A DNA stretch of 61,332 bases from Fictibacillus nanhaiensis (GTDB lineage Bacteria; Bacillota; Bacilli; Bacillales; Fictibacillaceae), in the NCBI GenBank assembly GCA_016401345.1, contig JAEACG010000010.1:1-61332 (forward strand). Reading direction: 5' to 3'. Below, in pieces: positions 1 to 61,332 of the stretch (the stretch's first letter is position 1; the number at the start of each line of letters is the position of its first letter). Position numbers and translations under genes: made by a program. The notes below the pieces were generated by a model, which did not search any database, had not been told where the DNA came from, and saw only the letters and a list, made by a program, of their open reading frames with translations.

Positions 1-41
1 GTGGAGCTGACAGATACTAATCGGTCGAGGGCTTATCCTTA
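1..41 (+). rRNA. 23S rRNA, 3' end (partial)
   Basis: The first bases carry the conserved 23S 3' end (GAGCTGACAGATACTAATCG followed by GTCGAGG and GCTTAT), which in Bacillus lies at the very end of the gene. Only about 40 nt are inside the window; the exact mature 3' end is approximate. It belongs to the same rRNA operon as the 5S gene that follows. Confidence 0.93.
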
Positions 42-126
42 AAAAGCATAACGTTTGGAAACGTCGTATCTAGTTTTGAGAGAACATACTCTCTACAATT
101 TAGAATCATGGTGAAAGTCATGGTTA

Positions 127-244
<118 letters not shown>

Positions 245-251
245 AATGAGG

Positions 252-283
252 AAGATGGATGGAAATCCATCTTTTTTTTTGTG
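252..283 (+). terminator. Intrinsic terminator of the rRNA operon
   Basis: A perfect 9-bp stem (AAGATGGAT 252-260 with ATCCATCTT 265-273, loop GGAA) is followed by a long run of T. Confidence 0.93.
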
Positions 284-444
284 TTTTTTTTTAAGATAGA
301 AAAGAAGAAAGGTAGTTTGGCGATTGCCAAACTTCTGATTAGAGGTGACTGGGGTTGGAAGGCTCGAGCTCGGGGGTATAGCGCATCGATCAAGGCTGAG
401 AGCGGTTGTCGAGATTTAGCGAACGGCCTTTATTTTTGTTTTTA

Positions 445-514
445 GACTTAATGGAGGTTTGTTTCGACTTAATTCACTCTCATTTTGACTTAATTTTTCT
501 TATTTAGACTTAAT
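445..514. repeat. Phased array 1: GACTTAAT core every 20-21 bp (4 units)
   Basis: The 8-mer GACTTAAT begins at 445, 466, 487 and 507, so the spacings are 21, 21 and 20 bp. The 12-13 bp between cores are AT-rich and dissimilar. A decayed fifth unit may start near 426 (GCCTTTAT). The reverse complement, ATTAAGTC, is the core of the array at 55485. No reading frame explains it and no function is known to me. Confidence 0.85.
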
Positions 515-780
515 TAGAGCCAGCAGATACCCATAGTGGTATTCGCGGGACGCACTCTTTAACGCTTCAAACGATCTCAAAACCCTCAAAATACGAAGAA
601 GATGGCCAAGAGCCATCTTCCACCTCGCGATATTCTTCAGCAAAAGCTCCAAAATCCATCCCAAAAGCCCCACAAGCAGATCCGACAACCATCATCCAAG
701 CCAAAACCTTACTTAAACGCCTCAGATGCCACACACAAATCCGCTAATCAGATCTCCCCATCAACTCCACCGCACATAAT

Positions 781-864
781 TTCACGGTAATCGTGATTTT
801 ATTCACGGTAATTCTCCATATATTCACGGATAAGCTTCATAATTTCACGGATAAAACTTTTTAT
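781..864. repeat. Phased array 2: TTCACGG core every 21 bp (4 units)
   Basis: TTCACGG begins at 781, 802, 823 and 844, exactly 21 bp apart each time. It is followed by TA or ATA and then about 12 bp of unrelated AT-rich sequence. The array lies about 180 bp upstream of the ctsR promoter. Function unknown. Confidence 0.88.
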
Positions 865-921
865 CGAAATTTCGACATCCACCACCGACTTATCTGATTC
901 AGCTCATCTTAACGCACACTT

Positions 922-949
922 CCAACCTCCTCCAAAAGCATCATCTTTT
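922..949 (+). repeat. Solo right flank of the 128-bp repeat family
   Basis: CCAACCTCCTCCAAAAGCAT then CATCTTTT resembles the sequence that follows the ATCAAC end of full copies (for example 11255-11284 and 22061-22090). No body of the element is present, so this looks like a remnant. Confidence 0.5.
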
Positions 950-1006
950 CGACAGAATCATACAGGTTAAGAAGGTAACCAGGAGGCAATAATGGTGGAT
1001 AGAGAT

Positions 1007-1036
1007 TTGCATTTTGGGAAAAAAGCAGGCTATAAT
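1007..1036 (+). promoter_or_regulatory. Sigma-A promoter of the ctsR-clpC operon
   Basis: A perfect -10 TATAAT (1031-1036) stands 18 bp after TTGCAT (1007-1012). The CtsR operator lies directly downstream and would overlap the start site. Confidence 0.75.
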
Positions 1037-1044
1037 ATAACTAT

Positions 1045-1061
1045 AGTCAAAGTTAGTCAAA
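1045..1061 (+). promoter_or_regulatory. CtsR operator
   Basis: Two direct heptads, AGTCAAA-GTT-AGTCAAA, match the CtsR recognition rule (RGTCAAA NAN RGTCAAA) except for the middle spacer base. A partial third heptad (GTCAG) follows at once. The position just downstream of the -10 box fits repression by blocking RNA polymerase. Confidence 0.88.
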
Positions 1062-1080
1062 GTCAGAAGGGGGAGGGGAA

Positions 1081-1548
1081 ATGAGGAATATTTCAGATGT
1101 AATTGAAAATTACTTAAAGCAAATTCTCTCAAGTTCTAATGATCCGTCCATTGAAATTAAGCGGACGGATATTGCTGAACGGTTTCAATGCGTTCCTTCT
1201 CAAATAAACTACGTTATTAACACGAGATTTACGATTGAAAAAGGGTTTGTAGTGGAAAGTAAAAGAGGTGGAGGAGGTTATATTCGGATCATGAAGGTCC
1301 GTACCGAAAGCTCTGCCCACTTAATTGATCACTTAACCACCTTGATTGGTGAAAGGATATCGCAAGGCAACGCAGAAAATGTAATAAAGAGACTTATGGA
1401 AGAAACGATCGTTTCAGAACGAGAAGCGAGACTTATGCTGAGTGTGATGGACAGATCTATTTTAAAACTTAACCTTCCAGAACGAGATGAATTACGAGCA
1501 GAATTATTAAAAGCTATGATAAAAACGTTAAAATATCGAACCACATAG
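1081..1548 (+). CDS. ctsR: Transcriptional repressor CtsR of class III stress genes
   Basis: A 155-residue dimeric repressor that shuts off clp genes at normal temperature. The N-terminal winged helix-turn-helix (about residues 25-70) has the glycine-rich wing tip KR-GGGG; Arg62 is the residue that McsB phosphorylates in characterised homologues. The C-terminal half is the dimerisation domain. The start sits right behind a strong GGGGGAGGGG ribosome site. It is the first gene of the operon with mcsA, mcsB and clpC and is autoregulated through the box at 1045. Confidence 0.97.
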   Translation: MRNISDVIENYLKQILSSSNDPSIEIKRTDIAERFQCVPSQINYVINTRFTIEKGFVVESKRGGGGYIRIMKVRTESSAHLIDHLTTLIGERISQGNAENVIKRLMEETIVSEREARLMLSVMDRSILKLNLPERDELRAELLKAMIKTLKYRTT

Positions 1549-1584
1549 CCCTTTTTTTCATTCTATATAAAGGGAGGGAGCAGA

Positions 1585-2118
1585 ATGAATTGTGAAGAGT
1601 GCCATGAACGTGAAGCGTCATTGCATTTTACAAAAATCATAAATGGGGAGAAAACTGAATTTCACATTTGTGAACATTGTGCCAAAGAAAAAGGAGAATT
1701 CTTGCCGGGGTCGAATTCTTTTTCCATTCACCAATTGCTTTCTGGACTTTTACATGGTGATGGACATGTCCCGAACACACCATCATCTAACTTCATTCCG
1801 CCCTCGTTAAGCTGTGAAAAATGCGGGATGAGTTATTATCAGTTTGCGAAGATCGGGCGCTTTGGGTGTGATAATTGCTACAAAGCGTTTGAGTCGAAAC
1901 TGAATCCAATTTTTAAAAGAGTTCATGGTGGTAACACCTTGCATGCAGGGAAGATTCCACTCCGTGCAGGAAGCAGTATTCAAGAAAAAAAGCAGCTTCA
2001 GCAATTAAAGCAAGCTTTGCAGCAGTATATATTAAATGAGGAATTTGAAAGAGCTGCTGAAACAAGAGATGTCATCAGAGAGATCGAGCACCGCTTGCAA
2101 CAGGGGAGGGATACGTAA
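1585..2118 (+). CDS. mcsA: McsA, activator of protein-arginine kinase McsB
   Basis: A 177-residue adaptor with four CxxC pairs (C3/C6, C29/C32, C77/C80, C95/C98) for zinc or metal binding and a C-terminal UVR-type coiled coil (about residues 139-172). In B. subtilis it binds and activates McsB. The start follows an AAGGGAGGGAG site. It ends 3 bases before mcsB, consistent with coupled translation of the pair. Confidence 0.95.
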   Translation: MNCEECHEREASLHFTKIINGEKTEFHICEHCAKEKGEFLPGSNSFSIHQLLSGLLHGDGHVPNTPSSNFIPPSLSCEKCGMSYYQFAKIGRFGCDNCYKAFESKLNPIFKRVHGGNTLHAGKIPLRAGSSIQEKKQLQQLKQALQQYILNEEFERAAETRDVIREIEHRLQQGRDT

Positions 2119-2121
2119 CCG

Positions 2122-3186
2122 ATGTCTTTGGAACGATTTATCAGTGACGCGATCAGTCCCTGGATGAAACGGGAGGGGCCAGAATCGGATATTGTTCTTT
2201 CGAGCCGTGTCCGACTTGCAAGAAATATTCATCAATATGTTTTTCCCATCGCGGCAGATAAAGAATCGGCTCATGAAGTCATATCAACGATCTCGACATG
2301 TATTAGTGAAGAGAGCGAAGAAGCAGAAAATCTTGAAATGCTGATGATGGAGGAGTTAAAGCCTGTTGAAAAACGGGTACTTGTTGAGAAACATCTGATA
2401 AGTCCCAATTTAGCTGAGCAAGCGAAATATGGTGCGGTTCTCATGAATGCAGATGAATCAGTGAGCATCATGGTCAATGAAGAAGATCATATACGCATTC
2501 AATGTTTAGCACCAGGTTTTCAACTAGAAGAAGTTCTTCATCGGGCGAATGAGATCGATGATAGAATCGAAAAAAACGTTGATTATGCGTTTGATGAAAA
2601 ACGAGGATATTTAACAAGCTGTCCGACGAATGTAGGAACTGGACTTCGTGCCTCTGTTATGATGCATCTCCCAGCGCTCGTTCTGTCAAAAAAGATGAGC
2701 CGCATCATCCCAGCGATCAATCAGCTAGGGTTAGCGGTGAGAGGGATCTATGGGGAAGGTACCGAGGCGCAAGGAAACATTTTTCAAATTTCAAATCAGA
2801 TGACACTGGGCAAGTCGGAAGAGGATATAATGGAAGATCTCGCAGGTGTCGTCATGCAGGTCATCCAACAAGAACGAGCAGCTCGGAAACAGCTGCAGGA
2901 TGGATTGAAATTACAGCTTGAAGACAAGTTATTCCGTTCACTGGGAACGTTAGAGAACTGCCGGATCATCCAATCAAAAGAAGCTGCCAAATGTTTATCA
3001 GATGTGCGGCTTGGCATTGATTTAGAGATTTTACCCGGGATTTCAAAAACGATACTCAATGAACTTATGATACTTACACAACCAGGTTTTCTTCAACAAT
3101 ATGCAGGTGAAGTTCTAACTCCAGAAGAACGTGACATAAGAAGAGCCACTCTAATCAGAGAAAGAATAAAATTGGAAAACCGATAA
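2122..3186 (+). CDS. mcsB: Protein-arginine kinase McsB
   Basis: A phosphagen-kinase fold enzyme that phosphorylates arginines on proteins, marking them for ClpC-ClpP. Visible are the nucleotide-binding stretch [13 protein letters not shown] (23-35), the acidic substrate loop VNEEDHIR (118-125) and the signature [10 protein letters not shown] with the catalytic-region cysteine C167. Length of 354 aa is close to the B. subtilis protein. clpC follows at once. Confidence 0.97.
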
Positions 3187-3200
3187 GGAGCGTGACGAGT

Positions 3201-5621
3201 ATGATGTTTGGTCGTTTTACAGAGAGAGCACAAAAAGTTTTAGCTTTAGCACAAGAAGAAGCGATTCGATTAGGTCATAATAACGTGGGAACAGAACATA
3301 TCCTGCTTGGTTTGATCCGTGAAGGTGAAGGAATTGCAGCGAAAGCTCTTCAAGTTCTTGGACTAGGGCCAGAAAAGATTCAAAAAGAAGTGGAAACATT
3401 GATCGGCCGCGGTCAGGAAGCTGTTCAAACGATTCACTATACGCCTCGTGCTAAAAAAGTGATCGAACTTTCCATGGATGAAGCTCGTAAACTCGGACAT
3501 TCGTACGTGGGAACAGAACACATTCTATTAGGATTGATTCGTGAAGGAGAAGGCGTTGCAGCTCGTGTACTAAACAACCTTGGTGTCAGCCTTAACAAAG
3601 CGCGTCAACAAGTGCTGCAGTTACTAGGAAGCAATGAATCTTCTTCTAGTCATAGAGGTTCATCAGCTAGTGCCAACACACCGACGTTAGACAGCTTAGC
3701 GCGTGATCTAACTGCGATTGCTCGTGAAGGCACACTAGACCCAGTAATCGGGCGTGCGAAAGAAATTCAGCGTGTTATTGAGGTTCTAAGCCGCCGTACG
3801 AAGAACAACCCTGTTTTGATCGGGGAGCCTGGTGTTGGTAAAACAGCTATCGCAGAAGGTCTAGCACAGCAGATCATCAATAACGAAGTGCCAGAAACCC
3901 TTCGTGATAAGCGTGTTATGACGCTTGATATGGGTACAGTTGTAGCAGGAACGAAGTACAGAGGTGAGTTTGAAGATCGTCTGAAAAAAGTAATGGATGA
4001 GATCCGCCAAGCTGGGAACATCATTCTATTCATCGACGAACTTCATACACTGATCGGTGCAGGTGGAGCAGAAGGTGCGATCGATGCATCCAACATTTTA
4101 AAGCCAGCTCTTGCCCGCGGCGAACTTCAATGTATCGGTGCTACAACACTTGATGAGTACAGAAAATATATTGAAAAAGATGCAGCGCTTGAGCGCCGTT
4201 TCCAGCCGATCACGGTTAACGAGCCAACGAAGGATGAAAGTATTCAAATTCTTCAAGGACTTCGCGATCGTTATGAAGCTCACCACCGTGTAACGATTAC
4301 GGATGAAGCGATTGAAGCATCTGTTCAGTTATCTGATCGTTACATCTCAGATCGTTTCTTACCAGATAAAGCGATCGACCTTATTGATGAAGCGGCGTCA
4401 AAAGTTCGCCTTCGTTCATATACAGCTCCGCCGAACTTAAAAGAGCTTGAGCAGAAGCTGGAGGAAGTTCGTAAGGAGAAGGATGCGGCTGTTCAAAGTC
4501 AAGAATTTGAAAAAGCTGCTTCACTTCGAGATTCTGAACAGCGTCTTCGTGAAGAGCTAGAGAAAACGAAGGATGTTTGGAAAGAGAAACAAGGAAAAGA
4601 AAATACAGAAGTAACACCAGAAGATATCGCGCAAGTAGTATCGTCTTGGACGGGAGTTCCGGTTTCTAAACTTGCTGAAGAAGAAACAGAACGCCTTCTG
4701 AAGATGGAAGAGATTTTGCACGATCGTGTTATTGGCCAGTCTGAGGCTGTTACGGCAATCTCTAAAGCTATCCGAAGAGCACGTGCTGGTTTGAAAGATC
4801 CGAAGCGTCCGATCGGCTCGTTCATCTTCTTAGGACCAACAGGTGTAGGTAAAACAGAACTTGCAAGAGCTGTTGCCGAAACACTATTTGGTGATGAAGA
4901 TGCGATTATCCGTATCGATATGTCGGAGTACATGGAGAAGCATACAACATCCCGTCTCGTTGGATCGCCTCCAGGATATGTTGGACACGAAGAAGGCGGC
5001 CAGTTAACAGAGAAAGTTAGAAGAAAGCCTTACTCTGTTATCTTGCTTGATGAGATCGAAAAAGCGCATCCTGAAGTATTCAACATCTTGCTTCAAGTGC
5101 TAGAAGATGGTCGTCTTACTGACTCTAAGGGACGTACAGTCGATTTCCGCAACACGGTAGTAATCATGACTTCAAACGTAGGAGCGAGCACGCTTAAGCG
5201 TAACCGTTCACTAGGGTTTGCTGTTCATAACGAAGGTCAAAAGTACAACGATATGAAGTCTAAGGTAATGGATGAACTGAAGCGTGCATTCCGTCCAGAG
5301 TTCTTGAACCGTATTGATGAGATCATCGTGTTCCATTCTTTAGAAAAAGAGCACTTGCTAAGAATCGTTAGCTTGATGGCTGCATCACTGAAACAACGTT
5401 TAAGTGATCAAGGAATTGAGATCGAGTTGACTCAAGCCGCTCTCGAAAAGATTACGGAAGAAGGATACGATCCAGATTACGGAGCTCGTCCATTGCGTCG
5501 TGCCCTACAGCGTAAGATTGAAGATCGATTATCTGAAGAGCTTCTAAGAGGAAATATCAACAAAGGGCAGACCGTTAAGATTGATGTTGAAGAGAACGAT
5601 TTTGTTGTTCAAACAGTCTAA
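3201..5621 (+). CDS. clpC: ATP-dependent chaperone/protease ATPase ClpC
   Basis: An 806-residue Hsp100 unfoldase that feeds ClpP and uses adaptors such as MecA and McsB. Order: two Clp N repeats (residues ~1-145), AAA-1 with GEPGVGKT (~207), the M-domain coiled coil with a UVR-like segment (~410-460), AAA-2 with GPTGVGKT (~545), C-terminal D2-small domain. I chose ATG 3201 ([10 protein letters not shown]) because AAGGAG at 3185-3190 is well spaced for it and all family members start there; an in-frame GTG at 3192 would add three residues. Confidence 0.97.
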
Positions 5622-5653
5622 CTTTTACCACATATAAGAATATCCTACAAAAG

Positions 5654-5685
5654 ACCCGGAAGACAGACATGTCCTCCGGGTTTTT
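5654..5685 (+). terminator. Terminator of the clpC operon
   Basis: CCCGGAAGAC (5655-5664) pairs with GTCCTCCGGG (5671-5680) with one mismatch, followed by TTTTTG. Confidence 0.88.
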
Positions 5686-5846
5686 GTCGAAAAAATCTTA
5701 GCTGTTCGCCTTTTTTTGCAGAGCTCAAATGGAAGTAGTTGTTAGGTTTTATGTTATGATATTAGTGAATAAATCTTGATATTTTCAGTATTTAACTTAT
5801 TAAAATAGTAAACCTATTTTCCCTTTACAATGATGCTTTGAAAGTG

Positions 5847-5973
5847 GTTGGTTTCCGTTACAGGTGTTCGCTTTCCGCGGGGCGTGCGGTGAGCCCCCTG
5901 CCGCTTTGCGCCTTTAGGGGTCTCTCCTGCCCACTCGTTCCGCAGGAGTCTCACACCTTTCACTTCAATCAAC
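5847..5973 (-). repeat. 128-bp palindromic intergenic repeat, copy A
   Basis: Runs from GTTGGTTTCCGTTACAGGTG to CACTTCAATCAAC and carries the family blocks CGCTTTCCGCGGGGCGTGCG, GTGAGCCCC and CGCAGGAGTCTCACACC. It is inverted relative to copies B, C and E. The ends are imperfect inverted repeats (GTTGAT-like). No transposase is present. Confidence 0.9.
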
Positions 5974-5982
5974 CTTTCTATG

Positions 5983-6031
5983 AAGTCTTTTCAGGGATAC
6001 TCTAGAAAAGTCTTTTCAGTAATACTTTAGA
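5983..6031. repeat. Tandem ~25-bp duplication
   Basis: AAGTCTTTTCAGGGATACTC then TAG at 5983 is repeated as AAGTCTTTTCAGTAATACTT then TAG at 6008. Two units only, next to repeat copy A. Confidence 0.7.
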
Positions 6032-6123
6032 AGCATCAACTCACCAAGCGTCTGAAAGTAGAAACTAAAGGTTATGAAATAGATAGATATTAAAGTGTTA
6101 AGTTTGGAAGAGGAGTTTTTTAG

Positions 6124-7500
6124 ATGGCTAAAGTAAAATCAATCTTTCTTTGCCAAGATTGCGGTTATGAATCTCCGAAATGGATGGGGAAATGTCCAGG
6201 GTGCCATGCGTGGAACACGATGGTGGAGGAAACGATTCGACCTGAAAAAAATATTAGGGGATTAAGCTCTGGCGGAGATAAGAACGTAAAGCAGAAACCC
6301 CAGTCAATAGCAGATGTAAAAAGTGAGCAAGAGCCGCGCATACCGACAAACTATCAGGAATTCAACCGTGTTTTAGGTGGAGGGATCGTTCCAGGCTCAA
6401 TGGTTTTAGTTGGAGGAGACCCCGGAATCGGTAAGTCCACACTATTGCTGCAAACATCAGCGCAGCTTGCACAAAGAGGAGAGCGTGTTCTATACATATC
6501 TGGTGAGGAATCTGTTAAACAGACGAAGCTGCGTGCAGATCGTTTAGATATCGGAGCAAAAGACTTGTTTGTTTTAGCAGAAACAGATCTAGAGCTGATC
6601 GAGCAGGCGATGGCAGATGTGATGCCTTCTGTAATGATCATCGACTCGATTCAAACCGTCTATCGGGCTGAAGTGACTTCAGCTCCAGGAAGTGTATCGC
6701 AAGTACGAGAGTGTACGTCACATTTGATGCGCATGGCGAAAACGAAAGGTATTGCTGTATTTATCGTTGGACATGTTACAAAAGAAGGAAATATCGCCGG
6801 ACCGCGTCTTTTAGAGCATATGGTAGATGCGGTATTGTACTTTGAAGGTGAAAGACATCATACTTTCCGTATCTTACGAGCAGTTAAGAACCGTTTCGGC
6901 TCTACGAATGAAATCGGTGTTTTCGAAATGAAGGAAGTCGGCCTCGAAGAAGTATTAAACCCTTCTGAGATCTTTTTAGAAGAACGTTCGAAAGGGGCAG
7001 CGGGTTCGACAGTAGTTGCGTCTCTTGAAGGAACGCGTCCGATGCTAGTAGAACTTCAGGCTTTAATATCACCAACGAGCTTTGGTAATCCTAGAAGGAT
7101 GGCTACGGGTATCGATCACAACCGTGTATCGCTGCTTATGGCTGTTTTAGAAAAGAGAGTCGGACTGCTGCTTCAGAACCAGGATGCGTATCTGAATGTT
7201 GCAGGTGGAGTTCGGCTGGATGAGCCGGCGATCGATCTGGCTGTTGCGATCAGCATCGCTTCAAGCTTTCGCGATTCACCAACAAAGCCAACAGATGTTA
7301 TGATTGGAGAAATAGGATTAACGGGAGAGGTTAGAAGAGTTTCCCGTATCGAGCAGCGCGTACATGAAGCTGCAAAATTAGGTTTTACGCGAGCTATTAT
7401 ACCTGATAAAAATATAGGCGGCTGGACCGTTCCAAAAGGAATACAAGTCGTCGGAGTATCGACCGTTTATGAGGCGTTACAAGCAGCGTTAGGAGGGTAA
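6124..7500 (+). CDS. radA: DNA repair helicase RadA (Sms)
   Basis: A 458-residue RecA-like ATPase that promotes branch migration and processing of recombination intermediates. It shows the N-terminal zinc finger C10/C13/C24/C27, Walker [11 protein letters not shown] (97-106), the KNRFG motif typical of RadA, and a C-terminal Lon-protease-like domain without protease function. disA begins 8 bases downstream; in B. subtilis RadA and DisA interact functionally. Confidence 0.97.
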
Positions 7501-7508
7501 AGCATATT

Positions 7509-8582
7509 ATGGACCATGCGATAAAAGAAGCAATCATAAGCCAAATGCTACAGCTAGTTGCTCCCGGGACACCACTTCGGGAAGGAATCGACAACGTACT
7601 GCGAGCGAACACTGGTGGACTGATCGTTGTTGGATATAACGATAAAGTAAAAGAAATCGTTGATGGAGGTTTCTCTATTAACTGCAAATACTCACCCGCA
7701 TCACTATATGAACTTGCCAAGATGGATGGTGCGATCATATTGAATGAAGATGCTGTTAAAATTCTGTATGCGAACACACAGCTCATTCCAGATACGGTGA
7801 TTCCGTCTACAGAAACGGGGATTCGTCACAGAACCGCCGAACGTGTTGCGCGCCAAACAGGCAACCTTGTGATCTCTATCTCTCAACGTCGTAACGTAAT
7901 CACTCTATATCAAGGGATGATTCGTTATTCACTAAAAGAGATCGGTGTGATCTTGACAAAAGCGAATCAAGCGATTCAAACGCTTGAGAAATATAAAGTG
8001 GTTTTTGACCAAAGTGTTACGAACCTTGGAGCGCTAGAATTTGAAGAATTAGTGACTTTCCAAGAAGTTACACAAGTTATTCACAGAATTGAGATGGTTT
8101 TACGCATAAAAAATGAGATTATTAAATATGTTAATGAACTTGGTGTTGAAGGAAGACTGATTCGAATCCAGATGGAGGAGCTCGTTTCTAACATCGAGGA
8201 AGAAGCATTGCTTTTAATCAAGGACTATATGAAAGATCGTGAAAGTGATCCTTATGCGATTCTTCGCCAATTGAACAAACTATCATCTGAAGAATTATTT
8301 GATGAATCCGTTATTATGAAACTTTTAGGCTTCTCAGCCGGTATGAATATGCAGGATGAGACGATTCATCCACGCGGATACCGTATTCTTGGCAAGATTC
8401 CAAGGCTTCCAGCTGTTATTATTGAGAATTTAACAGATGCATTTGAAAACCTTCCGCAAATTCTGCGTGCGTCCATCGATGAATTGGACGAGGTAGAGGG
8501 TATCGGTGAGATTCGTGCCAAAAAAGTAAAAGAAGGGCTCAAACGCATTCAGGAACAGCTTTTCGTCGATCGTCATATCTAA
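7509..8582 (+). CDS. disA: Diadenylate cyclase DisA, DNA integrity scanning protein
   Basis: Makes c-di-AMP from two ATP and pauses at branched DNA to signal integrity, notably before sporulation. The DAC domain shows the DGA motif (73-75) and the RHRTAE motif (106-111). A helical linker and a C-terminal helix-hairpin-helix DNA-binding domain follow (about 315-350, [12 protein letters not shown]). 357 aa, full length. Probably cotranscribed with radA. Confidence 0.97.
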
Positions 8583-8677
8583 ATGGAACATTCTGAGTAA
8601 AAAAAGGAATTTTCTATTTTTTGCACGTTTTTAATACGGTCATTTTGTAAATAATGATTAGGGGAGGTGAATCAGGC

Positions 8678-9769
8678 ATGCTAAAAAGAATTGTTCAACT
8701 ATTTTTCATTGTAATAGGGGGCATGCTAGGCTATCTATATATACCAGATCTCATTCGTGTACTTAATTTCGGTGATCTTCCGAATCAAGTAACATCCCCA
8801 TATGTCGGGGCAGTGATTGGTGCACTTATATTATTTTTATCTACATTCTGGCTGTCCGATTACGTAGTAGGTTTAATCCGTTGGGCTGAGGAGACGGTTG
8901 TAAAAGCTCCAGCAACTGATCTTTTATCCGGGACGATGGGACTTATTATCGGACTGATCGTAGCCTTTTTAATCCAGTCACCGTTAAGCTCTATGGATAT
9001 TGTTGTGGTCAGCTCGATCCTGCCGATCGCGATCACATTCCTGCTCGGTTATTTAGGCTTTCAAGTAGGTTTTAAAAAGAGAGACGAGTTGATTCAGCTG
9101 TTCTCTTTGAAAAGCCAAGGGAAAGAACGAAAAAAAGAAGCAGAGATCGAAAAGCCAGGTGGTAAGTATAAGATTTTAGATACGAGCGTCATTATCGATG
9201 GCCGAGTGGCTGATATCTGTCAAACTGGCTTTTTAGAAGGTCCGCTTATCATTCCTCGTTTTGTTTTAGAAGAATTGCAATATATTGCTGATTCCTCAGA
9301 TGTTTTAAAACGTAACAGAGGGCGCCGTGGCCTTGATATTCTAAATCGTATTCAAAAAGAGCTTTCTATGAAAGTTGAAATCTATGAAGGTGACTTTGAA
9401 GAGGTAACAGAAGTTGATAGCAAGCTTGTAAAGCTCGCTCAACTGTTATCCGGTGTCGTCGTTACGAATGATTTTAACTTGAACAAAGTATGTGAACTGC
9501 AAAACGTTGCAGTACTAAATATTAATGACCTTGCAAATGCGGTAAAACCCGTTGTTCTTCCTGGCGAAGAGCTTGTTGTACAAGTGATCAAAGACGGAAA
9601 AGAACAGAGTCAAGGTGTAGGCTATCTGGATGATGGAACGATGATCGTCGTAGAAGATGGTCGTGATTATGTAGGAAAAACGATTGATGTTGTTGTAACA
9701 TCCGTACTTCAAACATCAGCGGGTAGAATGATTTTTGCCAAAAAGAAACTATTAGAAAAAGCATTGTAA
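8678..9769 (+). CDS. yacL: Membrane PIN/TRAM-domain protein YacL
   Basis: A 363-residue membrane protein with four hydrophobic segments in the first ~135 residues, a PIN nuclease-like domain beginning at [15 protein letters not shown], and a C-terminal TRAM domain (likely nucleic-acid binding). ATG 8678 (MLKRIVQL) was preferred over an in-frame ATG at 8654, because GGGGAGGTGA at 8661-8670 lies inside the longer version and is spaced for 8678. Cellular role is not settled; an RNA-directed function is inferred from the domains. Confidence 0.92.
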
Positions 9770-9787
9770 CGAACGGTGGGGAAGCAC

Positions 9788-10483
9788 GTGAATTATTGGA
9801 CAGTCATTCCCGCTGCTGGACAAGGTAAACGCATGAATGCTGGGATCTCTAAGCAGTGGATCGAGCTCTTAGGAAAACCAGTTCTCGCGCACACACTACA
9901 TGTGTTTGAAAACGATCCGCATTGCGAGGGTGTCATTCTTGTCGGCAGTGAAAAGGAATTGCAGCAGATGCAAGACTTTGTAGAGTCGTTCCAATTCAAA
10001 AAAGTGCGCAAAATCGTTCCAGGCGGAAAAGAACGTCAGCAAAGTGTCTATGAGGGATTGAAGGTCGTACCTACAGATGTAGACCTCGTTCTCATTCATG
10101 ATGCAGCACGGCCTTTCATCACACATGATTCTATTTTACAACTCATTAACACGGCACGAGATACAGGCTCTGCCGTGTTAGCTGTTCCTGTTAAGGATAC
10201 GGTTAAGCGGGTATTAGAGAATGTAGTGGAAGAAACGATCGACCGTTCCAGCTTGTGGGCTGTTCAAACCCCGCAAGCTTTTCGTCTTTCTATCGTAATG
10301 GATGCACACAGAAAGGCAGACGAAGAAGGCTATATTGGAACGGATGACGCAAGCCTAGTGGAACGAATTGGACAAACAGTCGCTATTGTAATGGGAGACT
10401 ATCATAATATAAAATTAACTACGTCTGATGACTTGTTATTTGGACAAGCCATTTTGTTAGAGAGACAGGGGGAAAAAGCATGA
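9788..10483 (+). CDS. ispD: 2-C-methyl-D-erythritol 4-phosphate cytidylyltransferase
   Basis: Third step of the MEP isoprenoid pathway: couples MEP to CTP. It shows the nucleotide-binding motif [15 protein letters not shown], and the late block [12 protein letters not shown] 9788 is chosen since GGTGGGGA at 9775-9782 is spaced for it; an earlier GTG at 9776 lies inside that ribosome site. Overlaps ispF by 4 bases (ATGA). Confidence 0.95.
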
Positions 10484-10959
10484 TGCGCATCGGACAAGGT
10501 TTTGATGTACATGCCTTTAGTGAGGGTCGTCCGTTAATCATTGGCGGTGTAACGATTCCTTATGAGAAGGGACTTTTAGGGCACTCTGATGCTGACGTTC
10601 TTTTGCATGCGATTACAGATGCATTGCTAGGTGCAGCAGGTGAAGGAGATATCGGGAAACACTTTCCAGATACAGATCCAGCTTACAAAGGTGCAGATTC
10701 GAAGCGCTTGTTGCTCGATTCATGGAAATTGGTCGAGAAAAAAGGTTATTCTTTAGGTAATATAGATTGTACGATCATTGCTCAAAAACCAAAGATGCTT
10801 CCGTACATTGAAGAGATGCGCGGAGTGATCGCAGGTATTTTTGAGGTTGATGTAGATAGAATCAACGTGAAGGCGACGACGACTGAAAAGCTAGGATTTC
10901 CTGGACGCGAAGAGGGAATCGCAGCTCAAGCGGTTGTATTGATAGAGAAGGTGCTTTAA
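10480..10959 (+). CDS. ispF: 2-C-methyl-D-erythritol 2,4-cyclodiphosphate synthase
   Basis: Fifth step of the MEP pathway, a homotrimeric zinc enzyme. Metal ligands D9, H11 and H43 are visible ([17 protein letters not shown]), and the C-terminal block [19 protein letters not shown] is complete. 159 aa. Translationally coupled to ispD. Confidence 0.97.
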
Positions 10960-11006
10960 AAAATTGTTACTTTAAAGGCATTCCATTCCTTATCTTCTCT
11001 GATAAA

Positions 11007-11259
11007 GTTGATTGGAGTGGAAGATACGAGACTCCTGTGGGACAGGCAGGCAGTCCGAAGAGTGAAAGTGGCTCGTTAAGCTCCGACAAGCAAAAGTTGA
11101 ATGGGCTAAGAAGGCGCACTTTGCGTTCTTGACCGTTTAACTTTTGACCTCGAGGGGCTAGCCACTGCATCTAGACAGGTGAGACACTTAAGAGTGAAAC
11201 GTACGAATGTGGCTCACCGCCTGCCCCACGGAAAGCGAGTGTCTGGAATGGAAATCAAC
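11007..11259 (+). repeat. 128-bp repeat, copy B, interrupted (253 bp)
   Basis: Starts GTTGATTGGAGTGGAAGATA and ends GGAATGGAAATCAAC, but about 125 extra bases lie between CAGGCAGGCAG and GTGAGACACTTAAGAGTGAA, which are contiguous in copy E. The extra DNA contains the palindrome at 11067-11166. Confidence 0.9.
11067..11166. mobile_element. 100-bp palindromic element nested in repeat copy B
   Basis: Begins AGTGGCTCGTTAAG and ends GGGGCTAGCCACT. The two halves are imperfect inverted repeats sharing AGTGGCT, CAAAAGTT and AAGAA, with GCGCACTTTGCG at the centre. Sequence and outline differ from the host repeat. It has the form of a small non-autonomous palindromic element; no transposase is here, so mobility is inferred from the interruption. 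Confidence 0.65.
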
Positions 11260-11309
11260 CACTTTCAAAAGCATCATCGTTTAAGTAAAAATATTTATAG
11301 AGGTGAAAC

Positions 11310-12782
11310 ATGATGGCAAACGAAGTTCGAGTGCGTTATGCACCAAGTCCAACAGGACACTTACATATAGGGAATGCACGTGCAGCTCTATTTAATTATC
11401 TATATGCACGCCATACTGGCGGGAAATTTATTATTCGTATTGAAGATACGGACCAGAAGCGTAACATTCAAGGCGGAGAAGAGAGTCAGCTGGATCATTT
11501 GAAATGGCTCGGTATGGATTGGGATGAAAGTGTTGATATCGGAGGAGATTACGGTCCGTATCGTCAGATGGAACGTTTAGATTTATACGAAAAGTATACA
11601 GATGAACTACTTTCAAAAGGTCTTGCATACACTTGTTATTGTACAGAAGAAGAGCTTGAGGCTTCCCGTGAAGAGCAGATGGCAAAAGGGGATACTCCGG
11701 TTTATGATGGACGCTGTCTAAACTTATCAGTTGAAGAAAAAGCGGCTCTAGAAGAAGAAGGTCGTCGTCCGAGCATTCGTTTTAAAGTACCTCAAGACCG
11801 TACGATTACGTTCGATGACATGGTTAAAGGTGAAGTGTCGTTTGAATCAAGCGGCTTTGGTGATTTTGTTATCGTAAAAAAAGATGGAATTCCAACTTAC
11901 AACTACGCTGTTGTTATCGATGACCATGAAATGGCGATCTCTCACGTACTTCGTGGAGATGATCACATCTCAAACACACCAAAGCAGTTATTGATCTATG
12001 ATGCGCTAGGTTTTTCTCATCCGAAGTTCGGTCATACAACATTGATCGTGAATGAAAACCGTAAAAAACTGAGTAAACGTGATGAATCGATCGTTCAGTT
12101 TATCGAACAATACAAAGATTTAGGATACTTGCCAGAAGCACTGTTTAACTTTATAGCTCTACTAGGCTGGTCTCCAGGTGGAGAAGAAGAGATCTTCAGC
12201 CGTGAGCAGTTTATTGAGATCTTTGATCCGAACCGTCTATCCAAAGCTCCTGCCGTTTTTGATACGCAAAAGTTAGAATGGCTGAACAACCAATATATGA
12301 AACAGCAAGATGTAGCTCGTATCGTTGAGTTGTGTATGCCTCACCTAGTAAAAGCGGGCAGAGTTTCAGAAAACCCTAGCCCTGAAGAACAAGAGTGGAT
12401 CACAAAGCTTGTCGCTCTTCATCAGGAAAAAATGAGCTACGGTGCTGAGATCGTAGACTTAACGGAACTTTTCTTCAAAGAAGAGATTGAGTATGAAGGA
12501 GAAGCACTTGAAGTCTTGCAAGGTGAAGGGGTTCCATCCGTTATGGAATCGTTCTTAACTCAGATCGAAAACAGTGATTCTTTTGAAGCAGAAGACATCA
12601 AGGCGATGATGAAAGCTGTTCAGAAGGAAACAGGTCAAAAAGGGAAGAACTTGTTCATGCCGATTCGTGTGGCAACAACTGGTCAGCAACATGGTCCAGA
12701 TCTGCCTGCTGCCGTGTCCCTTCTCGGTAAAGATGTGATTACAAAGCGCGTAAATGCTGTACTGACTCAAATTAAAAAGTAA
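11310..12782 (+). CDS. gltX: Glutamyl-tRNA synthetase
   Basis: Class I synthetase, 490 aa. It shows the HIGH motif in [13 protein letters not shown] and the KMSKS equivalent KLSKRDE. In Bacillus this enzyme also charges tRNA-Gln with Glu for later amidation. Start ATG 11310 or 11313 follows GAGGTGAAAC. It precedes the cysE T box. Confidence 0.97.
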
Positions 12783-12806
12783 TAAAAGTACACATTTTGC
12801 AAAGAT

Positions 12807-12812
12807 TATAAT
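12807..12812 (+). promoter_or_regulatory. -10 box of the cysE leader promoter
   Basis: TATAAT in an AT-rich stretch 24 bases after the gltX stop codon and ~30 bases before the T-box structure. No convincing -35 hexamer is seen, so the promoter call is partial. Confidence 0.5.
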
Positions 12813-12841
12813 ATAGTAAAAGAAACTTATAAAAACATGTA

Positions 12842-13097
12842 AAACGCAGATGAGGAAAGTAGGCTAGCGCCTTTTCATAGTAGAGAGAACCATCGCCGGC
12901 TGAAAGTGGTTCATGAAAATGCTTGCTGAAGTGCCCCTCGGAGTCCCTTGCCGAAAGTTTTAGTAGGTTTGGGCGGCAACTCCCCGTTATGGAGCTTAAG
13001 GGAACAGGTGAGTTTTAAATTAAGCCTGTTAAACAGAGTGGAACCGCGTCTATTAGTACGTCTCTGTGTCATATATGGCACAGGGGCGTTTTTTATT
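12842..13097 (+). promoter_or_regulatory. T-box leader controlling cysE-cysS
   Basis: The T-box sequence AGAGTGGAACCGCG is at 13035-13048, and an intrinsic terminator follows (ACGTCTCTGTG near 13058 pairing with CACAGGGGCGT, then TTTTTT). Stem I begins near GATGAGGAAAGTAGG, with the distal hairpin GAGAACC...GGTTC. The expected Cys specifier UGC occurs in the right area (12920-12922, also 12924-12926), but I cannot fix which is read. Uncharged tRNA-Cys should favour the antiterminator and turn on cysE and cysS. In B. subtilis the same leader sits between gltX and cysE. Confidence 0.93.
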
Positions 13098-13157
13098 TTT
13101 TAATTAGATTAAATCTAAACAATTTGCTTATGAATCACTTTTTTTCAACTTTGGCTA

Positions 13158-13285
13158 GTTGATTGTAGTGGAAGGCGCAAGACTCCTGCGGGACGAGTGG
13201 GCAGGCGAGACCCCTAAAGGCGCAAAGCGGCAGGGGGCTCACCGCACGCCCCGCGGAAAGCGAAGCACCTGGAACGGAGATCAAC
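13158..13285 (+). repeat. 128-bp palindromic intergenic repeat, copy C
   Basis: Begins GTTGATTGTAGTGGAAGGCG and ends GGAACGGAGATCAAC. It lies between the T-box terminator and the cysE ribosome site, so it is transcribed whenever the T box reads through. A short open frame crossing it (from 13159) is an artefact of its GC-rich palindrome. Confidence 0.92.
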
Positions 13286-13351
13286 CTCTTCCAAGGCAAC
13301 ATTGTATTCACCGTAAAAGCACGATATTTTTATGCAAGGAGGTTGGAGAAC

Positions 13352-13999
13352 ATGTTTTCAGCCATGAGAGAAGACATTCAGGTTGTTTTTGAGAAAGACC
13401 CAGCAGCTAGAAGTTCATTGGAAGTATTCTTAACATACAGTGGACTGCATGCGGTTTGGGCCCATAGATTAGCCCATAAGTTATTCAAACGAAACTGGCT
13501 GTTTTTAGCCCGCTTGATCTCACAGATCAGCCGCTTTTTTACCGGTATCGAAATACACCCAGGAGCCCAGATCGGCAGACGCTTTTTTATCGATCACGGC
13601 ATGGGTGTTGTGATCGGCGAAACGTGTATCATCGGCAATGACGTGACGCTCTATCAGGGTGTTACGCTTGGAGGTACGGGAAAAGAAAAAGGGAAAAGGC
13701 ATCCTACACTGGAAGATCATGTCCTTGTTGCTACAGGAGCCAAGGTGCTAGGTAACATTACCATCGGTAAAAATTCAAAAGTTGGGGCAGGATCGGTAGT
13801 TCTTCAACACGTTCCGCCTGATGCGACAGTAGTTGGAATACCAGGAAGAGTCGTGATCAAAGACGGCATCAAGGTAGGGTGCGAACTTGATCATCGAGAT
13901 CTGCCTGACCCGGTAGCTGATAAATTTAGAGAAATGCATAACGAGATGAAACGAATGCGCGAAGAACTGGAAACATTGAAAAAAAGGAGTGAAGTTTAA
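13352..13999 (+). CDS. cysE: Serine O-acetyltransferase
   Basis: First committed step of cysteine synthesis: serine plus acetyl-CoA to O-acetylserine. A 215-residue left-handed beta-helix (hexapeptide repeat) protein with the active-site region [18 protein letters not shown] and the [13 protein letters not shown] loop. ATG 13352 was chosen because AAGGAGG at 13336-13342 is spaced for it; a TTG at 13343 would touch the ribosome site. The stop codon abuts the cysS ATG. Confidence 0.96.
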
Positions 14000-15403
14000 A
14001 TGGGTATTAAAATCTATAATACGATGACTCGTCAAAAAGAGCTTTTCGTTCCGTTAGAAGAAGGAAAAGTGAAGATGTATGTGTGCGGACCGACTGTATA
14101 TAACTATATCCATATCGGTAACGCGAGACCGGCTATTGTTTTTGATACAGTGAGAAAGTACTTGGAATACAGAGATTTTGATGTGCAGTTCATCTCCAAT
14201 TTTACGGATGTTGATGATAAGCTCATTAAAGCGGCTAATGAGATGGGAAGCGATGTCCCAACGATCGCCGAGAAGTTCATCCATGCGTATCATGAGGATA
14301 CTTGCGCATTAGGCGTACAAAAAGCTGACGCACATCCGCGTGTAACAGAAACGATGCCAGAGATCATTGATTTTATCGAGAACCTCATCAAAAAAGGTTT
14401 TGCTTATGAAGCAGCGGGAGATGTTTATTTTAAGACGCGTTCGTTCAACGGCTATGGTAAACTTTCTCATCAATCGATCGATGACTTAAGATCTGGTGCG
14501 AGAATTGAAGTAGGAGAGAAAAAAGAAGATCCTCTTGATTTTGCGCTATGGAAAGCAGCGAAAGATGGGGAGATCTATTGGGAGAGCCCTTGGGGGAAAG
14601 GTCGTCCAGGCTGGCATATCGAATGCTCCGCGATGGCGAAAAAATACTTAGGTGACTCGATCGACATTCATGGCGGCGGTCAAGATCTAGCTTTTCCTCA
14701 TCACGAGAATGAGATCGCACAATCGGAAGCATTGAATGAAGCTCCGATGGCTAAGTATTGGATGCATAATGGGTATATTAATATTGATAACGAAAAAATG
14801 TCCAAATCACTTGGGAACTTTGTACTTGTTCATGATCTTGTGCAACAGCAGGATCCGCAAGTTATCCGATTCTTTATGCTGGCCGTACACTACCGCAATC
14901 CGATCAACTTCAGTCAAGAGTTGTTAGAAGCGGCAGAGGCAGGGTTGAATAGAATCCGTACGTCTTATGAAAACTTAAAACACCGCTTGAGTGTATCGGC
15001 AGACCTATCTGTAGATACAGAAAAATGGACTCAGCTTGTTAAAGAGACTAGAGAGAAATTCATCACGGATATGGATGATGATTTTAACACGGCGAACGCG
15101 ATCTCTCATCTTTTTGATTTTTCGAGAGAAGCGAACGTATATCTGCAAGAGAAAAACACTTCTAAAGCCGTTATTACAGAATTCATCGCTCTGTTCGATG
15201 AGCTTGCTGGAGTGCTTGGGCTTACTCTCCATAAAGAAGAGGAATTGTTAGATGAAGAGATCGACGCTCTCATTCAAGAACGTAATCAAGCGCGTAAAGA
15301 AAAGAACTTTGCTCGCGCTGACGAAATTCGTGATCAGTTAAAAGAACAGAACATCATTTTGGAAGATACCGCACAAGGTGTACGGTGGAAAAGAGATAAG
15401 TAA
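14000..15403 (+). CDS. cysS: Cysteinyl-tRNA synthetase
   Basis: Class I synthetase, 467 aa. It shows zinc ligand C29, the HIGH motif in [19 protein letters not shown] with the second zinc cysteine, [11 protein letters not shown] with further zinc ligands, and KMSKSLGNF. Translated right behind cysE (0 bases between) under the T box, so cysteine supply and tRNA charging share control. The mrnC start also abuts its stop. Confidence 0.97.
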
Positions 15404-15811
15404 ATGAAGATAACGGACGCAGATATTAAACAATTGAACGGAACCACGCTTGCTTATATGGGAGATGCGGTAATGGAGCAGTTCGTGCGTGAACACCTTA
15501 TCCGTAATGGACAGGTGAAGCCGAACAAGCTCCACGTATCGGCCACGAAGTTTGTTTCAGCAAAAGCGCAAGCGAGCATGGTCGTTCAGCTGCTTGAAGA
15601 AAACTATTTTACAGAAGAAGAGGTCGCTGTTATTAAGCGTGGGCGCAATGCGAACCAAGGAACCGTTCCGAAAAATACGGATGTTCAAACGTACCGGCAT
15701 GCAACAAGCTTTGAGGCGATCATCGGTTATCTCTATCTGTTAAATAACCATGAACGTTTAGCGAACATGATGGAATATGTGTTATCAGATAATAAAAAGG
15801 GGGAGGTCTAA
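15404..15811 (+). CDS. mrnC: Mini-ribonuclease III
   Basis: A 135-residue RNase III catalytic domain without the dsRNA-binding domain. It shows the signature [15 protein letters not shown] with the catalytic Asp near residue 21, and [10 protein letters not shown] with the late acidic residue. In B. subtilis it matures 23S rRNA with help from L3. No good ribosome site precedes it, which suggests coupling to cysS. Confidence 0.95.
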
Positions 15812-15814
15812 AAG

Positions 15815-16588
15815 ATGAGTGAAGCAAAAGAACAAAAAGAACAAGAATTGATCATCGGCAGAAATCCAGTGATGGAAGTACTTCGTTCAGGCCGTGATAT
15901 TAATAAAATCTTCGTAGGTGAAGGATCTCAAAAAGGACCGGTAAGTACGATCGTCTCAATGGCGAAAAAACAAAATGTCCTTGTGCAATATGTACCGAAG
16001 CAAAAGCTCGATTCATTAAGCGGGGGAGGCAACCATCAAGGTGTAATCGCTGGTGTAGCAGCATACTCATACGCAGAGATTGATGATTTGTTTAAAATTG
16101 CAGAAGAAAGAGGAGAAGAGCCGTTTTTTCTTTTATTGGACGAGCTTGAAGATCCTCATAATTTAGGTTCGATTATGCGTACGGCTGATGCAGTTGGTGC
16201 ACATGGCATCATTATTCCGAAAAGACGTTCAGTAGGATTGACCGCAACAGTAGCAAAAGCTTCAACGGGTGCGATCGAATACATTCCGGTTGTTCGTGTT
16301 ACGAATCTTGTTCAAACGATGAAAGAGTTAAGGGACCGCGGTATGTGGTTTGCCGGCGCAGACATGAAAGGGAAAGATGACTACAGACAAGCAAAGTGGG
16401 ACATGCCTTTAGGTCTTGTGATCGGAAGCGAAGGAAAAGGAATGGGAAGACTCGTATCAGAAACGTGCGATTTCCTTGTTCAGCTTCCGATGAAAGGGAA
16501 GGTTACCTCGCTTAATGCATCAGTTGCTGCTAGTCTCTTGATGTATGAAGTGTACCGTAACCGCAATCCGTTAGAAGCGCGAAAATGA
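15815..16588 (+). CDS. rlmB: 23S rRNA 2'-O-ribose methyltransferase (TrmH/SPOUT family)
   Basis: 257 aa. An N-terminal substrate-binding domain is followed by a SPOUT knot: motif 1 ELEDPHNLGSIMRTADAVGA, motif 2 GLVIGSEGKGMGRLV, motif 3 SLNASVAASLLMYE. Homologues methylate a ribose in the 23S peptidyl transferase area; the exact base is not shown by sequence. Preceded by AAGGGGGAGG; overlaps rae1 by 4 bases. Confidence 0.94.
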   Translation: MSEAKEQKEQELIIGRNPVMEVLRSGRDINKIFVGEGSQKGPVSTIVSMAKKQNVLVQYVPKQKLDSLSGGGNHQGVIAGVAAYSYAEIDDLFKIAEERGEEPFFLLLDELEDPHNLGSIMRTADAVGAHGIIIPKRRSVGLTATVAKASTGAIEYIPVVRVTNLVQTMKELRDRGMWFAGADMKGKDDYRQAKWDMPLGLVIGSEGKGMGRLVSETCDFLVQLPMKGKVTSLNASVAASLLMYEVYRNRNPLEARK

Positions 16589-17103
16589 AAACCCGCCACT
16601 ATTTGATTGTTGATGGCTACAACATCATTGGCGCTTGGCCCGAATTACGGAGCTTAAAAACATCTGATTTTGCCAAAGCAAGAGACCTGCTAATCGAATA
16701 TATGGCAGAATACCAGGGAACGACTGGGTATCAAGTAATCGTCGTATTTGATGCCCATCTCACACCTGGCACAGAGAAAAAAACGAAAAACCACCGCGTT
16801 GAAGTCATTTTTACTAGAGAGAACGAAACGGCAGATGAGCGGATTGAACGTTTGGTCGGAGAGTTAAAATCAATCGATACGCGAATTTACGTAGCAACTT
16901 CAGATTCAACCGAACAGTGGCAGATTTTTGGTAAAGGCGCATTGAGAAAATCTGCGAGAGAATTAAAGAATGAGATGGACGAAATCGAAAAGCATATCCA
17001 TGTGTCCGTTGGCGAGCGGAAAAGGAAGCAAACCTCCTCATCTATCCTTCTTTCAGACGAAATTGCCGAAATATTTGAAAGATGGAGAAGAGGGCAAAAA
17101 TAA
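16585..17103 (+). CDS. rae1: Ribosome-associated endoribonuclease Rae1 (YacP, NYN domain)
   Basis: A 172-residue PIN/NYN-like nuclease. The active-site start YLIVDGYNIIGAW carries the first Asp (about D10), VVFDAHL gives the second acidic site, and ERIERLV with VATSD the later ones. In B. subtilis it cuts certain mRNAs inside the ribosomal A site. Translationally coupled to rlmB. Confidence 0.93.
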   Translation: MKTRHYLIVDGYNIIGAWPELRSLKTSDFAKARDLLIEYMAEYQGTTGYQVIVVFDAHLTPGTEKKTKNHRVEVIFTRENETADERIERLVGELKSIDTRIYVATSDSTEQWQIFGKGALRKSARELKNEMDEIEKHIHVSVGERKRKQTSSSILLSDEIAEIFERWRRGQK

Positions 17104-17109
17104 GGAATC

Positions 17110-17139
17110 TTGACGCTTTTGTGAACTATGAGCTATAAT
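17110..17139 (+). promoter_or_regulatory. Sigma-A-type promoter of sigH
   Basis: TTGACG (17110-17115) and perfect TATAAT (17134-17139) with an 18-bp spacer. In B. subtilis the gene is read from a sigma-A promoter repressed by AbrB; the AT-rich flanks would fit that, but an AbrB site cannot be read by eye. Confidence 0.85.
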
Positions 17140-17182
17140 ATTGCTATATTTTGCCGGTAAAAACCTGGTGGGGGGATTTGTC

Positions 17183-17833
17183 GTGAACATAGATCTCAAG
17201 GAACGGTCAGTAAGCGATTACGAGCTCATGGAAGATGAAAGCCTTGTGGAACTGGTTCATGAGGGGGACAGCGCAGCACTTGAATATTTGATCAACAAAT
17301 ATAAAAACTTTGTTCGTGCGAAAGCAAGATCATACTTTTTGATCGGTGCAGACCGGGAAGATATCATTCAAGAAGGCATGATCGGGCTGTATAAAGCCAT
17401 TCGCGATTTTAAAGAGGACAAGCTGTCATCCTTTAAAGCTTTTGCCGAACTATGTATAACAAGGCAAATGATTACCGCTATCAAAACGGCAACTAGACAA
17501 AAGCACATTCCGTTAAATTCTTACGTGTCGTTGGACAAGCCAATCTATGATGAGGAGTCTGACCGTACACTAATGGATGTAATATGCGGTACAAAAGTCA
17601 CTGATCCAGAAGAACTGATTATCAATCAAGAAGAATTTGATGATATTGAAGTGAAGATGGGAGAAATATTAAGTGACCTGGAACGTAAAGTTCTGATGCT
17701 GTACCTTGACGGAAGATCGTACCAGGAAATCTCAGTGGATCTCGACAGACACGTGAAGTCGATCGACAACGCGCTTCAACGAGTGAAACGTAAATTAGAG
17801 CGTTATTTAGAGCTAAGAGAAATATCATCTTAA
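17183..17833 (+). CDS. sigH: RNA polymerase sigma factor SigH (stationary phase/sporulation)
   Basis: 216 aa, sigma-70 family. Region 2 is DREDIIQEGMIGLYKAI with FKAFAELCITRQ; region 4 is DGRSYQEISVDL then RHVKSIDNALQRVKRKL. GTG 17183 was chosen: GGTGGGGGGAT at 17168-17178 is spaced for it, and an ATG-like longer frame from 17141 would begin at the promoter -10. Drives early sporulation genes such as spo0A and ftsAZ in relatives. Confidence 0.96.
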   Translation: MNIDLKERSVSDYELMEDESLVELVHEGDSAALEYLINKYKNFVRAKARSYFLIGADREDIIQEGMIGLYKAIRDFKEDKLSSFKAFAELCITRQMITAIKTATRQKHIPLNSYVSLDKPIYDEESDRTLMDVICGTKVTDPEELIINQEEFDDIEVKMGEILSDLERKVLMLYLDGRSYQEISVDLDRHVKSIDNALQRVKRKLERYLELREISS

Positions 17834-17862
17834 GAGCGGGGATTGTTCCTGCTCTTTTTCTT
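17834..17862 (+). terminator. Terminator after sigH
   Basis: AGAGCGGGGA pairs with TTCCTGCTCT (two G-U), then TTTTC TTTT. It ends the sigH transcript before repeat copy D. Confidence 0.88.
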
Positions 17863-17883
17863 TTAGTGTTGACGTTGAAAGAT

Positions 17884-18002
17884 GTTGATTTCCGTTTCAG
17901 GTGCTTCGCTTTCCGCGTGGCGTACGGTGAGCCACTTGTCTAAGTGTCTCCACCTGACCGCTCGTCCTAGCCAAGAGTCTCACACCTTACACTCCAATCA
18001 AC
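17884..18002 (-). repeat. 128-bp palindromic intergenic repeat, copy D
   Basis: Begins GTTGATTTCCGTTTCAGGTG and ends CACTCCAATCAAC; 119 bp, a somewhat diverged copy. Same orientation as copies A and F. It fills the gap between the sigH terminator and the rpmG promoter. Confidence 0.88.
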
Positions 18003-18115
18003 TTATCAAAGTAGCCAAAGAAAAATGAGAGATAACGACAAGCTATAAGAAAAATTTCGTCTTAGTATGAATTTAAAATTAAGTTTAGATGAGATAAACC
18101 TCCATTTTCCCTTTA

Positions 18116-18144
18116 TTGACAAGCGTATACCCCTATGTTAAGGT
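18116..18144 (+). promoter_or_regulatory. Promoter before rpmG-secE-nusG
   Basis: A perfect -35 TTGACA (18116-18121), then 17 bp to a weak -10 (TAAGGT). The -35 is clear, the -10 uncertain. Confidence 0.55.
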
Positions 18145-18205
18145 TTTAAAAGTAACATTGTAACGTGGATGAGTGGGTTTGTCGCACGAAAGGTGTTTAT
18201 TTAGC

Positions 18206-18355
18206 ATGAGAAAAAAAGTTTTTTTAGCCTGTAAAGAATGCTCAAAACGAAATTATACAACGATGAAGAACCAGCAAAATAATCCTGAACGAGTCGAGGT
18301 TAAAAAGTTTTGCAGCTACTGCAATGCTCATACCATTCACCAGGAAACGAAGTAA
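18206..18355 (+). CDS. rpmG: 50S ribosomal protein L33 (zinc-ribbon type)
   Basis: 49 aa beginning [17 protein letters not shown]. The two cysteine pairs C9/C12 and C36/C39 make this the zinc-binding form of L33, not the Cys-less form induced under zinc limitation. AAGGTG at 18190-18195 precedes the ATG. It stands before secE and nusG as in many Firmicutes. Confidence 0.95.
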
Positions 18356-18406
18356 GCGAAACAAGCTTTTTTTATAAATGTTAATTGATCAAAGGCATGG
18401 GGGTTT

Positions 18407-18619
18407 ATGAAGATGGCGGATGTTGCAGAAAAGACAAAGAAATCACCAGCAAAGTTTCTTTCCGATGTAAATAAGGAGATGAAGCGTGTTAGCTGGCCTA
18501 CGCGAAAAGAGTTATTTCGCTATACGGGGATTGTACTGTCAACTGTAGTGATTATGGCTTTGTTCTTCTGGGTTGTGGATCTAGGTATTTCACAATTAGT
18601 TGAGCTTATTTTAGGGTAG
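18407..18619 (+). CDS. secE: Preprotein translocase subunit SecE
   Basis: 70 aa. A lysine-rich amphipathic N-terminal part with the conserved EMKRVSWPTRKEL is followed by one transmembrane helix (about residues 42-66). It partners with SecY (45205) and SecG in the SecYEG channel. The N-terminus is about 10 residues longer than in B. subtilis; an internal ATG at 18413 is possible, but GGGGG at 18399-18403 fits 18407. Confidence 0.93.
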   Translation: MKMADVAEKTKKSPAKFLSDVNKEMKRVSWPTRKELFRYTGIVLSTVVIMALFFWVVDLGISQLVELILG

Positions 18620-18694
18620 ATTAGATATAGCTTCTTTTGGATAGAATGCTAGAGTATATCCATTTTAGGAGGGAAAGGACACGGGTCCCATCGT

Positions 18695-19228
18695 ATGGAA
18701 AAAAATTGGTACGTAGTTCATACCTATTCAGGTTATGAAAACAAAGTAAAAGCAAACTTGGAAAAGCGTTTGGAATCTATGGGGATGACAGATAAGATTT
18801 TCCGTGTACTTGTACCTGTAGAAGAAGAGACCGAAACAAAGAACGGTAAGACAAAAACAAGCATGAAGAAAGTTTTCCCTGGTTATGTATTAACGGAGAT
18901 GATCATGACAGATGATTCATGGTACGTTGTACGTAATACGCCTGGGGTAACAGGATTTGTCGGTTCTGCTGGAGCGGGCTCGAAGCCAACGGCACTTTTG
19001 CCTGAGGAAGTAGATCATATACTTAAAGGTATGGGTATGGAAGCTCCACGCGTTGAAGTTGATTTCGAAATCAAGGAATCTGTAAAAGTAAAAGAAGGTC
19101 CTTTTGCTGACTTTGTTGGTACGATCGAAGAGATCGATGCAACAAAACAGAAGCTGAAAGTTCACGTCAACATGTTTGGCCGTGAGACACCAGTTGAACT
19201 TGAGTTTACCCAAGTTAGCAAGTTATAA
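18695..19228 (+). CDS. nusG: Transcription termination/antitermination factor NusG
   Basis: 177 aa. The NGN domain begins [20 protein letters not shown]; the C-terminal KOW domain contains [14 protein letters not shown] and ends in [14 protein letters not shown]. Binds RNA polymerase and couples it to ribosomes or pausing signals. Odd point: the good AGGAGGG (18668-18674) is about 20 bases upstream of the ATG, and no in-frame start is nearer to it. Confidence 0.97.
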
Positions 19229-19296
19229 TGGAAAAAGACTTGTAATCACTTCAAAAAGGTGATAGAATTTTTTATGTTTGATATTACTAATCAACT

Positions 19297-19330
19297 GCTT
19301 CCTCTCTTTTAGGAGGGGAAGCGTATTTTT
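19297..19330 (+). terminator. Terminator-like hairpin before the L11 leader
   Basis: GCTTCCTCTC (19297-19306) pairs with GAGGGGAAGC (19313-19322), one G-U, then GTATTTTTG. It sits directly before the L1-site mimic, so it may lower nusG read-through or act as an attenuator. Confidence 0.55.
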
Positions 19331-19332
19331 GA

Positions 19333-19360
19333 GTGGGAGGGTTTCGGCCCATAATACCAC
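19333..19360 (+). promoter_or_regulatory. L1-binding-site mimic before rplK
   Basis: GTGGGAGG, a small hairpin (GGG TTTCGG CCC), then ATAATACCAC. This copies the 23S rRNA L1 stem, where GUGGGAGG faces ...UUGAAAUACCAC. L1 is known in other bacteria to repress its own operon through such a copy; autoregulation here is inferred from the match. Confidence 0.75.
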
Positions 19361-19386
19361 ATCACGGACTTAAGGAGGTGTGTCGC

Positions 19387-19812
19387 GTGGCTAAAAAGGT
19401 TATTAAGATGGTAAAATTGCAAATCCCTGCTGGTAAAGCAAACCCGGCACCGCCAGTTGGACCTGCACTAGGACAAGCTGGGGTAAACATCATGGGATTC
19501 TGTAAAGAATTCAACGCTCGTACTGCTGATCAAGCTGGTTTAATCATTCCGGTAGAAATCACGGTTTTCGAAGACCGTTCATTTACATTCATCACTAAAA
19601 CTCCTCCGGCTGCTGTTCTTTTAAAGAAAGCTGCAGGAATCGAGTCAGGTTCTGGTGAGCCGAACAAGAAAAAAGTTGCGACTGTAAAGCGTGATAAAGT
19701 TCGCGAAATCGCAGAATCAAAAATGCCTGACCTAAACGCTGCTAGCGTTGAAGCTGCAATGCGTATGGTTGAAGGTACTGCACGCAGCATGGGAATTGTT
19801 ATCGAAGACTAA
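19387..19812 (+). CDS. rplK: 50S ribosomal protein L11
   Basis: 141 aa. It shows the N-terminal proline-rich loop [20 protein letters not shown] and the C-terminal rRNA-binding domain ending [13 protein letters not shown]. Part of the GTPase-associated centre and needed for RelA activation. GTG start 19387, with AAGGAGGTG at 19372-19380. Confidence 0.97.
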
Positions 19813-19833
19813 TCCCTGTGTTTGATGTCTATT

Positions 19834-19929
19834 AGGTTGCGAGTAAATGGATTGATATCCTGCCCGTCAAACGGTTCGCAACCTTTATTCATGCAATGCG
19901 TGTAATTGCACTTGATTTTTTAGTGCAAT
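19834..19929 (+). other. Structured spacer between rplK and rplA
   Basis: A 9-bp stem (AGGTTGCGA 19834-19842 with TCGCAACCT 19876-19884) and a separate 8-bp stem (ATTGCACT 19905-19912 with AGTGCAAT 19922-19929) lie in the 161-base spacer. The first is followed by TTATTC, weakly terminator-like; the role is unknown. Confidence 0.5.
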
Positions 19930-19931
19930 AA

Positions 19932-19956
19932 GTGGGAGGAATATCCGCTAAACCAC
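19932..19956 (+). promoter_or_regulatory. Second L1-binding-site mimic, before rplA
   Basis: GTGGGAGGA, a short AT loop, TCC, then GCTAAACCAC, again like the 23S L1 site and like 19333-19360. It ends 18 bases before the rplA ATG, next to AAGGAGG, a place where bound L1 would block ribosomes. Confidence 0.68.
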
Positions 19957-19973
19957 ATAAGGAGGACAATACA

Positions 19974-20675
19974 ATGGCAAACAAAGGTAAGAAGTACCAA
20001 GAAGCGGCTAAATTAGTAGACCGCACAAAAGCATATGACGCTGCAGAAGCGATCGAGCTTGTTAAAAAAGCTGCTCCTGCAAAATTTGACGAGTCTGTAG
20101 AAGTTGCAGTTCGTTTAGGTGTAGACACGAAGAAAGCTGACCAACAAGTTCGTGGAGCAGTAGTGCTTCCAAATGGAACTGGTAAGACTCAACGTGTATT
20201 AGTTTTCGCAAAAGGTGAAAAAGCAAAAGAAGCTGAAGCTGCTGGAGCAGATCACGTTGGCGATTCTGACTACATCAACAAAATCCAACAAGGTTGGTTC
20301 GAGTTCGACGTAATCGTTGCTACTCCGGACATGATGGCTGAAGTTGGTAAACTTGGACGTGTTCTAGGACCTAAAGGTTTAATGCCTAACCCTAAAACAG
20401 GAACAGTTACATTTGAAGTTGAAAAAGCGATTAACGAAATCAAAGCTGGTAAAGTAGAATACCGTGTCGACAAGACTGGTAACGTACACGTTCCAATCGG
20501 TAAAGTATCTTTCGAAGCTGAGAAGCTTGCAGAAAACCTTAACACAATCATCGAAACATTGTTGAAAGTTAAGCCTGCAGCTGCTAAGGGAACTTACATG
20601 AAGAACGTAGCTGTTTCTTCTACAATGGGACCTGGGATCAAAGTTAATCCATCTTCATTCGCTGTAAAACGATAG
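19974..20675 (+). CDS. rplA: 50S ribosomal protein L1
   Basis: 233 aa, full length. Domain II shows [18 protein letters not shown] and the C-terminal part of domain I shows [20 protein letters not shown]. Builds the L1 stalk at the E site. Its own mRNA carries two likely L1 sites. The stop codon abuts the next promoter -35. Confidence 0.97.
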
Positions 20676-20704
20676 TTGACAAACGGGTTTCGACCCGTTA
20701 TATT
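20676..20704 (+). promoter_or_regulatory. Promoter of rplJ-rplL with a dyad in the spacer
   Basis: Perfect TTGACA (20676-20681), 17 bp, TATATT (20699-20704). The spacer consists of a perfect 7-bp inverted repeat with a TTCG loop (AACGGGT/ACCCGTT, 20682-20699). In RNA arriving from rplA this would fold into a strong hairpin. Confidence 0.88.
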
Positions 20705-20729
20705 ATATACTGTTAAACACAAACGCATC

Positions 20730-20865
20730 AGATGAATGCCGTAGACAGCAGGAGCCAACTGGCTTAAATCTTCCTGCCGAGGTGAAGCATCGTAAGCTCA
20801 TTAGTTAATTACTTATGACTTTAGATACTCACGCCTCCATGTCTCGACATGGAGGCTTTGTTTTT
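20730..20865 (+). promoter_or_regulatory. L10 leader (autoregulatory RNA) with attenuator
   Basis: The leader before rplJ carries the L10-leader blocks (ATGAATGCCGTAGACAGCAG, AAATCTTCCTGCCGAGGTGA) and ends in a strong terminator: GCCTCCATGT (20833-20842) with ACATGGAGGC (20847-20856), then TTTGTTTTT. In the known L10 leader the L10-L12 complex binds and favours termination. Confidence 0.92.
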
Positions 20866-20910
20866 GGACAAAACCTGCGGTGATGCAATCATTTTACAGG
20901 AGGTGTAATA

Positions 20911-21411
20911 ATGAGCAGCATTTTAGAAACAAAAAAGCAGTTAGTATCCACTATTTCTGAGAAAATCAAAAATAGCCAATCAACAATTCTTGTTGACTAC
21001 CGTGGTCTTACTGTTTCTGAGGTTACTGAACTTCGTAAGTCTTTACGTGATGCTGGCATCGAGTTTAAAGTTTACAAAAACTCAATGGTAGTTCGCGCTG
21101 CTGAAGAGAATGACCTTAAAGAATTAGCAGAACACTTAACTGGTCCTACAGCGATCGCATTCTCGAATGAAGATGTTGTAGCTCCTGCTAAGATTCTTAA
21201 CGACTTCGCTAAGAAACACGAAGCGCTTGAGATCAAAGCTGGTGTAATCGAAGGACGTATCGCGTCTCTAGAAGAAGTGAAAGCTCTTGCTGAACTTCCA
21301 TCAAGAGAAGGTCTTCTTTCTATGGTACTCAGCGTGCTTCAAGCACCTATCCGCAACTTTGCGTTGGCTACTAAAGCCGTTGCAGAACAAAAAGAAGAAC
21401 AAGGCGCATAA
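20911..21411 (+). CDS. rplJ: 50S ribosomal protein L10
   Basis: 166 aa. N-terminal rRNA-binding domain ([20 protein letters not shown]) and a C-terminal alanine-rich helix that holds L12 dimers. ACAGGAGGTG precedes the ATG. The likely ligand of its own leader. Confidence 0.97.
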
Positions 21412-21458
21412 GCCTTATCTTCAACCAATAACTTACATTCCATAAGGAGGAAATTATA

Positions 21459-21824
21459 ATGTCTAAAGAGCAAATCATTGAAAGCTTAAAAACAATGACT
21501 GTTTTAGAGCTTAACGACCTAGTAAAAGCAATCGAAGAAGAGTTTGGTGTAACTGCTGCTGCTCCTGTAGCTGTAGCTGGTGGAGCTGCTGGTGGAGACG
21601 CTGCTGCTGAACAAACTGAATTCGACGTAATTCTTGCAAGCGGTGGAGCTTCAAAAATTAAAGTTATCAAAGTTGTTCGTGAACTTACAGGTCTTGGACT
21701 TAAAGAAGCGAAAGAACTTGTTGACGGTGCTCCTAAGCCAGTTAAAGAAGGCGTATCTAAAGACGAAGCTGAAGAAATCAAAGCTAAGCTTGAAGAAGTT
21801 GGAGCTTCTGTTGAAGTTAAGTAA
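21459..21824 (+). CDS. rplL: 50S ribosomal protein L7/L12
   Basis: 121 aa. N-terminal dimerisation helices, an alanine/glycine-rich hinge (about residues 34-52), and the C-terminal domain with [20 protein letters not shown] that contacts translation factors. AAGGAGG precedes it. Confidence 0.97.
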
Positions 21825-21834
21825 TTCAAAAGAA

Positions 21835-21865
21835 AAGGTTCGCCCGATGGCGGACCTTTTTGTTT
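21835..21865 (+). terminator. Terminator after rplL
   Basis: AAGGTTCGCC (21835-21844), loop CGAT, GGCGGACCTT (21849-21858), then TTTTG TTTG. Confidence 0.92.
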
Positions 21866-21937
21866 GTTTCGCTTAACCTTTTTAGAATGAACTATTCTAA
21901 AATCTTGCTGCCTTTTATCTTGTCGCTTCTTTGAACA

Positions 21938-22065
21938 GTTGATTGAAGTGTAAGGTGGGAGACTCCTGCGGGACAGGCGGGCAGGTGAGACGCTTAAGAG
22001 TGAAACGTACGAATGTGGCTCACCGCCTGCCCCGCGGAAAGCGAGCACCTGAAACGGTAATCAAC
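21938..22065 (+). repeat. 128-bp palindromic intergenic repeat, copy E
   Basis: Begins GTTGATTGAAGTGTAAGGTG and ends GAAACGGTAATCAAC. It is the closest relative of copy B (both have ACTTAAGAGTGAAACGTACG or CGCTTAAGAGTGAAACGTACG). An open frame through it joins the following methyltransferase gene in frame and would falsely lengthen that protein by 76 residues. Confidence 0.92.
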
Positions 22066-22170
22066 TACTTTCAAAAGCAACACTGTAAAAGCGTCTTTAT
22101 AGATAGACCGTTAAAGAATTACGGAACGGGAATACTGTCTTTATCAGAAGGTAAGGAGAGTTTAAAAACG

Positions 22171-22773
22171 ATGAAGAACCATTATTATTCTGAAACACCT
22201 GGTACAGAAAGTAAAAGAGAAACATGGGATTTTTCATTAAACGGCGAAAAATTTCGCTTTACGACGGATGCTGGTGTCTTTTCGAAGAAAGAAGTAGATT
22301 TTGGCAGCCGCGTTTTAATAGAGTCCTTTGTACCTCCAGAAGTACATGGTGATTATATAGATGTGGGATGCGGATACGGACCGATCGGACTTTCGCTTGC
22401 TAGAGCGGAAAAAGATCGTATTGTTCAAATGGTGGATATCAATGAAAGAGCAATTGAACTTGCTAAGCTGAACGCAGATAAGAACAAGGTCGATAATGTT
22501 AAGATCTACAAAAGTTATTTATTTGCTGAAGTGAAGGGTGAAGAGTTCGCTGCTGTTATAACAAATCCGCCCATTCGTGCAGGTAAGACAGTCGTTCATC
22601 AAATTTTTGAAGAAGCACATCATAAACTTTGCGTTGGTGGCGAGTTATGGGTAGTGATTCAAAAGAAACAAGGTGCACCATCTGCTATGGACAAAATGGA
22701 ACAATTATTCGGCCAAGTTGAAACGGTTGCGAAGAAAAAAGGCTACTATATTTTACGCGCAATAAAAGTTTGA
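22171..22773 (+). CDS. ybxB: Class I methyltransferase, RsmC-like (YbxB)
   Basis: 200 aa. The SAM-binding motif I is DVGCGYGPIGLSLA, motif II MVDINERAIELAK, and the NPPIRAG motif marks amino-group methyltransferases. By family it is probably a 16S rRNA guanine-N2 methyltransferase. ATG 22171 with AAGGAG at 22153-22158 matches the start of relatives. It always sits between rplL and rpoB in Bacillus. Confidence 0.92.
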   Translation: MKNHYYSETPGTESKRETWDFSLNGEKFRFTTDAGVFSKKEVDFGSRVLIESFVPPEVHGDYIDVGCGYGPIGLSLARAEKDRIVQMVDINERAIELAKLNADKNKVDNVKIYKSYLFAEVKGEEFAAVITNPPIRAGKTVVHQIFEEAHHKLCVGGELWVVIQKKQGAPSAMDKMEQLFGQVETVAKKKGYYILRAIKV

Positions 22774-22774
22774 C

Positions 22775-22804
22775 TTGATAAATCCCGTATGTTAGTATTA
22801 TAAA
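22775..22804 (+). promoter_or_regulatory. Promoter before rpoB
   Basis: TTGATA (22775-22780), 18 bp, TATAAA (22799-22804). It overlaps the end of ybxB and gives a ~250-base leader to rpoB. Confidence 0.55.
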
Positions 22805-22849
22805 ATGCCAATGGATTCGCATTTTGCTGCTTATTTTTCGTGGTAAGCG

Positions 22850-22877
22850 AAAAAACGTTGATAAATCAACGTTTTTT
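22850..22877. terminator. Perfect 12-bp terminator-like hairpin in the rpoB leader
   Basis: AAAAAACGTTGA (22850-22861), loop TAAA, TCAACGTTTTTT (22866-22877). With A and T runs inside the stem it can terminate on both strands. It could be the ybxB terminator or an attenuator of rpoBC. Confidence 0.7.
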
Positions 22878-23064
22878 ACTCATGTTTAGACGTATAGAAT
22901 GCGAAAAAGTTGGACAAAATTATATAATAGCTTTTATCAAAATAGGAAAACTGCGGTTTTAAAAATATGAAACCCTTTTTCTTTTTGTTTTCTAACCTTC
23001 TTAATAGAATGTTAGATAGAAATATGATACACGAAAAAAACGCTGGATTTGAGGGGTGAAGCAG

Positions 23065-26000
23065 TTGACAGGTCAACTAGTTCAGTTTGGACGCCACCGC
23101 CAACGAAGAAGTTATGCAAGGATTAGCGAAGTGCTTGAATTACCAAACTTAATTGAAATTCAAACCGCTTCCTATCAATGGTTTCTTGATGAGGGGTTAC
23201 GTGAAATGTTCCGAGACATTTCGCCGATTGAAGATTTTACAGGGAACCTCGTTTTAGAGTTTATTGATTATAACTTAGGTGAGCCGAAGTATCCTGTAGA
23301 TGAATCAAAAGAGCGCGATGTTACTTACGCTGCTCCGCTTCGTGTGAAAGTGCGTCTGATCAATAAAGAGACGGGCGAAGTAAAAGAGCAGGAAGTATTT
23401 ATGGGAGATTTCCCGTTAATGACAGATACGGGAACCTTTGTGATCAACGGGGCAGAGCGTGTAATTGTATCACAGCTCGTTCGTTCACCAAGTGTTTACT
23501 ATAGTGAGAAAATCGACAAAAACGGTAAAAAAGGTTTTACCGCTACTGTCATTCCAAACCGCGGTGCTTGGCTGGAGTTCGAAACAGATGCTAAGGACGT
23601 AGTTTATGTGCGTATTGACCGCACAAGAAAAATCCCTATTACCGTATTGCTTCGTGCTTTAGGGTTTGGGTCTGATCAAGAAATCATTGATTTGCTTGGA
23701 GAAGACGAGTATCTTCGCAACACGCTAGATAAGGATAATACAGAAGGAACGGAAAAAGCCCTTCTAGAAATCTATGAGCGTCTTCGTCCGGGAGAGCCTC
23801 CAACAGTAGATAACGCAAAAAGTTTATTAGATTCTAGGTTCTTTGATCCTAAACGCTATGACTTAGCTAACGTTGGACGCTACAAAATCAATAAAAAGCT
23901 TCATATAAAGAATCGTCTCTTCAACCAAAAGCTAGCTGAAACGCTTGTTGACGCTGAAACGGGTGAAGTGATTGCTGAAGAAGGTACGCTTCTTGACCGC
24001 AGAACGCTAGATAAGATTATCCCTGCTCTTGAGAGTGGTGTAGGCTTTAAAACCGTAACGCCAGCAGGAGGAGTGGCTGAAGATCAAGATATCGCTCTTC
24101 AATCTATCAAAATCTATGCACCTGATGATCAAGAAGGTGAAAGAATCATTAATGTTATCGGAAACGGACTTGTTGATAAAGAAATTAAAAACATCACAGT
24201 TTCTGACATTATTGCTTCTATTAACTACTTCTTCAACTTATTACATCAAGTAGGTACAACAGATGATATTGACCATCTTGGTAATCGTCGTCTGCGTTCT
24301 GTTGGTGAGCTTCTGCAAAACCAATTCAGAATCGGACTTTCCAGAATGGAACGTGTTGTGCGTGAGCGTATGTCGATCCAAGACACAAATGCGATCACAC
24401 CACAAGCATTGATCAATATTCGTCCTGTTATAGCATCTATTAAAGAGTTCTTCGGAAGCTCTCAGCTTTCACAGTTCATGGATCAAACGAACCCGCTAGC
24501 AGAATTGACGCACAAACGTCGTCTATCTGCACTAGGGCCAGGTGGTCTTACACGTGAACGTGCAGGCTTTGAAGTTCGTGACGTTCACTACTCTCACTAC
24601 GGTCGTATGTGTCCGATTGAGACGCCAGAGGGTCCGAACATCGGTTTGATCAATTCACTTTCTTCTTATGCAAAAGTGAACCAATATGGATTTATCGAAA
24701 CACCATATCGTCGGGTTGATCCTGAAACAGGTCGTGTAACGAGCCGTATTGATTACTTGACTGCTGATGAAGAAGATTTATACGTAGTTGCACAGGCGAA
24801 CTCGATCTTAGGTGATAACGGAGAGTTCATGAACGAAGACGTAATCGCACGTTTCCGTGGTGATAACACTGTTGTTAAGCGCGAACGCATCGATTATATG
24901 GATGTATCGCCGAAACAGGTAGTATCTGCTGCGACAGCTTGTATTCCGTTCTTAGAGAATGATGACTCCAACCGTGCCCTAATGGGAGCGAACATGCAAC
25001 GTCAGGCTGTACCTTTACTTGTTCCTGAATCACCGATCGTTGGTACAGGAATGGAGCACGTATCAGCAAAAGACTCTGGAGCTGCAGTTATCTGTAAGCA
25101 CGAAGGAATCGTTGAACGTGTTACAGCAAAACAAGTTCAAGTACGCCGCATTAAAGAAGTAGATGGCAAGGAAGTTTCAGGCGACCTTGACACTTACAAC
25201 ATGCTTAAGTTTATTCGTTCCAACCAAGGAACGTGTTATAACCAGCGTCCGATCGTAAGCACAGGTAACCGCGTGACGAAAGGGGAAATCTTAGCGGATG
25301 GCCCTTCAATGGAAGTCGGTGAACTTGCTTTAGGTCGTAACGTTCTTGTTGCCTTCATGACTTGGGAAGGTTACAACTACGAGGATGCTGTCATCATGAG
25401 TGAGCGTCTCGTTAAAGACGACGTTTATACTTCGATCCATATTGAAGAATATGAGTCAGAAGCGCGTGATACAAAACTTGGACCGGAAGAGATCACTCGT
25501 GATATTCCAAACGTCGGAGAAGATGCATTACGCAACCTGGACGAACGCGGAATCATCCGTGTTGGTGCAGAAGTTAAAGATGGAGATATCTTAGTTGGTA
25601 AAGTAACGCCTAAAGGTGTAACTGAATTAACAGCTGAAGAACGTCTATTACATGCGATTTTCGGTGAAAAAGCTCGTGAAGTTCGCGATACATCATTGCG
25701 TGTTCCTCACGGTGGAGATGGAATCATCCTTGACGTTAAAGTGTTTAACCGTGAAGATGGCGATGAACTTCCTCCAGGTGTGAATCAGCTCGTTCGTGCA
25801 TACATCGTGCAAAAACGTAAGATTCACGAAGGAGATAAGATGGCCGGACGTCACGGAAACAAAGGTGTAATTTCTAAAATTATGCCTGAAGAAGATATGC
25901 CTTATCTTCCAGATGGAACACCAGTTGACATCATGTTAAACCCGCTAGGGGTACCTTCCCGTATGAACATCGGTCAGGTATTGGAGCTTCACCTTGGAAT

Positions 26001-26607
26001 GGCTGCACGTCAGCTAGGCATTCATGTTGCTACACCGGTATTCGATGGAGCGCGTGAGGAAGATGTTTGGTCTACGATCGAAGAAGCTGGAATGGCTCGC
26101 GATGGTAAAACGGTACTTTATGATGGACGTACAGGTACGGCGTTTGATAACCGTGTATCAGTTGGGGTTATGTATATGATCAAACTGGCTCACATGGTTG
26201 ATGACAAGTTGCATGCTCGTTCTACTGGACCTTACTCACTTGTTACACAGCAGCCTCTAGGTGGTAAAGCTCAATTTGGAGGTCAGCGTTTCGGTGAGAT
26301 GGAAGTATGGGCACTTGAAGCATATGGTGCTGCATACACACTACAGGAAATTCTTACGGTTAAATCCGATGATGTTGTCGGCCGTGTGAAAACGTATGAA
26401 GCCATCGTTAAGGGTGAAAACGTTCCTGAACCTGGTGTTCCAGAATCATTTAAAGTATTGATCAAAGAACTTCAATCTCTTGGAATGGACGTTAAGATCT
26501 GTTCTGGAGATGACAAGGAAATTGAAATGAGAGAGCTTGATGATGAAGACGATCAGGCAAGCGAGAAATTAAATCTAAATCTTGAGTCTTACACTTCGAA
26601 TGACTAA
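23065..26607 (+). CDS. rpoB: RNA polymerase subunit beta
   Basis: 1180 aa. The rifampicin region [20 protein letters not shown] then [14 protein letters not shown] is of the sensitive type by sequence. [14 protein letters not shown] and the C-terminal [18 protein letters not shown] are intact. TTG 23065 ([15 protein letters not shown]) is chosen to match relatives, with GAGGGGTGA at 23051-23059 as ribosome site; an earlier GTG at 23056 would lie inside that site. The acidic C-terminal tail is shorter than in B. subtilis. Confidence 0.97.
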
Positions 26608-26636
26608 AACAGGATATCAAAAGGGAGGTACGCTCC

Positions 26637-29600
26637 TTGATAGACGTAAATAATTTTGAATATATGAAAATTGGTCTTGCTTCACCGGACAAAATCCGGT
26701 CGTGGTCAAGAGGGGAAGTAAAGAAACCTGAAACAATCAACTACCGTACACTGAAGCCTGAAAAAGACGGCTTGTTCTGTGAAAGAATTTTCGGTCCGAC
26801 AAAAGACTGGGAATGTCATTGCGGAAAGTATAAGCGCGTCCGTTATAAAGGCGTGGTTTGTGACCGTTGTGGTGTTGAAGTAACAAGAGCTAAAGTTCGA
26901 CGTGACCGTATGGGTCACATCGAGCTTGCTGCTCCTGTATCTCACATTTGGTACTTCAAGGGTATCCCAAGCCGTATGGGTCTTGTTTTGGATATGTCTC
27001 CAAGAGCATTAGAAGAAGTAATCTACTTTGCTTCATATGTTGTTACTGATACAGGAGATACACCTCTTGAGAAGAAACAACTGCTTTCAGAGAAGGAATA
27101 CCGCACATACCGTGAAAAGTATGGAAAAGGTTTTACTGCACAAATGGGTGCAGAAGCGATCAAACGTCTTCTAGAAGACATCGATGCTGAAAAAGAAGTT
27201 GAGATGTTGAAAGAAGAGCTTAAAACAGCACAAGGACAACGTCGTACACGTGCGATTAAGCGTTTAGAAGTATTAGAAGCATTCCGTCATTCTGGCAACC
27301 ATGCCGACTGGATGATTCTTGAAGTACTTCCGGTTATTCCGCCGGAATTGCGTCCGATGGTTCAGCTTGATGGTGGACGTTTTGCCACATCTGACCTTAA
27401 CGACCTTTACCGTCGTGTTATCAACCGTAACAACCGTCTGAAGCGTCTATTAGATCTAGGTGCTCCTAACATTATCGTTCAAAATGAAAAACGTATGCTT
27501 CAAGAAGCAGTCGATGCATTAATCGATAATGGTCGTCGTGGCCGTCCGGTTACTGGACCAGGAAATCGTCCGTTAAAATCACTTTCACACATGCTGAAAG
27601 GGAAACAAGGACGTTTCCGTCAAAACTTGCTAGGTAAACGTGTTGACTACTCTGGACGTTCGGTTATCGTAGTAGGTCCGAACTTAAAGATGTACCAATG
27701 TGGTCTTCCTAAAGAGATGGCACTTGAGCTCTTCAAACCATTCGTTATGAAAGAGCTAGTATCAAAAGGTCTTGCACACAACATTAAGAGTGCAAAACGC
27801 AAAGTAGAGCGCGTTCAGCCAGAAGTTTGGGATGTACTTGAAGAAGTTATTCGTGAACACCCAGTTCTACTAAACCGTGCACCTACACTTCACAGACTTG
27901 GTATCCAAGCATTCGAACCGACGCTTGTAGAAGGTCGTGCAATTCGTCTTCACCCGCTCGTATGTACAGCTTACAACGCTGACTTTGACGGTGACCAAAT
28001 GGCGGTCCACGTTCCTCTATCTGCTGAAGCACAAGCAGAGGCTCGTATTCTAATGCTAGCTGCCCAAAACATCTTGAACCCGAAAGATGGTAAGCCGGTA
28101 GTAACACCGTCACAGGATATGGTTTTAGGTAACTATTACCTAACTCTTGAACGTGAAGGAGCTATTGGTGAAGGGTCTGTATTCAAAGACATCAATGAAG
28201 CGATCATCGCTTATGAAAATGGATTCGTGCACTTGCATTCTCGTATTGCAGTACCGGTATCCAGCTTAAATAAAGAAACTTTCACAGATGAACAGCAATC
28301 TAAGCTTCTTATGACTACAGTAGGTAAGTTGTTATTCAACGAAATCCTGCCGCCGTCATTCCCGTACATTAACGAACCGACTACGACGAACCTTCAAGTG
28401 GAAACACCTGAAAAGTACTTCTTAGATCCGGCTGCTAATGTAAAAGAGGAAATTCAGAAGCATGAGGAAATTGTTCCATTTAAGAAAGGAATCCTAGGTA
28501 AGATTATCGCGGAAGTATTCAAACGCTTTAAGATTACTGAAACGTCTAAGATGCTTGACCGCATGAAGGACTTAGGATTTAAATATTCTACGCGCGCTGG
28601 TATCACGATCGGTGTATCCGATATCGTTGTATTACCTGAAAAGCAAGAGATCCTTGCTGTAGCCGAAGAAAAAGTAGTTAACGTTACAAAGCAATTCAGA
28701 CGTGGTTTGATCACAGAAGAAGAGCGCTATGAGCGTGTAATTAATGTTTGGAGTTTGGCGAAAGACGAAATCCAAAATAAATTGATGGGTACACTTGATA
28801 AGCGAAACCCAATCTTCATGATGAGTGACTCCGGTGCCCGTGGTAACGCATCTAACTTTACGCAGCTAGCTGGTATGCGTGGTCTGATGGCCAACCCGGC
28901 TGGTAAAATCATCGAGCTTCCAATCAAATCAAGTTTCCGTGAAGGTCTAACAGTACTCGAGTACTTTATCTCTACTCACGGAGCGCGTAAAGGTCTTGCC
29001 GATACAGCCCTTAAAACAGCTGACTCAGGTTACCTTACTCGTCGTTTGGTTGACGTTGCTCAAGATGTTATCGTACGTGAAGATGACTGTGGAACGGACC
29101 GTGGCTTAGAAGTTGCAGCTATTAAAGAAGGCAACGAAGTTATCGAGCCTCTTCATGAGCGTTTGATCGGCCGTACTGCTTATAAAAAGGTATACCATCC
29201 TGAAACAAAAGAACTTCTTGTAGACGTTAATCAGCTGATCACTGAAGACATGGCCGCTCATATTGAAGAAGTAGGCGTGAAAGCAGTAACGATCCGTTCT
29301 GTATTTACTTGTGACACACGTCACGGCGTTTGTAAGAAATGTTACGGACGAAACCTTGCAACAGGCTCTGACGTTGAAGTTGGGGAAGCTGTTGGAATTA
29401 TCGCCGCTCAATCCATCGGTGAGCCAGGTACACAGCTTACAATGCGTACCTTCCATACAGGTGGGGTAGCTGGAGACGATATTACACAAGGTCTTCCACG
29501 TATCCAAGAATTGTTTGAAGCGCGTAACCCGAAAGGTCAAGCGGTTATCTCTGAGCTTGAAGGTACGGTTGTTGGCGTGAACGACAATAAAGATAAGCGT

Positions 29601-30260
29601 GAAGTAGTCGTTCAAGGTGAGATTGAATCTAGAACTTACACAATTCCTTTCGGTGCCCGCATTAAAGCGGTCGAAGGCGATAAAGTAACTGCCGGTCAAG
29701 TATTGACGGAAGGTTCGATCGATCCTAAAGAATTAATTAAAGTACGTGGTGCAGAAGGCGTACAAGAATACCTATTGCGTGAGGTTCAGAAAGTTTACCG
29801 TATGCAAGGGGTAGAAATCGGAGATAAGCACGTTGAAGTAATGGTTCGCCAAATGCTTCGTAAAGTGCGCATCATCGATTCTGGTGATTCTCAAGTACTT
29901 CCAGGAGCACTTATGGATATTCATGCCTTCACGGATGTTAACCGTAGTGTACTTCTTGAAGGTGGAACGCCTGCCACAGGTCGTCCAGTGCTTCTTGGTA
30001 TCACAAAAGCATCTCTTGAGACAGAATCATTCTTATCTGCTGCATCATTCCAAGAAACAACACGAGTTCTTACGGATGCTGCCATCAAAGGTAAGCGTGA
30101 CGAATTACTCGGACTTAAAGAAAACGTTATTATTGGTAAGCTGATCCCGGCTGGAACAGGTATGAACCGTTACAGAAACATCGGAATCAACTCTCCAGTA
30201 GTTGAAGATGAGAACAATGAAGAGGCAGAATTGCCTACAGAACTTGTTTCTCAAGATTAA
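26637..30260 (+). CDS. rpoC: RNA polymerase subunit beta'
   Basis: 1207 aa. The zinc-binding N-terminus begins with C60/C62 ([20 protein letters not shown]), the catalytic magnesium site [12 protein letters not shown] is near 447-458, and the trigger-loop area reads [19 protein letters not shown] start at 26637 behind AAGGGAGGTA; relatives also begin with this residue. Cotranscribed with rpoB. Confidence 0.97.
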
Positions 30261-30271
30261 TAAATGAAATG

Positions 30272-30301
30272 TTGACATCGGGAGCGCATCGGTGATATGA
30301 T
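30272..30301 (+). promoter_or_regulatory. Promoter of rplGB-rpsL-rpsG-fusA
   Basis: TTGACA (30272-30277), 18 bp, TATGAT (30296-30301) with an upstream TGA making an extended -10. It lies 11 bases after the rpoC stop codon. Confidence 0.8.
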
Positions 30302-30315
30302 TACGGATGTGCTCC
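30281..30315. promoter_or_regulatory. 10-bp dyad flanking the -10 box of the str promoter
   Basis: GGAGCGCATC (30281-30290) and GATGTGCTCC (30306-30315) are inverted repeats with one G-U; the -10 box lies in the 15-base loop. It may be an operator, or the rpoC terminator stem (no good T run follows). Confidence 0.65.
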
Positions 30316-30344
30316 TAAGATTTGTTACTTTGGAGGATATTCGT

Positions 30345-30593
30345 ATGTCTTATGAAAAAGTGACACAGGCTTCTGAAATTATCGTAGGTACTAAGCAAAC
30401 AATCAAAGCTTTACAGAACGGCGAGGTCAAAGAGCTGGTCGTTGCGGAAGACGCTGATTTTCGAGTAACGAGCAAGGTATTGCAAATTGCCGAAGAGAAG
30501 CACGTACCGATCGTAAAGGTTGATTCCATGAAAAAGCTTGGAAAAGCATGCGGTATAGATGTCGGGGCCGCAACTGTTGCGATAAAAGGATAA
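30345..30593 (+). CDS. rplGB: L7Ae-family kink-turn-binding protein YbxF
   Basis: 82 aa. The L7Ae/L30e fold signature [20 protein letters not shown] and [14 protein letters not shown] are clear. In B. subtilis this protein binds kink-turn RNA and can sit on the ribosome. ATG 30345 with TTGGAGGATATT is right; the longer frame from 30297 would begin in the promoter. Confidence 0.94.
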
Positions 30594-30601
30594 AATTCAT
30601 G

Positions 30602-31132
<531 letters not shown>

Positions 31133-31178
31133 TATTATTAAAATAAATTAAAACAACTATCAGAAAGGAGGGGACCAC

Positions 31179-31649
31179 ATGCCACGTAAAGGACCTGTTG
31201 CTCGTCGTGATGTGTTACCTGATCCAATTTACAAGTCTAAGCTTGTAACTCGTCTAATCAATAAAATTATGATTGACGGTAAGAGAGGGGTAGCTCAAAC
31301 AATCTTGTACAATGCGTTCGAACTTATTAAAGAACGTACAAACCAAGATCCTATGGAAGTGTTTGAACAAGCTCTTAAAAATATTATGCCAGTTCTTGAA
31401 GTTCGTGCTCGCCGTGTTGGTGGAGCTAACTACCAAGTACCAGTTGAAGTTCGCCCAGAGCGTCGTACAACACTAGGACTTCGTTACCTAACGAACTACT
31501 CTCGTCTACGCGGAGAAAAGACAATGGAAGAACGTCTTGCGTATGAGATCATGGATGCTGCTAATAACACTGGTGCTTCAGTTAAGAAGCGCGAAGATAT
31601 GCACAAAATGGCAGAAGCAAACAAAGCGTTTGCTCACTACCGCTGGTAA
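31179..31649 (+). CDS. rpsG: 30S ribosomal protein S7
   Basis: 156 aa. It begins [16 protein letters not shown], has the central [20 protein letters not shown], and ends AFAHYRW as in all Bacillus S7. Primary 16S binder that seeds assembly of the 30S head. Confidence 0.97.
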
Positions 31650-31654
31650 AATCA

Positions 31655-31680
31655 TAGAGACAGTTCTCGGACTGTCTCTA
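31655..31680. other. Hairpin between rpsG and fusA
   Basis: TAGAGACAGT (31655-31664) pairs perfectly with ACTGTCTCTA (31671-31680), loop TCTCGG. No T run follows (AAAACACTAT), so it is more likely a processing or stability element than a terminator. Confidence 0.6.
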
Positions 31681-31724
31681 AAACACTATAAAAATTCCTT
31701 TTAAAAAGGGAAGGAGAGAAATTC

Positions 31725-33803
31725 ATGGCTAGAGAATTCTCCTTAAAAAATACTCGTAATATCGGTATCATGGCTCACATCGATGCTGGTAAAACAACGA
31801 CTACTGAACGTGTTCTTTACTATACTGGCCGTATCCACAAAATTGGTGAAACTCATGAAGGAGCTTCACAAATGGACTGGATGGAGCAGGAACAAGAGCG
31901 TGGAATCACGATTACTTCCGCTGCTACTACTGCTCAATGGAAAGGTCACCGTGTCAACATCATTGATACACCAGGACACGTAGACTTTACAGTTGAAGTA
32001 GAACGTTCATTACGTGTATTAGACGGAGCGGTTGCATTACTTGATGCTCAATCAGGTGTTGAACCACAAACAGAAACAGTTTGGCGTCAAGCGACTACTT
32101 ACGGGGTACCTCGTATTGTATTCGTAAACAAAATGGACAAGATCGGTGCGGATTTCTTATACTCCGTAAAAACGATTCATGACCGCCTTGGTGCTAACGC
32201 TCACCCGATCCAATTACCGATCGGTGCGGAAGACCAATTCGAAGCAATCATCGACCTTATCGAAATGAAAGCTGTATTCTACGGAAACGACCTTGGTACT
32301 GATATCGAAGTTCGTGACATTCCGGAAGAGCACATGCCTTTAGCTGAAGAATACCGTGGAAAACTTATCGAAGCGGTTGCTGAGCTAGATGAAGAAATGA
32401 TGATGAAGTACTTAGAAGGCGAAGAAATTACGAACGAAGAACTTAAAGCAGGTATCCGTCAAGGTACTTGTAACGTTGAGTTCTATCCGGTAATGTGTGG
32501 TTCGGCATTTAAGAACAAAGGTGTACAGCTTATGCTAGACGCAGTTCTTGATTACCTTCCATCGCCAATCGATGTACCAGCTATCAAGGGTGTACTTCCT
32601 GACTCTGAAGAAGAAGTAACTCGTGAATCAAGTGACGAAGCACCATTCTCTGCACTTGCATTTAAAGTTATGACTGACCCTTATGTTGGTAAGTTAACAT
32701 TCTTCCGTGTGTACTCTGGTACACTAAACTCAGGATCATACGTACAGAACTCTACTAAAGGAAAGCGCGAGCGTGTTGGACGTATCCTTCAAATGCATGC
32801 AAACTCCCGTGAAGAGATCTCTGTCGTATACGCTGGAGATATCGCAGCTGCTGTAGGTCTTAAAGACACTACAACTGGTGATACACTTTGTGATGAAAAG
32901 AGCCTTGTTATCTTAGAATCCATGGTATTCCCAGAGCCAGTTATCTCACTATCTATCGAGCCGAAGTCTAAAGCAGACCAAGACAAGATGGGTATGGCAC
33001 TTGCTAAGCTAGCTGAAGAAGATCCAACATTCCGTACTGAAACAAACGAAGAAACTGGACAAACGATCATCGCAGGTATGGGTGAGCTTCACCTTGACAT
33101 CCTAGTTGACCGTATGCGCCGTGAATTCAAGGTAGAAGCTAACGTGGGTGCTCCTCAGGTTGCTTACCGTGAAACAATTCGCCAAGCTGCTAAGGTTGAA
33201 GGTAAATTCGTTCGTCAGTCTGGTGGTCGTGGACAATACGGTCACGTTTGGATCGAATTCGAGCCAGGTGACGAAGGATCTGGATTCGTATTTGAAAACA
33301 AAATCGTTGGTGGGGCAGTTCCTCGTGAATACATCCCTGCAGTTCAAGCTGGTATCGAAGAATCAATGAAAAACGGAATGCTTGCTGGTTTCCCATTACT
33401 TGACCTTAAAGCTCGTATCGTTGATGGATCATACCATGATGTTGACTCCAACGAAATGGCGTTTAAGATTGCCGGTTCAATGGCTCTTAAGAACGCTAAA
33501 TCAAAGTGTGACCCTGCAATTCTAGAGCCGATCATGAAAGTTGAAGTAACGGTTCCTGAAGAGTATATGGGTGACATCATGGGTGACGTAACTTCCCGTC
33601 GTGGACGTGTTGAAGGTATGGAAGCTCGTGGTAACGCACAAATCGTTAAAGCGATGGTTCCACTTGCTGAGATGTTCGGATATGCAACTAGCTTGCGTTC
33701 TCGTACACAAGGCCGCGGTACTTACTCAATGCACTTCGATCACTACGAAGAAGTACCTAAGTCAATCTCTGAAGAAATCATCAAAAAATCAACTGGAGCT
33801 TAA
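31725..33803 (+). CDS. fusA: Elongation factor G
   Basis: 692 aa translocation GTPase. It shows G1 [12 protein letters not shown], switch I RGITI, G3 DTPGHVDF and G4 NKMDKIGA, then domains II-V with [29 protein letters not shown] precedes the ATG. Confidence 0.97.
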
Positions 33804-33919
33804 TCTCTTCGGTTGTAAGAAGCAACATTTTCATGTAATCTAAAATGGGCAGTACAAACTGTTCGTTTTAAATAAAAAAATCTACTATATGTAAACATAT
33901 TTAAGGAGGAATCTTTCTC

Positions 33920-35110
33920 ATGGGTAAAGAGAAATTTGATCGTTCCAAAACGCATGCTAACATTGGTACTATCGGTCACGTTGACCATGGTAAAACAACT
34001 TTAACAGCTGCTATCACTACTGTTCTTGCTAAGAAAAACGGTAAGGGTGTAGCAATGGCTTATGACCAAATCGACGGTGCTCCAGAAGAGCGCGAACGTG
34101 GAATCACAATCTCAACTGCACACGTTGAGTATGAAACTGATTCTCGTCACTATGCACACGTAGACTGCCCAGGACATGCTGACTATGTTAAGAACATGAT
34201 CACTGGTGCAGCACAAATGGATGGTGGGATCCTAGTAGTATCTGCTGCTGACGGCCCAATGCCACAAACTCGTGAGCACATCCTTCTTTCTCGTCAAGTA
34301 GGTGTACCTTACCTTGTTGTATTCATGAACAAGTGTGACATGGTAGACGACGAAGAACTTCTTGAGCTAGTAGAAATGGAAGTTCGTGACCTTCTTTCTG
34401 AGTATGACTTCCCAGGAGATGATATTCCTGTAATCAAAGGTTCTGCTCTTAAAGCTCTTGAAGGAGACGCTGATTGGGAAGCTAAAATCTACGAGCTAAT
34501 GGACGCTGTAGATTCTTATATCCCAACTCCTCCACGTGACACTGAAAAGCCATTCATGATGCCAGTTGAGGATGTATTCTCAATCACTGGTCGTGGTACA
34601 GTTGCTACTGGACGTGTTGAGCGTGGTGTAGTAAAAGTTGGTGACGTAGTTGAGATCCTTGGTCTTACTGAAGAGCCAAAATCAACAACTGTAACAGGTG
34701 TTGAAATGTTCCGTAAGCTTCTTGACTATGCTGAAGCTGGTGACAACATTGGTGCACTTCTTCGTGGGGTTTCTCGTGAAGATGTTGAGCGTGGACAAGT
34801 TCTTGCTAAGCCAGGTACTGTTAAAGCTCACACTAAGTTCAAATCAGAAGTTTATGTTCTTTCAAAAGAAGAGGGTGGACGTCACACTCCATTCTTCTCT
34901 AACTACCGTCCTCAGTTCTACTTCCGTACAACTGACGTAACTGGTATCATCCAACTTCCTGAAGGCGTAGAAATGGTTATGCCTGGAGATAACGTTGAGA
35001 TGACTGTAGAACTAATCGCTCCAATCGCTATCGAAGAAGGAACTAAGTTCTCTATTCGTGAAGGTGGACGTACAGTTGGTGCAGGCGTAGTTGCAACAAT
35101 CACTGAGTAA
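33920..35110 (+). CDS. tuf: Elongation factor Tu
   Basis: 396 aa. G1 [10 protein letters not shown], switch [10 protein letters not shown]3 DCPGHADY, G4 NKCDMVDD, G5 SALKAL; domain III ends [11 protein letters not shown]. Strong TAAGGAGG site. Codon use is the most biased in the window, as expected for a top-expressed gene. The 116-base gap to fusA may hold its own promoter, but I see no clear hexamers. Confidence 0.97.
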
Positions 35111-35130
35111 TCTTATTACTCTTTAATAAA

Positions 35131-35160
35131 AACACTCTCCTTTTGGAGGGTGTTTTTTTT
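35131..35160 (+). terminator. Terminator of the str operon
   Basis: AACACTCTCC (35131-35140), loop TTTT, GGAGGGTGTT (35145-35154), then TTTTTT. Confidence 0.95.
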
Positions 35161-35224
35161 GTATATAATCGAATTCGATTATACTAAAGAATTTTTTCGT
35201 AAAACTTTGTTGCTTATGGAAGGG

Positions 35225-35352
35225 GTTGATTTCCGTTTCAGGTTGCTCGCTTTCCGCGGGGCAGGCGGTGAGCCCCTTGCCACTTTGTGCCTTTAAGGGT
35301 CTCACCTGACCGCTCGTCCCGCAGGAGTCTCGCACCCTCCACTCCAATCAAC
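35225..35352 (-). repeat. 128-bp palindromic intergenic repeat, copy F
   Basis: Begins GTTGATTTCCGTTTCAGGTT and ends CACTCCAATCAAC, with CGCTTTCCGCGGGGCAGGCG inside. Same orientation as A and D. It lies where B. subtilis carries ybaC between tuf and rpsJ. Confidence 0.92.
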
Positions 35353-35769
35353 TGATCAAAGAAGAGAATGAACAAATACGCCAATTGAAACATGCAGTAA
35401 GAAAAAAAGATTGATTTTTAAGTATAAATGAATCAATAGTGAAGAAATCTCTTTCCAATTAGCATTGAGTAGCTACTTCTGAATGTCAGAATGTACCTGA
35501 AATAGCTTGAAACACAATCTATCCAAAAATAAAGATGATGAATCCAGAAATTTAATAGCTGAATCCAAAAGTTGGGCCCTTGAATCCCCGAGTTTTGGTC
35601 GTGAATCCACAAATAGTAAAATATATATGACATGCGATTACAGTCGGCTGAAAAACTGAATAACCACATGCGGATCAGCAACGCATTATCTGAATCACCA
35701 CTACCAATCGCATTTCTTCTATATATATAGAAGAAACACATTCAAATATGCAAAAGAAGAAAAAGGAAG
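35353..35769. other. Gap between str and S10 operons, no gene
   Basis: AT-rich sequence with phased array 3 (35518-35622). A 102-codon open frame on the - strand (35433-35741) has no ribosome site and crosses the array; its heptapeptide pattern (WIxxxNF) is simply the 21-bp period read in frame. I see no other feature here. Confidence 0.6.
35518..35622. repeat. Phased array 3: TGAATCC core every 21 bp (4 perfect + 1 decayed units)
   Basis: TGAATCC begins at 35539, 35560, 35581 and 35602, exactly 21 bp apart; a decayed unit TCTATCC is at 35518, again 21 bp before the first. The core is followed by A/C-rich bases and then unrelated sequence. It ends ~150 bp before the S10 promoters. Confidence 0.88.
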
Positions 35770-35798
35770 TTGAAATCTCCTGATAAAGTCTCTATAAT
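35770..35798 (+). promoter_or_regulatory. S10 operon promoter P1
   Basis: TTGAAA (35770-35775), 17 bp, perfect TATAAT (35793-35798). Confidence 0.82.
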
Positions 35799-35838
35799 AG
35801 AAAAAGTGCGATTAGCAATAAATAAATGCAAATAACAC

Positions 35839-35867
35839 TTGCATTGGGCGTTGCTTTTCTCTATAAT
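35839..35867 (+). promoter_or_regulatory. S10 operon promoter P2
   Basis: TTGCAT (35839-35844), 17 bp, perfect TATAAT (35862-35867). It lies 69 bp after P1, so the ribosomal superoperon has two tandem sigma-A promoters. Confidence 0.85.
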
Positions 35868-35874
35868 AAGTAAT

Positions 35875-36316
<442 letters not shown>

Positions 36317-36365
36317 TTTCACGTTTGCTTATAAATATTTTACTTATTAATAGGAGGTGTGACGA

Positions 36366-37004
36366 ATGACCAAAGGAATCTTAGGTAGAAAAATTGGTAT
36401 GACTCAAGTTTTCGCAGAAAACGGAGATCTAATTCCAGTTACTGTAGTAGAAGTAACTCCTAACGTTGTTCTTCAAAAGAAATCCGTTGAGAATGATGGC
36501 TACGAAGCTATCCAACTTGGATTTGATGATAAAAAAGACTCTCGTACTAACAAGCCACAAGCAGGACATGCTGCTAAAGCTAGCACGAGCCCTAAGCGCT
36601 ACGTTAAAGAATTCCGTAATGTTGATGTTGCGGGATACGAAGTTGGTCAGGAAGTCAAAGCTGACATTTTTGCAGAAGGTGACGCTGTAGACGTTACTGG
36701 TACATCTAAAGGAAAAGGATTCCAAGGTGTTATCAAACGTCACGGGCAATCACGCGGGCCAATGAGCCACGGTTCCCGTTACCACCGTCGTCCTGGTTCA
36801 ATGGGTGCAGTTGACCCTAACCGTGTTTTCAAAGGGAAAGCATTACCTGGACGTACTGGCGGAGATACAGTAACTGTACAAAACTTAGAAGTTGTAAGAG
36901 TTGATGCAGAACGTAATCTTCTACTAATCAAAGGTAACGTACCTGGAGCGAAAAAGAGCTACGTTACAATTAACTCTGCTGTTAAAGCAAAGGATGCTAA
37001 ATAA
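36366..37004 (+). CDS. rplC: 50S ribosomal protein L3
   Basis: 212 aa. It shows [17 protein letters not shown] at the start and the long loop [20 protein letters not shown] reaching the peptidyl transferase centre. Early 50S assembly protein; in B. subtilis it also stimulates Mini-III (15404). Confidence 0.97.
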
Positions 37005-37021
37005 GGAAGGAGGACAATCTG

Positions 37022-37645
37022 ATGCCAAAAGTAGCATTATTTAAACAAGATGGTACTCAAGCTGGCGATATCGAATTAAACGATTCCGTTTTCGGTATTG
37101 AACCAAATAAAAGCGTGCTTTTTGACGCTGTTATTATGCAGCAAGCATCACAGCGCCAAGGAACGCACGATGTAAAGAACCGTTCTGAAGTTGCTGGTGG
37201 TGGACGCAAGCCTTGGAAACAGAAAGGTACTGGACGTGCTCGTCAAGGATCTATCCGTTCTCCACAATGGGTTGGCGGTGGAGTGGTTTTCGGACCAACA
37301 CCAAGAAGCTATTCTTACAAATTACCAAAGAAGGTTCGTCGCTTAGCTATTAAATCAGCGCTATCTTCTAAGGTTCTAGATAACGACTTAATCGTTTTAG
37401 AAGGTCTTGCATTCGAAGCTCCTAAAACAAAGGAAATGATGCAAGTTCTTGCAAATCTATCCGCAGATCGTAAAGCATTAGTTGTAACTGCTGATTACAA
37501 TGACGCTGTTGCATTGTCTGCACGTAACATCCCTGGCGTAACAGTTGTTACGGCTAACGGCGTTAGTGTTCTTGACGTGTTAAACCACGACAAGCTTCTT
37601 ATGACTAAAGACGCTGTGGAAAAAGTAGGGGAGGTGCTCGCATAA
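37022..37645 (+). CDS. rplD: 50S ribosomal protein L4
   Basis: 207 aa. It has the conserved exit-tunnel loop, reading from [20 protein letters not shown] to [14 protein letters not shown], intact with no macrolide-type change evident. GGAAGGAGGA precedes it. The stop overlaps the rplW ATG by one base. Confidence 0.97.
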
Positions 37646-37932
37646 TGGAAGCTCGTGATGTGATTAAGCGCCCCGTTATTACAGAGCGTTCTACTGAAAT
37701 AATGGCTGACAAAAAATACACGTTCGAAGTTAATCCTCGTGCTACTAAGACTCAAATCAAAGGCGCACTAGAAGAAATCTTTGGCGTAAAAATTCAATCT
37801 GTAAACACTGCTACCTACAAAGGTAAGTTCAAGCGTGTAGGCCGTCATACTGGTTACACTTCTAAACGTAAAAAAGCAGTAGTTACATTAACTCCAGAAA
37901 GCAAAGAACTCGACTTTTTTGAAGGAGTTTAA
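37645..37932 (+). CDS. rplW: 50S ribosomal protein L23
   Basis: 95 aa. It begins [18 protein letters not shown] and contains [20 protein letters not shown]. Forms the docking site for trigger factor and SRP at the exit tunnel. GGGGAGGTG inside rplD precedes it. Confidence 0.97.
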
Positions 37933-37960
37933 AAAGAACTCGTAAAGGAGGGAAATTACA

Positions 37961-38791
37961 ATGGGTATCAAAAAGTTTAAACCGACAACTAACGGTCGTC
38001 GTAACATGTCTCAGCTTGACTTTGCTGAAATTACAACTGACCAACCAGAAAAATCCTTGCTTGCTCCTCTTAGCAAAAAAGCTGGGCGTAACAACCAAGG
38101 TAAACTAACTGTTCGTCACCAAGGTGGAGGACACAAGCGTAAGTATCGTATCATCGATTTCAAACGTAACAAAGACGGAATACCAGGTCGCGTTGCTACA
38201 ATCGAATACGATCCAAACCGTACGGCTAACATCGCGCTAATCCACTATGCAGATGGTGAGAAGCGTTATATCTTAGCTCCAAAAGGAATTAAAGTAGGGC
38301 AAGAAATCATGTCCGGTACTGAAGCTGATATTAAAGTAGGTAACTCACTTCCATTAGCTAACATTCCTGTAGGTTCTACAATTCACAACATCGAACTTAA
38401 GCCTGGTAAAGGTGGACAATTAGCTCGTTCAGCTGGTGCTGAAGCTCAACTTCTTGGTAAAGAAGAAAAGTATGCGCTAGTTCGTCTAGGTTCTGGTGAA
38501 GTTCGTATGATCCTTCTTACTTGCCGTGCAACTATCGGTCAAGTTGGAAACTTAGAGCATGAACTTGTGAACGTTGGTAAAGCAGGTCGTTCTCGTTGGA
38601 AGGGTATCCGCCCAACAGTTCGTGGTTCTGTAATGAACCCTAACGATCACCCACACGGTGGTGGTGAAGGACGCGCTCCAATCGGACGTAAATCACCAAT
38701 GTCTCCATGGGGTAAACCAACTCTTGGATATAAAACTCGTAAGAAAAATAGCCAAACTGACAAGTACATTGTACGTCGTCGCAAAAAATAA
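37961..38791 (+). CDS. rplB: 50S ribosomal protein L2
   Basis: 276 aa. It shows [36 protein letters not shown] and the near-universal [19 protein letters not shown] with the essential His. Located by the peptidyl transferase centre. Confidence 0.97.
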
Positions 38792-38848
38792 TGTGATTGT
38801 ACTACGGTTCAATCGAGCCGTAGCGCAAACACAAAGGGAGGTTCTCAA

Positions 38849-39127
38849 ATGGGTCGCAGTTTGAAAAAAGGGCCTTTTGTAGATGACCACTTGATGAAAA
38901 AGGTCGAGGCACTTAATGAATCTAACGACAAGAAAGTAGTTAAAACTTGGTCTCGTCGTTCTACGATTTTCCCTGACTTCATCGGTCACACAATCGCTGT
39001 TTATGATGGTCGTAAGCACGTGCCGGTTTATTGTACAGAAGATATGGTCGGTCACAAGTTAGGTGAGTTTGCACCTACTCGTACTTACAAAGGCCATGCA
39101 GCTGATGATAAGAAAACAAGACGTTAA
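38849..39127 (+). CDS. rpsS: 30S ribosomal protein S19
   Basis: 92 aa. It shows [38 protein letters not shown] and [16 protein letters not shown]. 30S head protein, partner of S13. Confidence 0.97.
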
Positions 39128-39146
39128 TTGAGGGGAGGTACACAAA

Positions 39147-39488
39147 ATGGAAGCAAAAGCAATTGCTAAACAAGTGCGTATTGCTCCTCGTAAAGCTCGC
39201 ATCGTAATCGACTTGATTCGAGGCAAGCAAGTAGGTGAGGCACTTGCGATTCTACGTTTGACGCCTAAAGCAGCTTCTCCTGTAATTGAAAAGGTGCTTA
39301 AGTCTGCTATCGCAAACGCAGAACACAACTATGAAATGGAACCGAACAACTTGGTGATTAAGCAAGCGTTCGTTGATGAAGGTATTACTCTTAAGCGTTT
39401 CCGTCCTCGTGCGATGGGTCGCGCAAGCCGTATCAACAAACGTACTAGCCACATCACAATCGTTGTTTCTGAAAAGAAGGAGGGTTAA
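39147..39488 (+). CDS. rplV: 50S ribosomal protein L22
   Basis: 113 aa. It shows [17 protein letters not shown] and the exit-tunnel hairpin around [20 protein letters not shown] without the deletion seen in macrolide-resistant strains. Ends 3 bases before rpsC. Confidence 0.97.
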
Positions 39489-39491
39489 GAC

Positions 39492-40781
<1,290 letters not shown>

Positions 40782-40803
40782 ATCTTGAGAGGAGGTTCGC
40801 ACA

Positions 40804-41067
40804 ATGAGTGAACGTAACCAGCGCAAGGTGTACACTGGTCGTGTTGTTTCTGACAAGATGGACAAAACGATTACAGTGCTTGTAGAAACTTACAAGACTC
40901 ACACTTTATATAACAAGCGCGTTAAATACTCTAAAAAGTTAAAAGCGCATGATGAAAACAACACTGCTAAAATTGGCGATATCGTAAAGGTTATGGAAAC
41001 GCGTCCGCTTTCTAAAGACAAGCGATTCCGTCTAGTTGAAGTAGTACAAGAAGCAGTAATTATTTAA
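40804..41067 (+). CDS. rpsQ: 30S ribosomal protein S17
   Basis: 87 aa. OB-fold protein with [20 protein letters not shown] and [26 protein letters not shown] precedes it. Confidence 0.97.
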
Positions 41068-41112
41068 TAAATTGTTCGGATTATACTCATATCCGAAAGG
41101 AGGTCCATTCGC

Positions 41113-41481
41113 ATGATTCAACAAGAATCCCGTTTAAGAGTAGCTGATAACTCCGGTGCGAAAGAGTTACTTTGCATTAAAGTTCTTGGTGGTTCTGGTC
41201 GTAAGTACGCTAACGTTGGTGACATTATCGTTTGTTCGGTTAAGTCCGCAACACCAGGTGGCGTTGTTAAGAAAGGTGACGTTGTTAAAGCGGTAGTGGT
41301 ACGTTCTAAGCGTGGTATGCGCCGTAACGACGGATCTTACATCCGCTTTGATGAGAACGCGGCTGTAATCGTTAAGGATGATAAAGGTCCTCGAGGAACT
41401 CGTATCTTCGGACCAGTAGCACGTGAACTTCGTGACAAGCAATTTATGAAAATCGTATCTCTTGCTCCAGAAGTTCTTTAA
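41113..41481 (+). CDS. rplN: 50S ribosomal protein L14
   Basis: 122 aa. It shows [39 protein letters not shown] and [20 protein letters not shown]. Inter-subunit bridge protein; AAAGGAGGTCC precedes it. Confidence 0.97.
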
Positions 41482-41532
41482 TATATTTACTAGCAAGGCG
41501 TTTATTGTCTTGTAAGGAGGTGCAACATCACA

Positions 41533-41850
41533 ATGCCATTGCATGTGAAAAAAGGCGATAAAGTACAAGTTATTTCCGGCAAGGATAAAGGTAAACAAGG
41601 TGTGATCCTTGAAGCTTATCCGAAGCTAAATAGAGTGCTTGTTGAAGGTGTGAACGTTGTTAAGAAACACGCAAAACCTTCTCAAGCTAATCCACAAGGT
41701 GGAATCCTTAGCCAAGAAGCACCAATTCATGCTTCTAACGTAATGCCTCTTGACCCTAAAACTGGTGCTCCTACTCGTGTAGGCTACAATGTAGTTGATG
41801 GGAAAAAAGTTCGTGTGGCCAAAAAATCTGGTGAAACCCTAGATAAATAA
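41533..41850 (+). CDS. rplX: 50S ribosomal protein L24
   Basis: 105 aa. KOW motif [20 protein letters not shown], then [20 protein letters not shown]. Assembly initiator near the tunnel exit. The first residues read MPLHVKK, two longer than in B. subtilis. Confidence 0.97.
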
Positions 41851-41876
41851 GTCTCAGAGTGAAAGGAGGACACATA

Positions 41877-42416
41877 ATGAACCGTCTACAAGAGCGATAT
41901 AAAGCAGAGATCTTACCATCTCTAATGGAAAAGTTTAATTACACTTCAGTAATGCAAGCACCAAAGATCGAAAAAATCGTTATCAACATGGGTGTTGGTG
42001 AAGCAGTATCCAACTCTAAAGTGTTAGATACAGCAGTAGAGGAACTTACAGCAATCGCTGGTCAAAAGCCTGTGATCACGCGTGCTAAGAAATCTATCGC
42101 TGGATTCAAACTTCGTGAAGGTATGCCGATCGGATCAAAAGTTACACTTCGCGGAGAGCGCATGTATGACTTCCTTGATAAGTTAATCAGCGTTTCCCTT
42201 CCACGTGTACGTGACTTCCGCGGGGTTTCCAAGAAGTCTTTCGACGGCCGCGGTAACTACACGCTTGGAGTTAAAGAGCAATTGATCTTCCCGGAGATCG
42301 ACTATGATAAAGTAAACAAAGTTCGCGGAATGGACATCGTTATCGTAACGACTGCGAACACTGACGAAGAAGCACGTGAGCTTCTTACACAAGTCGGAAT
42401 GCCGTTCCAAAAATAA
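41877..42416 (+). CDS. rplE: 50S ribosomal protein L5
   Basis: 179 aa. It begins [20 protein letters not shown] and has [19 protein letters not shown]. Binds 5S rRNA. ATG 41877 is right: AAAGGAGGA at 41861-41868 lies inside the longer frame that begins at 41859. Confidence 0.97.
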
Positions 42417-42626
<210 letters not shown>

Positions 42627-42658
42627 TACCCTGAAAAAAGGGAAGGAGGTAACTAGTA

Positions 42659-43057
42659 ATGGTTATGACAGATCCAATTGCAGATATGCTTACTCGTATC
42701 CGCAACGCAAACACTGTTCGTCACGATAAATTGGAGCTTCCTGCTTCTAATATGAAAAAAGAAATCGCAGAAATCCTAAAGCGTGAAGGTTTTGTTCGCG
42801 ATGTGGAATATGTAGAGGATAGCAAACAAGGAATGATTCGTATCTTCCTTAAGTACGGTTCTAACAATGAGCGTGTAATCTCAGGTCTTAAGCGTATCTC
42901 TAAGCCTGGACTACGTGTTTATGCAAAATCAACTGATCTTCCACGAGTACTTGGAGGACTTGGTATTGCGATCGTATCTACTTCTAAAGGCATTATGACT
43001 GATAAAGAAGCTCGCCAATCACAAATGGGTGGCGAAGTACTAGCGTACGTTTGGTAA
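42659..43057 (+). CDS. rpsH: 30S ribosomal protein S8
   Basis: 132 aa. It shows [15 protein letters not shown] and the RNA-binding C-terminal half [20 protein letters not shown]. Starts MVMTD as in B. subtilis. In E. coli S8 represses the spc operon; a matching site is not evident here. Confidence 0.97.
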
Positions 43058-43081
43058 TAAATAGCGAATGGAGGTGTCAAC

Positions 43082-43621
43082 ATGTCTCGCGTAGGTAACA
43101 AACCGATTGAAGTTCCAGGTGGCGTTACAATCGATGTTGCAACTGACAACACGGTTTCTGTAAAAGGCCCTAAAGGTGAACTTTCTCGCAAATTCAATGC
43201 TGACATTAAGATTAATGTTCAAGATAACGAAATTACTGTGGAACGCCCGAGCGACCACAAAGAGCACCGTGCATTGCATGGTACAACTCGTAGCGTACTA
43301 AACAACATGGTTATCGGTGTAACTAACGGTTATGAAAGAGCTCTAGAAATTATCGGGGTTGGATATCGTGCTTCCAAAGCTGGTAACAAGCTTGTACTTA
43401 ACGTAGGTTACTCTCATCCTGTTGAAATCGTTCCTGAGCAAGGGATCGACATCGAAGTACCTTCTAACACGAAGGTAATCGTTAAGGGTATTGACAAGCA
43501 ACGTGTAGGTGAAGTTGCTGCAAACATCCGTTCAGTTCGTTCACCTGAGCCTTACAAAGGTAAAGGTATTCGTTACGAAGGTGAATTCGTTCGCCGTAAA
43601 GAAGGTAAAACTGGTAAATAA
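43082..43621 (+). CDS. rplF: 50S ribosomal protein L6
   Basis: 179 aa. It begins [17 protein letters not shown] and ends with [20 protein letters not shown], the L6 signature. Near the GTPase-associated region. AATGGAGGTG precedes it. Confidence 0.97.
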
Positions 43622-43652
43622 AGCCGTTAGGTAGCGGAAAGGAGTGCAAAGG

Positions 43653-44015
43653 ATGATCACGAAAGCAGATAAGAATGTCGCTCGTAAGAAAAGACATGCT
43701 CGTGTTCGCCGCGTTGTAAGCGGAACAGCACAACGTCCTCGTTTGAACGTATTCCGTTCTACAAAGCACATCTATGCTCAATTGATCGATGATCAAGCAG
43801 GTGTAACAATTGTATCTGCATCTTCCCTTGATAAAGGTGTAAGTGTAGAAAACGGTGGAAACGTAGATGCTGCTAAAGCGATTGGTCAAGAAATCGCTAA
43901 GCGCGCAGTTGAAAAAGGAATCAAATCGGTAGTATTTGACCGAGGCGGATATTTATATCACGGACGTATTAAAGCATTAGCAGACGCAGCTCGTGAAGCT
44001 GGGTTAGAATTTTAA
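43653..44015 (+). CDS. rplR: 50S ribosomal protein L18
   Basis: 120 aa. It begins [20 protein letters not shown] and ends [20 protein letters not shown]. Brings 5S rRNA to the 50S with L5. ATG 43653 behind AAAGGAGTG matches relatives; a start at 43644 would be inside the ribosome site. Confidence 0.96.
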
Positions 44016-44032
44016 TCGAAGGAGGGAACCTG

Positions 44033-44530
44033 ATGCGTATCGACCCTAACAAACTTGAACTTGAAGAACGCGTCGTTACCGTTAACCGTGTAGCTAAGGT
44101 AGTAAAAGGTGGACGTCGTTTCCGCTTTGCTGCAGTAGTTGTAGTTGGTGACAAAAACGGTCACGTTGGATTCGGTACTGGTAAAGCCCAAGAGGTACCA
44201 GAAGCGATCCGTAAGGCGATTGAAGATGCTAAGAAGAACTTAGTAACTGTACCGATCGTAAAAACAACAATTCCTCACCAAGTAATTGGACGCTTTGGAG
44301 CAGGTAACGTACTTCTTAAACCTGCATCTGAAGGTACTGGGGTAATTGCTGGTGGACCTGTACGTGCAGTATTGGAGCTTGCTGGTGTAGGTGACATCCT
44401 TTCTAAGTCACTTGGATCTAACAACCCAATCAACATGGTTCGTGCAACTATCGAAGGTTTGAAAAATTTAAAGCGTGCTGAAGACGTTGCGAAACTTCGC
44501 GGTAAATCAGTACAAGAGCTTTTAGGTTAA
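44033..44530 (+). CDS. rpsE: 30S ribosomal protein S5
   Basis: 165 aa. It shows the N-terminal dsRBD-like domain ([20 protein letters not shown]) with the spectinomycin-associated loop intact, and then [28 protein letters not shown] precedes it. Confidence 0.97.
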
Positions 44531-44544
44531 GGAGGGAACTTTAG

Positions 44545-44733
44545 ATGGCTAAGAAATTAGAAATCACCCTCACTCGTAGTGTTATCGGCCGTCCTGAAAA
44601 CCAACGTATCGTTGTTAAGACACTTGGTTTGCGCAAAATGCACCAGACGGTTGTACACGAAGATAACGCGGCTATCCGCGGTATGGTTAACAAGGTGTCT
44701 CACCTTTTAACAGTGAAAGAATTAGAAGCTTAA
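44545..44733 (+). CDS. rpmD: 50S ribosomal protein L30
   Basis: 62 aa. It shows [18 protein letters not shown] and [28 protein letters not shown] precedes it. Confidence 0.97.
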
Positions 44734-44764
44734 TAAGATAAATAAATCATGAGGAGGTGCTCAG

Positions 44765-45205
44765 ATGAAACTTCATGAGTTGAAGCCATCAGAAGGATCC
44801 CGTAAAGTTCGCAACCGTTTAGGTCGCGGTATCGGATCAGGCAATGGTAAAACAAGTGGTCGTGGTCATAAAGGTCAAAACTCTCGTTCAGGCGGTGGTG
44901 TTAGACCTGGATTCGAAGGTGGACAAAATCCACTAGCACGTCGTTTACCGAAACGCGGATTCACAAACCCTACTCGTAAAGAGTATGCAGTTGTAAATCT
45001 TGAGAAGCTAGTTCGTTTTGAAGAGGGCACAGTAGTTACTCCGGAACTTCTTATCGAAACAGGAGTAGTTAGCAGTCTTAAAAACGGAATTAAAGTTCTT
45101 GGAAATGGCAAGTTAGAAGCTAAGCTTACAGTTAAGGCGCACAAATTCTCTGTTTCTGCTAAAGAAGCAATTGAAGCAGCGGGCGGAACTACTGAGGTGA
45201 TCTAA
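44765..45205 (+). CDS. rplO: 50S ribosomal protein L15
   Basis: 146 aa. Glycine-rich N-terminus ([20 protein letters not shown]) that threads into 23S rRNA; C-terminal globular part. The last base of its TAA is the first of the secY ATG. Confidence 0.97.
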
Positions 45206-46506
45206 TGTTCCAGACAATCTCCAACATTATGCGTGTGGGTGATCTGAGAAACAAGATATTGTTTACACTTGCTATGCTGGTAGTGTTCCGTCTAGGAACA
45301 TTTATCCCAGTACCAGGCGTAAATCGTGATGTACTGAAATTCAGTACGGGCGACAGTGCTAACATTTTTGGTTTTTTGAATACGTTTGGCGGTGGAGCTT
45401 TACAGAACTTCTCCATTTTCGCTATGGGTATCATGCCGTATATTACAGCATCGATCATCGTGCAGCTTCTGCAGATGGACGTTGTTCCTAAATTTACGGA
45501 GTGGAGTAAGCAAGGTGAAGTTGGGCGTAAGAAATTAGCTCAGTTCACTCGCTATGGAACTATTGTTCTTGGTTTTATCCAGGCAATCGGTATGTCTATC
45601 GGTTTTAACAATCTTTTCCCAGGACTTATTCAAAACCCTAGTATGTCTACGTATCTTTTTATCGCGTTAGTTTTAACTGCAGGTACTGCATTCTTAATGT
45701 GGTTAGGTGAGCAGATTACCCTTAAGGGGATTGGAAACGGAATTTCAGTTCTGATTTTTGCGGGGATTGCCGCAGCTATTCCTACAGCAGTTAACCAGCT
45801 TTTCACAACGCAATTTGAAGGTGGTAACGATCAGTTATTCATGCATATTGTAACGATTGTACTGCTTGCTCTTGCGATTGTACTCATTATTATGGGTGTT
45901 ATCTTTATTCAACAAGGTGTTCGGAAAATCCCGATTCAGTATGCAAAGCGAGTCGTTGGAACAAAGCCTGTTGGCGGCCAGTCAACTCATCTTCCGATTA
46001 AAGTAAACGCAGCAGGTGTTATCCCGGTTATCTTCGCGATTTCCTTGATCATCACGCCAAGAACTGTTGCCGGCTTCTTCGGACAGAATGATGTTACGAC
46101 TTGGATTATCAACACGTTTGACTACACGAAACCAGTCGGAATGATTATATATGCGCTCCTTATTATCGGATTCTCGTATTTCTATACGTTTATCCAAGTA
46201 AATCCGGAGCAAATGGCGGAAAACTTAAAGAAGCAGGGTGGATACATTCCTGGCATTCGTCCAGGAGCTAACACTCAAACTTATATAACAAGAATTCTGT
46301 ATCGATTAACATTTGTTGGATCTCTTTTCCTGGCTGCAGTTGCAGTCCTGCCAGTTGTCTTTACAGCAATTCCAGGTTTGAACCTTCCGCCAGCCATTCA
46401 AATTGGTGGAACAAGCTTGCTGATTGTTGTAGGTGTGGCACTTGACACCATGAAGCAGATTGAGAGTCAGCTGATCAAGCGACACTACAAAGGCTTCATT
46501 AAATAA
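45205..46506 (+). CDS. secY: Preprotein translocase channel SecY
   Basis: 433 aa, ten predicted transmembrane helices. It shows the cytoplasmic loop GEQITLKGIGNGISVLIFAG and the C-terminal QIESQLIKRHYKGFIK. Makes the channel with SecE (18407). The ribosome site (GAGGTGA) lies inside rplO. Confidence 0.97.
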   Translation: MFQTISNIMRVGDLRNKILFTLAMLVVFRLGTFIPVPGVNRDVLKFSTGDSANIFGFLNTFGGGALQNFSIFAMGIMPYITASIIVQLLQMDVVPKFTEWSKQGEVGRKKLAQFTRYGTIVLGFIQAIGMSIGFNNLFPGLIQNPSMSTYLFIALVLTAGTAFLMWLGEQITLKGIGNGISVLIFAGIAAAIPTAVNQLFTTQFEGGNDQLFMHIVTIVLLALAIVLIIMGVIFIQQGVRKIPIQYAKRVVGTKPVGGQSTHLPIKVNAAGVIPVIFAISLIITPRTVAGFFGQNDVTTWIINTFDYTKPVGMIIYALLIIGFSYFYTFIQVNPEQMAENLKKQGGYIPGIRPGANTQTYITRILYRLTFVGSLFLAAVAVLPVVFTAIPGLNLPPAIQIGGTSLLIVVGVALDTMKQIESQLIKRHYKGFIK

Positions 46507-46540
46507 GAGCACGGGAAGATTCATCTTCCCATATGCTCTT
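46505..46540. other. Two-tier hairpin between secY and adk
   Basis: Outer arms AAGAGCA/TGCTCTT, inner arms GGGAAGA (46513-46519) and TCTTCCC (46524-46530) with loop TTCA. No T run follows, so this may mark mRNA processing or protect the upstream message. Confidence 0.6.
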
Positions 46541-46574
46541 GATAAAAGACGATTGTGATTTATGGAGGGATTAG

Positions 46575-47971
<1,397 letters not shown>

Positions 47972-47985
47972 GTGAAGGTGATGAA

Positions 47986-48309
47986 ATGGTAAGCGAATCT
48001 GATTCGGTACCGAACATAGGTCAACTGGTTCGGATACTAAAAGGAAGAGACGCAGATCGGTTAGGTGTGATTGTCGGTATTCTCGATGGACGTTTCGTCC
48101 TCGTAGCAGATGGTGACAAGAGAAAGTTTGATCGAGCCAAGCGTAAGAACCTAAACCACTTAGAGCTGCTGGATTTTACTTCTCCGGAAGTTGTTAAAAG
48201 CATTCTTGAAACAGGTCGTGTAACCAATGGCAAATTGCGTTATGCAGTAGCGAAGTTTTCCGACGAGAAAGTCATTGCTCTGAAGAAGGGAGATCAAGTC
48301 GATGGCTAA
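47986..48309 (+). CDS. ybzG: KOW-domain protein, L14e-like (YbzG type)
   Basis: 107 aa. An N-terminal KOW motif ([20 protein letters not shown], then [14 protein letters not shown]) followed by [18 protein letters not shown] is like eukaryotic/archaeal L14e. It sits between map and infA in Bacillus. A ribosome or RNA role is inferred from domain and place. Overlaps infA by 8 bases. Confidence 0.85.
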
Positions 48310-48520
48310 AGATGATGTTATTGAGGTCGAAGGTACAGTAATTGAACCTCTTCCGAACGCCATGTTTCGTGTTGAACTAGAAAACGGACACAAAGTTCTA
48401 GCGCACGTTTCTGGAAAGATTCGTATGCACTACATTCGAATTCTTCCAGGGGATAAAGTAACCGTAGAATTGTCTCCGTATGACTTATCACGTGGTCGTA
48501 TAACGTATCGTTTTAAATAA
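48302..48520 (+). CDS. infA: Translation initiation factor IF-1
   Basis: 72 aa OB-fold. It shows [20 protein letters not shown] and [20 protein letters not shown]. Start inside the previous gene with GAAGGGAG as ribosome site. Confidence 0.97.
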
Positions 48521-48552
48521 TCAATGTACTCCGTGACATAAGGAGGTTATAA

Positions 48553-48669
<117 letters not shown>

Positions 48670-48690
48670 TATACAGGAGGTGCAAAAATT

Positions 48691-49056
48691 ATGGCACGTG
48701 TTGCAGGTGTAGATATTCCTCGTGATAAGCGAGTAGTAATCTCTTTAACATACATCTTCGGTATCGGTAAAACAAAAGCACAGCAAATTCTTGCTGGAGC
48801 TGGAGTTTCTGAAGATACACGCGTTCGTGATCTTACTGAAGATGAATTAAATAAAATCCGCGAAGTCATCGATGGACACAAAGTGGAAGGTGACCTTCGT
48901 CGTGAAGTATCACTAAACATCAAGCGTCTAATCGAGATCGGAGCATATCGTGGTGTTCGTCATCGTCGTGGATTACCAGTACGTGGTCAAAACACGAAGA
49001 ACAACTCCCGTACTCGTAAAGGACCTCGTCGTACAGTAGCGAATAAGAAAAAGTAA
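48691..49056 (+). CDS. rpsM: 30S ribosomal protein S13
   Basis: 121 aa. It shows [20 protein letters not shown], the HhH motif [12 protein letters not shown] and the basic tail [19 protein letters not shown]. Contacts P-site tRNA and bridges the subunits. Confidence 0.97.
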
Positions 49057-49076
49057 GTAAAGGAGGTAAACTCTAA

Positions 49077-49472
49077 ATGGCAAAAGCACGTAAGACTAAT
49101 ACACGTAAACGTCGTGTCAAAAAGAATGTTGAAGTCGGCGTAGCACATATCCGTTCTACATTCAACAACACGATCATTACGATCACTGACACGCACGGGA
49201 ACGCAATCTCTTGGGCGACTGCTGGTCACCTAGGATTTAAAGGTTCTCGTAAGTCTACTCCGTTCGCAGCACAAATGGCAGCTGAAACAGCTGGTAAAAC
49301 TGCAATGGAACATGGTATGAAAACGTTGGAAGTATCCGTTAAAGGACCTGGTGCTGGACGTGAAGCAGCAATCCGTGCCCTTCAAGCGGTAGGCTTAGAA
49401 GTAACAGCTATTCGTGACGTTACTCCTGTACCTCACAACGGTTGCCGCCCGCCAAAACGCCGTCGCGTGTAA
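49077..49472 (+). CDS. rpsK: 30S ribosomal protein S11
   Basis: 131 aa. It shows [19 protein letters not shown] and ends [18 protein letters not shown]. As in other Bacillus, rpsD (S4) is not in the alpha cluster. Confidence 0.97.
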
Positions 49473-49563
49473 CAATATACACGGTATATATTTCTATAAC
49501 TTGTCTATAATGGTTATAGTGAAAGTTTTGGTAAATGATAAGTCGGAATGCCTATGGGGAATT

Positions 49564-49585
49564 TCGGCTGGAAACCTCCAGCCGA
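49564..49585 (+). promoter_or_regulatory. Perfect 9-bp hairpin in the rpoA leader
   Basis: TCGGCTGGA (49564-49572), loop AACC, TCCAGCCGA (49577-49585). It ends 15 bases before the rpoA ribosome site (GAAGGAGGG). No T run, so not a standard terminator. The upstream CTTGTCTATAATGG may hold a weak promoter. Confidence 0.6.
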
Positions 49586-49615
49586 GATTCGACGTTTGAA
49601 GGAGGGTTCAGTTGA

Positions 49616-50560
49616 ATGATCGAAATCGAAAAGCCAAGAATTGAGACGGTTGAAATCAGCGACGATGCCACATACGGAAAGTTTGTTGTTGAACCACTTG
49701 AACGTGGATACGGGACTACACTAGGCAACTCCTTGCGTCGTATCTTGTTGTCCTCACTACCTGGTGCAGCAGTTACATCTATTCAGATCAATGGCGTATT
49801 GCATGAGTTCTCTACAGTTGAAGGTGTAGTTGAAGATGTTACAACCATCATCTTAAACTTAAAGAAACTTGCAATGAAGATTTACTCTGATGAAGAGAAG
49901 ACACTTGAAATCGATGTACAAGGTGACGGTGTTGTAACAGCTGGCGACATTACTCATGACAGCGATGTTGAAGTCCTTAATCCGGATCTTCATATCGCAA
50001 CACTAGCAAAAGGAGCTCATTTCCAAATGAAGCTTCATGCTAAACGTGGTCGTGGTTATGTACAGGCAGAAGGCAATAAACGCGAAGACCTGCCGATCGG
50101 GGTAATTCCTGTTGATTCAATTTACACGCCAATTTCGCGTGTGAACTATCAAGTGGAAAACACTCGTGTAGGACAAGTAACAAACTATGATAAGCTAACG
50201 CTTGATGTATGGACAGATGGGAGCATTCGTCCAGAGGAAGCAGTTTCTCTTGGTGCGAAGATCATTAGCGAACATTTAAACATTTTTGTTGGCTTAACAG
50301 ATCAAGCTCAGAACGCTGAGATTATGGTAGAAAAAGAAGAAGACCAAAAAGAAAAAGTACTTGAGATGACGATCGAAGAACTTGATCTTTCTGTTCGTTC
50401 TTATAACTGCCTAAAGCGTGCTGGCATTAATACAGTTCAAGAACTTGCGAATAAGTCTGAAGAAGACATGATGAAAGTACGCAACCTTGGAAAGAAATCT
50501 CTTGAAGAAGTTCAAGAGAAACTTGAAGAGCTAGGTCTTTCATTACGCGCTGACGATTAA
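49616..50560 (+). CDS. rpoA: RNA polymerase subunit alpha
   Basis: 314 aa. N-terminal assembly domain ([20 protein letters not shown] then [10 protein letters not shown]), linker, and C-terminal domain for UP elements and activators ([39 protein letters not shown]). Confidence 0.97.
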
Positions 50561-50618
50561 TTCGTAATACGCGCTTTTTCAAGACGAGAGAGAAACGCGC
50601 AGAGGAGGGAATACAAGC

Positions 50619-50981
50619 ATGGGATACCAAAAGTTAGGTCGTGTATCTGCGGTTCGTAAAGCAATGCTTCGTGATTTAGCTACTGATTTAATCATCAACG
50701 AGCGTATTGAAACTACAGAAGCACGTGCAAAAGAAGTTCGTAAATTTGCTGAGAAAATGATTACGCTTGGTAAGCGTGGAGACCTTCATGCTCGCCGTCA
50801 AGCTGCATCGTTCCTTCGTAACGAAGTAGCAGACGCTGAGTCTGGACAAAGATCTCTACAAAAGCTTTTCAGTGATCTTGCACCTCGCTATGCAGAGCGT
50901 AACGGTGGTTACACTCGCATCGCAAAAATCGGCCCTCGCCGTGGTGATGGTGCACCAATGGTTATCATTGAATTAGTTTAA
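50619..50981 (+). CDS. rplQ: 50S ribosomal protein L17
   Basis: 120 aa. It shows [40 protein letters not shown] and [14 protein letters not shown]. Last gene of the ribosomal superoperon. Confidence 0.97.
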
Positions 50982-50993
50982 TAAAACGTATGA

Positions 50994-51040
50994 AAGGGCG
51001 GGATCAAGTCTTCAATGACAATCTTGCCCTTTTTTATTTT
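50994..51040 (+). terminator. Terminator of the ribosomal superoperon
   Basis: AAGGGCGGGATCAAGTC pairs imperfectly with GACAATCTTGCCCTT (51017-51031), followed by TTTTTATTTT. Confidence 0.85.
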
Positions 51041-51176
51041 ATCCTGAACCTATAAGTTGTATCAGGAATTCGTGAGTGGATAGGGAATTTGACCTCACTA
51101 AAAGTAACAAAGCTTTAAATTTAGAATTGAGCAGAGAGCAGCTTAGAATGAGCAGCAGTTAAGAGGAGGATGTCAC

Positions 51177-52007
51177 ATGGAAAACATCATTACCGTTAAA
51201 GATGTGACCTTTTATTATCCGGGAGAAGAGACACCTACGCTTAAAGGTGTAACGTTAGATGTACACAAAGGGGAATGGCTATCGATCGTGGGCCATAACG
51301 GCTCTGGGAAGTCCACGTTGGCAAAAATGCTCAACGGGCTGTTGTTGCCTAATGAGGGGGCTGTATATGTCTCACAGTACACGACAGGCCTTCCAGACGA
51401 CATCTGGGAAATAAGAAGACTTGTCGGGATGGTCTTTCAAAATCCAGATAACCAGTTTGTGGGAACGAGCGTACAAGATGACATCGCGTTTGGCCTGGAG
51501 AATTTCGGTGTTCCGCGAGACGAGATGGTAAAGCGTATCAATGAAAGTATAGAGAGAGTGGGAATGGAAGCTTTCTTAAACCAGGAACCTCATCAATTAT
51601 CCGGTGGGCAGAAGCAACGAGTGGCAATAGCCGGTATATTGGCACAGAAACCTTCTGTTATCGTTTTGGATGAGGCGACATCGATGCTCGATCCAATCGG
51701 TCGAATTGAAGTGATCGAGACTGTGCGCGAACTGAATGAAAAAGAGGGCATCACTGTCATTTCTATCACTCATGATTTAGAGGAAGCGCTAAGTGCAGAC
51801 AGAGTTGTCGTCATGAAAATGGGAGAGAAGGCAGCTGAAGGCGTACCTGAAGACATTTTTCAGCAGCGTGAACTTTTGAAATCGGCCGGTCTGGATTTAC
51901 CGTTTTCACTAAAGTTAAGTGAGGCTCTTCGCCAACAAGGTGTGGAGCTTGATAAAAGCTATTTAACGCAGGAAGAGCTGGTGAATGCATTATGGAAATT
52001 AGCATAA
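51177..52007 (+). CDS. ecfA1: ECF transporter ATPase EcfA1
   Basis: 276 aa ABC ATPase of the energizing module for vitamin and metal uptake. Walker A GHNGSGKST, Q-loop VFQNPDNQF, signature LSGGQKQRVAIAG, Walker B VIVLDEATSMLDP. AGAGGAGG precedes it. Its end overlaps ecfA2 by 16 bases. No S component is encoded nearby, so this is a group II (shared) module. Confidence 0.96.
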   Translation: MENIITVKDVTFYYPGEETPTLKGVTLDVHKGEWLSIVGHNGSGKSTLAKMLNGLLLPNEGAVYVSQYTTGLPDDIWEIRRLVGMVFQNPDNQFVGTSVQDDIAFGLENFGVPRDEMVKRINESIERVGMEAFLNQEPHQLSGGQKQRVAIAGILAQKPSVIVLDEATSMLDPIGRIEVIETVRELNEKEGITVISITHDLEEALSADRVVVMKMGEKAAEGVPEDIFQQRELLKSAGLDLPFSLKLSEALRQQGVELDKSYLTQEELVNALWKLA

Positions 52008-52858
52008 ACCGTCTAGAGCATAGATACATGGAGGGAACTCCGTTCGAGAGGCGTGCCCTGCACGATATTAACCTCGACATCGCGGATGGTACTTTCCTTG
52101 CTTTGATCGGACACACTGGCTCTGGAAAGTCTACACTTATTCAACATCTTAACGGGCTATTAAAGCCTTCAGCAGGCTCAATAAAGATGGGCAGTACTGA
52201 ACTTAAGGCTGGCGGTAAGAAACAAGATTTAAAATCACTTCGAAAAAAAGCCGGCATTGTTTTTCAGTATCCTGAGCATCAGCTTTTTGAAGAAACGGTT
52301 GAAAAAGATATCATGTTTGGTCCACGGAATTTTGGTGTGTCTGAGGAAACAGCTCGACTCACAGCTGCTAAAGTGATCGAGATGGTTGGGCTTCCCGAGA
52401 GTGTTCTGCAGAAGTCTCCCTTTGACTTAAGCGGTGGCCAGATGCGTCGTGTGGCGATTGCAGGTGTCCTTGCCATGAATCCCGAAGTGCTGATCTTGGA
52501 CGAGCCTACAGCAGGACTTGATCCAGCTGGGCGTGTTGAGATTATGGAGCTGTTCTATTCCCTGCATGAGAGAAATAATCTCACTACGATACTTGTTACT
52601 CACAGTATGGAAGACGCTTCGAGATACGCAGATGAGATTGCTGTGATGCATAAAGGTGAACTGTATCTACATGGTAAGCCGACTGACATCTTTAGTGAGC
52701 GAGAAGCTCTCCAAAAAGCCGGATTAGATGTGCCAGAGACCGTTCAATTTTTACAAAAGTGGAATGAGAAGTCTGGTTTGAATCTGGCATTATCGAAGTT
52801 TACAGTGGACGAGCTGGCTAAACAAGTTAGTCAGAGTCTGAAGAAGAGGGGGAACTAA
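51992..52858 (+). CDS. ecfA2: ECF transporter ATPase EcfA2
   Basis: 288 aa partner ATPase. Walker [11 protein letters not shown]-loop [14 protein letters not shown], signature [13 protein letters not shown], Walker [14 protein letters not shown]. Forms the heterodimer with EcfA1 below EcfT. Confidence 0.96.
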
Positions 52859-52859
52859 T

Positions 52860-53657
52860 ATGCTGCAGAATGTTATTATCGGGCAGTATTACCCAGCTTC
52901 CTCTCCACTTCATCGAATGGATTCCCGCTCGAAGCTCATTGCTGCCTTCTTTTATTTGTTTATCGTCTTTTTGGCGAACAACTGGCTTACTTATGGACTA
53001 CTAATCGCTTTTACGTTTGTAACGATCAGTTTGTCAAAAGTTCCACTTCGTTTTTTATATAAAGGATTAAAGCCGATTCTTTTACTCGTCGTGTTTACGA
53101 TGCTTTTGCATATCTTCTTAACAAAAGAAGGCGACCTGCTTTATAAAGCGGGCTTTCTTGAAATTTACGAAGGCGGAGTGATTCAAGGGATTTTCATTGC
53201 CCTAAGGCTTTTATTACTTGTTATGATGACGTCGCTCTTAACCTTAACAACAACACCGATCGATATTACAGATGGTTTGGAACACTTGTTAGGACCTTTG
53301 AAAAAGTGGAAACTTCCTGTTCATGAGTTCGCATTGATGATGTCGATCTCACTCAGGTTTATTCCAACACTCTTACAAGAGACGGAAAAAATCATGAAAG
53401 CGCAGATGGCACGTGGTGCTGATTTCACGAGCGGACCGATCAAAGAACGAGCAAAGGCTTTTGTACCGCTGTTAGTTCCGTTATTCGTCTCTTCGTTTAA
53501 GCGGGCTGAAGAACTCGCTCTTGCGATGGAGGCGAGAGGTTATCGTGGTGGTGAAGGCAGAACGCGACTTCGAGCGCTAGAGTGGCATCAACGTGATACG
53601 TTTGCACTGCTTTTATTAGCATTGCTGACTCTTGCGCTATTCTTATTACGCAATTAA
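52860..53657 (+). CDS. ecfT: ECF transporter transmembrane subunit EcfT
   Basis: 265 aa with four to six hydrophobic helices and the coupling motifs around [10 protein letters not shown] and [10 protein letters not shown] (the Ala-Arg-Gly helices that dock on the ATPases). Starts one base after ecfA2, with AGAAGAGGGGG as ribosome site. Confidence 0.95.
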
Positions 53658-53670
53658 AAGGAGATTGAAC

Positions 53671-54423
53671 ATGGCTCGTATGAAAGTAACCGTAGCCTAT
53701 GATGGTACTGGGTTTGCCGGATACCAAATACAGCCTAGCGGCAGAACGGTGCAAGGAACGATTCAGGCCGTCCTGCAAAAGATGCACAAAGGGGAACCTG
53801 TAGGAATCTATGCCTCAGGACGCACGGATGCGGGTGTTCATGCCATCGGTCAAGTGTTTCATTTTGATACACCCATGGAGATTCCTTCTGAAGCTTGGGG
53901 GAAGGCATTGAATGCGATGCTTCCGAATGATATTCTAATAAAAGACGTAGAGATGGTCAGTGATTCTTTTCATTCTCGTTTCTCTGCAACAGGTAAAGAG
54001 TATCACTATAAAATTTTAAGAAGTAAGCAACCAGATGTTTTTCAAAGAAATCATATGTTTCATTTTCCCTACTCCTTAAACGTAGAGGATATGAAGCAAG
54101 CTGCATCGTTATTTTTAGGTACACATGACTTTACCTCATTTTCATCAGCAAAGTCGGAAGTGGAAGATAAAATTCGTACGATCTTTGCTTTAGATGTTGA
54201 GGAAGAAGGCAACGTCCTAACGCTGAAGGTAAGAGGCAGTGGTTTTTTATATAACATGGTTCGCATTCTTGTTGGTACACTTTTAGAAGTTGGTCAAGGA
54301 AAGCGAAAAACTGAGGAGATCTCAGCGATTATTAAAAGCAAAGACCGTGCGCTCGCTGGAAAAACAGCTCCGGCAAACGGACTCTATCTCTTTCATGTAG
54401 AATATGAAGATAAAACGGAATAA
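53671..54423 (+). CDS. truA: tRNA pseudouridine synthase A
   Basis: 250 aa. Modifies tRNA positions 38-40. The catalytic Asp is D53 in ASGRTDAGVHA; GSGFLYNMVRILVGTLLEVG is the C-terminal signature. ATG 53671 behind AAAGGAGA is right; the longer frame from 53632 overlaps ecfT. Confidence 0.95.
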   Translation: MARMKVTVAYDGTGFAGYQIQPSGRTVQGTIQAVLQKMHKGEPVGIYASGRTDAGVHAIGQVFHFDTPMEIPSEAWGKALNAMLPNDILIKDVEMVSDSFHSRFSATGKEYHYKILRSKQPDVFQRNHMFHFPYSLNVEDMKQAASLFLGTHDFTSFSSAKSEVEDKIRTIFALDVEEEGNVLTLKVRGSGFLYNMVRILVGTLLEVGQGKRKTEEISAIIKSKDRALAGKTAPANGLYLFHVEYEDKTE

Positions 54424-54437
54424 TATTTAGGATACGC

Positions 54438-54466
54438 TTGACATCGTTGTTTATATATTATAAGAT
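54438..54466 (+). promoter_or_regulatory. Promoter of rplM-rpsI
   Basis: Perfect TTGACA (54438-54443), 17 bp, TAAGAT (54461-54466). Confidence 0.75.
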
Positions 54467-54469
54467 ATT

Positions 54470-54560
54470 ATTTGGTATTTCTACAGATATCGTCCACATG
54501 CCCCGTGTAGATATCTCGGGAAATGTTCACATGAATATAATGAAATTTGATTGAAGATAC
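54470..54560 (+). promoter_or_regulatory. L13 leader RNA (probable)
   Basis: The leader before rplM shows paired arms AGATATC (54485-54491) and GATATCT (54510-54516) around CACATGCCCCGTG, in the place of the known Firmicutes L13 leader. The match is by position and general form; I could not run a covariance model. Confidence 0.6.
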
Positions 54561-54574
54561 AGGAGGGAAAACAC

Positions 54575-55012
54575 ATGCGTACGACTTTCATGGCGAAAGC
54601 TTCTGAAGTAGAACGTAAATGGTTTGTGATCGACGCTGAAGGCAAAACACTTGGACGTCTATCCAGTGAAGTTGCATCTATCCTTCGCGGTAAGCATAAG
54701 CCTATTTATACACCACACGTTGACACTGGTGATCACGTAATCATCATCAACGCTGAGAAGATTGAATTAACAGGTAAGAAATTAACAGACAAAATTTACT
54801 ACCGCCACACTGGTCACCCAGGTGGACTGCGTACGAGAACTGCATTAGAAATGCGTACAACTCGTCCAGTTCAAATGCTTGAGCTAGCAATCAAAGGTAT
54901 GCTTCCAAAGAACAGCCTTGGTCGCCAAATGTTCAAAAAGCTTCACGTTTACGCTGGAGCTGAGCACAACAACCAAGCACAAAAACCTGAAAACTACGAG
55001 TTACGCGGATAA
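54575..55012 (+). CDS. rplM: 50S ribosomal protein L13
   Basis: 145 aa. It shows [40 protein letters not shown] and [23 protein letters not shown] 54575 behind CAGGAGGGA; a longer frame from 54551 overlaps the leader. Confidence 0.97.
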
Positions 55013-55028
55013 AAAGGAGGGTATTTAC

Positions 55029-55421
55029 GTGGCACAAGTACAATATTATGGCACTGGACGTCGTAAGCACTCCGTAGCGCGTGTACGATTAGTTCCTGGT
55101 GAAGGCCGTATCGTAATCAACGGACGTGACATTGACGAATTTTTCGGATTAGAAACATTAAAGCTTATCGTTAAGCAACCACTTAACACAACTGAAACAA
55201 CTGACAAGTATGACGTATTAGTTACTGTTCATGGCGGTGGATACACTGGACAAGCAGGAGCTATCCGTCACGGTATCTCTCGTGCGCTTCTTGAAGCAGA
55301 TCCTGAGTACCGCGGTTCTCTTAAAGCAGCTGGATTCCTTACTCGTGACGCTCGTATGAAAGAGCGTAAGAAGTACGGACTTAAAGGCGCTCGTCGTGCA
55401 CCTCAGTTCTCAAAACGTTAA
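55029..55421 (+). CDS. rpsI: 30S ribosomal protein S9
   Basis: 130 aa, GTG start behind AAAAGGAGGG. It shows [20 protein letters not shown] and the C-terminal tail RRAPQFSKR that touches P-site tRNA. Cotranscribed with rplM. Confidence 0.97.
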
Positions 55422-55438
55422 TTTCTATTACGTTTTTC

Positions 55439-55477
55439 AAAACCCTGTTCTCTTTTTTAGAGAGCGGGGTTTTTTTA
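55439..55477 (+). terminator. Terminator after rpsI
   Basis: AACCCTGTTCTCT, loop TTTTT, AGAGAGCGGGGTT, then TTTTTT; arms pair with G-U wobbles. Confidence 0.9.
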
Positions 55478-55484
55478 TTTGTGA

Positions 55485-55640
55485 ATTGCGTCTAGTTCGA
55501 GAAGATTGAGTCTAATTCCGAACCATTAAGCCTTTAATCGTGAAAAATTAAGTCTTAATCCAAATAATTAAGTCTAATTTAAAATAATTAAGTCAAAAAC
55601 GAAAAATTAAGTCAAAAACGAAAAAATTAAGTCTAACGCA
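55485..55640. repeat. Phased array 4: ATTAAGTC core every ~20 bp (8 units)
   Basis: Cores begin at 55485 (ATTGCGTC), 55505 (ATTGAGTC), 55525 (ATTAAGCC), 55547, 55567, 55587, 55606 and 55626 (all ATTAAGTC). Spacings are 20, 20, 22, 20, 20, 19 and 20 bp. Cores decay toward the rpsI side. Between them the DNA is mostly A-rich. The core is the reverse complement of that of array 1. It lies after the rpsI terminator. Confidence 0.9.
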
Positions 55641-55776
55641 GATCTTATCGTGCCCTGCCTTTTTCCCCTCCATAATGCCATAAAGAGTTATTCCCATCTT
55701 TTATGAAGTGTCGTGAAGCCATCTCTGGAGAAAATATAGATATGGAAAACACAACATGATGAAAGGGGAGGTATTA

Positions 55777-56217
55777 ATGGCAATCGTATTAAACAACTTT
55801 AAAGAAAAGCAACGCTTCAAAAAAGAAACGTTCGAGCGAAAAGTACTTCGGGACTTATCTCTTGCTACCATAAAAAAAGAATTTCAGCGTTTGTTTCAAC
55901 CATTTTTTCAATACTCGCTTCTTTATCAAAATGACATTGAAGATGCGTGCATCGATATGGCGATCGATTCTTATCTCTTAGGTGCAGGCTACAGCCGATT
56001 TGCGTATCATGGAGAAACATTAGAAAAGATTAAGGAAAGAGCATATGCAAAACAACAGGCAATCGCAGATGGCCTTTTTGAATATTGGCAGTTCTGGTGC
56101 TGGGGAACAGAAATGATGATGGAATCCCTTCATCTTTGCTGTGAGGCATTCGTTCATATTTGGTGGATGGAAGGCTACAAAAACGGTGAAAAACGCTACC
56201 GAATGAAGTTGCAATAA
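55777..56217 (+). CDS. ybaK: YbaK family protein (DUF2521)
   Basis: 146 aa, no signal or membrane segment. It resembles B. subtilis YbaK in its layout, with an N-terminal charged stretch, the EDACIDMAIDSYLLGAGYSR region and the C-terminal WWMEGYKNGEKRYRMK. Function unknown. ATG 55777 behind AAAGGGGAGG fits better than 55756. It precedes cwlD as in B. subtilis. Confidence 0.85.
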   Translation: MAIVLNNFKEKQRFKKETFERKVLRDLSLATIKKEFQRLFQPFFQYSLLYQNDIEDACIDMAIDSYLLGAGYSRFAYHGETLEKIKERAYAKQQAIADGLFEYWQFWCWGTEMMMESLHLCCEAFVHIWWMEGYKNGEKRYRMKLQ

Positions 56218-56231
56218 TCGCTAAACAGTTA

Positions 56232-56257
56232 TAAATTTCTTCTTGTCCCATATACAT
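56232..56257 (+). promoter_or_regulatory. Possible sporulation sigma promoter of cwlD
   Basis: ATAAA (56231-56235) lies about 13 bp before CATATACAT (56249-56257), loosely like sigma-E -35/-10 boxes. Relatives express cwlD from sigma-E and sigma-G promoters, but this reading is only suggestive. Confidence 0.3.
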
Positions 56258-56289
56258 AGTGATATATGGCTTGTATAGGGGGACAAAAC

Positions 56290-57015
56290 ATGAAGAAGTG
56301 GGTGAAGGGAGCCGCATTTGCACTTGGATGCGCTGTCCTTATCTTTATTTTCACCTATCATTTTTTAGATGATGATTCGTGGCGCTCGTGGAACATGCCG
56401 CTCTCTGGAAAGATTATCGTAATCGACCCAGGCCATGGCGGTGCTGACGGTGGTGCTGTTGGTGATGGAGAAGTTCTTGAAAAAGAGATCGCATTAAACA
56501 TTTCCATGTTGCTTCGAGATTATTTACAAGAAGCGGGAGCACTTGTCATCATGACACGTGAAACAGACACGGACCTCGCGGACGAAGGTACAAAAAAACT
56601 GCGACATCGCAAATGGGAAGATTTAAAAGAGCGAAAAAAAATTATTAACGAAAATCATGCGGACTTATTTATTTCGATTCACTTAAATTCTTTGCCTTCA
56701 TCCAGGTGGAGAGGCGCTCAAGTCTTTTATCATCCCGGAAAAGAAGACGGAGAAGCCGTATCTAAATTTATACAAGACGAAATCAAAAGAAATCTAAATA
56801 ATACGGATCGGTTTGCAAAATCCATAGAAGGTTTATACTTGCTGCGGACTGCAGAAGTGCCAGGAGCGCTAGTCGAAGTCGGTTTCTTATCCAATCCATC
56901 AGAACGCGAGCTGTTAAAAACAGAATCGTACCAAAAAAGTATAGCGGCATCGATCTACCAAGGTATGCTACGATTTTATACAAATGAAACACCACCAACA
57001 TCTCCTCTTGATTAG
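56290..57015 (+). CDS. cwlD: N-acetylmuramoyl-L-alanine amidase CwlD (spore cortex)
   Basis: 241 aa. An N-terminal membrane anchor or signal (about 6-25) and an Amidase_3 domain: zinc ligands H49 in DPGHGGADGG, E64 in LEKEIALN, His in SIHLNS, and catalytic Glu in LVEVGFLSNPSE. With PdaA it makes the muramic-delta-lactam needed for cortex lysis at germination. ATG 56290 behind TAGGGGGAC. Confidence 0.95.
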   Translation: MKKWVKGAAFALGCAVLIFIFTYHFLDDDSWRSWNMPLSGKIIVIDPGHGGADGGAVGDGEVLEKEIALNISMLLRDYLQEAGALVIMTRETDTDLADEGTKKLRHRKWEDLKERKKIINENHADLFISIHLNSLPSSRWRGAQVFYHPGKEDGEAVSKFIQDEIKRNLNNTDRFAKSIEGLYLLRTAEVPGALVEVGFLSNPSERELLKTESYQKSIAASIYQGMLRFYTNETPPTSPLD

Positions 57016-57040
57016 AGGGGGTGTTTCTCTATTTTCATGT
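56988..57040 (+). terminator. Terminator at the cwlD end
   Basis: AAACACC and CTCCTC before the stop codon pair with GAGGGG and GTGTTT after it, followed by CTCTATTTTC. Imperfect, moderate support. Confidence 0.5.
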
Positions 57041-57066
57041 GCTCGCTTTTTGGGCGAGTAATTTGG

Positions 57067-57192
57067 AGTGGACAGTAAAAATACCGAAGTGGACAGTAAA
57101 TATGTAAAAGTGGACAGTATTTCTTTGAAAGTGGACAGTAAATTTCAATAAGTGGACAGTATTTTCATAAAAGTCGACAGTAAGTGCTCATA
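57067..57192. repeat. Phased array 5: AGTGGACAGTA core every 21 bp (6 units)
   Basis: AGTGGACAGTA begins at 57067, 57088, 57109, 57130 and 57151, and AGTCGACAGTA at 57172: five spacings, all exactly 21 bp. The 10 bp between cores differ in sequence and are AT-rich. Longest core and cleanest period of the five arrays. It lies between cwlD and salA. Confidence 0.93.
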
Positions 57193-57271
57193 CCTCCTTT
57201 AGCGAGCTTCCTCGTTTGAGTGAAATTCACACATCTAAAAAAACCGCTTACATGATTGTCGGTAGGGGTTG

Positions 57272-57280
57272 TGATATACT
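57272..57280 (+). promoter_or_regulatory. Extended -10 promoter of salA
   Basis: TGATATACT (57272-57280) is an extended -10 box, 35 bases before the chosen salA start. No good -35. Confidence 0.5.
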
Positions 57281-57314
57281 GAAAAGGAATTTTACAGGTA
57301 AAGGATGTGTCTAT

Positions 57315-58364
57315 GTGCTTACAGAAGAAAAAGTCATCGAGCTGTTAGGTCCTATTCAAGACCCTTATTTACATAAAAGCATGGTCGACTCAGGGAGTAT
57401 CCGTGAGTTGAAGATAAAAGAAGGATATGTGGGGCTGAAAATTGGCTTAGCACATACAGGAACACCGGAACAAATGCAGCTGCAGCAGCAAATCGTTCAA
57501 GTTTTGAAAAACGCTGGAGCGGAATCTGTCGGACTTCGTTTCGAAAAAAGAGACGATATTACGGCTGTAAACCCAAGTGAAGCAGCGAACCAGACTGCAC
57601 CAACTACTCTTCTTTCCGAAAACAGCAAGACTCAATTTATCGCGATTGCTAGTGGTAAAGGCGGCGTAGGGAAATCAACGGTTTCAGTCAACTTAGCTGT
57701 TGCTCTTGCGAGACTTGGGAAAAAGGTCGGATTGATCGATGCAGATATTTACGGATTCAGTGTTCCAGATATGATGGGAATTACAGAGCGTCCGAAAGTA
57801 AAGGGCGACCGCATCTTTCCGGTTGAGCGTTTTGATGTAAAAGTAATCTCTATGGCATTTTTCGTAGAAGATAACGCACCTGTTATCTGGCGTGGACCGA
57901 TGCTCGGGAAGATGCTCATGAATTTCTTCAGCGAAGTAGAATGGGGAGATCTAGACTATGTTCTTCTAGACTTGCCGCCAGGTACAGGTGATGTGGCGCT
58001 GGATGTTCATAAGATGCTTCCGAAGTGTAAAGAAGTAATCGTAACAACACCTCATGCTACAGCAGCATTCGTAGCAGCTAGAGCGGGAACGATGGCGATC
58101 AAGACAAACCATGAAGTGCTTGGTATCGTTGAGAACATGTCTTATTTCCAAAGCGGATCAACAGGTGAGAAAGAATATGTATTTGGTAAAGACGGCGGAA
58201 AGCGTTTAGCAGAAGAGTTAAATGTACCGTTGCTTGGCCAAATACCGCTTGGTCAGCCTGAAATAAAAGAAGATGATTTTGCGCCAAGTGTATATGACCA
58301 AACACATCCAATCGGTGAACACTACATTCAGATGGCAAAGAAAATCATTGATAAAACAAATTAA
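57315..58364 (+). CDS. salA: Mrp/NBP35-family ATPase SalA
   Basis: 349 aa. DUF59-type N-terminal domain (1-80), then a P-loop ATPase: deviant Walker A GKGGVGKST (114-122), DADIYGFSVPDMMG, LPPGTGDVALD. In B. subtilis SalA represses scoC and so raises exoprotease genes; a role in Fe-S assembly is the wider family theme. GTG 57315 (VLTEEKVIELLG) with AAAGGATG fits relatives; a frame from 57216 would include the promoter. Confidence 0.92.
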   Translation: MLTEEKVIELLGPIQDPYLHKSMVDSGSIRELKIKEGYVGLKIGLAHTGTPEQMQLQQQIVQVLKNAGAESVGLRFEKRDDITAVNPSEAANQTAPTTLLSENSKTQFIAIASGKGGVGKSTVSVNLAVALARLGKKVGLIDADIYGFSVPDMMGITERPKVKGDRIFPVERFDVKVISMAFFVEDNAPVIWRGPMLGKMLMNFFSEVEWGDLDYVLLDLPPGTGDVALDVHKMLPKCKEVIVTTPHATAAFVAARAGTMAIKTNHEVLGIVENMSYFQSGSTGEKEYVFGKDGGKRLAEELNVPLLGQIPLGQPEIKEDDFAPSVYDQTHPIGEHYIQMAKKIIDKTN

Positions 58365-58365
58365 A

Positions 58366-58396
58366 GAAAAAGCCTTCCGGTTGTCGGGAGGCTTTT
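58366..58396. terminator. Bidirectional terminator between salA and gerD
   Basis: AAAAGCCTTCCGG pairs with TCGGGAGGCTTTT, with A runs on one side and T runs on the other, so it can end both converging transcripts. Confidence 0.9.
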
Positions 58397-59024
58397 ATTG
58401 CGGGCTTGTGGACTCTTCTTGTTGCTCTTGTCCGCTGCTAGATGATGAAGCTTCTTTTCCTTTTTTCGAGATGGACTGATCAATTTCTTCATGAGCCACT
58501 TTCTTTAACATCTCTTGAATTTGAGCTTGTACGATTGGACTCTCAAACGTTTCAAGCATCACTTTTTTCATTTCTTTTCTAACTGGCTGTGTATCAACGA
58601 GCGATAATAATTTTTCTGCCATTTGCGGGTTCTGCATGATCTTCATCACTTCTGCTTGATACTGAGGATCTTTAATTAAATCCTTCATCAATTTCTCATG
58701 TTCTTTTCGCATGCTTTTCGCAAAAGCTACTGAGAACTTCGGATCTTTAAAAAGGGTCTGCCAAAACTTTTGGCCCTTTTCTGAAAGAAGCTGCTTTTCA
58801 ATCGTCTGTTTGATGACTTCTTGATCAATGAGTATATCTTGTTGAATTTCTTTATCTGATAAAACTTCTTTAATGGCTTTTTTTCCTTCATCTGTCTTCA
58901 ATAGATCGACAAGCATCTTTTTCGTTGCTTCGTAATCGACCTGTGAACTGCCTTGGGCTTCTTGAGCACAGCCCGAAAGAACAGCAAAAGAGATACAAAA
59001 GAGGAAAATGTATATTTTTTTCAT
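58395..59024 (-). CDS. gerD: Spore germination lipoprotein GerD
   Basis: 209 aa. Lipoprotein signal with lipobox LSGC, Cys at 19 (MKKIYIFLFCISFAVLSGC), then a charged, mostly helical body rich in KDPQYQAEVMKIMQ-type segments and a Ser/Gln-rich tail. In B. subtilis it gathers nutrient receptors in the spore inner membrane. ATG 59024 with AGGAGGAATT; the longer start at 59081 lacks a ribosome site. Confidence 0.93.
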   Translation of the reverse strand: MKKIYIFLFCISFAVLSGCAQEAQGSSQVDYEATKKMLVDLLKTDEGKKAIKEVLSDKEIQQDILIDQEVIKQTIEKQLLSEKGQKFWQTLFKDPKFSVAFAKSMRKEHEKLMKDLIKDPQYQAEVMKIMQNPQMAEKLLSLVDTQPVRKEMKKVMLETFESPIVQAQIQEMLKKVAHEEIDQSISKKGKEASSSSSGQEQQEESTSPQ

Positions 59025-59110
59025 TTGAATTCCTCCTCCTTTCAAGTTGAGCTCGATACTTATAGGATTGATTTTTAGCACGTATTTATACTGGTTATTT
59101 AAAGGAAAAC

Positions 59111-59139
59111 TGGCAATTTAAAATAGACATTGGTACAAT
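59111..59139 (+). promoter_or_regulatory. Possible promoter of kbaA
   Basis: TGGCAA (59111-59116), 17 bp, TACAAT (59134-59139). Confidence 0.5.
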
Positions 59140-59172
59140 CGTTACGGAGCATGTTAGAGGGGGAAAACACGC

Positions 59173-59793
59173 GTGAAAATTAGAAGTTGGATCTTTTTAT
59201 TCTTTACCACATTATTAATTGGGATTGTCAGTGCAATCACAGTTGGTCTTATATTAAAGTTTCCTGAGGACAGCAGCGCTTTAGAAGTACTTCTATATAT
59301 TTTTGGACTGATCGGTTTTGGCGCGTTGTTCAGTGTATTTAGTCAGATGGGCTTTTTTGCATATTTAACGGTTCATCGCTTTGGCCTTGGTATTTTTAAA
59401 AGTCATCGCCTTTGGAACGGAGTACAACTTGTATTGATTGCGGTCGTACTTTTCGATCTGTTCTATTTACGATATACATCTTTTCACAAGGAAGGCGACA
59501 GCCTCGTTAACTACATTCTTATTCCGCTTGCGATTTTAGCTTACGGATTGGTCATTGCATATGTAAAAGTAAAACAAACATCGAGTGTAGCGTTCATCCC
59601 AACGCTTTTCTTTATTACAGTCGTAACCATCTTAGAATGGGTGCCGGTGTTAAAAGAAAACAATACCCTTTCACTATGGATGGGCTTTGTTCCGATCATG
59701 CTTTGTAACACGTATCAAATTTTAATGCTGCATCGACTGTTGCAGTCAAATCAATCTAAATCATCTAAACAAACAAAGCCCACTGCCTTATAA
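59173..59793 (+). CDS. kbaA: KinB-signalling pathway activation protein KbaA
   Basis: 206 aa integral membrane protein with about six hydrophobic segments. SQMGFFAYLTVHRFGLGIFK and KQTSSVAFIPTLFFITVVTI match KbaA. In B. subtilis it is needed for KinB to start the sporulation phosphorelay. GTG start 59173 behind TTAGAGGGGG. Confidence 0.93.
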   Translation: MKIRSWIFLFFTTLLIGIVSAITVGLILKFPEDSSALEVLLYIFGLIGFGALFSVFSQMGFFAYLTVHRFGLGIFKSHRLWNGVQLVLIAVVLFDLFYLRYTSFHKEGDSLVNYILIPLAILAYGLVIAYVKVKQTSSVAFIPTLFFITVVTILEWVPVLKENNTLSLWMGFVPIMLCNTYQILMLHRLLQSNQSKSSKQTKPTAL

Positions 59794-59809
59794 GGCAGGG
59801 GCGTTTTTT
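59778..59809. terminator. Terminator shared by kbaA and pdaB
   Basis: GCCC..CTGCCTTA and TAAGGCAG..GGGC form a long hairpin across the kbaA stop codon, then GTTTTTTC. Confidence 0.85.
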
Positions 59810-59815
59810 CATTCA

Positions 59816-60577
59816 TCAGTTAACTTCTTTACTGTTGGCCTCGGTATTCGCGATCATCTCACTTACACTCACAAATTTAAAGCCATCGTCGCGGAGTTTA
59901 TCAATAATAGTTGGAAGTGCTTTATGTGTTTGTTTAACGGAATCGGATGCATGAAGCAAGATGATGTCTCCTGCTTTCGTCTCATCAGTGGCAGTTGTAA
60001 CAATACGATCTACTCCAGGGTTTTTCCAATCTTTCGTGTCGATGCTCCAATGAACTACCGTGTGGTTGAGATCTTCTGAGATGTTTAAGACACGCTCATC
60101 AAAATTCCCATTTGGCGGTCGTATGAGAGAAGTCATTTTCCCGGATACTTTTTTAATTTTCTCCTGAGCTAAAAGGATATCCCGCTTGATCTGTTTATCT
60201 TCCCAATCTGTATAGCTTTTGTATTGATAACCGAGACTAGCTACTTCATGACCATCTTTTACAATACGTTCGACGATTTCAGGATGACGTTCAGCCCAAG
60301 CGGCTGATAGGAAAAAGGTACAGTTTTTTACGCCCTTTTCCTTTAAAACGTCTAAGATCGGTGTGACCCGTTTGTCGCCCCAGCTGATATCAAACGTGAG
60401 AGATACTTTGTTTCCTTGGTCTTCTCCCTTATAAATCGCACGGGGTCCATCTTTAGATGAAAACACAGATAGTTGCTGCTGTCCTACAAATGCAAGTGAG
60501 GCAGCAAAGAAAGCTGCAAACACAACAACCATGTATTGTTTCATTTTCTTGCCGTTAATAACAAAGAAAAATTTCAT
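59816..60577 (-). CDS. pdaB: Polysaccharide deacetylase family spore protein PdaB
   Basis: 253 aa. N-terminal membrane anchor (about 14-32), then a NodB-type domain. Motif 1 reads TFDISWGD (61-68) in place of TFDDGP; that missing second Asp is usual for PdaB. Later motifs RPPNGNFD and LLHASDSVKQT are present. In B. subtilis it keeps cortex structure in late sporulation. GGGGG at 60590-60594 (read on this strand) is the likely ribosome site. Confidence 0.93.
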   Translation of the reverse strand: MKFFFVINGKKMKQYMVVVFAAFFAASLAFVGQQQLSVFSSKDGPRAIYKGEDQGNKVSLTFDISWGDKRVTPILDVLKEKGVKNCTFFLSAAWAERHPEIVERIVKDGHEVASLGYQYKSYTDWEDKQIKRDILLAQEKIKKVSGKMTSLIRPPNGNFDERVLNISEDLNHTVVHWSIDTKDWKNPGVDRIVTTATDETKAGDIILLHASDSVKQTHKALPTIIDKLRDDGFKFVSVSEMIANTEANSKEVN

Positions 60578-60727
60578 AAAACCATCTACCCCCTGTCCAT
60601 CTTCCTTACAAAATATCTATGATGAAAGGGACAAGATATACCGAAAATTTAGACATTCCTATAAAATATTAACTCTGACTTTTCATGGCCATAATGGTAA
60701 AAGAAAAAATAAGAGGGGTGTCGTCTA

Positions 60728-60952
60728 TTGTCTTTGGTAGGGATGCTGTTAAATCATCAAGAGCTTTCTGAGTTTGAATATGTGTTAAAAAAGGAAATGG
60801 AAGAACTAAGGGTCGATCTTGAAGACAATAAGATTGACGCTATCGTAAAAACTGTATTAGAAGAGCGGTATCAGATCATTTATCGTTTGTTCTGCAGATT
60901 CGCTAAGCCTTCTGATTGCAGAAGATATTTAAGGCGGAAACAAAGAAATTAA
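60728..60952 (+). CDS. Small conserved-looking protein of unknown function
   Basis: 74 aa, TTG start supported by GAGGGGTG at 60713-60720. Acidic/basic helical sequence (HQELSEFEYVLKKEMEELRV) with two cysteines near the basic C-terminus (FCRFAKPSDCRRYLRRKQRN). No membrane segment. I recall similar small proteins next to rRNA operons in Bacillus but cannot name it. Confidence 0.7.
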   Translation: MSLVGMLLNHQELSEFEYVLKKEMEELRVDLEDNKIDAIVKTVLEERYQIIYRLFCRFAKPSDCRRYLRRKQRN

Positions 60953-60970
60953 CTTTTTTCGAAAAAACTA

Positions 60971-61000
60971 TTGACCATATTATCAAGAAGGTGGTATATT
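60971..61000 (+). promoter_or_regulatory. rRNA operon promoter P1
   Basis: TTGACC (60971-60976), 18 bp, TATATT (60995-61000), preceded by GGTGG. Confidence 0.82.
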
Positions 61001-61069
61001 ACTTCTTGTCGCTTTTACAGCGGCTGAAACAAACGAAACAAACAAATTAAGAATCACTAAAAAAAGCAG

Positions 61070-61099
61070 TTGACATCAACTAGCCAACGGTGGTATCTT
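61070..61099 (+). promoter_or_regulatory. rRNA operon promoter P2
   Basis: TTGACA (61070-61075), 18 bp, TATCTT (61094-61099), again preceded by GGTGG. It lies 99 bp after P1. Confidence 0.82.
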
Positions 61100-61138
61100 A
61101 TAAAAGTCGCCAAAACGAGCGACACACTGAAACACACA

Positions 61139-61191
61139 GTTCTTTGAAAACTGAACAAAAGAAATAGGTAAGGAATTAAGAATTAATTCCG
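61139..61191 (+). promoter_or_regulatory. rRNA leader: antitermination/processing sequences
   Basis: GTTCTTTGAAAACTGAACAA (61140-61159) is the common Firmicutes pre-16S leader block with a boxA-like part. A perfect 8-bp hairpin GGAATTAA/TTAATTCC (61173-61191) follows. Confidence 0.65.
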
Positions 61192-61221
61192 TCAGTAATA
61201 AAATCGAGCAAGACAAACACT

Positions 61222-61332
<111 letters not shown>

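Follow-up and report, generated by a model that had tools for sequence, protein, structure and literature searches.

Plasmid iterons are direct repeats spaced about two turns of the DNA helix apart. The arrays reported here share this spacing, but they differ in forming dozens of dispersed chromosomal copies and in using many different words. In Bacillus, Subirana and Messeguer (2021, PMC8161180) described, in the available text, noncoding repeats of 20-21 nt with constant length, variable sequence and a function given as unknown; these form several species-specific families per genome, each with a short conserved word. Transposon ends offer further points of comparison. The right ends of Tn7-like elements, as described in the available text of three reports (PMC11406308, PMC13370975, PMC8649781), resemble our arrays in their element-specific word and their location 3' of a gene; they also begin with TGT, which only part of the arrays show as TGTCG on one side, and carry direct sites with a spacing of roughly two helix turns, a layout similar to that of the arrays. 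Ends made of multiple direct repeats that are recognised by the transposase are also a feature of the IS21 family, which differs, in the text available to us, in having two repeats per end 23 bp apart, two ends, and istA and istB present (PMC10122671).

Here we describe phased intergenic arrays in a 61,332-nt stretch of Fictibacillus DNA (the window) and in related genomes. The first-pass annotation had taken them for a possibly undescribed class, which they are not, having been published in 2021 as the 20-21 nt Bacillus repeats (PMC8161180); as far as that paper's available text goes, the arrays match these in period, noncoding location and the presence of several families. New are the confinement of constraint to the core, with its separate core and spacer rates, a TGTCG terminus on one side, the location 3' of genes, the change of word at orthologous gaps and the likeness to Tn7-like right ends; the terminus, the rates, the word swapping and the transposon-end likeness are absent from the available text of the 2021 paper. 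Within the portions of the literature that it covered, our search found no paper on such arrays, on solo transposon ends or on a link with Tn7.

Arrays in the window and their period

All five phased arrays claimed in the first-pass annotation are present in the sequence (Table 1), and it was right that three of them keep exactly 21 bp (arrays 2, 3 and 5), array 4 stepping at 19-20 bp. The eight copies credited to array 4 are reached only with degenerate ones, exact copies of ATTAAGTC numbering five, and a TGTCG head was looked for at this array and not found. A head of the array 1 type also precedes most of the other F1 arrays inspected, and of five further species looked at, four have array 2 as well. 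The words of the arrays include GACTTAAT, GGACAGTA and CCGTGAA.

Table 1. Coordinates of arrays, heads and a neighbouring gene in the 61,332-nt window
Feature	Position	Strand	Description
5S rRNA	129..244		Neighbour of array 1, which lies behind it
Array 1 head	407..444	+	TGTCGA at 407, then TTTAGCGAACGGCCTTTATTTTTGTTTTTA
Array 1 (family F1)	445..514	+	GACTTAAT x4 at 445, 466, 487, 507; steps 21, 21, 20
Array 2 (family F2)	781..850	+	TTCACGG x4 at 781, 802, 823, 844; all steps 21
Array 2 head	851..877	-	Ends in TCGACA at 872-877 (TGTCGA on the - strand)
Array 3 (family F4)	35518..35608	-	TGAATCC x4 at 35539, 35560, 35581, 35602; all steps 21; a degenerate copy at 35518 precedes the first by one step; in the tuf-rpsJ gap
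Array 4 (family F1)	55485..55633	-	ATTAAGTC x5 exact at 55547, 55567, 55587, 55606, 55626; steps 20, 20, 19, 20; degenerate ATTGAGTC at 55505, ATTAAGCC at 55525 and, near 55485, a weaker one; behind rpsI
Array 5 (family F3)	57067..57182	+	AGTGGACAGTA x5 at 57067, 57088, 57109, 57130, 57151; terminal AGTCGACAGTA one step beyond; all steps 21; TCGACA at 57174; behind cwlD

Exact 7-mer chains of at least three units number 30 at steps of 20/21 and 26 at steps of 21/22, against 0 to 3 whenever a different pair of periods between 12 and 40 is taken, in a sample of 452,859 bases of this genome made up of the window, 19 stretches picked around F1 or F3 arrays and one other. Three first-order Markov shuffles gave no exact chain (0, 0, 0), so that the check on shuffled sequence proposed beforehand produced no phased chains. 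Over the whole genome, GACTTAAT-N12-14-GACTTAAT occurs 43 times and GTGGACAGTA-N8-12-GTGGACAGTA 24 times, compared with none for either pattern read backwards. Steps between exact cores in F3 are 152 at 21 bp, 28 at 42 and one at 20; in F1 they are 68 at 21, 30 at 20, two at 19 and eight at 40-42. Steps of mostly 20-21 bp bear out the idea of helical phasing, with a single architecture that accommodates many words, and the first-pass view that the layout follows the logic of a protein array is supported as well.

Several families of different sequence coexist in one genome and are lineage-specific, yet the F3 word is also found in Neobacillus, Bacillus sp. OV166 and Planococcus. Among 59 stretches with an F3 pair, 43 belong to Fictibacillus, nine to these three groups and seven to other phyla; by eye, six of these last are 7-bp repeats of CAGTGGA and one is a lone pair. 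One genome of the set (G007) has no array in 200 kb. With the low-complexity filter on, BLAST returned no match to arrays 1 and 5 in a plasmid collection and none to array 5 in a phage collection. Viral contigs held no F3 pair, and three viral-contig matches to an F1 triple look unrelated.

Location behind genes and change between species

The arrays sit mostly 3' of genes, as the earlier reading of their place held. Of 27 arrays, nine lie in convergent gaps, 17 in tandem gaps and one in a divergent gap, compared with 41, 176 and 52 among background gaps. All eight F3 arrays examined follow a same-strand gene at a distance of 0-77 bp, while F1 arrays share the strand of the gene on their 5' side in 7 of 11. 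One array in 36 falls inside a called ORF, after array-overlapping ORFs shorter than 200 aa had been dropped. The first-pass annotation also placed the arrays after a terminator; judged by eye, this is true of most F3 arrays, but not of two loci (L084 and L099), where the distance from an ORF to the array after it is 11 and 0 bp. An Rfam search gave no family at the arrays.

Constraint falls on the core only. Over 24 species pairs, which are not independent, differences amount to 80 of 1419 positions in the core (5.6%), 399 of 1290 in the spacer (30.9%) and 455 of 2706 in the flanks (16.8%), in a position-anchored count that uses only pairs with equal unit number, omits one genome (G010) at a single locus and tolerates as many as 5 core mismatches in outer units. 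It replaces an earlier count (core 4.2%, spacer 17.5%) in which units had been matched according to how alike their spacers were, and cores had been filtered. As the first reading of the window had supposed, the core is kept between species, and the spacer changes faster even than the flanks; the decay of full-length identical units that would mark a simple minisatellite does not hold between species. Orthologous gaps carry different words in different species, and units are gained and lost in multiples of 21 bp. Identical adjacent spacers in some arrays of two genomes (G017 and G006) reflect recent duplication.

The TGTCG head and real Tn7-like right ends

A TGTCG faces the array on one side in 21 of 36 cases, some of them rRNA paralogues and hence not independent, and is found in reverse orientation in none of the 36, compared with 6.7% of 4,000 random places; no TGTCG was found at the other 15. 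Among 13 arrays from Neobacillus-type and Planococcus loci, TGTCG faces the array in only one and points the other way in one. Two array families bear a different kind of end. In many F1 arrays the TGTCG stands on the side of the gene upstream, in F3 on the side away from it. Heads read TGTCGAA in F2 and many F1 arrays, TGTCGAC in F3 and F4, and TGTCGG in F5, and long F1 heads carry a second, degenerate box 10 bp further on.

Behind glmS we located three real Tn7-like right ends, of which two are from this genus, with the TGT beginning 23, 25 and 25 bases after the gene (G103, G010 and G009, respectively) and a word of its own in each element. The G103 end consists of TGTTGTAG followed by four AATAAAG.TTGATA-like sites with a spacing of exactly 20 bp, after which come tnsA, tnsB and tnsC; in G010, TGTTGAAT is followed by GGGTACT x4, and in G009, TGTTCACC by GTAACT x3, both at exactly 20 bp. 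Unlike these ends, our arrays have TGTCG instead of a free TGTNNNNN, step mostly by 21 rather than 20 bp, have no left end that could be found and, where examined, no tns or tniQ beside them. Two inverted exact cores within 4 kb, as expected of a second end, occur at none of 25 arrays, and a single inverted copy at three of the 25.

No array word was seen in any Tn7-like end that was located, and of 11 other neighbourhoods with Tn7-like genes, a single one showed a clear phased chain at an end. As a source of words, the Tn7-like element of G007 and G013 was rejected: the one end located begins with TGTGAG and has sites spaced unlike the arrays, while the other end was not found. In one of these sites, ACTTAAT matches seven letters of the F1 word, possibly by chance. 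These two array-poor genomes had suggested that arrays and Tn7-like elements exclude each other, an idea broken by the array-rich G009 and G010. Because Tn7-like genes occur in array-poor and array-rich genomes alike, presence and absence give immunity no support. In the genome of the window, no TniQ was found, nor any match to one TnsB at 1e-10, a search in which divergent transposases could be missed; one PF00665 gene is present, a 313-aa frame. Transposon ends of the rve type were rejected because, among 18 genomes of the genus, 11 gave no match to PF00665, array-rich ones included. The TnsB of G103 matches only Mu-transpos_C; the PF00665 profile thus misses some TnsB, and we withdrew its absence as grounds for excluding Tn7-like ends.

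Possible nature of the arrays

Comparison of sequences leads us to propose, tentatively, that the arrays may be orphan right-end-like arrays of Tn7 type, kept as putative protein-binding sites. Real Tn7-like right ends have a similar build, which is what suggests free-standing transposase-binding ends. An array would then line up direct sites for a TnsB-like transposase, each taking up two turns of the helix; each word would be the site of one such protein, whose footprint would fix the unit length, and words would differ since each transposon family would have its own specificity. The steps of 20-21 bp, the many words, the one-sided TGTCG, the core constraint, the 3' location and the change of word at orthologous gaps speak for this reading; against it stand the exact 20-bp steps of real ends, where F3 keeps almost solely to 21, and the mere TGT that such ends have in common with TGTCG. 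The failure to find a second end, a TniQ or a TnsB match, the lack of array words in the Tn7-like ends located, the 15 arrays where no TGTCG was found, its scarcity in Neobacillus-type and Planococcus loci, the two families with a different end, the opposite sides of the head in F1 and F3 and the single phased chain among 11 other Tn7-like neighbourhoods also count against it.

A rather doubtful, if serious, alternative is that one or more sequence-specific host proteins bind side by side on one helix face where transcription units end, on their 3' side, forming barriers or topological boundaries of the chromosome. The BIME/REP elements of enterobacteria are a parallel in place, not in sequence. 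Core-only constraint at stable orthologous places, helical steps, the single divergent case among 27 arrays, the position of F3 arrays (8 of 8 behind a same-strand gene at 0-77 bp) and the failure to find a Tn7-type transposase in the window's own genome all fit this explanation, and a nucleoid protein was also proposed, in the available text, by Subirana and Messeguer (PMC8161180). It would, however, need many proteins, or one of loose specificity, for the many unrelated words of a genome, and it leaves the TGTCG terminus unexplained; the swapping of words at the same gap and a genome without an array in 200 kb (G007) also speak against it. Plain minisatellites, multiplied by slippage and then decaying, would account for units gained and lost in 21-bp multiples and for the identical adjacent spacers of G017 and G006; yet the whole unit is not conserved, the core changing about five times less than the spacer in the position-anchored comparison, while one word recurs at many loci, the period is single and fixed, and the head lies outside the units. 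We consider this origin very improbable, the core/spacer comparison having already largely refuted it.

A role of the words in RNA, in transcripts that continue beyond the genes, would suit the F3 arrays, all eight of which share a strand with the gene upstream, and the two arrays directly after an ORF (L084, L099). F1 arrays are same-strand in only 7 of 11, however, many arrays lie behind a terminator as judged by eye, RNA does not require steps of two DNA turns, and no Rfam family was found at the arrays; a role in RNA is very improbable. The heads themselves raise the thought of sporulation control, the Spo0A box being TGTCGAA: the TGTCGA heads would be Spo0A boxes, with a partner bound to the array. 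The F2 and many F1 heads, and the degenerate second box 10 bp on in long F1 heads, agree with this; the TGTCGAC of F3 and F4, the TGTCGG of F5 and the mostly headless arrays elsewhere do not, and such a role is extremely improbable.

If the arrays are orphan Tn7-type right ends, a footprint that sets length and a specificity that sets the word would explain constant length with variable sequence, and the puzzle would reduce to finding the matching transposases. Intergenic repeats of fixed length and unrelated sequence, a puzzle already in print, would thereby gain an explanation that can be tested. Why a host would retain such ends is a weaker inference: a bound end might divert a matching element from nearby DNA by target immunity, or soak up transposase, and ends kept for immunity or titration would amount to a passive, genome-wide transposon defence. 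In its strongest form, which we think unlikely, the dozens of stand-alone single ends would be immunity beacons, each binding the transposase of one Tn7-type family and keeping it away from the DNA around; every invader would have a word of its own, and words would be replaced over evolution. Were this so, the constant-length, variable-sequence repeats of Bacillus would constitute a genome-wide passive defence against transposons.

Phased arrays, their cores and their words

All five phased arrays proposed in the first-pass annotation are present in the window, which is one complete contig (C2, 61,332 bases) of a genome of 26 contigs and 4.28 Mb; their coordinates and copy numbers were slightly corrected. 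Genome-wide, the pair patterns GACTTAAT and GTGGACAGTA matched 43 and 24 times, respectively, versus zero for each when read backwards. A count of exact 7-mer chains with at least three units, made over 452,859 bases of this genome, gave 30 at steps of 20/21 bp, 26 at 21/22 and 0 to 3 at other period pairs, in a sample where 19 of 20 fetched stretches had been picked around arrays of word family F1 (arrays 1 and 4) or F3 (array 5). The suggested comparison with shuffled sequence upheld the phasing, as three shuffles gave no 7-mer chains against the 30 at 20/21. Other words account for nine of these 30 (seven of the nine outside the window), and nearly all exact core-to-core steps are 20, 21 or doubles of these. 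The arrays are real and belong to an already described class; fixed length combined with a variable word is a pattern that Subirana and Messeguer (PMC8161180) term enigmatic.

Four orthologous F3 arrays were compared over 24 species pairs, with units matched in order from the 5' end and never paired by likeness: 80 of 1,419 core positions, 399 of 1,290 spacer positions and, for the 60-bp flanks, 455 of 2,706 aligned columns were different. Array length varies between species in multiples of 21 bp, as units are gained or lost. The words occupying one gap also change: between tuf and rpsJ, an F4 array (TGAATCC, the word of array 3) is found in this genome (G000) and relatives G005 and G012, GCGAGTT in G006 with a remnant in G009, and AGGTGAAAAC in G010 and G015. 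At another orthologous gap, five species have F3 and F5, and the remaining two examined have an F4-type array. Behind rpsI, seven species carry one to five copies of ATTAAGTC, mostly mixed with ATTGAGTC or ATTAAGCC, and two species lacking it have ATTGAGTC only, in two and five copies. Of five further species examined, four also carry array 2 (TTCACGG, family F2).

Heads, placement and distribution

A TGTCG head faces the array within 60 bp in 21 of 36 arrays (30 from this genome, six from relative G017) and in the reverse orientation in none, compared with 6.7% of 4,000 random draws; the 21 include copies located behind rRNA operons, which are not independent. By eye, a degenerate first core follows the head after 7-8 bp, or roughly one helical turn more, in F1, F4, F6 and the G017 families; in F3 and F5 the head forms part of a terminal unit, either the last or the first. 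Another end type, CGAACG.GTAATAAATATAA.AACACGTA, occurs in two families. An inverted repeat encloses several arrays of families F1 and F6, with GGGGTAT at one edge and TACCC...GGTAT at the opposite edge.

With genes called as simple ORF picks, a same-strand gene ends 0-77 bp before each of the eight F3 arrays; of the 11 F1 arrays with a gene called on that side, seven follow a same-strand gene, four more arrays being at contig ends. Nine of the 36 arrays lie in convergent gaps, 17 in tandem gaps and one in a divergent gap, with one more inside an ORF and eight at stretch ends, against 41 convergent, 176 tandem and 52 divergent background gaps of at least 100 bp (convergent against divergent, p = 0.011). 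Two F1 arrays of stretch L087 have their heads outward, and G005, G006 and G010 have arrays at the same distance and orientation. A dispersed repeat of the window is also intergenic in G003, G006, G009, G010, G012 and G016, and array 5 apparently lies inside a remnant of such a repeat.

Of 34 genomes of the family, 11 have the F3 pair, including 10 of the 18 that belong to the genus. The F1 pair occurs in 16 of 60 relatives, of which 15 are members of the genus; the reversed F1 control gave five matches in G018 and one in G027. Fictibacillus supplied 43 of 59 F3-pair stretches in the genome collection. The F3 word also occurs with the same phasing in Neobacillus novalis, N. soli, Bacillus sp. 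OV166 and Planococcus beigongshangi, adjoined by arrays of other words. Scans found six phased chains in G017 (200 kb), the majority with words not among the window's, two in G018 (100 kb), and none in G007 (200 kb), G022 (100 kb) or G027 (88 kb). In stretches L197, L203 and L210 (Neobacillus type) and L184 (Planococcus), words share one half and differ in the other: CCACTT follows TTACTGT, TTATCGG or TATCAA, and AGTATTT follows GGAA, GTGGAC or CCGGAT. Such half-shared words would suit a two-domain DNA-binding protein. The GACAATAAA arrays of G018 are the sole clear inverted pair of one word seen.

Coordinates of array-related features, Tn7-like ends and leaders
Feature	Stretch	Position	Description
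Tn7-like right end	G103		TGTTGTAG, four sites in exact 20-bp steps; tnsA, tnsB and tnsC follow
Tn7-like right end	L315 (G010)	1593, 1613, 1633, 1653	TGTTGAAT, then GGGTACT at these positions
Tn7-like right end	L317 (G009)	9365, 9385, 9405	TGTTCACC, then GTAACT at these positions
Repeat-enclosed array	window	355-560	GGGGTAT / TACCC...GGTAT
Repeat-enclosed array	L096	500-760	GGGGTAT / TACCC...GGTAT
Repeat-enclosed array	L089	19440-19600	GGGGTAT / TACCC...GGTAT
F1 array pair	L087	5832, 16844	11 kb apart, heads outward
Dispersed repeat	window	35226-35360	~135-150 bp; GTTGATTTCCGTTTCAGG...CCGCGGGGC...CCGCAGGAGTCTCGCACC...CTCCAATCAACT
Dispersed-repeat remnant	window	~57040-57065	
Inverted array pair	L251 (G018)	9724-9890	GACAATAAA, facing each other, 4 + 3 units, ~170 bp
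T-box leader	window	12838-13068	
Ribosomal protein L10 leader	window	20721-20871	

Comparison with Tn7-like right ends

Three Tn7-like right ends found behind glmS are similar in build to the arrays. Their TGT begins 23, 25 and 25 bases beyond the glmS ORF, and the word differs per element; in G010 and G009, glmS was identified by the C-terminal peptide of its product, and these regions also contain TniQ and TnsC-like matches. The step lengths are one base pair apart, 20 bp at the Tn7-like ends versus 21 in F3 arrays, with F1 using both. A further Tn7-like element, in G007 (L166-L169), encodes TnsA, TnsB, TnsC and two TniQ proteins and has one end beginning TGTGAG; an 8.5-kb stretch of G013 is 93% identical to it.

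That the arrays are orphan Tn7-type ends is a tentative proposal that we hold at somewhat less than even chances, and a reading of them as host architecture we consider only slightly less probable. None of the 25 arrays tested had a pair of inverted partners within 4 kb, F4, F5 and F6 supplying no array at the exact-core threshold. In this genome neither TniQ nor a match to one TnsB was found, and no array word stands at any Tn7-like end located; thus the arrays resemble ends without being ends of elements found here. Tn7-like genes occur alike in array-poor (G007, G013) and array-rich (G009, G010) genomes, and when 11 other Tn7-like neighbourhoods were scanned, only the one in G103 showed a clear phased end. 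If the arrays are orphan ends, immunity may be the reason for their retention.
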